NCBI GenBank assembly: GCA_032358255.1
Contig: JAULBX010026097.1
Location: forward strand, 1-52,188
Direction: 5' to 3'
Origin: Heterotrichella gracilis
Lineage: Eukaryota; Sar; Xanthophyceae; Tribonematales; Xanthonemataceae
Length of the DNA: 52,188 nt
In this document: positions 1-52,188 of the stretch, in pieces
Position numbering within the stretch: the stretch's first letter is position 1
Layout: each line of letters opens with the position of its first letter
The notes under the pieces: generated by a model
What the model saw: only the letters and a program-made list of their open reading frames with translations
The model's database searches: none
Told to the model about the DNA's origin: nothing
Translations under genes and position numbers: made by a program

Positions 1-448
1 TCTGCCAGGACTTGAACAGGTTTTTAAGTTGTGACAAGCTTTAACAAACAGCTGTGCAAATATCATTCCATGTTTCTCATTCCATGTTTCTTACCCGCCT
101 GGGCGATTGGCGTGTGAAGGTGAAAGGTGGGTTGGTTCCTAAACACCAAAGCTAACTCGACATACTCGCGGAAAACCGACAGGTTGCCAGCATATGCCAG
201 CATGAGCAATATGCAGCATGTGTGCACCCACCAGGTTCTTGAGCTCAAAACGAGGTTCACCTGGCACACTGACCCGCACACATAACAAGGGGCTCAGCGC
301 TGTATTCATGGAGATGGTGCTCAACTAGTTGGGCTGGTACCACCCGCCTTCCCAGGTCTCAAGGAGCTGTTCACACCTTCACCAAGTTGTTCACTTAACA
401 CGGGCTGGGCCTGAGAGCTGGGCCCTTGAGCGTGGTGTGTCCTGGGGC
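1..448. other. Window start, no supported gene
   Basis: I see no convincing exon here. The frame of the downstream coiled-coil gene stays open back to about 329 without an ATG. A possible splice acceptor at about 354 means an upstream exon of that gene cannot be excluded. Confidence 0.4.
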
Positions 449-1963
449 ATGGCGAGCCTTGCGCAGCGCCGGCTGGAGCTGCGTCAGCAAGCCCGCACCC
501 TGGAGCAGCAGTTCCTGCACACGGAGCAGCAGATGCCCGCACTGGTGGAGGCGGTCAGGCTCGACCTGCGCCAACTGGTGCTAGCCGACTTCAAGGAGAT
601 GCGCGCGCTAGCTGGCGGTGACCCAAATGCCTGGCTCCCAGAGGCTCAGGTTGGGTTTCTTAGTTAGTTAGTTGCATCCCAGCAACACAGCCAGATTAGC
701 AGTCAGTCGTGCACATGCGGCGCCAAGCAGTTCTTGGCTAGAGCTGGTCCTAGAGCGCCCCTAGAGGCTCAGGTGGGTGCGTATATATAGTGCATACCCA
801 TGTGGTCCAGCTAGTCCAGCCAGGGTTGCATGTGTGGGTGGGACTCCCGAGTCCAAACACGTGTCCTGCCATTCGTTCCAATGTTGGCAAACGGTGACCA
901 ACCGTTCGTGCTAGCACGTGGACTCTCGTGGTATCATTTCACACAGAAGTGGTTGGAAAAGGCAAGTACAGCTGCTCAAACCCCTGACCTCTTGGACAAA
1001 CCCTCGAGCTAAACCCAGTCGCCATGCCCCCGACCTTGCACCAAAGCAAGCCCATAAGTAAGTAAGTAAGTATTTGCTTTCCAGCTTCGAAGCCAGGTTA
1101 GCATGTCTGGGTATCATACAGCATATGCCTCACCCCAGTCCTAGAGCCAAGCTTAACTGACACTCTTTCGAGTGTGGCAGATGGTGGCCAACCAGTCGTG
1201 CCGCTTACCGCACTTTCGCCAAAGCAAGCCCATATATGCCCCCAAACTTCATAAACGGCAAGGCAACGGGTAAAAGTACAATCCTTGCAAGGGGTACTAA
1301 ATCACATCCCAATTGGTTTCCAGGTGGCGGAGCGCAGAGTGCAGTGGAATGCCATCCTCCAGCAGCGAGTGGATGAGCTGCACGCGCCGCAGTGGAAGGT
1401 GGTGCGGCAGCTGGTGGGGGTGCGCAGGCAGTTGAGGGAGCTGGACAAGCTGCTGGGACCTGCACAACCAGGTTGGGATGATAGTATAAAAATAACATAT
1501 AAATGTGATAAAGAAATAAGTGGGTCGGGGTAAAATGACTGAATAAGTCCAATGCATGGGTCACCAGGGTGCGTGGCTTTAACTGCTGAGACTCAATCCT
1601 GTCACCACATGGCAGGTGGTGCAAAATCCTATGTGGTTGTGCATGGTACCCGGGACCCTCTTCTTTGTCCCTTTGTTTGCAACAACTGTCTCACCTTGGG
1701 TACCCAAACTGCCTTGCCTTGAAACCTTTTCCAATTACGTGCGACTAACAAGTGGCTGTATCCCCTGCCTCTCCACAGCAAGCATGGGCAACATGCCTTC
1801 TTCACATGGCAAGCCTCCCGAGGCTCCTTCACATGGCATGCTGGATGAGTGGGGCCCTTCTCCGTCCAATGCACAAGGGGTGGGGTCCTGCCTGTGGCCC
1901 TTCTGGGGGTTGTGGGGCAGCAGCTATGGACCCACAGTCAACTTGAGCAAGAAGGAGTGCTGA
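449..1963 (+). CDS. Small coiled-coil protein, tentative three-exon model
   Basis: Proposed exons are 449-649, 1324-1471 and 1779-1963, giving about 177 aa. Exons 1 and 2 are rich in Leu, Gln, Arg and Glu with heptad-like spacing (for example RRLELRQQARTLEQQFLHTE and VGVRRQLRELDKLLGP), which predicts long amphipathic helices or a coiled coil. The junctions are CAG|GTTGGG with an acceptor after TTTCCAG, phase 0, then CCAG|GTTGGG, phase 1. The last exon follows a good pyrimidine tract and keeps phase to a TGA, but it is Gly/Ser/Trp-rich and is the weakest part. I recognise no family. The start is the first ATG in the open frame; an upstream exon remains possible. Intron 1 holds a copy of the end of exon 1 with its donor (758-779). 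Confidence 0.45.
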
Positions 1964-3276
1964 CTCATCTTATGCCCGCCAGCTGGCAGTGTGCACAGGC
2001 AAAGAATCCCTGGTGTCTACACAGTGTGAGTCTCGAGTAGGGGAGGAGGTGCCAGTTCGTCAAATACCGCTTGGACCAAAGCAAGGGCACATGGAGCCCA
2101 CGCCCAAGCCATGATCAGTGACCAGGTTGCTATAGGCAGAAGTATTCCTGACCATGCTCCAGGGCGGCCCTACAGTAGGAGCACCCACCCGTATTTGAGA
2201 TGGCGGTGTGCAATCCTTTGCGCCATGAGATATATATGCGCGATGGACCGGCAGTGGTCAAGGCTGTATCATACGTTAGGTGGGGAGAGTTGGAGGCAGG
2301 TGTGGTCCCTAGGCCCATTGCGTACAACCCCAGCATGATGGCCTCGCCGTTGAGGGTTTAATTTAGTAATGTTGCTATGTTTTATACTTTCTGCTTTCTT
2401 TCACAAGCAGCATTTCAGTCGCTATTTGTCATCCACAAGCGGCGTTTTCAGTAGCTATTTTTTTCTTTTCAAGGGGCATTTTCATTTGACAACGCCTGTT
2501 GTGTGTCTACCCATTCTAGACGCATGGGTCGGCCCCATGGCATGCTAATAAGTGTTCACTTCTTGCAGTGACAGCCCAAGAATAATTTATGCAAAAGTTG
2601 GTGAAAGAAAAGAAGACACCTGTGTAGCGAAGCCCATTCTTGACATGTAGCTAAGCTTAGGAAGCCTTCCTTATCCTGGTGTTCCTTCCATGTTTTATAC
2701 TATAAACCATACTATAAACCATTTAACCTGTAAACCTATTAGGAGCGGGATGATACCATGAGGTGGTGTTTGATTGTGAAAATTTGCTATAGCTTCGCAG
2801 TATACGTTTGTGATCAGCCTGAGGCAACCTCTGAGGTTGCTGCAACCTGTTGGCATTGAGATCCACAGAGGGCCAATGAAGGTGTTATTTTGTGAAATAA
2901 TGATGAATTACACTCATCCTTACTGCCAGCTATCAGCAAGCCACTTGAGTGCTGGCAGATGAGGTGGACAGTGTGAACTGCCATTGGCTGAGACAGGTCT
3001 GCAAGTCCAGTCCTGTAAACCCTATCAATGGCGTGGCACGGCGCCCTGCAACCCAATCACCGCCGGTGCGCACCAAGGCATTACTGCCCCGGTTTCCTTG
3101 CCCCACCCCTGTAGCTCGCCAGCCTTTTCATTATCCCCGGCACAGCGCGCATCCCTGCCGCGGCAGCCGCAGTCAACCCCATCCCCATTCCCTGGTGCTG
3201 CATCCCCATCCCCTGCGGATGCATCCCCATACCCTGCTGATGCATTCCCATTCCTTGCTGCTGCATCCCCGAATGA
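1964..3276. other. Convergent intergenic region
   Basis: Lies between the 3' ends of the coiled-coil gene and the minus-strand HAP2 gene. It is AT-richer from about 2340 to 2990. A TGTAA element, the usual chlorophyte poly(A) signal, occurs on the minus strand at 2908-2912 and could serve the HAP2 gene. No coding sequence is supported. The phrase accaaagcaag recurs near 1039, 1213 and 2072, suggesting an old dispersed repeat. Confidence 0.4.
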
Positions 3277-6200
3277 TCATTTCCCATTCCTCGCTGGCCC
3301 ATTTGCATCCCAGGATTGTTCCCAGCCCCATGGGGGGACCCTGGTTGCATCCCCGGGTGGTACCCACCCATCCCCATTTGCTGCTGCATCCCCATTTGCA
3401 TCTCCTGCTGCCCCCATTGCTGACCCATCGGCATGCCCATCGCATTTCCTCCCTTGTGGCGCCCCACTCTGCCCACCCCACTGTACAGACATCCCACCAC
3501 CACCACCACCACCACCACCACCACTGGGGTGTTGGGGACCATACGACGCAGGGATGCCCGAGGGGGGGAAACCACCACCACCAAAACCATTGGGACTCCC
3601 TCCACCCCCCATCCCCATCCCCATCCCCATCTGCTGCTGGGATGGCGGCTGCGGTGGCGACCCCGAGAAATCGCTGTACATGGGGTTGTTGGCAAATTCC
3701 TGGGATGCAAACCAGCGCTTGACCATGGAGGGGCGCTGGCGGGCGCCCTGGTTTGGCGCGATGAATGGGGCCTTCTCAAGCTGGGTTTGGCCTGGGGCAG
3801 AGGAGGACATTTATTCTCCTCTAGATATATTACCACCAGTACATATTTAAATAGAATTTCTTTAAGCCGTTTAAAGCCGAGGTGAATTCAAAGTGTTTGC
3901 CTCAAAAACATCACGACATGGGGTAATTTGCACATTTTTGTGAAGCCAGCATGCGCATCCAAAGTGCGCACCCTGCCCTGTGCTTGCCTCATGAGTCATG
4001 CCCCCCCATGCCCCCTTTCCTACTCAGGGCCATGGCTAGCGCCTTATCCCCCAAGGAATGCATGCACACCCACCCACCCTCACTTAACAGACGCGCACCT
4101 TGCGACATGCTGGGACCCTGTTCAGTCATGGCATGGTCTCCGGCACCTCGCTCCTTCCTGCTCAGTGCCCTAGCCAGCGCCTTTCCCCCGTTGTTGTCCA
4201 TGGTTTTCCAGCAGCAGGCCATGCACTTGAACAGCCAGCCGCCTGCGATTGCCTTGACAAGCACGATGCCTGCATATGGGTTAGAATTAGTGTTTAGGTT
4301 TGCGGGGTAAAATGCAGCTTGTCTTGTCCCTGATTGCCTTGATTACCACGATGCCTACACATGGTTTAGGGTTTAGCATTATATGCAGCTTGTTTTGCTC
4401 CTGGTCGCCTTGACCAGCACAATGCCTGCACAGGGCGATTGGTACGTAAGTGGTAGGGTATGTACCGCCATGTACTTGTGGCTCATGATGCACCACACAT
4501 TTCTCCATAATATCTTGCACTTGGCGGTGCACGTAGTGGCGCAGCCACGAAGAGGCTTATCACTAGAATGACTTGAGAATAACGTGTGTACACTCCGAAC
4601 CCTACACCCTACACCCTACACCCTTGCACGCACCTGCCAGCACCACCACCACCAGCGTGACCGCAGCCGATATGACCATGTCCCAGCATTTGTGGCTCAC
4701 GATGCACCACACAGTTGTCCATAGAGATTGCACATGGCAGTGCACTCCCCCGGTGCAGCAAAAAGAGGCTTGTCACAAGCGAGGTTAATTGTACACTCTT
4801 AACCCAAAACCGCAGACCCTAGACCCTTGCGCGCACCTGCCAGCACCACCACCACCAGGGTGACTGCGGCCGATATGACCATGTCCCAGCACTTGTGGCT
4901 CACAATGCACCACACGTTGGTGATGGACTTGCAGTTGGCGCTGCACTCAGCCTTGCGCCAGGAGGAGGGCTTCCACCAGGGGAGGGTGACGTTGGCGGCG
5001 GGGGGTGCCGGGGGGGAGGCGGTGTTGTTGCTGTTGGTGGTGCGGTTGTCGTACACCAGGGCGCTGGCAGAGAAGGGGACGGTGAGCTGCGCCTGGGTGG
5101 CACCCTACACAAGGGTTTCGGGGGTCAGGAATGGATTGTCATGGTGGTGGCGGAACCCTGAACCTCAAAATCCTAAAACCTTGACTACAAAGCCCCATGT
5201 AGCGTCCTACACCACCAGCTTGCAGGTGGCATATAAGGTTTAGGGTTTAGGGTACGTTGCACAGCCGCACCGTTGCGTCCTGCACCACCAGCTTGCATGT
5301 GTTGTTTGCTGCTGAGTCGCTCGTCAAATAAATGTCAAATACCAGGGACAGGGTGCGGGCCCTGGGGATGCTGACGGACTGCTCGGTGGGGGGCAGCACA
5401 CCGGGGGAGCAGGCGGTGACCTGCGGGGGTGGGGCAAATGTGGGTCTAATGTGGGGTACTTGGGGGTGTAGATGTGCCTGGATGTGAAGCAGCCTGGTTA
5501 CAGGAGAGGTTTGGGTGGGTATGGAGGGGACCAATTGGAGCTGCAGGCAGAGCATGCGCCAAGAAAACAGACAGACAAGGGGTAGTGGAATGCTGTAAGG
5601 TCTGGGCCCGATTCTTCACAGCCCCCAATAGCTCCCCACATATGCATGAGACAACGTGCACCACCGCACACATACCCCTTTCCACCTTCCATTGTCACTC
5701 ACCGACACTGTGTATGTTGCATCCAGCGTGCCTATGTTCTGCACTTGAGCCTGCAGGTACCCCCTGTCCCGCAGCGCCTCGACACTCCCGCAGCTCACGT
5801 TGGCGTACTGGCACACCTGAATGAAAGGGGGGTGATGATCAGGGTTTAGGGTTTAGGGTTTGGGTTTGAGGGTTTCAGCGGCTAGCTGACATGGATGTAC
5901 AAGAGGTGCAGGTGGGTGTTCATGTGTGTAGAGTCACATGCATGCCTACTGCAAGTGCATGACCAGACCCCAACCCCGAACCTCAATCCCCACAACCCAC
6001 CCTACCTAAAACCCCAAACCCCTAAACCCGGAACCCTAACCCTGTAACCCAATCGCCCCACCTGCGCCTGCAGTATCCTCACTGGCGCCGTGTTGACCAC
6101 GTATCTCATGGAGTCAGCCGCCACCTCCAGGCTCACCACGCTGGTCATCACCTGGGACAGGGGCAGGGCGAGGTACAGCCCGCTGCCGCTCTTGTACACC

Positions 6201-9200
6201 TGGGAGGTGGGAGGGTGGGGGATGGGTGGGTAAGGGGAGGGTATAGAGATGTGAGGCAAGGTACAGGCCGCTGCCGCTCTTGTACACCTGCGGGGTGGAG
6301 GGTGAGTGTGTGGGGGGGTGGTGGGGGTGCAGAAGGGCAGGGAGAGGTACAGGCCGCTGTCGCTCTTGTACACAAGAGAGAGGTGGTGAGGGTGTTGTTT
6401 TGCTGCAGAGGAATGCATTATTTCACACACCAAAAAACATGTGTGAAATAATGCATTCCTCTGCAGCATTTGCGCTGCATTGCACCGTTTACCCACCCCC
6501 CCAACTCTCACCGTCACCACCGCCGGCCCCACCTGGGTTTTCGCCAGCCCAGCCACCCCCCCCACAAAACCCTCCAGTAGGTACATGGGCGTCAGCCCAG
6601 CCGCGCTCCGGTTCACATCCGCGGCGTAAAAATCCAAAAGCTGCTGCTTCAGGCAATCCCCGGGTTGCTGCGCGCACCCGTTGGGCTGCGTGCGAAAAGC
6701 CTGGTACCCCACCCCAATCTTGTTGCATTCAAGTCCTGACTCTGAGACCAGCATGTTGTCCATGAGCATCCATTGGGCTAGGTTGGAGGAGACGAGCTGG
6801 TCCAGACGCATGGCTGTGGAGGGGAGAGGGGGTGACTGTATGAGAAACCGGATGGCAAGGGTGTGAGGGTTGCGGGGGTTTGGCGTGTCTCGGCCCATGG
6901 AGAAGACAAAGGTACCAAAGATGTATTAAATAAGTATTAATTCTGATATAATTCTGAAAGCCAAATGAACTCGGTCTCTTTTCAACGTAAACCCGTGCAT
7001 CAATATAAATTAGGTAGGAGGAGAGCTGGTGGAGGCACATGGCTGTGTGTAGGGGAATTTGGGGAAGGGGATGAGGTAAGGCGGAGGGCGCATCACAAAA
7101 TGGTACAAGCAATGCCAGGATAGGGACGGGTGGCGCATGCTTGTGCAAGGCTGATTGCTGGTCTGGCTTTGTTGCCGGTACGCTTGTAATAACAATAACA
7201 ATAATAATAAGGCGGAGGGCGCATGGCCGATCTGGGGGAGGGCCATCACCACAGCATGGACTTGCTTATATTGTTTGACCTTATTCTTTGGCTGTGGTAT
7301 TGCACATAAATCCATCTTACACACCCGCAGTGGTAGGGTTGACATACTCCAGCAGAACCTCAAGTCGCGTGGGATCAATAAGTGGTTCAAACAGCGCCAG
7401 GAAAGAGCTGCGTGGCGCCGCATTTGCAAGATCTTCCCAAGGTTGACCGACTGCTAATCTGGCTGTATTGCGAGAATGCATGTAAATAACTAACTGACTA
7501 ACACACCCGCAGACCTCATGACTGTTACCACCCCGCCACTTGATAGGCATAGCATGGCCTTGATAGCAGTTAAATGGTAGGAAGTTGACAATGGCCAAAT
7601 ATATAGCTAAGCATTTGCCATAAGTATAAATTCAAAAACTGGTAGATGCTGCCAAACCCAGGCCTGGCATAGATGGCGATTGCCAAAACTGGAATTGGCA
7701 ATCAATCGGACAGGTTTGGTAGGTGTTGGGAGCATTTTGGGTGCTAGGACAGGTTTGGTAACTTGCAAGCTCAGTTTGGCAAGTGGATCGGACAGGTTTG
7801 GCAACTTGGACAGGATTGGTAACTTTCCAGGTCATGAGCTTTGGCAGGTGGCTCGGACAGTTTTGGCAACTTGCCAGGTCAGTTTGGCAGGCGGATCGGA
7901 CAGGTTTGGTAGGTGCTGGGAACAGTTTGGTTGCCAGACAGTTTGGTGAGTTGCCAGGTCAGCTTTGGCAGATGATTTGGACAGGTTTGGTAACTCTCCA
8001 GGTCATGAGCTTTGGCAGGTGGCTTGGACAGGTTTGGTAACTTGCCAAGTCAGTTTGGCAGATGATTTGGACAGGTTTGAAAAGTTGCCAGATCAGTTTG
8101 GCAGGTGGTTTGGACAGGTTTGGTAACTTGCTAGGTTTTGTCCAAACCCTTGGGGGTTTAGCTAGCCGACAAACCCTCAAAGGACCCCATAAAACCCAAA
8201 CAACTCCACTGCAACATGTACATCAATGACAACCCGGCAAAAATGGAAACTAGTTTTTAGTGAATTTCCATTTATTGTTTGTCTGCCCCCACCTGGGTCT
8301 GGCCTGGGTGTGAAGAGCATCTTACGGGGTCTCGGCTGAACCCTAACAAACCCTATTGCGCGCAGGGTTATTCGGGGTTCACAGCGCGTTTCCAACCTGG
8401 GTCCGGCCTGGGTATGAACAGCATCTTGTTTGTGAGGTCCCTGATTGCTGTGTAGGACACAAAGTCGCCCTGCAGTTGCGCAAGGAGCAGGCCTGACTGG
8501 CTGAGGGCGCTCGACTTGGAGGGCGTCAGCAGCAGCTCCTCAACGGCGGTGCCTGAAAAACAAAATGATGAAATATATTTAATACGAAATAATGATTATA
8601 ACATACTTTTGGACTTGGCGGGGGTCAGCAGCAGCTCCTCAACGGTGGTGCCTGGAAATGAAATGAATAAGTGACAGAAATACAGGGTAGTAACTAGTTA
8701 TCAGGGGACAAAATTAAATATGTGGATTTCTGTGGGGGTCAACCTCCTTCACAGTGGTTGTGCCTGCAAATAAACTAATGCAGGTGACCATTTGACTGTA
8801 CTGCTGAGTGGTATGCAACCAAATTTCAAAGGCTGGGTCCCCACCTGCAAATGTCTGGTTGGTGGTGGCGTTTACCCCCGTGACTGGGGCTGTGAGGAAC
8901 ACCTGGATGCCAAAATCCAGCGTGGCGGGGCCGATGTAGAAACCCTGCAATGAGTGTAAGCATATGCTCGCGTCAGGGCATTTCATGCTCCAGTCTGTCT
9001 GTAGCAGGGTATCTCAGTGCCATGTCAGCGCTGGCATTGGACTGTTCGGCCTCGACCAGTGCATGTGCAGGGAGTCGTGCACGCGTGGTGCTTTACATGC
9101 AGATTATGGATGCTGAAAGCAAATAAATGTTGGGTGTGGCTTATGCATGACGCCGCTCCTTCCTAATCTTAGATTACAGGGGTGGCAAAAAGCTGCTGCT

Positions 9201-11060
9201 TGGGTTCATAACTTTTTTTATTTGCCATTCCTTGCACAGGGTTTCATCTTAGGGTTTGCAAAAGAGTTTCACGCGCACCTCATACCAGGCTGACTGGTTG
9301 TAGCGCATGCACGATGCGGCCCCCTTGCTCTGCCATGGCAGCGTGATTGACCAGAAGCTGCAGCTAGGGTTCCCGCGCATAGTGGAGTCATCCTTCAGAC
9401 CCAGCATGGTCTTGAGGGAATCAAAGTCCTGGCAGTTGCAGCAGAAGCCTTGGCTGTACCTGTTAGGTGGAGGTACGCCAGGATGATGATGATGATTGTA
9501 TTTAGGGTCTAGGATTCTTGGATTTAGGGTTTTATTTAAGCATGGATCTGAGTCAGGGACTGGGGCTTGGAGTCGATCCGTTTCCGTGGAAATGGGCAAT
9601 ACAGGCAAGGCTTGATTAGCCAATGTGGGGCAACCCATATATATGCTAGAAGTGGTGTACATTGGCATATGCTATAATTGGTGTACATGTAAACCCTTGG
9701 GTAGGGTGCCACTTACGGGACAGGCCGTAGGTTGGAGTCCAGCGCCCAGCCACATGTTGCACCGGTGACAGAAGAGGTGTCCGAGTCCTCACAATCCCCA
9801 GACATGATGTTCACCTGCACACACCAAAGTGCACACTGTGTCGGACCAGACTGCAGGGCTGGTGTTGAAAAGGGTTTCACCGCTGCCGGGAGAAGGGGGT
9901 GGAGAAAGCTGTACCCCTAGGGTGTCGGCTAGGGTTTACGGTCTAGGGTTTTGGGCGTTGCAGGAGCGCTGATACGTATCTGACAAGGCAGCGGTGGTGA
10001 AAAGTTGGCCCCTGTTAGGATTTAGGGTTTATATGCTGGCGGGAGCGCTGCATCTGACCAGGGCTGCTGTGCCATTGACTGTTGGTATGACTGCTGGCAG
10101 GAGAGGGTGGAGGCAGCTGGGCGCCTGTTAGTAGGAGTCTAGACTTTGCCATCCTTACCACCGGTGCATCGCAGAGCTCCTGGACCAGAGCACTGTAGCC
10201 AGGTTCCTATCTGACGCCCATCAACCACCAACCACCACAACCTTTCGTTGCCACCCCATGTAAAGTTGTGACTTGCGCTGAATAGTTGTACCACCTGGGC
10301 TGGCAATCTGTCCCACTCTCACCTCATATGGCTTCCCATTATATGACTTTGCATAGGTGAGCGGGTAGATGGCGTACACCGGCGTCTTGCTGATGTTCAC
10401 TGCTATCGGTCTGGGTAAGTCCTTGCAGGTGCAGGAGGGGTCTGTGTTGGCGTTGCACGTGCAGGGGCAGCCCTCTGTGCCTCTGCAAGCAGGGCAGTTT
10501 CAGTGGACATGGGTTACCATACCAGCTGTGGGTTTTTGTTAGGCCTTGCAACAGCAGTTTCAGTTGGCAACGAAGCCAGATGCAGTAGCAGTTGACATAA
10601 GTAGCCAGTTACAGTTGGCATGAGTGACTAATCTGTGATTCCTGTGCCAGGTATCAGGATAGGAGCTGGCTATAATATACAGGCAGCAGCTTACCCGTTG
10701 GCACAAGGCACAGTGAACTGCAGCTGGTCAGTGGAAGCTGCCAGGTTGTTGCGTATGGTGAGGGCAACAACCATCTTCTGGGTGCAGTTGAGCTGAGGAG
10801 TGCCCTGCGATGGTTAAATTTACATCAGAGTAGAAAGAGGGCACTGGCTGTGGGAACACTTTCTCTCTGTTTGGCGATGGTGGGTGGAAAGGTACTAAAA
10901 GCCTTGCACAGCCCAGCAAAAAAGGGTTTGTTTCAAGCTGACTCACCGAGCCATCGTTCACGCATTTCTGGGTTACGCTGGAGGCCAAGATCGCTCCATT
11001 TGCTCCTGTAGCGACTAATAGAGCCGCTACAATCAAGCACAGGAACCCCCAGTGTTCCAT
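3277..11060 (-). CDS. HAP2: HAP2/GCS1 gamete fusogen, paralogue A
   Basis: Predicted 851-aa type I membrane protein that would drive gamete plasma-membrane fusion (HAP2/GCS1 family, class II fusogen fold). Exons in gene order: 11060-10947, 10804-10695, 10482-10323, 9814-9717, 9459-9279, 8944-8845, 8552-8397, 6813-6533, 6199-6062, 5816-5703, 5420-5271, 5104-4837, 4269-4099, 3791-3277; every phase agrees. Visible features: signal peptide at about 1-23; Cys-rich segments such as GCPCTCNANTDPSCTC and FCCNC; the HAP2-GCS1 core at about 335-390 (CNKIGVGYQAF, then CLKQQLLDF and PMYLLEGF); a pre-membrane Cys/Trp cluster (CSANC, WCIVSHKCW) at about 588-607; a transmembrane segment at about 608-632; then a basic Cys-bearing stretch (WLFKCMACCWK) and a Gly/Met/Gln-rich tail. 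The start ATG opens directly onto the signal peptide. The start codon lies 518 bp from that of paralogue B. The tail has a possible frameshift, noted separately. Confidence 0.9.
3495..3524 (-). repeat. GGT microsatellite encoding a poly-Gly run
   Basis: About ten GGT triplets (ACC on the plus strand) inside the last exon of HAP2 paralogue A encode a Gly run in the cytoplasmic tail. This is a likely site of length variation. Confidence 0.9.
3989..4432 (-). repeat. Exon 12 and exon 13 boundary copies in HAP2 A
   Basis: The start of exon 13 (acceptor AG then GCATCGTGCTTGTCAAGGC at 4269) is repeated upstream at about 4331-4358 and 4402-4432, each copy with its own AG. A copy of exon 13 interior sequence (KALARALSRK) lies downstream at about 4019-4055 as KALAMALSRK. 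A partial, decayed copy of exon 12 lies at about 4455-4510. Confidence 0.8.
4627..4720 (-). repeat. Copy of the end of HAP2 A exon 12 with donor site
   Basis: About 90 bp nearly identical to the 3' end of exon 12 (original 4834-4925). It covers the WCIVSHKCW and transmembrane-coding part, followed by the same CAG|GTGCG donor. It lies in the following intron. Confidence 0.85.
5197..5232 (-). repeat. Copy of the end of HAP2 A exon 11
   Basis: Matches the exon 11 terminus at 5265-5300 (TGCAAGCTGGTGGTG...GACGC). The copy carries a stop codon in frame and a decayed donor, and lies in the next intron. Confidence 0.75.
5838..5876. repeat. Telomere-like TTTAGGG tract in intron
   Basis: Three tandem TTTAGGG-type units on the plus strand followed by degenerate units, inside an intron of HAP2 paralogue A. 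Confidence 0.85.
6252..6375 (-). repeat. Two upstream copies of the start of HAP2 A exon 9
   Basis: Copies at about 6252-6293 and 6333-6375 repeat the exon 9 start (GTGTACAAGAGCGGCAGCGG; used copy begins 6199). The first is preceded by CGCAG and could act as an acceptor. The second has lost the AG. Confidence 0.85.
6401..6468. repeat. Perfect 28-bp inverted repeat in HAP2 A intron
   Basis: Arms 6401-6428 and 6441-6468 are exact reverse complements around a 12-base AT-rich loop. They would form a 28-bp hairpin in RNA or DNA. It lies in intron 8 of paralogue A, between exons 8 and 9. No mobile-element ends or target-site duplication are obvious. Confidence 0.95.
7017..7054 (-). repeat. Upstream copy of the start of HAP2 A exon 8
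   Basis: Reads CACAG then CCATGTGCCTCCACCAGCTC on the minus strand, matching the used acceptor and exon start at 6813 (CACAG then CCATGCGTCTGGACCAGCTC). Confidence 0.8.
7187..7210. repeat. AAT/AAC microsatellite
   Basis: Short run of AATAAC and AAT units in the large intron of HAP2 paralogue A. Confidence 0.8.
7690..8135. repeat. About 43-bp minisatellite in HAP2 A intron 7
   Basis: Roughly ten imperfect units built on GGACAGGTTTGGTAACTTGC followed by CAGTTTGGCAGATGATT. It fills much of the 1.58-kb intron between exons 7 and 8. Units vary in length and internal sequence, so it is an old, diverged array. Confidence 0.9.
8290..8323 (-). repeat. Copy of the end of HAP2 A exon 7 with donor
   Basis: Repeats the exon 7 terminus (KMLFIPRPDP; used end 8397) as KMLF-TPRPDP, followed by the same CAG|GTGGG-type donor, in the downstream intron. 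Confidence 0.8.
8611..8767 (-). repeat. Two upstream copies of the start of HAP2 A exon 7
   Basis: Copies at 8611-8655 and 8732-8767 repeat the acceptor AG plus GCACCGCCGTTGAGGAGCTG (used copy starts 8552). Both keep the AG; the nearer copy keeps the coding sense (EELLLTP). They lie in intron 6, an intron absent from paralogue B. Confidence 0.85.
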
Positions 11061-11578
11061 CTTCTGCCCCGCAGGTCTCAACGACCCTCCAGTGGCATCT
11101 GGTTCCACCCAGCAGTGGCATGCAGTGGCATGCCTACAAATATTCGTGGGCTTGGAAGAAAACTTATACCTAAGCGCGGAAAATTAAGCTGCTCCTGCTT
11201 CAACTGAGATTCTTGAAGTGTATCTTATATGGGCTGGGCTCGCAACGTCCAAGGTTGGCCAATATTGATACCGCTGTGTCCCCACACAGTCCCCTTTACT
11301 ACAGCTCAAAGCGACAACAGGTTGCCTTTTCAGTCGCAACGTTTTTGGGTTTTTTTCAGTGCTTCTCGCCCGTACCCAACCAGTAGGTAGCTTGTATCAA
11401 CCTCGAGCTCGATAGTTTCCATGCATGCGTGCTGCCCTGTGAATGCACGCCCCACTGGGAATATCAGAGCAACTGCCTACCATATCCGTTACCTTACAGC
11501 ACCATAAAATCGCGCGAACCACACTTTTGCAACTGCACAGGGGTGCAATAACCGGTGACACAAGGATGTCGTGACAGA
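11061..11578. promoter_or_regulatory. Shared divergent promoter region of the two HAP2 genes
   Basis: The 518 bp between the opposed start codons must contain both 5' UTRs and promoters. A TATAAG element lies on the minus strand at about 11164-11169, about 105 bp upstream of the paralogue A ATG. No clear TATA box was seen for paralogue B, apart from ATAAAAT near 11503. Shared regulation is an inference from the arrangement. Confidence 0.5.
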
Positions 11579-14500
11579 ATGGTGTTGCAACACACTGCCC
11601 AGTACACATCGCGGCACTGGGTCCTGCTCTTGTTCTCTTTGCTCACCACCACAACTCACGCAGCAGTTATTGCCAATTCTGTGATAGACAACTGCTACAA
11701 CGATGGGACAGTACGTGGCTCGTTGAACTCCATCCATCTTGTTATGTTGCCACCAATGGCCAACACTCTGCCTGGTTGGTTGCCAACAGTGTGGCTTCCC
11801 TTCCAGGTTGTAAACGGTTCCATAGTTTGCCAAAAGGCCCTTGTTACAACCGTTACAGTGAACAACGGACAGACCTTGGACACCCAGACGCTGAGCTATA
11901 CAGTTCCTTGCTATAATAGGCAAGTACCCATGAGCCCCAGCCCACTCAATCTGTACCCTGTGCACTCTTACTCCACACACCCACCCAACGGTGGAGACCA
12001 TACAAAGCGTGCCAGTTCCCGTGTATGGTCTATGGTTGCCATACACACACCACCAACCAACGGTTTGGGACCATGCAATGCGGACCACTTCCAGTGTATG
12101 ATACCTGGTTTGCTGCAGTCCCGGTGGAGGTTGCCCCTGCCCCTGCAACTACGCCACAGACCCTGGATGCACCTGCCAAGACCTCTCACAGTCCCTGTAC
12201 ATCAGCATCACCAAGACCCCCATCTATGGTATCTACCCCCTGAGGTACTTCCAGACCTTCAATGGCAATCCTGGGGAGGTGAGGACATGCTGACTTGCCA
12301 AAAGAAAGCACGCGCTCTGTGTTTGCCAGCCCGCCAGTTGACCACCCACCCACTGTGTCGCAGATTCTCTCGCTATCTAGGGCAGACTGCACGAACACTG
12401 TTACAGGGTAAGCACCAGCACACTGAACCCTAAACCCTGGCTAGGGCAGGCTGCACGAACACTGTTGCAGGTAAGCTTGGGAAACACGTGTCAGCACCAC
12501 GCTCCAGACCCGCACATGTATGTGGCCAACTTTGAGCAATCTTTGCGTTTTCACCCACACGCCATCCCGCAACACCCCGCCACCAGCACTTACACATTGC
12601 TCCCAGAGCCACTAGGGCCCGCCGCTCCAACCCCCACCCGCCCTCGCCCCAACCCGCCGCTCCACTCACACCCCCCCCTCGCCCCATCCCCGCAGAAACA
12701 CTACAACATTTTGCTGCAGCTGTGGCCCCACGCAGCGCCAGCTCAACCAGTGCCAGACAAAAACTTACTGCAACCAGGTGACACACGGCCTTAATTATCT
12801 GGGTAGAAAAGGGTCACCATCACCCCAATACAATTCTAACAGCCCACCACACATTGTCATGCCTTTGCACCCAGCTCACGCACCCACACACCATCACCAT
12901 CACCATCACCACACCCACACATCCACATACCCACACCATCGCCCTGCCCTCCCACCCACACCCACCCATCACCAAACCCTCCACCCCCCACCACACACAC
13001 ACCATCACCCTCCCCCCCTGCCAACGCCAGCCTTTCGCCCTTGTCCAGTTGATAGCCTCCATGGGCACTTGGGTGAATGGATTCTTTGTGCCCCCCACGG
13101 GCCAAGTCAACTGCTTCCCATACACCATGCACACCATGCAGTGGGGGGACACCTGGTATGATGTAAGTGTCGCGCCCTACTGTAGTAAATCACAAGGGTT
13201 TTTAACCCAAAATTTGCACATGGTGTTCAATCCTCGTGCGCTGCACTCCGTGGAGTCAAGCTATTTCATTGCCATTCCTTTGCCTAGGTTCAAAGGGTTT
13301 AGGGTATTTAACATCAGCGTGACCATCACTGCGCGATCATCGGATGAGCCCAGAAAACCTGAAACCCATCCTGATTACCCTCACTAGGGTTTCAACCCCG
13401 CAGACCCGCACTCTGGATAGGCTGCGCATGCATTGAACATCAGCGCCATCATACAGCTGGCAATCTGCTCCAAGGTCCATAAACTAGGGTTTTCCTCCTC
13501 GCAGGCGTACACCCTAGATGGGCTGCGCATGTATTTCAACATCAGCGTGACAATCACTGCGGGGGGCATGCGCCCGGAAACCCTAACGCTCAACCCCCAG
13601 ACCCTCACAGCCACCTCTGCTAGCGGCGTGGTCACCGTTACCCTGCAAGGGGATTTTGCTGGCTACGTGATGCTGCCCACCTTCACTGACAAGTACCTTA
13701 TGGTGCCCCATGGTGGAGCACGTAAGTGGGACAAAAACCCTACACCCTACACCCACACACTATGCATCCCATAGCCAAAACCTTGCGCCCCAAAACCCTA
13801 CAGAGCAATGTCGCTAGCTATTGATGCTACCTTTCTGACAAGCACCTCATTGTGCCGCATGGAGGTGCATGTACATCCCGCGCAGAAATCTCATCCCCAG
13901 TACTGTGAAACCCTAAACCCATGATTACATGGGGTCACCGCTCCACACCCCACAGCACAAATGTGCCCCTTATACACAAGCACACTCAATTATACCACCC
14001 ATCCTCTCCTGCCTGCAGTTGCTGCGGCTAACTCCACTGCCCTGGTTGATGACGCCTCCCGATGGATGCTTGTGGACAAGGTGCTGGTGTCGAGCTCAGG
14101 GGGGTGCAACAAGGTGGGTGTAGGAGGGGAGGGGAGGGCAAGCGCGGGTGCAGGTGTTGGTGAGGGTACAGAGGAGGCAAAACTTGGTGAATGTGGGAGG
14201 GGAGGGGAGTGGGGATACAATGGGGGACGGCTGAGTGAGAGGGAGGTGGCGGATGATGGTATTGCGTCATCTCCTCTTCACTACCACCCACCACCCGCCA
14301 CCACGTGCATTTTAACCCTGGGTGGGCAACAGGTGGACATCATCCCCCACCAATCCCCACCCACGCCACCCCAAGTTGGCGTGATCTCCAAGGACTTTAC
14401 CATGCCAATGTGCACAAACAACCCTCCAAATCCTGAGATCATATTCGAGATAAAACATGGAAACATTTTACTATCCCACCCACCCTCCACCGCAGGTTGG

Positions 14501-17500
14501 CGTGATCTACAACGACTTCAGGTACCAGGCCAACGCGTGCAACCAGCCCTTCAAGACCTGCCTCACGCAGCAGCTGGCAGACTACTGGACGCAGGACCAG
14601 GCAAAGGTGGCGGCGCAGCAGCCCACCAGCTACATGCTCAATGGGTATGGGTTCAACACGTCAAAGGTAGGCAGAGGGTGCCGGAATAAACATATATGTC
14701 TTAATACAATGCGCCTACTGTTTTGGACTTCAGCCAATACAACCCTAATCACTTCGTAAGCCCTATTCTAAGACCCTAGATCAGGGACCAACCTCTCCAT
14801 GCCCTGACCTGAGCATGGACTGGGCTACAAAAGTGATTCAAATTTATTATAAAAATAATAATCTTGTGAACCCTGCCCAACCCTAGGGTGCACCAAATGT
14901 TCCTCTCCCCCTTTCCCGCAGGCTGTGATGGGCTTGAGCAACAACCTGTACCTGGCCTTGCCCATCGTTGACCAGCGCACAAGCGTGGTCACACTCACCG
15001 TCAAGGCACAGAACCTCACAACTGTCACCAAGGTGTCGCCGGCTAGGATCACGCTGGCAAAGGTGCGCGCAGAACCCTAAATCCCTTGAACTCAGGGTGA
15101 ACCTTCCCGGCCCGAATCCCTGCAAGAAAGCAGCAACAGCCCTGAACCTCAAAACCCTCACCAAGCTGTTGCCAGTTTAACCGGTATGATATAACCATGG
15201 CAAGGGTACGTGGCGGACCCTAAAACTCCAGAAGGAACCCTACTGCCACAACTCCTAAGACCCTAAACCCTTGCCCCTATTGCTAAGGTGTTGCTGATGT
15301 AACCCACAGCGGCAAGGGTACTCGGCGGGACCCTAGAAGCGGCAACCCTAGGTAATTACCTGCAACACCGCCTATACTGCCACCTCAAACCCTACACCCT
15401 GCACCTTAAAACCGTAAAACCCTAATTCTCGCCACATTCAGGTGTGCAACACCGCCAACTCCAGCGCCATCTGCGGCACCTTCCAGACCATGGCGGATGC
15501 AGGCCACATGCTGGTCACCGTGCAAAACACGGGATACATACCGGCAGACTACACGCTGCAAGTGCGTTAAAACCCCCAGCTGGGTGGGGTGGAAGGATGT
15601 GTGCGGTGGTGGTGGTAGTGGTGGTAGCAGTGTCTGTATGGCTGGTGGTCCCATGGCGTCGTATGATTAAAATGTCTGATATACATTGTATTTACACTAG
15701 AATTCCAAATTCGCTAATTCAGTTCTTTCGCTTGAAATGACCAGATGTAACATGTTCCAAATATGCAATGCAACCTCTAATCCTTGACGCCCAGACGTAT
15801 ATCAATCCCCGCAGGTTTCCAACTGCACCCCCAGCGTGCTCATCCCCACAGCGCAGTCCCTGGCCCTGCCAGCTGGCGGCTCAGCAACCCTTGACCTACC
15901 CCTGTTTATGACGTCAACCAACGCCACCAACAACTCATGCACAGCCACCGTGCTGGATTCACAGGTGGGGGTTGCAGTTGGTGGGGGAGTAATGCAGAGG
16001 GATGGGCTTGCGTTGTTCAAACCGGGGTTGCCTGCTATGCTGGTTAGTGCTGCAGCACTTGAAAAACATTTTACCAGCCAACTCCCCTCCACCCCTGCAG
16101 AGCCGCCCCACCGACTCCACCCTAGTGAGGTGGAATGTGACTGCCACCGTTGCCATCATATACGTGGCACCCGCCCAGCCCCCCTTCCCCCCCACCAACC
16201 TGGGCTGCGTGTGGGGCGCGGCCAATGGCAGCATATCAAGGTGCTCCTCCTGTTCGATCTCCTTCCCTACCCCCACCCCTGCATTGGCATTCTTCTCGCC
16301 TCCTGTTTCTGTGGCTCAAGCCCACACGGGAGCTGTTGTGGGGCATTACAGCTCCGATCCCATTCCCCTGCAAGGGCACAATGCTCTCAGAATTTATTTG
16401 TATTTTTTATTCCTGTACTTACGCGTCCACAAATGGCCTGTGAGGCATCATGATGTCAATGCTGGGCACTATCGCTCTGCGACTCCTCTATCCAAAGCCT
16501 TCAACTTGACATAACACGCGCACCTTGATACTACTCGTTTACTTGTATTTACTTCTTTATTAGGTGCCCCGCACCCCCCCGTCCCCCGCCCTTGCCCGCA
16601 TGGATGACTGCATCTGTGCTGCCGCCACCTGTCAACGCATCCCTGGGAGCTGCAAACTTCAGCGTTGGGCCTGTGGTGCTGCTGAGCCAGCGTTCATATG
16701 GAAGCAGGATTGTGGTGAGTGGAGGTTTGTTTGCCCTAATCTATATTTGGATGATTTTGGGTTATGTTGTGGTACAGGTAATGAATTATAACCTTTTACT
16801 TATTCAGTGGTACTCAATTGCTATTTTTGGGGGTTGAATAGATAAAAGATGCCATTTTTGTGTGTGTGCTTCTATGAGATTGAGGGAAGCATTGCATGCG
16901 CCAGGCCAGCTGCTCATGACTGACTGTATTGTTCACATGCATTTAAACACCTGGTTAACCGCATGCACAAGGCTAGTGCTCATCTGGCTGTTCTGGTGCT
17001 ATGCTTGTAACTCACCGCATGCGCAAAGCGACTTTTGATGTGGCTGTAGTACAGGAACGCATGCAACTAAATCGCATGCGCACAGCTAACTGTGCGTCTG
17101 ATGGCGTCCCCGAATGCATGCAATTGATCAAGTACCTGTGGTGCATGCAGCCTGATCCCCTAGCCCTAGGCAATGGCACCAATTTCCAGTCCGACTACAG
17201 CTCCAACCCCTCCACCTCCACCTCCACCTCCACCTCATCCACCCCGCCCCTCAACACCCCACCGTCGCCACCATCCCCGCCCACCACCACCAAATTAGCA
17301 CCCCCACCCCCACGGCCAGCACCACCCGCACCACCAGCCACCCCGCCACCACCACCACCCTGCAACACCACCGCCATCAACGGCACGTGTGTGGCGCAAG
17401 GGGGAAATAGCACAATATCAGAAGCACAGACGCCCACATCCCAGTATGTGCAGTACGCGGTGTATGGAGGCATCACCCTGGGTTGTGGTACGCATACAAA

Positions 17501-18335
17501 ACCCTAAACCCTAAACCCTAAACCCTGCAGCACTCTGTACTCGTCATATCAAACCAGTGTAGCATTTCATTACCGCCCACCATCACCAACCCCCCACCCT
17601 TAACCCACCCCTAACCCCATCCCACCTTTACACTGTCATCCACCCACACACCACCAATCGCCATGCCCTCCCTACAACCATCCCCTCACCACTCCACCCC
17701 TACCCCCGCCACAGTTGCCCTCCTAGGGTTCACCATCCATGCCGTGAGGGCCCGCATGGCCAAGGGGAGTACCCCCTCGGGTGGGGAGGGGGGGCGCCAG
17801 CAGGGCGATGGTGATGGCGATCAGTCAGAAGGGGAGGTGGATGCGCCTGAGCAGGGGGGGGTGCGCACGCATAGGGGGAGGGACGTGGACGCAGAGAGGG
17901 GGAGAAAGGGAAGCTGTAAGCGGGGGGAACGGGGCATGCATGTGACGTACATGTATCGCAATGCATGTTAATTATTATTATATTTCTATGCGCACATGAC
18001 AAACTGGCTTCAGATAAAATGTAATGTATATAATCCATGGTTTTTTAAATGAAACCCATCGCAATCCCTCAATCCCCTCTGCCACTGTGCTCAAAGGGAT
18101 ACGCATGCCCCTATTAATGGCGCACCCTCATCCCCGCCCTCTGACACCCTCCCTCCCCCCCTCCACCCCAGTGGCTCGTGTGAAGGCCTATGTCAACAGT
18201 GCCTACAGCGGATGGGGATCCCCCAGGGGAAGCCTCTCATTCCAGGCCATGCAGCCCTACCCTGCGGCACACTACAGCCAAGCTAACGGGGGGTACGGGG
18301 GCCAAGGGGGGCAGGGAGGGGGTGGGCACTACTGA
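11579..18335 (+). CDS. HAP2: HAP2/GCS1 gamete fusogen, paralogue B
   Basis: Predicted 849-aa HAP2-family membrane protein. Exons: 11579-11710, 11807-11919, 12119-12278, 12364-12407, 12696-12777, 13031-13162, 13505-13721, 14019-14113, 14496-14666, 14922-15062, 15442-15561, 15815-15964, 16101-16240, 16564-16714, 17151-17487, 17715-17915, 18172-18335; all phases agree. Signal peptide at about 1-28 (LLLFSLLTTTTHA). It aligns with paralogue A along the ectodomain: GCPCPCNYATDPGCTC, FCCSC, and GGCNK-VGVIYNDF with CLTQQLADYW in the HAP2-GCS1 core at about 320-375. Residue 221 closes a W-Y-D/E block at the same place in both proteins. The pre-membrane part differs: instead of A's Cys/Trp cluster, B has a Ser/Thr- and Pro-rich stalk (about 625-690) before the transmembrane segment at about 716-738. 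The tail is acidic and basic, ending Gly-rich. Intron 2 uses a GC donor (AG|GCAAGT at 11920). Confidence 0.87.
12437..12480 (+). repeat. Copy of the end of HAP2 B exon 4 with donor
   Basis: CTAGGGCAG-CTGCACGAACACTGTT-CAG then GTAAGC repeats the exon terminus at 12377-12412. CCCTAAACCC lies between original and copy. Confidence 0.9.
13288..13445 (+). repeat. Two upstream copies of the start of HAP2 B exon 7
   Basis: About 13288-13335 (TTTAACATCAGCGTGACCATC) and 13398-13445 (acceptor CGCAG, then ACCCGCACTCTGGAT) match the exon 7 start at 13505. The second contains an in-frame stop. Confidence 0.75.
13826..13876 (+). repeat. Copy of the end of HAP2 B exon 7
   Basis: Diverged copy of the exon 7 terminus coding for DKYLMVPHGGA (used end 13721), in the following intron next to CCCTA-rich sequence. 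Confidence 0.7.
14368..14406 (+). repeat. Upstream copy of the start of HAP2 B exon 9
   Basis: CCACCCCAAGTTGGCGTGAT repeats the acceptor region and exon start at 14484-14517. The intron holding it is absent from paralogue A. Confidence 0.8.
15152..15330 (+). repeat. Two decayed copies of the end of HAP2 B exon 10
   Basis: About 15152-15213 and 15282-15330 resemble the exon 10 terminus (CACCAAGGTGTCGCCGGC...GCAAAGGTGCG). Both are diverged and separated by ACCCTAAAC-type sequence. Confidence 0.55.
17499..17527 (+). repeat. Telomere-like CCCTAAA tract
   Basis: Four perfect tandem CCCTAAA-type units just after the donor of HAP2 B exon 15. This is the cleanest telomere-like tract in the window. 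Confidence 0.95.
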
Positions 18336-18980
18336 CAGCCCACGTGTGTTGTTGCCAGAGCAAGGGACCCACTGACACAGTTGGTGACACTGTTCCACCT
18401 GTTGAAATTTCCATCCGTCAGAGTCAGTGAGGCATAGAGTCCACGCAAAGGCGAAGGTCCATCCCACTGGAGTCTGGGAACTTGAACATTACCAGGCTGT
18501 TCCATTTCAAATGAGTCCTGTGTTGTGCGTTTACAGTTAGAATCAATGGAACATATTTGCAATGGTTGCATTGCGACTGTCGACTGACACTGGGTAAGAT
18601 AACAATTTAAGTGAAATTCCAAATGTAACCTGCGCTGCGGACTAGGAACGTTTCTAAGAGGGCCTTGGCAAGGCGCCTTATACCCTTACTGAGAATGCCA
18701 AAGCCAATTGTTCGCAGTTCCGCAAATGGATTCGTCAAAGGAACTCAAATGTTCAATAAATACGTCATCTTGCCAGGAAAATCCCTGCTACATGACATTA
18801 CTTTGCTCTCAATCAAGCGCCCCCGCCCCCCCCAAATTTAAACACCCCTCCGGCCCAATGGCTTCGCCTCCCCCGGCACTACACCATTCTCACCCCAGGG
18901 ATGCATTGCCCCCTATGTAACACCCCAACCCTCCTGCACATTGTAATTTCTCCCCCAGGGTTGAAAAGCATATACCCCCC
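18336..18980. other. Convergent 3' intergenic region
   Basis: Lies between the stop codons of HAP2 B (+) and the lyase gene (-). TGTAA at about 18623 (+) and its reverse complement near 18532 are candidate poly(A) signals. No coding sequence is supported. Confidence 0.4.
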
Positions 18981-21900
18981 CTATTTCGCCCCCTCCCCCC
19001 GCATCCCCTCCACCACCTCCCCCAGCGCCAGGGCCCAATGGCTCCAGTGCGTGCCCCCCTGGCAATACACCACATACGGGGGCCTAATGGGCCCATCAGC
19101 GGACAGCTCAGCGGTGCTCCCATCGATGAAGGTGCCATCGGCAAATATGACGGGGTCGCCATACCCGGCTGTCACGCCTGCAAGGAGGGAGGGTGAGATG
19201 AGGTTGTGAGAAGTCAGGAAGAGGCAAATTCGGCTGGTAGATGCTCGGCTGGGCAGGGCCAAGGGTGGGTGTGTGCTACTAACATTCTCTCGCCATTGAA
19301 TGAATGGGTGGGCATGTGCATGGGTGGGTTTGGTTCCGTGTGCACGTGCCACGGGTCAAAAGGTTGGCAGCCCCCTTCAACACCCTTCCCTAGAGAATCC
19401 AGCACGGGGAGTACAGCATCGTCCATTCCCAATGGGTTGATCACATGGAACTGCACGCTGAGGTTTTGGGTCAAGGACTACTCTAAGAGGTAAAGAACAG
19501 CAATCCTGCCCTAGGGTTTTGTCACTGACGCTGGCCTGATGCGTGATCCCACCGGGCTGCGCCGCTGCACACGCTTAGGGTTTAGGTTTTGGGTGGAGAC
19601 AACCCTACCCTAGGGTATCTTACCTGGCACTGGGCTGACATATGATCCCACGGGGCTGCATCGCTGCACCGCCTGGCAAAACCCTACCATGTGGTCTGGG
19701 CTGCCCACCTCAACTGCGGTGATGAAGGAGGGTGTGTGGCCCATGCCCGGAGGGGGCGTCACACTGGAATGGGAATGGGGAGGACGGATTAACAAGGGGG
19801 GAGGAGAACGCGATCCTCCTTCGTTGAGGGTTTACAGCTGAGAACGCAAGAGAGTGGAGTTCACAAAACCCTACATATCCCAGGTTTAGACTAAGCTCAA
19901 GGCCTTTTTTGGTGCAAACCCTACCTGAACCCTTGCTCCGCCATGACCTGTGCCACCAGCCTCCCTCCCTTGAGCGCCTCGCCAACCATCTGGGGGGCAA
20001 GGAAAAGCCCTGCGCAAGGGTTTGAGAGGGCTGAGCTAGGGGGTGTACTGTGAGACACATTCCCAGCAACGCAAAAGATAGCAGTACAGATTGGAAATGC
20101 ACATACTGATTTTCTTCCTTCCTTGCAAGTTTCTGAAATGACAGGAATGTTGGCTAGCGATTGACGCCTACCATCGAGATGTATGCAGCAAACCCCACCC
20201 GGCCGTCCATGCACCCCTCCCCACCCCCCACAACCTCCCCACCCACCTTGGAACATGAGCCGCAGCGTCTCCCCCCCCACGCACCCCGCATCCATACCCA
20301 CCCCTGGCGCAGTCAGGCGCGCCTGGGCGGCAGCCACCAGCCCCGCCCTCCCCGCCACATACCCTCCCCCTGTCACTATCGTGCCCCCTGGGCTCTTGAT
20401 CAGGCTGCCCATGGCCAGGTCAGCACCCACCTGGGGGCAGGGCGGGAGCAAGTGAAATAAACCAAATGCCTTTCGCAATATTGGAAAACCTATTTCTTTA
20501 ACAAGGAATTGATCAGGCTGCCCATGGCTAGATCAGCACCCACCTGCAGGGCCGGAATCAGTAAAACAAAAATGCCTTTTGCAATATTAAAAGACAATTT
20601 CTTTAATACCTAATTGACCAGGCTGCCCATGGCAAGGTCAGCGCCAGCCTAGGGGCAGGCGAAACATCAATCTTTGGTATTTTATTTACTTGTGGCCCGG
20701 TAAAAAAAACTTGGCATACACTGATTTGATGAAATCACAAACGGTAGAAATCATCAAAATCCCACCGCAGCATGGTGCATCAAGGCTCCACTCCCTGTCA
20801 ACAGTGGCGAATGACCACCGCAAGTAGGTATCCCACCCATGGTCACCACAAAACCCTCGCCAAAACCCCAGCAAGCCACCCCAACACCCTTACCGCGCAT
20901 GGCTCCAGCCGCTCAGTGAACTCCCCATAGCAGTTGTCCACCACCACCACGCAGTTAGGGTTTTTGGACTTGACCACCCTCACCACGCGCCCTATCTCTT
21001 GTATACTCAGTGTGGGGCGCAGGGCGTAGCCGCAGGACCGCTGCACTAGCGCGAGCTTGGTGCCTGCGACATGGTTAGGGTTCAGGGTCTTGGGTTTAGG
21101 TTTTGGGTACAGGGTTTAGGGTTTGGGTGCAGGGCATCGCCGCAGGACCGCTGCACCAGGGCGAGCTTGGTGCTTGCGGGATGGTTAGGGATTAGGGTGC
21201 TGGGTTTAGGTTTTGGGTACAGGGTTTGAGGTGTGGGGCGCAGGGCGTAGCCGCAGGACCGCTGCACCAGGGCGAGCTTGGTGCCTGCAAGGTGGTTAGG
21301 TTTTAGGGTTTGGGTACAGGGCTTACGGTTAGGGTTTGAGGTCTTTGGGTCAGGGTTTGGGCGCAAGGCGTAGCCGGAGGGCTGCCAAACACGGCGAGCT
21401 AGGTATCTGCAAAGGTGGATGTAGGGTTTCAGTAGGTCACAATTCCTGTCTGTAGGGGTTTAACCTGTTATGTGGGGCCGGTGTCTCATAAACTAGACTA
21501 CATACAGTAGTACCCACCCTCATGGCACTCCATTCCCCGACTCCAATCCCACCGCCAATCCATATCCACCGGCATTTACTCCCTATACTTCCCGCATACC
21601 CCCAGCTTCACCCCCCACCTGGCCCCACCGCCTCCTCCAGTGCCTGCCAGTCAATATGGCCGCTCCCATCCAGATCCACCTGACGGTAGCTCACCCCATA
21701 TTCCATGAGACTGCCATGGCCAGGGGTGCCGCGCAGGCCAATAACCTCCTCTAGGGTATCGTAGGGCCTGCAAGGATGGGAACGCAGGGTTTGAGCAGGG
21801 ATTGAGCAGGGATTGAGCAGGGTTGTGGAAGGCTTGAGTACATGCGCAGGTAGGCATTGGGTTGGATACACCAAATTCCTAAATGCTTAGACCACACTTC

Positions 21901-23326
21901 GACCGGGGCGTTGTGCAGGCAGGTGAAACTAGAAGTGCCTCGAAGGCTGTCTTCCAAGGCAATGTACAAAAAATGGGCATTTGACCATGCTGGAACACAT
22001 GTAACTACCGTAGCTAAGAAACACTATCATTGCTTACTTTCCCGCCACCGCCAGCATTTCATCCCCTGGCCGCAGCACACTGAACAGCGCCGATGCAATG
22101 GCGTGTGTGCCTGACACAAGCTGGCTGCGCACTATGGCTGACTCAGCACCCATCACCTCAGCCATAACCTGGGAGGGGGGGGGAAGGGGTATCGCGGTGA
22201 GAGGTGGGGGTCGAGCAGGTGGGTGCGCGTGTGTGCGTGTAGGGGGTGAGGGGGGAGGGGCTGATTTGGGGTTTGCAAAGGAGGCTAGGGAAGGAGGAGG
22301 GGAATGATGATGCGCAGGTTGCGTGGGGAAGGGAAGGGGGAGGGGAGGGGCCAAGGTTAGGGTTATGTAGGGTTTCCAGTCCACTCGAACCCGACCACCG
22401 CCCCTCTGGTATCGGTAGCGTCTTAGGGCCTTCTCTCACGGGTTTATGGTCCTTTAGGGTTTCCAACCCACCTGGTCCAGAGCTTCCCTCCCCAAGTCCC
22501 CGTGCCCATACCCTGTGCTGCCTGCAAAGTGGTGAGGGCCAATGCGGTTGCGTCGGAAGGCCGCCTGAACCCTTGCTAGGTTATGCGCCACCAGGCGGTC
22601 GATCTCAAAGAAGGTGGGCTGGAGCGCCTCTGCCGCATGCCACACCTGGGGCAAGGTGTAGAATTAAGGAAAATGAGGTATATCGTGCTTATTGAACAAC
22701 CATAATTGCTTTATATTCTCGATCAAGTGGGCGAAAGCGTCGTGGCCGCCTGCCACACCTGAGGCAAGGCGTACAGTTGTGATCCAAAACCCTAATATGG
22801 GTCCACCGCTGCGTCCCACTTGGGCAGTGGCGAACAGGCCTTGGCTGGTGGAATTGGGTGAGGGTATGCAAGTGCCAGCCTGGGCTATACGGTGGGCTAT
22901 AAACACCTGGCGTGTGTGCTACTATGCAGGCAGTATGCATGCATATGGGGTACCACTGGGGGCAACGCCAGGGCTGGTCTGGAGCGGGCACACGCACGCG
23001 TGACAAACACTGTAGCACTAATGTGCGCCACTGTCGTGTCTGCATACCTCCTCACGGGCTGAGGCGGGTGGGACGCCGTTTGTGGCCTCTGGTTGTGCCC
23101 CGCCGTCTGTGGGGATGACTGCAGAGCTGGTAGCCCACTGCGTCCTGTTGGCAGACCGGTTCTCCCCAGCGTACACGCACAGATGCCGTTGGCGGTTTCC
23201 CCGTGGGTGTGCTGTGTGGGAGGTTGGTGGCGGGGGTCTTGATAGCCGTGGTGTGTTGTGGGGTGACATAGCCGACAGGTTGCAAGTAACTTCCATGGTG
23301 CGTGCCTGGGCCCTGGAGCCCAGCAT
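18981..23326 (-). CDS. PLP-dependent aluminium-resistance / methionine gamma-lyase-like protein
   Basis: Predicted 502-aa fold-type I PLP enzyme of the Met_gamma_lyase / 'aluminum resistance' family, related to cystathionine beta-lyases; the physiological substrate is not established. Exons: 23326-23048, 22645-22472, 22168-22038, 21767-21619, 21063-20894, 20430-20247, 20009-19925, 19763-19624, 19177-18981, all phase-consistent. Family blocks in order: IGPHHFAGSTGYGHGDLGRE; VRSQLVSGTHAI; AGKPYDTLEEVIGLRGTPG; ALVQRSCGYALRP; VVVVDNCYGEF (Asp expected to pair with the PLP pyridine nitrogen); and SLIKSPGG, where Lys at about 313 is the expected Schiff-base residue. The C-terminal ELSADGPIRPPYVVY block and TAG stop complete the fold. 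The first about 90 residues lie outside the family and are Ser/Arg/Pro-rich, suggesting a transit peptide. A second in-frame ATG at 23296 is an alternative start. It is divergent from the thioesterase gene. Confidence 0.88.
19516..19573 (-). repeat. Copy of the end of lyase exon 8
   Basis: TGATCCCACCGGGCTGC...CGCTGCAC repeats part of the exon 8 terminus (19640-19670), in the next intron, followed by a TTTAGG-type tract. Confidence 0.8.
20511..20653 (-). repeat. Two upstream copies of the start of lyase exon 6
   Basis: Copies at about 20511-20547 and 20617-20653 repeat the exon 6 start (GATCAGGCTGCCCATGGCCA on the plus strand; used copy 20398-20430). The first keeps an AG acceptor. Spacing is about 105-110 bp. 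Confidence 0.9.
21063..21408 (-). repeat. Four-unit array of the start of lyase exon 5
   Basis: The exon start encoding TKLALVQRSCGYALRP (used copy from 21063) recurs upstream at about 21126-21175, 21237-21288 and 21360-21408. The period is about 110-120 bp and each unit carries TTTAGGG-type intron sequence. The two nearest copies keep the coding sense; the farthest is diverged. Confidence 0.92.
22733..22772 (-). repeat. Upstream copy of the start of lyase exon 2
   Basis: CCTTGCCTCAG then GTGTGGCAGGCGGC on the minus strand copies the acceptor and exon start at 22645, preserving the acceptor and the V-W start. Confidence 0.85.
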
Positions 23327-23920
23327 TCTGTGAGGTTATAAGGTGCTGCCGGTACTGAAAAAGTTGTAACTGGGCTTGAGGTGCAAGGGCTATGGGAGGG
23401 CTATGGGTATATGCATGCATGCATCTATGCACACTTTGCTGCCGGGCTGCTGCCTGCACCACGCCCACCACTGAACTCGTTTAATGAAGCTAGTCACGAG
23501 TAAGACAGCGGAATGGTATTGCTTTGGTTTTCTTGTTCTACAACCTGCAGGCGCTGGCAACCACTGCCCCGCCACCCGGAACCCTAAACCCTACAGTCGT
23601 GCCCAACCGTCACTCACTGCAAAAAGTCGCTGGAGCAACGCACGCACACGTCCAAGACCCACAGAAGTAGCAACCCACAAAACCCTTGTAAGCTCTCCCC
23701 GTGACTGCGCATTGCAACCTGCAACCCGCTAGCATACACCTTGCCCCGTTGCTCCTCGCTAGGAAGTAACCCTAGCCTAGGAAGTGCCGCTCGGTCCCTC
23801 CTAACCTCCACCAACAAGGCTATCCACGACACCTTGTCTCGTTACACCCTTCACCCAGCCTCAATCTATCCTTCATACTATATCCACCTGCACTGCTAGC
23901 GTTCGTGGGCACAGGTAGCC
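23327..23920. promoter_or_regulatory. Divergent promoter region, lyase / thioesterase
   Basis: 594 bp between opposed start codons, expected to hold both promoters. An alternating ATGCATGCATGC purine-pyrimidine run occurs near 23413. No TATA box was identified with confidence. Confidence 0.4.
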
Positions 23921-26677
23921 ATGTCGTGCATGCCAGCAGCCCGGCCCCCGCAAGACAAGTGGATTCTCAAGGCGGCGGAGGTGCTGCGAGCAGAGGCAAG
24001 CGGCGAAAATGTGGTTACCTCCAAGCTGCAGCTGTTTTGCTTCCCGATGGTACGCTTCTCACCAGCGTTTGGGTGTGGTCTGCATATGCATGCGTGTGTG
24101 TGCTGGGCACTGCTGTCACTGTACCTACAGTTGTCAACCACAGATATTGGCTTCAAATCCAGAACTAAACTACAAATATAGGTTTGGAATACAAGATATT
24201 GAGGGTATTAGCGTGCTGTTCTGATGCTTGCCAGTAACAGTGCACTGCGACGCGCCACACACCATCGCTTCCAACACCCCGCACCTGACAGATACTGCAG
24301 TGCAGCAGCCACAAGGAATGGTAATCCAAATGCATTCCAATGAATCTATGCAAACAGCATGTTCATCCTCCCTAAAGAACCCACCACTCTGGGATTTTGC
24401 GTTTAGCACTGGAGAAACCCTTGACTAGGGTTTTGTGTGGTTCCCAGGCGGGTGCCGGTGCTTCTATGTACATCACGTGGCACAAGCACCTGGGCCCAGA
24501 CGTAGAGGTGAGGTGGAAAACGCACTGAAAACCCTGCAACCAACAACCCTAAATCCAGCACCGTTGATCTGCACAAAGTCGTGAATTCCTGGCATGCCGC
24601 GCTTTGATTGCGCCTTTGGCGTGTCTTTTTGCTTTTCTTCTCCTGTGTGGACGAACCTGAGCAGCAATCAGCCGCAGTGGTTCTGTTTGTGATACAACCT
24701 GACTCATGCAGATGAAGTTTTGATTTAACAGTAGACACATGCGAGGGAAGAACCAGCCTCGAGGACCACCTCACTTCACACCCTTGTACTCGAGAGGGGA
24801 CACAAAAAATATAATCATTCATGTATGTGTCCACCTCATCTGTCTATAGCTACCTAGACTAACTACCTAGACTATTGAATTGCGGTGTCATTTTCTTGCA
24901 GGTCATGCCTGTGGAGCTGCCGGGCAGGAACTCCCGCCTACGTGAGCCCAAGCCCACCCACATGGGCGAGCTGGTGGGACAGGTGGCGGACGCGCTCATG
25001 CCCTACATTAGGGTAAAGCCATACGCGCTGTTCGGCCACAGCCTGGGGGCATGGCTGGTGTACGAGCTGGTGCTGGTGGGTACTTCAACCCTGGGAAAGG
25101 GGTTTTCTCTTTCTTCTACTTCTTCTATAGTTTTATCACTGTTCAAGCGCTGCATCAGGCTGAAGCACTGATTGACCACAGTTTGGGGGTGTGGCTGGAG
25201 GACGAGCAAAATGATTCCACTCAAAGAAATAAAATGCAATTTAGGATTGGCCTTTCTTGCCAACATCTCTTCATATTGACAAACCAAGAGTGCGCTATCA
25301 GTTTGCTTTTTCTGCGCTCCAGTTCTCCTTAAAACCAACCCAATTTCCTTATCTGATAGAAAAAAAGTCGGGTTTTAACAGAAATCTCACAGATAATATT
25401 CCCTTCAGGAGCTGCAGCGGCGGGGCGCACTCCCTCCTCTAAAGGTGTACGTGTCATGCAACCGCGCGCCCTCCCTGGCTGGCGCCGCACACGACGTGGA
25501 TCAGGTCATCATGCACAAGCTGCCACCTGGCGAGTTCTGGGCGCATATGGAGCGCAGATACGGGCGTAATCCCGATGTGGTGCGGTGATTACCCTAGGGA
25601 GTGAGAGCAACGCTATGGACGCAACCCTAGGGTTTAGGCAGGGTTTTGGACGGGGCCTGCGGGTGGGCTTGGAGTTGCGGGTTGTGGACCATGTAGACAT
25701 TTGGCCATTCACCCTGGCGTAGCGGCGCGGCACCTTTTTTGTGTGGGGTTTTGCATAGCCACAAGGGTGCTAAGGTCGGGCGAACGTGAACGCATGGCAT
25801 AAGTTCGCATCAGGCAAAGTTGTCCTCTACTCCTGTGCGACAGATATGCACCCCTTGCGTCATTTTCTGCAGGAGGACGAGGGCCTGAGGGCCTATATGT
25901 GGCCAATGCTGAGGGCAGATTTCGAGATGGTGGAGAACTACCAGGTGGGGCCCGGCCAACTGCGGCAAAATGCGCACATGGCCAAATACGTGCACAAGAA
26001 CGTCTCTGACCATGCTGTAGATTGCCTTTGTTTACACTGCCTTCGATCCCTGCTCTATACCATCTCTGATTGTGTTTCACATCCCCTGTGGTTGAACGAT
26101 GGACTGCACCGTCCGTGACCATGCATTGGACCATGCCTGACCACATTGCAACCCCCCCCCCCCCATTTGACGTGCACCCCCAACCTGCCCGCCTTCAGCC
26201 CAGCAGCCCCGGCGCCTCCCTCCCCGTCCCCCTCACTGTATTCGCTGCCCTGGATGATGTGCGGTACACGCCACAGCAGGTGGGTCGGTGGTGGTGGTGG
26301 TGGGAAGGGGTGGGGAGCGCACAGCCTATGCACACTTGTTAAGGGTTTTGGGTTTGACATGCACTGGCAATGCGTGCCCCTTAGGTATGTGGATGAAGCC
26401 TGTTATCCAGACCCTCCGTTAGGGTAATTTCTATGAGCCTCGGGTCCAAGCATGGCACAAGCACACCAGCCGCCCCTCCACTAGGGTAATCCTCATCCCC
26501 AAACCCTTACGTCAGGGTAATCCCCATGCCTCACAGGTCCAAGCATGGCGCCAGCACACCAGTGGCCCCTTTGAGCTCAACTGGATGCCGGGGGGACACA
26601 AATACTTCATGCAAGACCCTGAGCCCCTGATGGACATTTTGCGCATAGACCTGCGCAAGGTGGCAGACAAGATATGA
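23921..26677 (+). CDS. Type II (GrsT-like) thioesterase, alpha/beta hydrolase
   Basis: Predicted 275-aa soluble thioesterase of the family that includes GrsT, type II editing thioesterases and oleoyl-ACP hydrolase, which release acyl chains from ACP or carrier-protein thioesters. Exons: 23921-24049, 24448-24507, 24902-25075, 25409-25579, 25873-25944, 26199-26279, 26537-26677. Family motifs: LFCFPM-AGAGASMY near residues 38-50; VEVMPVELPGRNSR; nucleophile GHSLG with Ser at about 110; FAALDD with Asp at about 221; and the catalytic His in MPGGHKYF at about 250. Length matches the family. A TGTAA element at 26825-26829 is a candidate poly(A) signal. In bacteria these enzymes accompany PKS or NRPS clusters, but no such gene is visible here. 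The exon 4 donor (GTG|GTGCGG at 25579) is the least certain junction. Confidence 0.88.
25168..25207 (+). repeat. Copy of the end of thioesterase exon 3
   Basis: CCACAGTTTGGGGGTGTGGCTGG repeats the sequence around the active-site Ser (used copy 25037-25059) in the following intron. The glycine before the Ser is not preserved in the copy. Confidence 0.8.
26430..26480 (+). repeat. Upstream copy of the start of thioesterase exon 7
   Basis: GGTCCAAGCATGGCACAAGCACACCAG-CGCCCCT matches the exon 7 start at 26536-26570 but lacks the AG immediately before the exon start. TTAGGGTAAT-type sequence flanks both. Confidence 0.85.
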
Positions 26678-27534
26678 TCGGGAGAGGTCATCGAGCATTT
26701 GTTGGTTCCAAGTTGTACATAATGATTTCTGTGGCTCTGCACTGGAACTATAAGTTTCATCTGCAGAGGACTTGGCGCCCATGGTGGTGCACATATATAC
26801 ACCGGCCGTGGTTCAACTTCAAGTTGTAATGATTTCAGCTTCCCAAATTAAATTAGAGTCAAGTGCTACATAGGAGCCGTGTACATTCATTATGAAACTT
26901 TTCCAGTCACTGACCTGTGGCAAGTACCTGACCACCAACTACCATGACTGCATGCCATAGGGCGCAAGTGTGGACCAAGCAGGGGGTTTGATCAAAGCAG
27001 CACCCCAAAAAAGGGGTCTGCCAAAACGCAGGCAAATTAAAAAATGGTCAATTTCCTTTTCAGCTGCCCAGATTCCGCATGGTTTCCTGGTGATTTTCAC
27101 CATCGCACTGAGTGAGAGTACTGAGCTTCCAAGCGAGGGCCACATGCACCAGCATCAGTCACCTCGTGATATTGACAGCACAAACGTGTCTCAGAGGATA
27201 AGCGCCCCAGTCTGACCAGTGATGAACGCTCGGGGTATAAGAAGGACAGCACTGCTTTCGCCTGTTGTCTATATGCCGTGGTTGCTCCAGCCAGTGCCAC
27301 TCACCTGGGCTTTCCGACACTTTTGAGGGGTGAAGCAACGTGCACGCAATATTCCGAAAGCCCCGTGTTGTCCTGACAACTACGTATACCTCCAACCACA
27401 ACGTGCAGGCTTCAACCCTTGTCGTTGCTGAACGTGCCCCCTATTACTGAAGAACTGTTTTCCACCGGTTGGTTGTTGCCATCTGCCCGGGTTCAACGCA
27501 GGGTTCGTCTAGCTAGACTCTCAGCCCTACCACG
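26678..27534. other. Intergenic region
   Basis: No exon is supported. A TATAAG element near 27236 could belong to the next gene's promoter but would imply a long 5' UTR. Confidence 0.35.
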
Positions 27535-30500
27535 ATGGCGAACCGCGTCCTGCCCCTCCTGCTGCTGCTTGCTGCAGCATGCTGCGTGTACTGTATGCCC
27601 GTGACCCGCCTGCAGATGGGGCCACTGAAGGGAGACGGTGAGAAGCTTTGCATAGCCCACAGTCTGGTGGTGCGCTCGTGTGACGTCGGTGATGGTGCAG
27701 ACACGTGTACACGTATTGTCAAAATGTTGAGTGTAAACCCGCACAAAGTGACACTCTGCTTAGCAATTTGGAGGTGTTATTGTTTTTATGGATTTTGCAT
27801 GCTGGAAGCCCATTGAGACATCCATTTAATTAAGGTAGTTTGCACAGCAGTGCCCTGGATTGTTGTTCCAACCAACAACCTACTGTCTGCTGGTACTCTG
27901 AGAGACGATGATGTTTAGGAAGCTGAAGCAGGAACCAATCCAGATGCGTCATTATTTGAATGATTTGGCAGTGCTGCGCAGCATGCGCTGATCGATGATG
28001 ACATCATGATGCTTGGACAGCACTGTTCATGCCACTGCCCCAGGGACCACCTCATCCCTGATGCATGGGCGGTGCCCACTGCCACGCCCACTGTCTGGAA
28101 GCACTCTCTTCATGTCAGTGGCAATGACTGTCCCAGTTGTGGCCACCTGTCGTGAAGAGGCCGTCCTCCAAACAGTGGCCATGCCAGTGCGCACCGTCCA
28201 TGCATCAGGGCAAACATGCCTCTGCATTTGCGCTGCACGGCCATCTATACGTGTACAGTAACTGCCAGTGTCTGCGGCGGGCATCATTCGCCCCATGGGG
28301 ACTGCAGTGGTTGCCATGTTACCATATGTCACATGGAATGGTGAAAGCTTTACCACATGTGTTGTACAGTGATACTGCTAATCCATTGTTGTTGTCGGGC
28401 AACAACAAACCATCTCCGCCATCAGTGGTACCTTATGACACCCAACATGATCTGCAGTGCTCACCAAATTTTGCGGGCACTTAGTAGTGTTGTAAACCAA
28501 TTGCAGTAATTAATTGCGACTTAATTTCTGCAATTCTTGTACACCACTATTGAGAATATTGCGTACTCGCACATTGGGTCTCGTGGGCACTCTGTCCCTC
28601 CACTCCATTCACTGAATGGTGCCAATAGAATTTGTTGCACGTGAAGTATTCATTGTGATGTCCGACATTTTTCTCAAATTAACCGGGCTGCCTACCCTGT
28701 TCAAGCTTCCATAAATAAAAGCCTTTTCCAGGTTGTAACACAGCGATTGTGCCAACTGATGTATGTGTATACAGGAACGCACCCTACTCCCCCTCACACC
28801 AATACCGCCACCACCACCAGTAGCGTGAACAACCCCCCACCCCTGCAGAGCCCCGCAGCCCCGACAGCTACCGCATCACCAAAGAGGTTGTAACATAGCT
28901 GTCGTGCCAAATGATATACATACAGATATACCCCCCCTTCCACCCCCCTCGCACCACCACCACCACCACCACCACCACCAGTAACGTGGACCTCTCCTAA
29001 CCCATCGCCCACCCCCCACGCTGCAGAGCCTGACCCCCCCGACAGCTACCTCATCACCCAGGATACAGGCAGCAAGCGCGGGGGCGGCTGCCTTGAGGCC
29101 TGCTTCATGGCCCACGCCAACGCCAGCTCGGGGAATGACACCTGCAACCCCGAGGGGATGTCGGACTACAACCAGAACGTGTGGGTGGATGTGGACTGCT
29201 CCCACACCATGGACAACCAGTGGTTCTTTGACGGTAGATATGTGGTCAACAGGTGGGGTGAAGGCGGGGTAGGGTTTGACGCAATATTAGGGTATTTATA
29301 AATCTGGAGGCATTGCAGTTTTGCGTCATGTGGCAGTAACATCTGTAACTTTGAAGAGATGTTAGAGTGCAACCAGAGTGCTGGCGGATGTGGAATTGAC
29401 CAAATTTGTTGGCATGGTTGGCGGGCACGCACAGCAATGCACCACGCCAAACAATTTAACGAAACCGATCAAAAAGTTGCACTCGCAGTACAAGTTATGC
29501 AAACTATATCTTTGTCTTATTGTGTGTGCAATTTCTGAACGGTCCCCTTGGATTGCGGTGGGTGGCGTATTGCTGTGCGTTACAAGATGTTGATTTCATC
29601 AGCTCCTCCCAGAAGATAAATCGCATGCTGTCTTCTCGCCGCACTCTGCCATGCGCCCCCTCCCCCCCCCCACCTTCCAATCCCCCCACCCTCCTCCCCC
29701 CACCCCACCCCGCAGGCGCAACTACCAGTGCCTGACTGTGTGCCGCCACGGCGACCTGGGGTGCCACTACCAGCCCCCGCTGCAGCCCTCATCACTGATG
29801 GAGACCGCAATTGCTGCCGCCACACACCTGCCGTACAGGCCCGACCCAGCCAGCTTTGCCAGCGAGGTAAGGAAGCATAAGTTAACAGAAGAAATTAAAT
29901 GATAGACCCTGGTGATTGTCCCTGATGCCGCCAGGCGCCTCAACCGCAGCCTAATGAATAGGGACAACTACTGGCTAGATTGTAGTGTGGCAGACTGTGT
30001 GGGGTGTGGGGAGATCTTGCAAATATTGCATAATGCCTCTTTGCTCTTGGAAGCCTGTCGCCAATGTGCAGTGTGCTTTTGCTGACTATTGAGATGATAA
30101 TGAACTGCTTAGGGTTTGGGCCGGGTAAAGCTTTTCACAGCCCTTTTCTTTTTCATTCACCTGCCCCTGTCCTCGGCACCTATGCACCCCTCCTTTTTAC
30201 CGCTCACGCCTCGCCCCCTCTTCCTCCTCCCCCTAAACACCCCTCACTCCCCCACCCCCCCCAGGTGCGCCGCGCCGCCAACGCCCTCACCTTCTCCCTC
30301 TCCCGCCACCACAAGCAGCCCAACCTCACCGACTACCTCAACGTGTACCTCACAGGCTGCGACTACATCCAGAACCCTGCACAGACATGGAGCGTGGAAC
30401 ATGATGCACTGGTCTCCTCGGCGGTCAATGACACCGACTACTGCCTGACTGCACTGGTGGTGCCTGGGTTTGCGGGGGTGCCGCTGGATGCGGTGGTGGT

Positions 30501-30567
30501 GCCCTGTGACAGGCAGATGGCGGAGCAGGGCTGGGAGCTGTCTAGGGTGAAGCCCAAGACCGCCTAG
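27535..30567 (+). CDS. Secreted Cys-rich protein of unknown function
   Basis: Predicted 260-aa secreted protein. Exons: 27535-27637, 29027-29252, 29716-29866, 30265-30567; phases 1, 2 and 0 all agree. The N terminus is a clear signal peptide (MANRVLPLLLLLAAACC). The mature part has paired Cys (GGCLEACFMAH, QCLTVCRHGDLGCHY, TGCDY, DYCLTALVV, VVPCD) and several N-glycosylation sequons (NAS, NDT, NLT), as expected for an extracellular, disulphide-bonded domain. There is no transmembrane helix after the signal peptide. I do not recognise the family. The donor of exon 2 was set at CAACAG|GTGGGG (29252) because the nearer GT at 29234 breaks the frame of exon 3. The last two exons are duplicated downstream as a broken copy. 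Confidence 0.7.
28730..29040 (+). repeat. About 155-bp tandem duplication over the start of exon 2 of the secreted-protein gene
   Basis: About 28730-28885 and 28886-29045 align: AGGTTGTAACA, CCACCACCAGTA-CGTG, then acceptor CTGCAG and exon start AGCC. The upstream copy keeps a good acceptor but reads into a stop soon after. Confidence 0.8.
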
Positions 30568-31312
30568 GGTTTTGATGTTTGCGGGGGAAGCTCAGCCCTA
30601 AGGTTTTGGTGGACTTGCGGTTTTGGCGGACCTTGAGGAGGGTTCTGATGGATTCTGTCAGGGTTTCACGGGCGTGTTGCTGGATGCAGTGGCAGTGCCC
30701 TGTGGTAGGAGATGGTAGGGCAGGGCTAAGCACTGTGAAGGGTGAAGCCCGAAGGGTTTGTAGGGTGAACCATTTAGGGGCACGGGTGTGGACTGGCTGC
30801 TGTGGTTGTGCGGTATGCATAGGGTTTTGCTGGGGCTGAGGCCATACTATGAGTTAGTAATTGTTGACGTTGGCGCACTTTTGAGGCATGCTTTATAGGT
30901 GTCAATGCGCTGCACTGTGAACAGTAAAATGAGTGTACAAGCAGTAGTGCATGGATGGGAGGCATGTGCTGTAGGTGTAGGGGCACATGGCAAGAAGCAT
31001 TGTGCATGGTATTTTGGCACATGGCGAGAAGAATGGTGCATGGCCTTTTTGGTGGGGGTGGGGGGCCAGCCGGATAGCTTGGATTTCGTGTTCTTGGCAT
31101 CACTGATGATTTTGCATAATGCAGGAGGGTTGGAAACCCTATGTTGGGGTTAACAGTCAACTTTGGAATAATAGCACGTACACTGTCTTTTTGTAACCTT
31201 GGTGCTTTATTGTTACTTGAATTGTGACAGTGTACCTGCCACAGATTGGCCACGGCAAGTGGTTTAGTTGAGTTATTCAATAGTGTGACCGCATATGTCG
31301 CAGCGTAGGCCA
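29690..31312 (+). repeat. Segmental duplication, copy 1
   Basis: About 1.6 kb covering exons 3-4 of the secreted-protein gene and its 3' flank, repeated at about 32450-34136. Conservation extends past the stop codon into non-coding DNA (for example GAGTTATTCAATAGTGTGAC at both ends), so the whole block was copied. Boundaries are approximate. Confidence 0.88.
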
Positions 31313-32449
31313 TCTCGACTCCTGGTGCCGGCAAGAGGCTTGGTGTCCTTGCGCCCAGCCGTGAAAGGTTGCGTGCGCGCACAGAAATGCCTAGGAACCA
31401 CCCCTCTCCCCTGTCAAAGTCTGGCATCGTTGGTATCCAACTTTTCTTTGCCTCCCTGCTATTGGGCCAATTTTCAAGAGTGACCGACATCGAATCCCCA
31501 GTCCCCGATCCGCATCCCCGCTCAAGCACACAATGCATGCATGCATCTAGAAACCGCAAAACGTCAAACAAACCCTCACCCAACAACTCCAAGACTTGTA
31601 GTGCGAGTCTACTCGGCGTGGCGACCATTCTCGTTTGCTCTAGAGCTTCTGTTATCCTTCCAGAGTGCCTGACTTTGGAGGAACAGTACCCCTTCTTGGA
31701 CGCACAGCAACTCACCCAGCAACGTGGGTTCTCGATGCCAACTCTGCTTCCAGCGTGTGCTCGTCTGTCCAGCCGCAAGCTTGGCTTGTGTCACGGCTTC
31801 AGCACGCTGCCATTTGCCCTGTGCCAAGCCGGGCACCCAGTCCCGTTGGGCTCGCCCACTTCTTGGCTCCAGGCAGAGCACGCACAGGCTCTCATGTCCT
31901 GCTATCAAGCCTGAGAGAGGCGACACACAGCAGCTCGGCAGGGGTGCCAACCAAGCCTTCAAGGAAAGTTGTGCCATCCCGTTCCGATAGTAGGCGAAGT
32001 GGGGCGGTGAGTTTGGTTGAACCATTCAACCTTGCATCTGGGGGGGTGATATCATCATAGATGCTGACCGTTGTGACTTTTATTTGCTACAGGATTTTGT
32101 ATTTGCTGGCTGACATATGACATGTGACCACACAGGGGCAGCCGGATACTGAGGGTCCCGTCACTATCTCTCTGGCAAAAGGCATAGCCATTTACCTCCA
32201 GTTGATGGCGATATTCTGCGTTTATTTCACCATAATCGTCTCCACGAGAGCCTTCATCAACCACCTATTCGGGTGGTGATTGACTGTACAGGTAAGATGC
32301 ACAGGGAGGTGTATCCATGGTGATAGTAATGGTGTTGAGTGCAAGCCCTGGTGTACCCAGGCTGCAACATGGGGTCTGGTCGTTGTTGCCTTCTCTAAGC
32401 AGCAGGCCGCCAGTTGTGCCGCACCCCCCACACACACACCCACTCCCTC
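31313..32449. other. Single-copy spacer between the duplicated blocks
   Basis: No supported gene. The sequence contains short open frames without recognisable domains. Confidence 0.4.
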
Positions 32450-34136
32450 CTCCCCCCACCCCACCCTGCAGGCGCAACTGCCAGTGCCTGACTGTGTGCC
32501 GCCACGGCGACCTGGGGTGCCACTACCAGCCCCCGCTGCAGCCCTCTTAAGCTTCACTGCTGGGGACAGCACTTGCTGCCGCCACACACCTGCCTACAGG
32601 CCCGACCCAGCCAGCTTTAGGTAAGGGTGGAAACATAAATAAAGTTCTTAGAAAGGAAGTAAATTGTACAAATATTTCCAGGAATTGTCAACCACAGCCT
32701 ATTGACTAGGGGCCCTTAACTACCAGCTAGGTTGTAGTGTGCGGGGCGTGGGGGATTATTTTGAATAATGATTGTTGTTGTGAAAACGTTGTTAGGGAAT
32801 TCCATCTGCCATAACAGCCGGACCCTGCCAGCTTTGCCACCAAGGTGTTGCAAAATACCAACGGATGTAAGGCCAGGGCTGCTCTAGGGATTTCTGCAAC
32901 CCTTCAACCCTAAGGTGGTTTTTGTAGGGATGTCTTCATCAATCATGAGTCATGATGCTGGGGTGGTGGTAGGGAGCACGGAAGCCATCCGCCTCTTACG
33001 GATTGTTGTCTAGTTCAACTGAGCAATGTGCATTTTTGCTGCGAGGATTGGGGTAAATATCATCTGCTTAGGTTCGGGCTATTCGGGCCGGGTAAAGCTT
33101 TTCCACACCCTTTCAATTTCCATTACCTCGTCCTTGCTACCCATGCTCCCCCCCACCTACCCCAGGTGCGCCGCACCGCCAACGCCCTCACCTTCTCCCT
33201 CTCCCGCCACCACAAGCAGCCCAACCTCACCGACTACCTCAACGTGTACCTCACAGGCTGCGACTACATTCAAAACCCAGCACAGACCTGGAGCGTGGAG
33301 CGCGATGCACTGGTCTGCTCTGCAGTTAATGAAAGAGACTACTGTTTGACCGCACTAGTGGTGCCAGGGTTTGCGGGCACGCCACTAGATGCGGTGGTGG
33401 TGCCCTGTGACAAGGAGATGGCGGAGCAGGGCTGTCTATGGTGAAGCCCAAGGGTGTCTTGGGTTTTTATGGACGCTGAGGAGGATTCTGATGGATTCTT
33501 TCAGGGTTTTGCGAACGTGCCGCTGGATGCGGTGGCAGGGCAGGGCTGGGCGCTGTTTAGGGTGAAGCCCAAGGGTGTGTAGGGTGAACCATATAGGAGC
33601 AAGGGTTTGGATTGGTTGCTTTGGTCGTGCGGTATACATAGGGTTTTGCTGGGACTGAGGCCACACAGTGAGTTAGGAGATGTTGACGTTGTCGTACTTT
33701 TTAGGCATGCTGTGTAGGTGCGCTGCGTTGTGAACAGTCATCGAATGCACGAGCAGTAGTGCATGGCTGCAAGATTTACTACCGTTGGGAAGCATGTGCT
33801 GTGGTGTAGGTGTAAGTGCCTCATTGCAAGGAGCATGGTGCATGGTAATGTGTCACATGGCAAGAAGCATGGTGCAGGGCCTTTTTGGTAGGGGGGTTGT
33901 CGGATAATTTGGACTTGAGAGTTCTTGCCATCTGCACGAGGGCATAGGGTTGGAAACCCTATGGGGTTAACAGTAAACCATGGAATAATAGCGTGTGGCA
34001 CTGTCTTTTTGTAAGTTTGGAGCTTTGAACTGTTACTGATATGACAGTGTACCTGCCACACAGGCTGGCCACGGCCGGTGGTTTGGTTGAGTTATTCAAT
34101 AGTGTGACCCACGTTTTGTCGCAGCGCTCAATGACC
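32450..34136 (+). repeat. Segmental duplication, copy 2
   Basis: Diverged direct copy of 29690-31312. Its 3' edge lies within about 10 bp of the large palindrome at 34146. Confidence 0.88.
32472..33444 (+). pseudogene. Broken 3' copy of the secreted Cys-rich gene
   Basis: The exon 3 copy begins at 32472 after a good CTGCAG acceptor and reads QCLTVCRHGDLGCHY, but meets a TAA at about 32548-32550 where the parent codes for SSLMETA. The exon 4 copy (33166-33444) is open for 92 codons and very similar to the parent, with changes such as VCSAVNERDY for VSSAVNDTDY and an earlier stop (EQGCLW). No copies of exons 1 or 2, the signal peptide or a promoter were found. I infer a 5'-truncated pseudogene; exon 4 is surprisingly intact. 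Confidence 0.8.
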
Positions 34137-34145
34137 ATCCTACGG

Positions 34146-34263
34146 GCTGCATATGCTATCTGACTCACAATGGGCATGCGCATGCCCAATGTGAGTCAGA
34201 TAGCATATGCAGCATGCGCATGGGCATGGGCATGCCCAATGTGAGTCAGATAGCATATGCAGC
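34146..34263. repeat. 68-bp near-perfect palindrome plus extra arm
   Basis: 34146-34213 is an inverted repeat with one mismatch: 24-bp arms around a central TGGGCATGCGCATGCCCA. A second direct copy of the right arm follows at 34240-34263 within GCATGC/GGGCAT-rich sequence. It would form a cruciform or strong hairpin and sits at the end of the segmental duplication. Confidence 0.95.
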
Positions 34264-34812
34264 ATGCGCATGCCCATGCGCATGCCCAGCGTGCAGGGTG
34301 GCACCACGCGCTTTGCTGTCCCGTTTCTCAGCAAACCCGGTACTACCGTCCCGCCTTGATACACCGACATATGAAAGAAAGGTAGTTTGTATCTGTAGCT
34401 GTGTTGGGGCTTCTCCGAAACCCTGTGCCCCAAATTTGGCTGCTGCTTAAGCATTTATTGGCCCATGACCAGATTTTTGACAAGGGGTAAAGCCTTGATG
34501 GGAGGATATGCGGAGGTTATCAAAATCGCTACTTTTGAGGCTTGGTGAAGACACTTTATACCAAAACACCTACACTCTTCATGTTGACCACGGCATCGCG
34601 TTTCGGTGCGCTTCCACGGTTCTTGGCATCCTGTGGACTTGCCATGTGTGCATGCACGAGGGTTGCATGCATGCATATTCAGTGTCGGAACCCGTCCCCC
34701 ATCCCGCATAACAATTTGCAAGCGCCTGCAAAAGATCCAATTGGTCTTGAAAGCAAGCACATTCTTTTCAAGTCCCAACCTCGTCCCTTTCACCTGCTTA
34801 GAGGACTGCCAT

Positions 34813-34818
34813 TATATA
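34813..34818 (+). promoter_or_regulatory. TATA-like element of the TEX264-like gene
   Basis: TATATA about 57 bp upstream of the start ATG at 34875, on the correct strand. Positional inference only. Confidence 0.35.
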
Positions 34819-34874
34819 CACCACTCCTGAGTCGATATACTGAGTGATTTCCCGCAACCTAACCTTGCGTTGCC

Positions 34875-37242
34875 ATGCCTTGTACCAGCTGGAAGCTGGT
34901 GGTGACTCTGGGATTTGGGGCTGTGGCGGTGTCGTACGGCATCTGGTACTTCGTGCGCAATGGGGTGTTTCGGAGGGCCAGGCTGACTCACACCACGCTG
35001 GGACCCTACCTGTGTGTGTTCACTAATCATGTGGTAAGGGTGTCAACAGGACACTGTGACTTGCTGCAACTTGCATAAAGGAACGTACCTGTGATCTAGA
35101 CATGGCCATGCCTGTGCCTAGCCATTTGCTATCCCTGGTGCGTCGGGGAGCTCTCAGTGCACCCCAACACTCAGGGTGCATACACGCAACTCACCCTGAG
35201 TTGGGCTACAACTAGGGTACAAGTCTCAAAAAGGGGCACACCCAACTTCGCTTACTAGGAACCAACTTCGTTGCACCCACCTTCCCTACCTAGAGGCGAC
35301 CCGAGGGAACCAACAGCGCCTGCTGCCTCCTGCAGGGCCCCTACTTCAAGGTCTGCTCCTCCATGCAGCTTGCCTTCGACTCAGTGCAGCCCCGCACGCC
35401 ACTGCTACAGAGAAAGGGCAGGAAGTGGTTCGGGGTGTATTTTGACGACCCGCAGCAAGTGCCTGCAGGTCAGCTTCGAGCCTGCGTGGGCATCATCGTG
35501 CAGGAGGGCAGCGAGCTGCTGGAAGAGCAACGTGAGTGGCCGCCCTCGTGCTAACAACAGCTCTCACATCCCTGGCTCCAGGTTGCAGATGGTAGCCCTG
35601 CACTCTGTGTCACTGTCTATGGCCGTTTGACCCGGGAGGAGTGGGAGGAGCTCCCGGGGATGGCTACGGCGCTGCCGCTCCTTTGATATCCCTTCCTCCC
35701 TTCCTATCATATCCTGTTCCTTTGCAAGCCAGTGTTCATCAGCCATTCTAGCGATAACCTTCTTGGTACTGGTGGTGCGTTGCAAGCCAATTTGCTTTGC
35801 TGCTTCCTTGAAACTGGAGATAGACTTAGTACTCCCAGTTTCAGCTCGACTAGAAGCCAATTGACAAGACGTGCCACAGATATAAAAACATCACTTGCCC
35901 TGTACAGGAGCGCAAGCCGCCAAGGAGATGTACAGCCAGCTGCCTGCTGTGCAACAAACGGGGCTCCAGGTACGCACGCCACACAGCCTGAAACCTAAAA
36001 CCCTAAATCCTAAGAAAGGACCTACAGGTGCGCAACCAGACAACCCTGGCTGATAACCTCAGCAAAACCCTACCTTCTGCAATAATCTGGCCGGTGCCCT
36101 CAGCAAAACTCTACACATGGACTTGCTCATGCGTCCTGCCACCACACGCCATAGACGACACCAAACCATGCAACTGCAGTGGTGCACTGACGAGTTGTAA
36201 CACACCCTTCCCTCCACTCACCCACATGGTTAGGGTTTAGGGTTTGTGACTGGGTGTGTGCGGTGCAGGTTGGTCTGATCCCTCGGTCTGCTGCTGTGGT
36301 GGTTGAGCAGCCCCACATGGACACACTGTCGGTGGTGCTGGGGGTGTGGCGCGCATACCCCCTGCTCACGAGGTGTATTGCAACCGCCGGCAAGGTAAAA
36401 ACCCTAACAGTTTACCCTAGCAACAAATGGCAGGTAAGTCTAGCATGCGGGGTTTCTACCCATGCTGGCAAGGTAAAACCCTAACTTTGCATACATATGT
36501 TGATTATGCGCCATGCTTGGCCAGGCGCATCGCCACTGCCGTCATAGTCACACCGTATCATATACCCTGAACCCTAAACAACCTTCTGCGCACCCCAGAT
36601 TGTCCAGCGGGCAGCTTCAAGCACCAAGATCCCACCAACTACACAGCACTGCACATCTTGCTAAACCCCAAACCCTAAAACCTTGCGTCCACCCTCAGTC
36701 GATTCAGCCAGGCAGCTTTGAGGTGCACGACCCCATTACATTTTATATAAAGTTTCAACCCTAAACCCTAACTCTGATACCCTTATTCCTCGCACCTATC
36801 CCAGGTGATCCAGCCGGGCAGCTTCGAGGTGCACGACTCCACCAGCCACACAGCGCTGTATTCCTTCCTGGTTAAACCCCCACATTACAACCCTCCAACC
36901 CATGCGCCCTTCCCAGGTTGCTCAGCTGGGCAGCTTTGAGGTGCACGACCCTATCATAAACCCTAACCCCAGAACCCTACATCTTGAACACAAAACCCTT
37001 GCCGGGCAGCTTTGAGGTGCACAACCCGATCATAAACCCTAACCTCAGAACCCTACATCCCGAACCTAAAACCCTTGCTCCTACCTCAGGTTATCCAGCC
37101 TGGCAGCTTTGAGGTGCACGACCCCACCAGCCACACAGCGCTGTACTCCTTCCTATTCGGCACGCGCACTGACATACTCCCCTTCCAGCTGCCAATCGAC
37201 CAGCCACCGCGGGCGCCTGGGCATGGGGCGAAGCAGGAATGA
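34875..37242 (+). CDS. TEX264-like GyrI-domain membrane protein
   Basis: Predicted 231-aa homologue of TEX264, an ER membrane protein with a cytosolic GyrI-like domain; in animals it is an ER-phagy receptor and a p97 adaptor in DNA-protein crosslink repair. Exons: 34875-35033, 35336-35531, 35908-35969, 36269-36394, 37090-37242. An N-terminal hydrophobic anchor lies at about 8-27 (VTLGFGAVAVSYGIWYFV). The GyrI-like part follows: GPYFKVCSSM, then KWFGVYFDDPQQVPAGQLRA and CVGIIVQEG, the block by which I recognise the family. VWRAYPLLTRCI and the IQPGSFEVHD strand follow. The protein is shorter than human TEX264 and I see no acidic C-terminal LIR motif, so the autophagy role should not be assumed. 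The last exon is preceded by five extra copies of its own start. Confidence 0.78.
36462..36485 (+). repeat. Copy of the end of TEX264-like exon 4 with donor
   Basis: GCTGGCAAGGTAAAACCCTAAC repeats GCCGGCAAGGTAAAAACCCTAAC at 36387-36409, downstream in the same intron. Confidence 0.8.
36588..37040 (+). repeat. Five upstream copies of the last-exon start (TEX264-like gene)
   Basis: IQPGSFEVHD-coding copies begin at about 36592, 36702, 36805, 36917 and 37003, before the used exon at 37090. Most keep the acceptor AG. The spacers are mostly CCCTAAACCCTAA-like. The copy at 36805-36939 has a full acceptor and would encode an alternative C terminus of 44 residues. Confidence 0.92.
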
Positions 37243-38161
37243 GGCGCGTCCAGGCAGTACCCTGGACCCTAACCAAATATCTGGGGCAGGGCCATGGTGT
37301 GAACTTCAAGTAGGAATGGCCCGCAGCACTGTTTCAAGCATGTGCTCAGGGCAGTCTGATCAGGTGGTTGTGTTGCCATCGTTAGTGGTGTTGACTGCGG
37401 CAGCCAGTGGTGTCGTCTTGTGGGCGGCAAACGCGGTGCAAAGCTGTGCTGTGTGTGTTGGCAAGTTCATGACATGAAGACCGTGCGTCACGTTGTGTGC
37501 CATCCGATGGTCATGTTATCCGCATTGTTGGCCATAGAGTCACAAGCTGTTGGCAATGCAAGAAATAGTTGCAAGTATACTAAATTTAAAGGCAAGTTAA
37601 ATATTGTCCAGTGACCAAATGGTTGTGAATAAGCAAACCCCATTGGGAGTTGTTGGTTTTACATATCTGACTTTCCTCAAGAGTCCTAAGTAGGTTCTGG
37701 AGTGTCCGAGCGTTCATATCAGATGCATGGTGCCGCATATGGCGTAGTTGCTATGTCGATTACGGTGGACCACATCTTTGGCGCGCGTTGCTTTTCTTTT
37801 CTTCCTTTGCCCATAACTTTTAAATGATCATCCACAGATGAAGTTGGTGGTATGGAATTAAGCATTTTCGTCTGGCTAGCGCTAGCGCTTCTCAAAATCA
37901 GCGATGAACATTCACATCAGTCATCGCGTGAGGTCGTTGTTGCTTATTGTAAATTACCAGGGTGCATCTATGCCATGAAGGCACTGCATTCATGGTAATA
38001 GCGAAGTTTGTCATGCGAAAATGCTGTGCTGTTGGCACTGAGAATATACATGCAGTAAATGCAATCAATACTGCAATCTTCCACTGCACTGATGGCATCC
38101 AGTCTCCTCCCGTTGGACATCAATGGATCCACCAGCCATTCCTCCCCTCCTGCGCCTCCCC
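37243..38161. other. Convergent 3' intergenic region
   Basis: Lies between the stop codons of the TEX264-like gene (+) and the methyltransferase gene (-). No coding sequence is supported. Confidence 0.4.
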
Positions 38162-41100
38162 TCATTCATCCCCCTCCAGCGCCGCCAGCTCCTCCCCTCC
38201 CACAGTCGAGTACAGTATCTCCCTGCGCCACTTCTTGCGCCGGCTCTGCCAGCTGGCGGGGGGCCGGGACAGCAGCGCCGCAAGGTACTGGTTGCTGCGA
38301 GCCTGGAAATGAAAGAAAATACATTTTTATTTAATTTCAATAAAAATGTAGAAGAGGTTAAAATGAACGGGTATATGGAGGCAACTGGGCAAGCACAGTC
38401 ATTACCTGCGACAGCAGATTCAGCCAAGTGCGCTTACTCAAATGAGTGCCGCAGCACTCATGGAGGGGTCCACAACACACCAAAGCCTTAGTTAAGGGTT
38501 TTTACCCCACCAAACCTGGTTCCTGAGGCGCATGACTGCTGTCCGCCAGCGCCGCTCATCCTCACTCAACATCAAGCCGGAGGTACACCTAGCGCACCCT
38601 TCCAAGGGGTCTCTACCTCATACATGAACACCGCTATGCCACCAAAACCCTAGCTAGGGCCCACAATATGCCAAAACCACACTCCAGGGTTGTAAAGGAA
38701 ACCCCACCTGGTTCCTGAGGCACATGACTGCTCTCAAGATGTGCTGCTCCTCCTCGCTCAAGTCAGCCGCGGCAGTGCCCAGCGCGCGTCGGCGGGAGGT
38801 CGCCGCTTCGTACATCACCACCGCTGCTGCCACCGACACGTTGAACGACTCCACAAAGCCAGCCATGGGGATGGTAGTGAAGGCGTCCGCCATGGCCAGG
38901 GTTGCGGGGGAGACCCCTGCGGTTGTAAAAAGTGGGGAATGTGGTGGAGGACAAGAGTGCGCAATCGGAATTAGGGTGCCCTTGTGACCAAAACATTGCA
39001 ATGGAGCAATACCATCTCTCTCCCCTCGCCATCCCCAGGCCTATTCCCCTGGCCCCCATCCTTGGCCCCGTTCCCCTCACCTTCATGCTCATTGCCCAGC
39101 ACCAGCGCAGTGGGTTTGGTCCAGTCCACATCTTGGATGGGGATGCATCCTGGCCCCACAGCGGTGGCGATAATCTGGAGTAAACAGAAAGCAGAACATT
39201 TGAATTACTTTCAAAAATGTATCAGCAAACCAATGTCGTATAGGAATACGCCTGAACACATTTGGGTGGCAGGGTTGCAATACGCATTTTAACGCGTGTG
39301 GCACAGCAACAACACGCCAAACAAATCCATACCAAAGTCGACAACCTTGAAATGTGCACATAAGCACTCCCATACCTGCAAGCCGCTTTCCTTTGTGTGG
39401 CAACAGCAGCTAGCGCAGTCTGTCCACATCCACACATCCCATCCACTGAACCCTAAAACCCTTCAGCCCTAACCCCTATCGCGTGCGCGCACCGCACCTG
39501 GAAGCCGCTGTCCTTTGCGTGCTTTATGCAGCTTGCGCTGTCCGTCCACAGGCGCACATCCAGCCACTTCTCTGCACCACCACTGTTGCGCTGGCTCTGC
39601 TTGTATTGGAGGCTGCAGCAAGGGGCGAGGGGCGGGGTGTCAACGGAAGCACTCATTATATCACCCATGTTTGCTTGTTTTGTTACCACGTTACTCTGAT
39701 TCACACCCCTTGGGAGGAGTCTTGAAACTGTTGACAACAATGCAAGTTTGCGATCAAGATGGACCCCACAATCCCACCACCCACCTGTTGTTGATGCAGT
39801 GCACGGCACCAAATCCCATACCTGCACAGCAACAGGAAGCAGGTTATACTTTGTTCTTCATCACCAAACAAATGTTTCTCAATGCAATACAAGCGCGGCT
39901 CATGCAGCATAGTAACTTCTACTCCTACAGCAAGCCGAGTACCCATAAAACAACACATACCCTAACAGCAAGCGTTGGACACTTCCCAACGACTCGCATA
40001 CCCTTAAGAGCGACCCTAGGGCCCTCCTTTTCGCCGAATTGCACACTGCCGTACAAAGATAAATACCCTATCCACTAAGCCCTAAACCCTTACCTTCCGC
40101 CGACCTGCACACTGCCGCCAGGTTGCCCATGTCGTACAGGCCTGGAGGGTGTGGGGTTGGGGTTGGGGTCATGGAGAGGGGGGGGTGAAGATGATGGGTG
40201 TTTGGCTAGTGGGTCATGCCAGGCTGGTCTGGTGCACATGGGGTGCGTAAATGTACATTGGAGGCGCACGGGGGTTATATCACCGCACGTGTGTGTATGC
40301 AAGCGGATGTATCGCACCTTCCACGATGGGGAGGACGTTGAAGGTGCGTCGGGCCACAACCTGCATAGCCACAAAGCCCAATTACAACACGTTGGATGGA
40401 TAACGTCCAGGGTTTGTCATGCATTTGCTGGGCCAATTTAGGGCCAATTTAGGGTCCAGGGTTTGTCATGCATTTGCTATCTTAACCCTGGACCCTAAAT
40501 TGGCCCTAAATTGGTTGATACATAACCCAGGCGCCCCCGTCTGACACTTTCGATTCGCAGATTTGGCGCCAGATAGTATAGATCAAGGCTGGATGCACGC
40601 TATCATCCACCAAGAAGTGTCCTCAACGTCGGCAGCAGGCTCAGCACAGCGCGTTGCGTCATACCCTGAACCCTACTTTAGGGTCCTGCAAGACCATGCG
40701 CACCTGCCTGACCCTCTCATTCCTTGTATCCAGCATGGTTGGCCCCAGCGTGTCGATGATTTGCTGGCTGCTGGCGATCACGCTGCCACCCACCAGGAAC
40801 TGGTCCTTGAAAGGGAAGCGCGAGTTGGCGGCAAGCATCTCCGCTGGTGTGTTGCGCAAGGGTTTCGTGTGGGCAGACCCTAGGGCAGGGGGAAACAATA
40901 GAACTAGCTAAGTTTCTAGTCCTGACCACTAGGGAAATGGAAGGGACAGGGCGAGAGAGGCCCAGCACAAGTATAGACCCTAGGGCAGGGGGAAACAATA
41001 GGACTAGGTGCATATGTCGCTACAGGATTGAGTATTGGGGGGAAATGGTAGGGATAGGTGAGGGAGACACCGCCGAAATACAGGCTGGCCTTCCTCACGT

Positions 41101-41540
41101 GCCCCTGCCACGGGTATGCAAGGGGTGTGCACGTAAAATAGGAAGTAACAAGGTAGCGATGTAGAAGCGGCATGCGAGTGAATGGAAGGGACATCCAGTG
41201 GATGCGTTGCGTTGCATATACCCTTACCTAGGGTGCCGCGCACATCCTTGGACCCGTCCTTTACCCTAGGCAAGGGTAAGAGGGGCTCGCTGGCGGCGGG
41301 GTGCTCGCCAGGGGCAAGGGAGGTCCCGGACTCATTTTCAGAAATCCCGGGTTCGGCTGGTGGGGATGCAGCGGCTGCGCAGCAGGTTCTGGTGGAGGTG
41401 TGATGGGGCGGCCGGAGGCGGGGGGCTGTGGTGGTGGTGGAGGTGGTGGGTTGTGGGGTGGGAGTGCGGATGTGGTGCCAGCAGCGCTGGAGGGCTTGGC
41501 GGGCTGTGAAGCACCCCTTGTGGGGCTGCATCACTGGCAT
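38162..41540 (-). CDS. SpoU/TrmH-family RNA 2'-O-methyltransferase
   Basis: Predicted 391-aa SPOUT methyltransferase using S-adenosylmethionine, closest in motif pattern to TrmH, which 2'-O-methylates tRNA Gm18. Exons: 41540-41228, 40879-40704, 40360-40318, 40141-40094, 39821-39785, 39612-39498, 39174-39081, 38916-38708, 38302-38162, all in phase. Motif 1 is GLYDMGNLAAVCRSAEGMGF (about 177-197), motif 2 is ALVLGNEHEG (about 267-276) and motif 3 is IPMAGFVESFNVSVAAAV (about 291-308), the knot that binds the cofactor. The first about 100 residues are Thr/Ser/His/Pro-rich and end in an acidic linker; I infer an organellar transit peptide. The conserved fold begins at about residue 150 (DTRNERVRQVVARRT). 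The C-terminal basic helix (SRRKKWRREIL) fits TrmH. It is divergent from the LRR gene across 2.2 kb. Confidence 0.88.
38505..38562 (-). repeat. Copy of the end of methyltransferase exon 8 with donor
   Basis: The copy encodes AVMRLRNQ (original AVMCLRNQ) followed by GTTTGG at the donor position, and is in frame for about 18 codons. It lies in the following intron. Confidence 0.85.
39368..39428 (-). repeat. Copy of the end of methyltransferase exon 6 with donor
   Basis: Diverged copy of 39495-39556 (GTGGACGGACAGCGCAAGCTGC), ending GCTTGCAG|GTATGG in the following intron. Confidence 0.8.
40020..40055 (-). repeat. Copy of the end of methyltransferase exon 4
   Basis: CGCCGAATTGCACACTGCCG copies CGCCGACCTGCACACTGCCG at 40099-40118, downstream in the next intron and beside CCCTA-type sequence. 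Confidence 0.75.
40433..40514. repeat. Perfect 31-bp inverted repeat containing telomere-like units
   Basis: Arms 40433-40463 and 40484-40514 are exact reverse complements with a 20-base loop. Each arm contains two CCAATTTAGGG units. A direct repeat of GTCCAGGGTTTGTCATGCAT lies just before, at about 40405. It is intronic in the methyltransferase gene. Confidence 0.95.
40974..41008 (-). repeat. Upstream copy of the methyltransferase exon 2 acceptor region
   Basis: GACCCTAGGGCAGGGGGAAA with flanking bases repeats 40877-40908, which contains the acceptor CCTAG of exon 2. Confidence 0.9.
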
Positions 41541-43735
41541 CGCACCGCTGCAAGAGGCTGTAGGGGTGAACAGTGGTCTCCAAAGCAGTGGAGGCGTGAA
41601 GCAGTTCTACTTATCTACCGTGTGTACTACCAGTGTCTGGTGCACGCTGCACCAGTGTACTGGTGTATAATATTAGGGATACAAGAAAGTAACTGTCCTC
41701 GTCACAAAAACGTTATTGGTACAGTGCCTGTGGCCACGAGTCATATTGCCGTGGGTAGCACCTTTTGCCACGGCTACCCACCCACTAGTTAGACCCTTTG
41801 CCTGAAGCCAGTGGGGAGGGTTCTCACGAGGTGTAATAAGTGAGTGCTTGTAGAAAAGGTGGAGTGGCCCGTGGTCAGTGGATCGACACAGTCTCGTTCA
41901 GTTGCTTTTGAAAACGGCCAATATGCATGCATGCATGCGGACAATCCCCTAGCACTACTTGCTAAACTTCGCCACGGGTTGACATCCCACGCATAACTCT
42001 CGTTGTGATTGCAAAGTCGAAGTGGCACCAAGCAAGGAAGCTCTTAGAGTGTTCAATTGCTTCCTGTGTACGAGCCGTCACGTTTATTCCCGAAACTATA
42101 TTTGTTTTCCTCTTTTCTCCAGAAATTAGGCCGTGATTTCTACAAACTTTTGAGCTTTTGAACGCCTCTATCCCCTCACCTTTGCCTACTTGAACGTGAA
42201 GAGGCTACCCAGGTCGCAGCAGTTTCCTTCGCAGCCCTACTCGCTGCCACTCAATTTTGGGCTGTGCTGGATCGCGTCGAGTCTTGTGGGCATCCATGCG
42301 TTGGCGCTAAGTGGGTCTGTTCGCACACCGCCCACCAAACGCAGCTGTGAGTCAGACTGGCAGCAAAAGCAGTGCAGGGCAGTGATCTGAGGCACCCACA
42401 CGCGAAATAAGGGAAGCCCACCGAGCGTTGCGGGTTGGCAAGGTTTCTCCGAAGAAAGGGCGGCTCTCAGGTATGTGTTGCCAACCTTGTACGACCCCCG
42501 TCACCGATCCCGCTGGGAACCATCTGGTCCGACTGAGTTGGGGGCAGTGCATGCAGCACACCCACGCAAAAAGCTGGTGTCTTTATATTCGTACTACTTA
42601 CATATGTCTTATTTCAGGCTGCTTGCGGCTGTGGGTGTCTGATTTACCCTTTATGCCCAATGCATGCACCCAGTTGCCAGCAATGCAGGTTGGTGCTAGG
42701 CCGTAGCTGTAGACCGTACCGCCACACCAGACTGTAAGCTGCCCGTTGCAAGTCAGCTTTCTTGGCCTATTGAGGCGTTCCTTAGTTTCTTGAACCTGTG
42801 TAACAATGTGTCGCCTGTGCAGCGTGGAACGTTCGGCGAAGTGACGGTGTGTGGTAAAGCGTGTTTTTTTTGGGCAAACCGCGTTGCATATGAATGGTTA
42901 CCCAGTGGTTGCTCACGCGGGCTCGCGCAGCATGCTTAGAACGCGCGTCACAGTTTACACTTTAGGTCTTTAGACACGCTCGCGTTTCCTTGACCGCACC
43001 AGCCATTGCTGTTTGTGCCTCGAAAGTATGTGCCACGATGGGTGTCAGTGCTGGGGGGGAGGTGACAGCTGGGGGGGCGGCGGTGGCTGGGTGGTGAGAG
43101 ACAACCGCGCCTCTGAATAGCATATCCTCGCGTACTGACACCGCCCTTTGGTTGCTTCTTTGTTTTATAGCGGCCGATCTGTGGCAATCTATTTAGCTTG
43201 GTGGTGGCTCTAGCTAGGTGCCCTTCAGGGCCCTAAGGTAAAGCAGGCAGTGGTGTTCCAAGGTAGCACTGCAAGTGCCTTTGTGAATGTACCTTATACC
43301 ACGTTGCCTGCTACTGACTCCCCCAGCCCCTGCCTAGCTACTCGAGCATTGCCCCCCCTCCCCCCTGTGGTTAGCCCACTCACGGGGTAAAAGCACGTGA
43401 TACTACGGCTGGAGACGATAGTTTACCCTCCATCGTATGCTAACCTGAACCGTGGACAGGCATTTGCCTTTGGAGTGATAGGAGCTAGCCTGCCAGCTGC
43501 AAACCTTATTCCCAAACCCTTGAAGTCTACCTAAACCCTAAACATTCCAGCGCAGGGCAATACCACTGTGTGCAGCAACCAAAACCCTAGCCTGAGGCGG
43601 TTGCTATTTGAAGTGGACACTAACCTAGCCAGGGGTTTTGCGTGCAGGTGGACACCGACCGAGCCTAGCGAAGGGTTTTGCGCAAGCCGCTCCCTCTGCC
43701 TGCCCCGAGGGGTTTGGCCTGGCACTAGGCCCTCG
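41541..43735. promoter_or_regulatory. Long divergent intergenic region
   Basis: 2.2 kb between the opposed starts of the methyltransferase and LRR genes, expected to hold both promoters. It includes a GCATGCATGCATGC run near 41925. I found no exon with supporting motifs, though a small unrecognised gene is possible. Confidence 0.35.
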
Positions 43736-46700
43736 ATGGCGCTCCAGGGGCGGATGTGGCTCCTCGCCACCCTCCTCTCAACACTATTACTCGCCCCTTA
43801 CACAGCCACAGCACAGACAGCGCCCTCACCCCCACCACCCCCACCACCGCCACCCCCACCACCAATCTTCCCACCCCCCCCGAGCTTCATATGGGCGACA
43901 CCCCCTCCACCATTCACCACCCCACCAGTGATTAGCAGCCCCCCCCCACCGGTGGCACTTAGCCCCCCCCCACCGGCTGCCGTCATCCCCCCACCGGTGC
44001 AAACCGAGAGCCCACCACTGCCGGTGGCCCTGCCCTCCCCTTCCCCATCCCCATCCCCATCTCCATCCCCTGCCAATACCAACATCAATGTCCCAGGTGG
44101 GTCCTCAAATGTACTTTGGTGTATTGTATTTGTATCTTTACTCACATAAACTTACTCCCTATTGGGATAGGGAATGCCAGACCCCTGGCAGGGCTCCCTG
44201 CACAATGGGGTAGGGAGAAGACGCCATGCCATGCAACTGTAGAGGAGAAAGCCCTTCCGCTGTGCATTGTCACCACCTTGCACTAGGTGCACTGTACCAC
44301 AGCAAAGCACTGTAGTGCATGCCAATTTGAAGCTGGGGTTGCTAGCTGTGCAGCCAGCTCAGCAACCACCCTAGCACAACCAAAACCCTGCGCCACAGCC
44401 GCAGAACACCCGGAAACTCTACCCAACCACAGACCCTACCCAACCCGAAAACCCTACCCAACCTCACCCCACCCCACCTGACCCCCTCTTGGCGTGCCCC
44501 CCTGCAGATGACCTGGCCGCGTGGCTTCGCCAGGCCGTGGGGCAGGTGGGCGGCAGCGTCCCCGGGGCCACCTTCTGCGGGGCCAAGGGGGTGAAGTGCA
44601 ACGGCATTGGCCAGATCACTGCGATGTACGTGGCCCCGGAAACCCTGGAAACCCTACCCGAAACCCCAGGAGCCCTACCAGAGACGTGCTAGGCATGTTG
44701 CCACAGCACGTCATCGTAGGCGTTCTGTCACATGCGCTGCTGTAGTACAGCGGGGATGGGCAGCTCTCCGCACCCTCCTGCCGCACACACTGCATACCCA
44801 CATGGCGGCTAAACCCTAAGCATGCCATGACTGGAGTACATCATTTCCCATCCCTTGCCAACCCTTTGCCAAACCCCATCACTGGCACTCCCCTCCGCTT
44901 TCTTTCCCCCTCACCCCCCACCCCCCACCCGCAGCAACTTCACCGCCGCCGGCCTCTCCGGCACCATCCCCCCCTCCATCTCCGACCTCCCCGCCATCGA
45001 GTACATCAACCTGTCAGCCAACAACCTCACTGGCAGCCTGCCCTACCTGTGGGGGGACCCCAGCAAGTTCACGCGCCTGCTGTGGCTGGATGTGAGCACC
45101 AACCAGCTGACAGGCAACCTGCCAAACAGCTGGGGCAACCAGGACGCGTTCTCGGCACTCAGGCAGCTGTGGCTGTCGAACAACGGCTTTGTAGGTGGGT
45201 GGCAGGGACGTCAAGTGTGCGTGGTGATACCACGCATTGTTACACACTGCTGTCGCATGGTGGCTCCAGTGCATCGACTCCATGCGTAACTCCATGCATG
45301 TCCCACTCTATGCTCACTCCCCCCTACGACACCCTATTTAAGGGTCTTACCAGATGGGGCAGCTTGCAACCCCATGCAACCCCCCCCAACCCCCCACCTC
45401 ACCAACACCCTCCTTCCCCCCCCTCCAGGCAACCTCCCCGGCGGCTGGGGCGGCTCCAACTCCATGCCCCGCCTGCAAGCCCTGTATGTGCGCAGGAGCC
45501 AGCTCAACGGCCCCCTGCCGCAGCAGTGGGGGGCGGACTCCACCGTCTTCAAGGCGCTGGCCATCCTGGACGTGAGCCACAACCTGCTGACCCAGGCGCT
45601 GCCTGCGGAGTGGGGGCGGGGCCTGACGGCGCTGCAGTGCGTGGACTAAACCCTAAACCCTAGGCTACAAACCCTACATCCTGACAGGAAAGCCCTATAC
45701 CCTGAGGCACCGGGGGGCGCTTGCCCTGCTTAGGGGCTGTGCCGTGCGGCGGTGCGCGGGGCATGGGGCCGCCCTGGAATAGGGTTTGTCGGAGGCCTTG
45801 GGTCTTTAGGGTTTGTGCGCGGTGAGCTAGGGTTGATGCATGCTGGGCAAGGGTATGCTTCACTGGGGTTTGCCATGCAGTCAGCTAGAGTTTCTTCGCG
45901 AGGGTTTATATGCAGCCAGCCCACTATCTCCATCCTCAGACCAGTTGCATAACCAACTTCCAGACCATGCAGGGCCGTCTCAGACCAAACCCTACCCAAA
46001 ACCCTACCGAAACCCCTGCCCTGCCTCTTTTCCGCAGGCAGCTGTGCCTGAACAGCAACAAGTTCAGCAGCAGTGTGGGGCGGTTCACAACATACGCCAC
46101 CAAAAACCCTACAAAACCCTTCCAAACCTGACCTAGCACCGCCCCTCCCCCGCAGGCAGCTGAGCCTGAATAACAACAAGTTCAGCAGCAGCCTCCCTCC
46201 CGAGTGGGCTGGCTCCGATCGGTGGCCCAAGCTCAAGCTCATGTTCCTGAATGACAACACTTTTGAGGGTACCCTGCCCACTGAGTGGACCTCCACCACC
46301 GCCTTCCCCAGCATCCGGGGGTTCGGGCAGGGCATGTGAGTGGAGGGGATGGGGGGGAGGGGCAGGGGGTGCATATGTGGAGGTTGGGGACGGTGTTTGT
46401 GTGCATGTGGGGGTTAGGAGAGTGAGGGAAAAGGGCTGCTGTTTTGCACATGCATGTGACAAGGGGCTTGAATGTGGCCTTCCCACCGAATGGGAACCAT
46501 CATTTTCATTTCCTGGATCAGGGGGTTGGGCTGGGCATGTGAGCGGGGGTGGGGAGCGATTTGATCAAGGGTTTGTGAGACACAGGCTTATGTTTCTGGC
46601 AATGTTCTTGCAGAATCTCGTGCATTTGGGGGGCCCCCATCACCAGGGTTTTAATTCCCCCTCTTCCTCCTAAACGTTTCCCTTCCTCCCCCACCTTGCA

Positions 46701-49700
46701 GCGTGATTTCCCCCAACCCCGGCCTGTGCGGCACAGTCCCCCCCAAGGGCCCGAACACCGCACCCCTGGTGGGATACAACTCGCAGACAAACACCTTCTA
46801 CACAGTCAAGTCATTCGAGTGCGGAGGTGAGGCAAACACCGTCGACGCGGTTTTGGGTTTTGTGTAGGGTTCAGGATTTTTGGACTGAAAGTGCACGCCG
46901 CATCACAAGGCATGCCACACCACCACAGCTACTTGGGGTTTAGGATTGTGTTTTAGGGCCAGCGATGCACGCCGCATCATGGTATACGGTATGCCACACT
47001 CCCACAATGTATGTTACTGCCAAACTTAATCCTATTTCCCCCTTCGCCCTGGACTCACCCCCTTCGCTCCCTTCTGCAGCCCCCGCCCCCGCCCCCACCT
47101 TGGCACCCGCACCCGCACCACTACCCATCGTGCTCCCCCTGCCCGCCCCACTGCCCGCACCATTCCCCGCACCATTGCCGGCACCGGTAAGCTTCTACCC
47201 ACCCACCCACACACACACACACCACCATCACCACCACCCTCTTCCACTGCCTGCCTTGACCCCACTTCTCCCCCCGCCACCATATTGATGTTATTACAAG
47301 CGAGGCATGGCGCCAATGTGTCCTCAGAGACTGCTGCCTTGCTGTGAAACCACAATGATCTTTCAAGGATGCTGGAAACTAGGTGTAATCCCAGGAATGA
47401 TTGGTCTTTGGTCTCACTGGTATCACGTTGTCATGGTTAGTTAAAGTTGATGCAAAATAGAATAAGAAAACCATTAATGACGGGAGGAGGCCTTGCAGCG
47501 CGCCCCAATTCCATCCTCACGCTTGCACAATCTCCATTCCATCCCCTCCCATGGCACAACCTCCCATTACACCCCCTTCTTACCCACCACCACCCATCCC
47601 CTGCTCCAGGTGCCAGCCCCCCTCCCGGCCCCCCTCCCAGCGCCCCTCCCCGCACCCGCACCAGCCCCCATCATCCTCCCCGCCCCCGCACCGGCACCTG
47701 TGGAGGTCCCCCTACCCGCACCCCTGGTGGCCCCCGCCCCCGCGCCAATGGCCGACATTGCGCCGGCCCCGGCACCCGGGGCAATTATGGCCCCTGCGCC
47801 CGCCCCTGAAATGCAGATTGCACCCGCGCCCGCACCCGTGGTGGAAATGGTGCCCCTCCCGGCCCCCCAGATGGCGCCGGAATTTGCGCCCCTGCCGGCC
47901 CCCCAGATGGCGCCGGAATTCGCCCCCGCGCCCGCCCCCACATTTGAGCCGACATTTGCGCCCGCCCCGACCCCCACAATGGTGCCCACCTACGCCCCCG
48001 CCCCAACCCCCACACCCGAACCGTCCTCGCCCCCCACATTTGCTCCAATCCCTGCCCCCGCAATGGCCCCAATGGTAGCGGCCTCCTTCCCCCCACGCGC
48101 CCCTCCCCCCTCCCTGGTGTATGCAATTATTTTGCATGCCTTCCGCCCAAAATATTGTTTTCCCTGGACCCCCTACCTGTTGCCGACTCACATTCCAATG
48201 CCTTTTTATCTTCTAGTTATCCAATGCCCTCCAGAATTTCCATATAATATTCATACAATGCCCATATTTCCTTCCCACTCACCTTCTTCCCTTCTCCCCC
48301 CCCAGGCGCCCGCCCCCGCCCCCACCCCCTCCCCCCCCGTCACCCTCACCGCCGCCATCCAGCTGGTTGGGGGAAATGCACTCAATGCCAATGACACCGC
48401 CATCAGCAAGGCTGTGGCCCAGGTGCTGGGGGATGCTCCCGGGGACCTGCAGTTCATGGTCCAGGGAGTGCTCAAATCCCAGGTGAGGGGGGTCATTTTC
48501 AAGGGGTGGGGTGGGGGAGGGGGGGAAGCTACAGGTGGTGGTGTTTGCGGGGCTTGCAGGGAGTGCCACAGTAGGAACGTCTATTCCCATAGGGTGACAC
48601 GTGGCTCAACCCTGCTAGGGTTTGCACACACACACACACACACTCTACCCACCACCCACCCACCGACACCCACGCACCCACACCCACACCCACCACACCC
48701 ACCCACCACACCCACACCCACCACCCACACACCACCGCAGGAGGTGAACGTGTCCCCCACCGCCCGCCGCCGCCGCCACCTGGCGCAGGCCGCCGCCCCC
48801 TCCCCCTCCCCCGCCCCCAACGGCATGCTGTACGATGTGGTCATCACCACTCCCGGGGACCAGCAGCAGGGGGTGCAGCAGGCGCTAAATGACTCCTTTT
48901 CAAACGGCCAGTTTGACATTGCACTGCAGGAGAACGGTGCGCCCCTGATCATCCCTGAACCCTAAACCCTAGACAGTTTTACCAGCAGCAGGGGATGCAG
49001 CAGGCGCTGAATGACTCGTTTTCGACCGGCCAGTTTGACATCGGCCTGCAGGAGAATGGTGCGGGCCTGACCATCCCTGTACCCATTGTAATAAAACCCT
49101 GAACCCTGTACGGTACTTGATGACCATTCCCGTGGTCAAACCCTAGCCCTGAACCCTAAACTGTTGGACGCGGCGCTGCAGGAGGTTGGGAAGGACCTGA
49201 TGATCGCTGTCATCGCTGAGGAATGTGATTTAATCGTTTAATATAATCGTTTGGCCTCACACCTCCCTTCCTGGGATCTTCCTCACCCAAGGTCATGTTT
49301 GGCTACGCGCAGGGTTTTCAGCAAATCTGGGAATCCCTGGGATTAACACTTGCAAATCTTGGTACCAACCTTTGCGCAACCTGCCCTGCTTAAACCCTTC
49401 CAAAATCAAGAAAAAACCCAGTTAAAACCCCACACGCTGACCTCCCCCATTTCCCTTCCCTGCAGGCGTGCTAGTGGACAGCTCAACCCTACAGGGTATC
49501 ACCGAGGGGGCGGTGTCCTTCCCACCACCCCCGGTGGCGGCCCCCGCCCCCGCCCCCGCCCCCCCACCCCCCTCCAAGAGCAACTCCACCATGTACATCG
49601 CCATTGGGGCAGGTGTGGGTGCGGCCTTGGTTGCTGCAGTGGCAGGTGAGACAACGCTGTTTAGGGTTTTAGGGTTTAGGGTTTAAGGATTGCATCACTG

Positions 49701-51122
49701 CTCCAAGAGCAACTGCACCATGTACATCGCAATAGGTGCAGGGGTGGGTGCGGCTGTGGTCGCTGCACTGGCAGGTGAGGGAAAACCCCAGCTTAGGGTT
49801 TGCAGCACACCCTTGGCCATGCGCCACCACCCCACCCTCAGCCCCACCACCCACCAACCGCACATACCTGCCTGTGTCTCGCTACAGGGCCCACGAGCCT
49901 GGCACCAAACCCTACACCCTAAACCCTCCACCACCCACCACCATCGTCCACTGTGGCTCCCCATGCACCACCCCACCCTCACCCAAACCCCTTCCCCGCC
50001 CGCAGTGTTCCTCTTCGTGCGGTACCGCAAGGGCAAGGGCAAGCGAACAGACCTCCCTGTTTCCCGCTACAAGGCGCGGGAGCCCGATGTTGACCCCGCA
50101 TACGCACGCCAGGGCAGCTTGGGCGGAACCCCGCAAGGGGGCGACAGGGGCGAGTTTGGGGATGGGCTGGGCTTTGACGACGCGCTGGAATACGCGCCTG
50201 CGGGGACGGATGACATGGACATCGTGCCCAGTGAGTGGGGTATGTAGGGTCTTGCAGGGGTTGCAGGGCTGTAGGGTTTACCAGGGTTTTAGGGTTTGGG
50301 TGGTGATGACATGGACGTTGTGCTCAGTGCGTGGGGTATGTAGGGTTTCATGGTGACGAGCTTGTAGCGTTTACAGGGTCTTGAGCTTTCAGGGTTTAGG
50401 GTTAGCTTGTTTGCGCTGCTTGCATGGACTTGTCAAGTGAGTAGGGCCCAGTGGGTCTTCAGTGGTTGCAGAGTATTAGGGTTTGTAGGGTTGAGGCGTG
50501 CACCCATGCAGAGGGCTGTGGACATCGCCAGTACGCACAATCCCATTCCAAATCCCTCTCCCCCTCTCCACTCAACCCAGCCCCCTCCCCCTCCCCCGCA
50601 GTCAACCCCTCAAGCCGGCCCCAGTCCTCCCCCCCACCCCCGGGCGAGGATGAGGCTGCACGCGCCCAGCGCAAGCTGTCTGGCAAGTCCACCGTCATTC
50701 CCTACAGCCAGTACCGCAAGAACAGGATGGACTCCATGCGGCAAGAAGGTGGGTGGTGGCTGGAACCCTGAAACCCGAAACCCGTGGCCTGAAAACCCTA
50801 ATACCTGCAGCCTGTACTGCACAACAGGATGGACTCAATGCAGCGGCTTGGTGAATGGGACACATGCATGCTTAGGGTGAAACTGAGGGCTGACCCCTAT
50901 AACAGAACCCCCCAAACCCTGTGCGCACCATCACCTGTGCGCACCGTTCCCACACCTCTAAACCCTGATCACCAACCCTAAACCCTTGCTTGTGGTTTTG
51001 CAGCAGAGGGCTCCGCCCCCGGCCTGTCTGTGCGCACCGCCTCCCAGGCCCGGCGCAAGGGGCTGCTGGGCGAGGAGGAGCTGACACCTGGCGCAACCAA
51101 GGACGAGGGGGACATCGTATGA
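43736..51122 (+). CDS. Single-pass LRR membrane protein with Pro/Ala-rich ectodomain
   Basis: Predicted 969-aa type I membrane protein. Exons: 43736-44096, 44508-44625, 44935-45194, 45429-45636, 46156-46335, 46702-46826, 47080-47186, 47610-48116, 48306-48482, 48741-48936, 49466-49645, 50006-50230, 50602-50748, 51004-51122. Order: signal peptide (LLATLLSTLLLAPYTATA); a Pro-rich segment to about 120; an LRR N-terminal cap with paired Cys (FCGAKGVKCNG); plant-type LRRs at about 160-385 (NLSANNLTGSLP, LDVSTNQLTGNLP, LNNNKFSSSLP) ending PNPGLCGTVPP; an Ala-Pro spacer to about 635; an unrecognised domain to about 760 with a basic RRRRH site; a transmembrane segment at about 790-812 (YIAIGAGVGAALVAAVAG plus VFLFV); and a cytoplasmic tail with RYRKGKGKR and VIPYSQYRK. 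There is no kinase domain. An adhesion or receptor-like role at the cell surface is inferred. The exon 8 end (48116) could instead be 48076. Confidence 0.85.
46025..46078 (+). repeat. Upstream copy of the start of LRR exon 5
   Basis: CGCAGGCAGCTG-GCCTGAA-A with AACAAGTTCAGCAGCAG copies 46151-46192. It keeps acceptor and frame, coding LCLNSNKFSSS, but reads to a stop after about 30 codons. Confidence 0.92.
46490..46545 (+). repeat. Copy of the end of LRR exon 5 with donor
   Basis: GGGCATGTGAG with diverged preceding sequence matches the exon 5 terminus at 46290-46342. Confidence 0.75.
48622..48641. repeat. CA dinucleotide microsatellite
   Basis: About nine CA units in intron 9 of the LRR gene, followed by CCCAC-rich low-complexity sequence to about 48735. 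Confidence 0.9.
48974..49066 (+). repeat. Copy of the end of LRR exon 10 with donor
   Basis: About 90 bp, roughly 85-90 percent identical to 48860-48942 by eye. It codes in frame for QQALNDSFSTGQFDIGLQEN and is followed by the same G|GTGCG donor. CCCTAAACCC separates original and copy. A more decayed third copy may lie near 49165-49200. Confidence 0.93.
49657..49685 (+). repeat. Telomere-like TTTAGGG tract
   Basis: GTTTAGGGTTTTAGGGTTTA then GGGTTTA, placed exactly between the end of LRR exon 11 and its copy. Confidence 0.92.
49693..49776 (+). repeat. Copy of the end of LRR exon 11 with donor
   Basis: About 80 bp repeating the transmembrane-coding end of exon 11 (MYIAIGAGVGAAVVAALAG) with the GTGAG donor, in frame. 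Using this donor instead of 49645 would change or duplicate the membrane segment. Confidence 0.93.
49866..49905 (+). repeat. Upstream copy from within LRR exon 12
   Basis: ACCTGCCTGTGTCTCGCTAC plus following bases copies 50051-50090 (coding LPVSRYKAREP). Confidence 0.85.
50297..50346 (+). repeat. Copy of the end of LRR exon 12 with donor
   Basis: GATGACATGGACGTTGTGCT with CAGTGCGTGGGGTATGTAGG matches 50209-50250, bracketed by AGGGTTTAGGG-type sequence. Confidence 0.9.
50822..50850 (+). repeat. Copy of the end of LRR exon 13
   Basis: AACAGGATGGACTCAATGC repeats AACAGGATGGACTCCATGC at 50721-50739, in the next intron. Confidence 0.85.
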
Positions 51123-52188
51123 GCAAGACGCCATTCCATGACCCCCCGTGGGATCTGTCTTTGAGGATCCTCGGGGTTAACAAAGCCCTTTTGAGAACCC
51201 AACACCCCGCTACTGTGCGGGCGAGAACCACGTGCGAAACCCTACACACGCCCCCGAAGGGACAAGGGGAGCATCGTATGAGCAAGAAGACCCATATGGG
51301 GCCCCCGCCGCTGCGAGTGCGGCGGCCCGATTAGAGCTGCGACGGGCATGGCATGCGCCCAAAAACCCTGGCAGAACCCTAAACGCACCCTCTTACATCA
51401 GCCTAGCAAGGGGCGAGGGCTGTTGTGAGCAGCACACAACCGACCGCAGGTGAACCTGGCCGCTGCATGCGCCAGTCGTATTCAGAGCATGCAATCTGGC
51501 GATGATGCAGCTCAGTCAAACATTATATGAGCTGCCAGCTGTCCCATGGCACAGTCGATGTATAGACTTTGCCCCAAAGTTGCGCAAAGTGCCAAACCCT
51601 AAACCCTAGAGGGGGGTTGGGCCGCCTGTGCTTAGTGCCACTCATGGCGGCATCAGGCTGGACCTTGGGTGCTCTGCGCGCTGTGATTTATATAAAAATA
51701 TATTAAAAGAATTCTGGTTTTTACAAAGACCCTGCTGTAAATGCATGGCCCATACGGGAAGTTTACCCCTTCAATGACGTGCTATGGTTATCATACAAGT
51801 AATAACATATGATGTTTGGCAATGCCATGACCATGGTACCTCATATAACAGTTGCGATCCAAAGATGAGTCAGACTGTTGCACACCGAGTTGTGTGCCAA
51901 ATTGGTTGAACCGACTGACATATATTTTTCACTGTCAGGGACCAGACTGACCTAGAAACATTACACATTACACATTACCCTCATGCGCGCATTTGCCCAA
52001 TCCTTTTCCACTGAAATAGGAAAGGTTTGCCTCCCCTGTCAACCACTCCCACAATATACCCCAATACTGCTCTGCTTACAAAGAGGACACCCTCTTTGGT
52101 GCCAAACACGACGCATACAAGCAAATTTGGACAAGATCAGGTCAATGCAACCCAGAATATACAACCGACCAGATGTTCAAAGCCACGA
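51123..52188. other. 3' flank of the LRR gene
   Basis: A copy of the coding 3' end and stop region (GGGGA-CATCGTATGAGCAAGA) occurs at about 51258-51283. TGTAA at about 51736 is a candidate poly(A) signal. The rest is AT-richer and I see no gene in it. Confidence 0.5.

What the first reader, a model, noticed from the sequence alone, without database searches (positions are those of the whole stretch)
449..51290. Exon-intron boundaries are duplicated into the adjacent intron in every gene of the window
By eye I count roughly 45 partial copies of exon ends in eight unrelated genes. They follow a polarity: copies of an exon start (with its acceptor region) lie upstream in the preceding intron; copies of an exon end (with its donor) lie downstream in the following intron. 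Spacing is usually 80-150 bp, spacers are often TTTAGGG/CCCTAAA-like, and many copies keep splice site and reading frame. This is what repeated tandem duplication across splice junctions would leave. Intron gain by tandem duplication has been proposed in eukaryotes, and introner elements are known in some algae, but I know of no description of pervasive, ongoing junction copying of this kind.
Basis: partly seen in the sequence, partly recalled or inferred. Interest (0 to 1): 0.9.

Follow-up and report, generated by a model that had tools for sequence, protein, structure and literature searches.

The report
Exon edges copied into neighbouring introns
In this green-alga genome the ends of exons have repeatedly been duplicated, as short side-by-side copies often joined by telomere-like DNA, into the introns next to them, and in the part examined this happens at exon borders far more often than evenly spread duplication would give.

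Summary
I tested the window plus 24 other 10-kb stretches (292 kb) with self-trained gene models. 67 of 726 exon edges have a copy in the adjacent intron on the predicted side; controls gave 5 of 726 (wrong side), 1 of 726 (inverted) and 0 of 725 (other introns). The copies are local tandem duplications, typically 60-125 bp, straddling the exon border. Of 88 repeat clusters 68 touch exon plus intron, 7 only intron, 2 only intergenic DNA (one of the 68 is really mostly intergenic). Spike-ins and the harshest simulation predict at least 25 intron and 34 intergenic, so detection does not explain the border preference. Joins carry filler fourfold enriched in the genome's telomere motif. Frequency rises towards gene 3' ends. 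Splice sites decay neutrally and frame is not kept, so the copies look like scars. Best explanation: staggered breaks at exon borders, filled in, often tailed with telomere-type repeats, and end-joined. Why breaks favour exon borders is unresolved; an mRNA-linked cause is suggested only by exon dependence and 3' bias.

The parts
4837..5104 (-). Exon of HAP2-like gene A; its 3' part (about 4866-4948) has a downstream intron copy at 4663-4747
   Evidence: direct repeat 83.5% over 85 bp, offset 203; model exon
6164..6370 (-). Acceptor edge of exon 6062-6199 (parent 6164-6196) with upstream intron copies at 6255-6284 and 6338-6370
13310..13873 (+). Exon 13505-13721 of HAP2-like gene B: start copied upstream (13310-13333 and about 13416), end (13658-13724) copied downstream (13813-13873)
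14375..14560 (+). Exon start 14496 with upstream copy 14375-14435; 39-bp unaligned join
   Evidence: #29
19525..19669 (-). Exon end (parent 19624-19669) with downstream copy 19525-19570 in the methionine gamma-lyase-like gene
   Evidence: junction supported by homologous proteins
20396..20659 (-). Acceptor edge of exon 20247-20430 with two upstream tandem copies (unit about 105-113 bp)
   Evidence: #8; junction supported by homologs
21010..21309 (-). Acceptor edge of exon 20894-21063 with upstream tandem copies (unit 110 bp) that include telomere-like intron sequence
   Evidence: #4; junction supported by homologs, and an intron copy also matches homologs
22614..22773 (-). Acceptor edge of exon 22472-22645 (parent 22614-22660), upstream copy 22727-22773
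26417..26570 (+). Exon start 26537 (thioesterase-like gene) with upstream copy 26417-26477
   Evidence: (#25)
30473..30727 (+). Last-exon segment (30473-30532, exon 30265-30567) copied beyond the stop codon at 30669-30727: an edge without a splice site
36592..37154 (+). Array: exon start 37090 with five degenerate upstream copies (36592, 36693, 36799, 36914, 37001), several separated by CCCTAAA-like DNA
38514..38761 (-). Exon end (parent 38706-38761, exon 38708-38916, SpoU-type methylase gene) with downstream copy 38514-38569
48888..49074 (+). Tandem unit of 122 bp in the leucine-rich-repeat gene (48888-48952 and 49010-49074); between them lies CCCTAAACCCTA
   Evidence: sequence
49578..49779 (+). 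Exon end with downstream copy (49578-49650 / 49707-49779), unit 129 bp, join with TTTAGGG repeats
   Evidence: #21
50211..50338 (+). Exon end with downstream copy (50211-50242 / 50307-50338), TTTAGGG-like join
   Evidence: #34
50701..50844 (+). Exon end with downstream copy (50701-50742 / 50804-50844)

Best explanation
These are scars of a recurrent local DNA-repair process. A break with long complementary overhangs (two nicks on opposite strands some tens to about 100 bp apart) forms across the border of a coding exon. Both overhangs are filled in, the ends are often extended with telomere-type repeats or other filler, and the ends are joined. This leaves exon edge plus adjacent intron, filler, then exon edge plus adjacent intron again. 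The gene survives because the outer, original splice site still defines the exon, so the extra copy falls inside the intron and then decays neutrally. Duplications wholly inside coding exons are removed by selection, which explains the polarity. Shown here: local direct duplication, polarity, border preference in the sample, telomere-rich joins, neutral decay of splice sites, rise towards the 3' end. Inferred: the staggered break, the fill-in and the use of telomerase. Unresolved: why breaks favour exon borders. The exon dependence and 3' bias point to something mRNA-related (ends of RNA:DNA hybrids, or aborted cDNA recombination), but that step was not tested.
For: Direct and local: 163 direct pairs within 20-600 bp, against 2 inverted pairs at 100-800 bp. 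Polarity 67 of 726 vs 5 of 726, repeated outside the window 46 of 571 vs 3 of 571. Of 141 coding-to-noncoding matches (51 of them in repeat-protein genes of L018) 80 lie in the adjacent intron, 4 in non-adjacent introns, and none spans a spliced exon-exon join, so the source is local genomic DNA, not mRNA. Border preference: 68 exon+intron, 7 intron and 2 intergenic clusters, outside the window 48, 4 and 1, against similar detection of implanted duplications: 44/68 junction, 41/75 intron, 48/76 intergenic. Harshest age-matched simulation expects 25 intron and 34 intergenic. Equal-sensitivity 40-mers: exon edges 55 of 679, intergenic 2 of 954. Filler: 37 joins with a gap of 10 bp or more, 19 hold the telomere 7-mer vs 5.3 (sd 2.1) in position-matched copy-free introns; coverage 13.2% vs 3.1%; in 19 of 25 comparisons the gap resembles the outer flank only weakly (score under 20). 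Telomere is (TTTAGGG)n, within the first 10 bases of six contigs, and telomerase is encoded. Neutral decay: 42 of 58 splice dinucleotides kept, expectation 0.69. 3' bias in complete genes by fifths: 3/101, 5/122, 13/112, 10/113, 16/73; 0 of 5000 within-gene permutations reach it. Literature passages: direct target duplications at telomeric-repeat insertions, ascribed to staggered breaks (PMC7215372); tandem duplications from fill-in of 3' overhangs by the telomere factor CST with Pol alpha-primase (PMC8355091).
Against: No break, repair intermediate or orthologous empty site was seen; all is inferred from one genome. 12 of 49 resolved events have no join gap of 10 bp or more, and 18 of the 37 gaps lack the motif, so telomeric filler is not universal; #13 has instead a 6-bp shared TGTACA at both unit ends. 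Six of 25 gaps do resemble the outer flank somewhat (scores 21-34), so some gaps may be diverged unit rather than filler. Telomere-like motifs also sit 10-40 nt from both splice sites in introns without detectable copies, so some may precede the duplication. Two of the 68 border clusters are doubtful: L020 304-672 is mostly intergenic and L018 7414-8321 is a repeat protein. Only 292 kb in 25 places was read, on contigs taken from an earlier hit list. Gene models are self-trained; some copies were called exons and one exon was split wrongly. The 3' bias could reflect weaker selection against mis-splicing near gene ends. Almost no duplications lie wholly in sequence beside genes, which an exon-wide mRNA-guided process acting on untranslated exon parts might be expected to give.
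Confidence: 0.6

Rival explanations
1. Ordinary background: short tandem duplications occur evenly over the genome, selection removes those inside exons, and copies that include a conserved exon stay recognisable longer.
For: Explains polarity, depth profile into the exon and survival of copies without any special mechanism; exon parts of copies are more similar than intron parts (0.876 vs 0.816 identity), the direction expected of one decaying copy against two.
Against: Predicts 25-74 intron-only and 34-83 intergenic clusters per 68 border clusters over all simulations run; observed 7 and 2 (3 intergenic if L020 304-672 is moved). Implanted duplications were found at similar rates in all compartments. 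Of 30 clusters scoring 80 or more, 25 are exon+intron (two of them doubtful), 1 intron, 1 intergenic, 2 exon, 1 exon+flank. Does not predict the 3' bias.
Confidence: 0.12
2. Telomere-like tracts near splice sites are pre-existing sequence signals (splicing elements) and are themselves fragile; they trigger the duplications, so telomere repeats are cause, not filler.
For: Tracts peak 10-40 nt from donors and acceptors even in copy-free introns; edges with a tract within 60 nt are more often copied: 14 of 73 vs 21 of 314 (start), 21 of 118 vs 12 of 265 (end), odds ratios 3.3 and 4.6.
Against: Joins are richer than position-matched intron and than the outer flank, in both orientations; 17 of 62 copy-bearing introns have no exact 7-mer of the repeat; a tract inside the intron should also cause intron-only duplications on its other side, which are rare.
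Confidence: 0.17
3. The copies are functional (decoy or alternative splice sites, or mutually exclusive exon ends) and kept by selection.
For: An array of five upstream copies, some with acceptor-like ends, exists (36.6-37.15 kb), and the gene finder sometimes accepts a copy as an exon.
Against: Splice dinucleotides are retained only at the neutral rate (42 of 58), offsets are flat modulo 3, exon copies decay to as little as 70% identity.
Confidence: 0.05
4. The copies are by-products of intron gain (internal gene duplication at AGGT, or introner transposons).
For: Tandem duplication and introners are proposed sources of introns, and introners were found mainly in fast-evolving lineages such as green algae (passages of PMC3443670 and PMC9860276).
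Against: Copies include the flank of an intron that already existed, on the intron side of the same splice site (intron part above zero in 47 of 49 events); introns can hold several copies; no element shared among the joins was noticed by eye; the one dispersed repeat looked at is a SINE-like element unrelated to the copies.
Confidence: 0.04

Closest known systems
Small tandem duplications from staggered double-strand breaks / paired nicks (CST-Pol alpha-primase fill-in, end joining)
   Same: Direct, local duplication of the overhang; experiments used 43-49 bp overhangs (passages of PMC8355091)
   Different: In the passages seen not tied to exon borders, 3'-biased within genes, or joined by telomere repeats; here the enzymes are untested
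Interstitial telomeric sequence insertion at double-strand breaks (primates, rodents, horse)
   Same: Telomere repeats inserted at break sites, some with direct duplication of the target (duplication alone in 3 of 66 horse loci, with deletion and addition in 2 more; PMC7215372 passages)
   Different: There human insertions in introns fit random placement and duplication is rare; here duplication is the rule and sites hug exon borders
Intron gain by tandem genomic duplication or break repair (Rogers model; Daphnia)
   Same: Duplication of gene segments tolerated through splicing; short direct repeats from staggered breaks proposed (PMC3443670 passages)
   Different: No new intron here; pre-existing introns grow by copying their own borders
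Introner elements
   Same: Genome-wide remodelling of introns, reported in green algae among others (PMC9860276 passages)
   Different: The duplicated sequence is the local exon edge, not a dispersed element; repeats are far longer than the 3-9 bp target duplications described

Membership tests
Staggered-break tandem duplication | Second copy adjacent, same orientation, source within about 100-250 bp | tested here: met
Staggered-break tandem duplication | Non-homologous filler or microhomology at the join | tested here: met
   37 of 49 resolved events have a join gap of 10 bp or more; 19 of 25 gaps are unlike the outer flank by score (no null run); microhomology seen in single cases only (#13), not tested statistically
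Staggered-break tandem duplication | Dependence on Ku, CST or Pol alpha-primase | not testable with these tools
   needs mutants; a CTC1 family search did not complete
Interstitial telomeric insertion at breaks | Inserted repeat equals the species' telomere repeat | tested here: met
   (TTTAGGG)6 within the first 10 bases of six contigs, though also at internal sites such as C120; same motif enriched in joins
Interstitial telomeric insertion at breaks | Empty orthologous site lacks the repeat | not testable with these tools
   the tool states that this genome has no relatives held
Introner | Families of similar introns with end-to-end similarity | not tested
   introns were not compared all against all; joins were only read by eye
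Introner | Insertion into exons creating new introns | tested here: not met
   copies include flank of a pre-existing intron (47 of 49 events)
Intron gain by internal tandem duplication | Intron ends are copies of the opposite exon edges, split at AGGT | tested here: not met
   the copies read include their own intron-side flank; introns were not scanned systematically for AGGT-type gains

The most novel reading that the evidence does not exclude
An mRNA-linked mutational process: mature transcripts (through RNA:DNA hybrids that end at exon borders, or through aborted cDNA recombination that stalls where exon homology ends) make exon borders a hot spot for staggered breaks, which are repaired by telomere-type end processing. 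Exon edges are thereby copied into introns again and again, more often towards gene 3' ends, so that transcription history lengthens introns from their borders.
Probability: 0.3. Interest if true: 0.9.

Novelty: new variant of a known kind. Interest (0 to 1): 0.72.

Why it matters
How introns grow, and why break-repair scars and telomere-like repeats collect in them, are open questions. Here a single genome carries a dense, dateable record of one process: in the sample about one exon edge in eleven bears a recognisable copy (67 of 726). It allows mutation bias (where duplications arise) to be separated from selection (where they survive). It also gives a natural system in which the proposed links between transcription, breakage at exon borders and telomere-type repair can be tested. 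If the border and 3' preference holds genome-wide, it would be a gene-structure-dependent mutational process that my ten searches did not find described. It is also a practical warning for annotation, because a gene finder accepts some copies as exons.

Tried and rejected
Assembly artefact: thought unlikely, because most copies are 5-30% diverged; no second assembly was seen. Chance or low complexity: rejected by inverted, other-intron and wrong-side controls, with telomere-like and simple sequence masked. cDNA insertion as source of the copies: rejected, no spliced-junction copy among 141 matches. Frame conservation: rejected. Pure detection bias: tested by simulation (35), end-to-end spike-in on the 24 non-window stretches (37), equal-sensitivity 40-mers (39) and age-matched simulation (75); none explains the intergenic deficit. 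Moving the doubtful cluster L020 304-672 to intergenic (3 instead of 2) does not change this (P about 3e-11 for a mean of 33).

Led nowhere: Rfam on the window gave no match (64). Organism identification by 18S did not complete (28, 33, 43, 53, 59, 71, 74). Many of the best named protein hits are core chlorophyte algae at 64-72% (27) and Ostreobium and Bryopsis at 43-47% (54), so it is a green alga of unplaced class. A CTC1 search did not complete (72) and not repeated. Ten literature searches, limited to open-licence papers, listed no description of this pattern; I read listings, and passages of four papers.

Rows dropped: exons under 25 or 40 bp from edge tests; 51 matches from repeat-protein genes in L018; offsets outside 45-260 bp, alignments under score 50 and redundant rows from the join analysis (49 events from 68 edges). 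The intergenic 40-mers exclude the first 310 bp beside genes. Permutation tests use genes with at least one copy and four edges (22 of 42 complete genes, 29 of 62 in all).
Full report
Setting. The window is the whole contig C359 (52,188 bp) of a 68.5-Mb assembly in 903 contigs. Many of the best named protein matches are core chlorophyte algae (64-72% identity; Ostreobium and Bryopsis at 43-47%), so it is a green alga; the species was not identified. I read the window and 24 further 10-kb stretches, 292 kb in 25 sequences, 0.4% of the genome. The 24 stretches lie on contigs that appeared in the hit list, at places chosen without looking at the sequence.

Gene models. No annotation is held, so I wrote a hidden Markov gene finder and trained it on these sequences. 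It converged on a clear donor (CAG|GTGAG-like) and acceptor (TGCAG|G-like) consensus. It gave 64 genes, 475 exons (median 144 bp) and 411 introns (median 269 bp). Window products carry recognisable domains: thioesterase, SpoU methylase, leucine-rich repeats; HAP2 exons were found at two places. Two genes with several copies were compared with homologous proteins: the methionine gamma-lyase-like gene of the window (3 copy-bearing junctions, four homologs shown) and a BCS1-like ATPase gene in L015 (4 junctions, five homologs). At all 7 the homologs run through without the copied piece; at two of the four in L015, and for one homolog in the window gene, there is a 1-4 residue alignment gap at or near the junction. 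In the window gene two intron copies also match the homologs, as expected of exon copies, and one model exon was split wrongly.

The observation. Local direct repeats are abundant and local inverted ones are not, apart from hairpins: at score 40 or more, 71 direct pairs lie at 100-200 bp and 52 at 200-400 bp, against 2 and 0 inverted; below 100 bp there are 31 direct and 17 inverted. Taking 40-bp exon edges and asking for a match in the neighbouring intron: 67 of 726 on the expected side, 5 of 726 on the wrong side, 1 of 726 inverted, 0 of 725 in length-matched introns of other genes, 1 of 352 in a non-adjacent intron of the same gene. Outside the window alone: 46 of 571, 3 of 571, 1 of 571. 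The chance of being copied falls with depth into the exon and is nil beyond about 120 bp, apart from one case. Offsets peak at 75-135 bp, with a second mode at 165-250 bp. Introns with a copy are longer (median 362 vs 257 bp).

What the copies look like. In 49 resolved events the aligned duplicated piece has a median of 80 bp (33-241). It holds exon sequence (22-127 bp) and, in 47 of 49, some adjacent intron. Exon-part identity is 0.876 and intron-part 0.816, the direction expected of one decaying copy against two, though the rows were selected for exon similarity. Of 58 copies alignable at the splice site, 42 keep the dinucleotide; neighbouring identity of 0.83 predicts 0.69. Offsets modulo 3 are 23, 24 and 21. 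The copies therefore behave as neutral debris. Of 141 coding-to-noncoding matches, 80 are in the adjacent intron, 51 come from repeat-protein genes of L018, 5 lie in flanks of other genes, 4 in non-adjacent introns, 1 is inverted, and none crosses a spliced exon-exon join. So the source is genomic DNA at the border itself.

Is the border special? The polarity alone needs no special mechanism: any tandem duplication across a border leaves its copy in the intron, and those inside exons are removed by selection. The question is whether duplications wholly in introns or between genes are as frequent. In this sample they are not: 88 clusters fall as 68 exon plus intron, 7 intron, 2 intergenic, 8 exon, 3 exon plus flank; outside the window 48, 4, 1, 6, 2. 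Two of the 68 are doubtful (L020 304-672 mostly intergenic; L018 7414-8321 a repeat protein). In the other direction, by my reading of the sequence, the 3 window clusters labelled intron look like border copies next to missed or short exon parts. Randomly implanted duplications were recovered by the same pipeline at 44/68 (border), 41/75 (intron), 48/76 (intergenic). Simulation with uniform ages predicts 57-74 intron-only and 66-83 intergenic clusters per 68 border clusters. A harsher simulation, which gives every event the age implied by its own exon identity and so mimics a past burst, still predicts at least 25 and 34. A separate 40-mer test at equal sensitivity gives 55 of 679 exon edges (score 30 or more) against 2 of 954 intergenic segments, no more than the reverse-complement background of 1 of 477. 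Intron segments are intermediate (19 of 755), and this set includes intron parts of border units.

Telomere-like joins. TTTAGGG is the telomere repeat: six-unit arrays lie within the first 10 bases of six contigs, besides some internal sites, and telomerase exons were found. Exact 7-mers of the repeat occur at 13.3 per kb in introns, 3.2 in intergenic DNA and 0.6 in exons, peaking 10-40 nt from both splice sites. In 37 joins with a gap of 10 bp or more, 19 hold the motif, against 5.3 (sd 2.1) in position-matched stretches of copy-free introns; coverage is 13.2% against 3.1%, and none of 1000 draws reached it. In 19 of 25 comparisons the gap is unlike the outer flank (score under 20), in 6 it scores 21-34, and both motif orientations occur. 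Edges with a tract within 60 nt are copied more often (odds ratios 3.3 and 4.6). Twelve of 49 events have no gap of 10 bp or more and 18 of 37 gaps lack the motif, so this filler is frequent but not universal.

Position in the gene. In 42 complete models the copied fraction rises by fifths of the coding sequence: 3/101, 5/122, 13/112, 10/113, 16/73. None of 5000 within-gene permutations reached the observed mean (22 genes with copies). With exon lengths matched over all genes p is 0.004; outside the window 0 of 5000 (14 genes), in the window p 0.012 (8 genes). Restricting to strongly coding exons leaves the gradient (1/38, 3/57, 7/52, 8/70, 11/46). Telomere tracts at borders show a weaker 3' trend (p 0.017; p 0.07 without copied edges). 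Ends of last exons, which have no splice site, are also copied into the 3' flank: 3 of 42, against 1 of 30 at gene starts and 7 of 954 intergenic segments (p 0.007 for stop edges, small numbers).

Mechanism. The anatomy (same-orientation duplication of tens of bp to about 100 bp, filler at the join, telomere repeats in the filler) is what fill-in and end joining of staggered breaks is known to leave. In mouse cells tandem duplications at breaks with 3' overhangs depend largely on the telomere factor CST with Pol alpha-primase (passages of PMC8355091). In mammals telomere repeats inserted at breaks are sometimes flanked by direct target duplications ascribed to staggered breaks (passages of PMC7215372). 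That the same enzymes act here is inference. What makes exon borders the target is unknown. Exon dependence, confinement to genes and the 3' gradient would fit ends of RNA:DNA hybrids or aborted recombination with cDNA; a milder cost of mis-splicing near gene ends is a plain alternative for the gradient. The near absence of duplications wholly beside genes argues against a simple exon-wide version.

Comparison. It works like staggered-break tandem duplication with interstitial telomere insertion. The events read do not fit introner insertion or intron gain by internal duplication, because the copied pieces carry pre-existing intron flank; introns were not compared all against all, nor scanned for AGGT-type gains. 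I found no description of border-specific, 3'-biased duplication in ten searches of open-licence papers, which is a limited test.

Noticed in passing
window 3025-11060 (-) and 11580-18335 (+): Two divergent HAP2/GCS1-like genes head to head; the 6 matches to this family that the search listed for the 68.5-Mb assembly are all in this contig.
   Followed up: partly
window 1055-1218: About 160-bp dispersed repeat with a (TAAG)n-type tail, flanked in the window by a 14-bp direct repeat (CCAAAGCAAGCCCA): looks like a SINE inserted in an intron; 39 further matches listed genome-wide, a lower bound.
   Followed up: partly
window 28926-30727 vs 32472-33550: A gene segment appears duplicated about 3 kb downstream in direct orientation, the copy partly degenerate (one search shows an excess of direct pairs at 3.2-6.4 kb; sequence); the gene product has a weak, below-cut-off match to a beta-trefoil lectin domain.
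   Followed up: no
window 34137-34290: Palindromic tandem array with a unit of about 50 bp (GCATGCGCATGCCCA...) outside the gene models' exons.
   Followed up: no
window 6405-6470 and 40430-40515: Near-perfect hairpins in introns, seen by eye; local inverted repeats closer than 100 bp are the commonest inverted class (17 of 28).
   Followed up: no
window 7695-8136: Intergenic GGACAGGTTTGG-type minisatellite, one of the two intergenic tandem clusters of the sample.
   Followed up: no
introns of the sampled stretches: Telomere-like 7-mers are four times denser in introns than in intergenic DNA and sit 10-40 nt from both splice sites even where no copy is detectable; near acceptors almost only the CCCTAAA orientation occurs. 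Either old repair scars or splicing elements.
   Followed up: partly
L035, gene on the - strand: Ion-channel gene with a cyclic-nucleotide-binding domain and 8 copied exon edges; the gene finder includes near-duplicate exons.
   Followed up: partly
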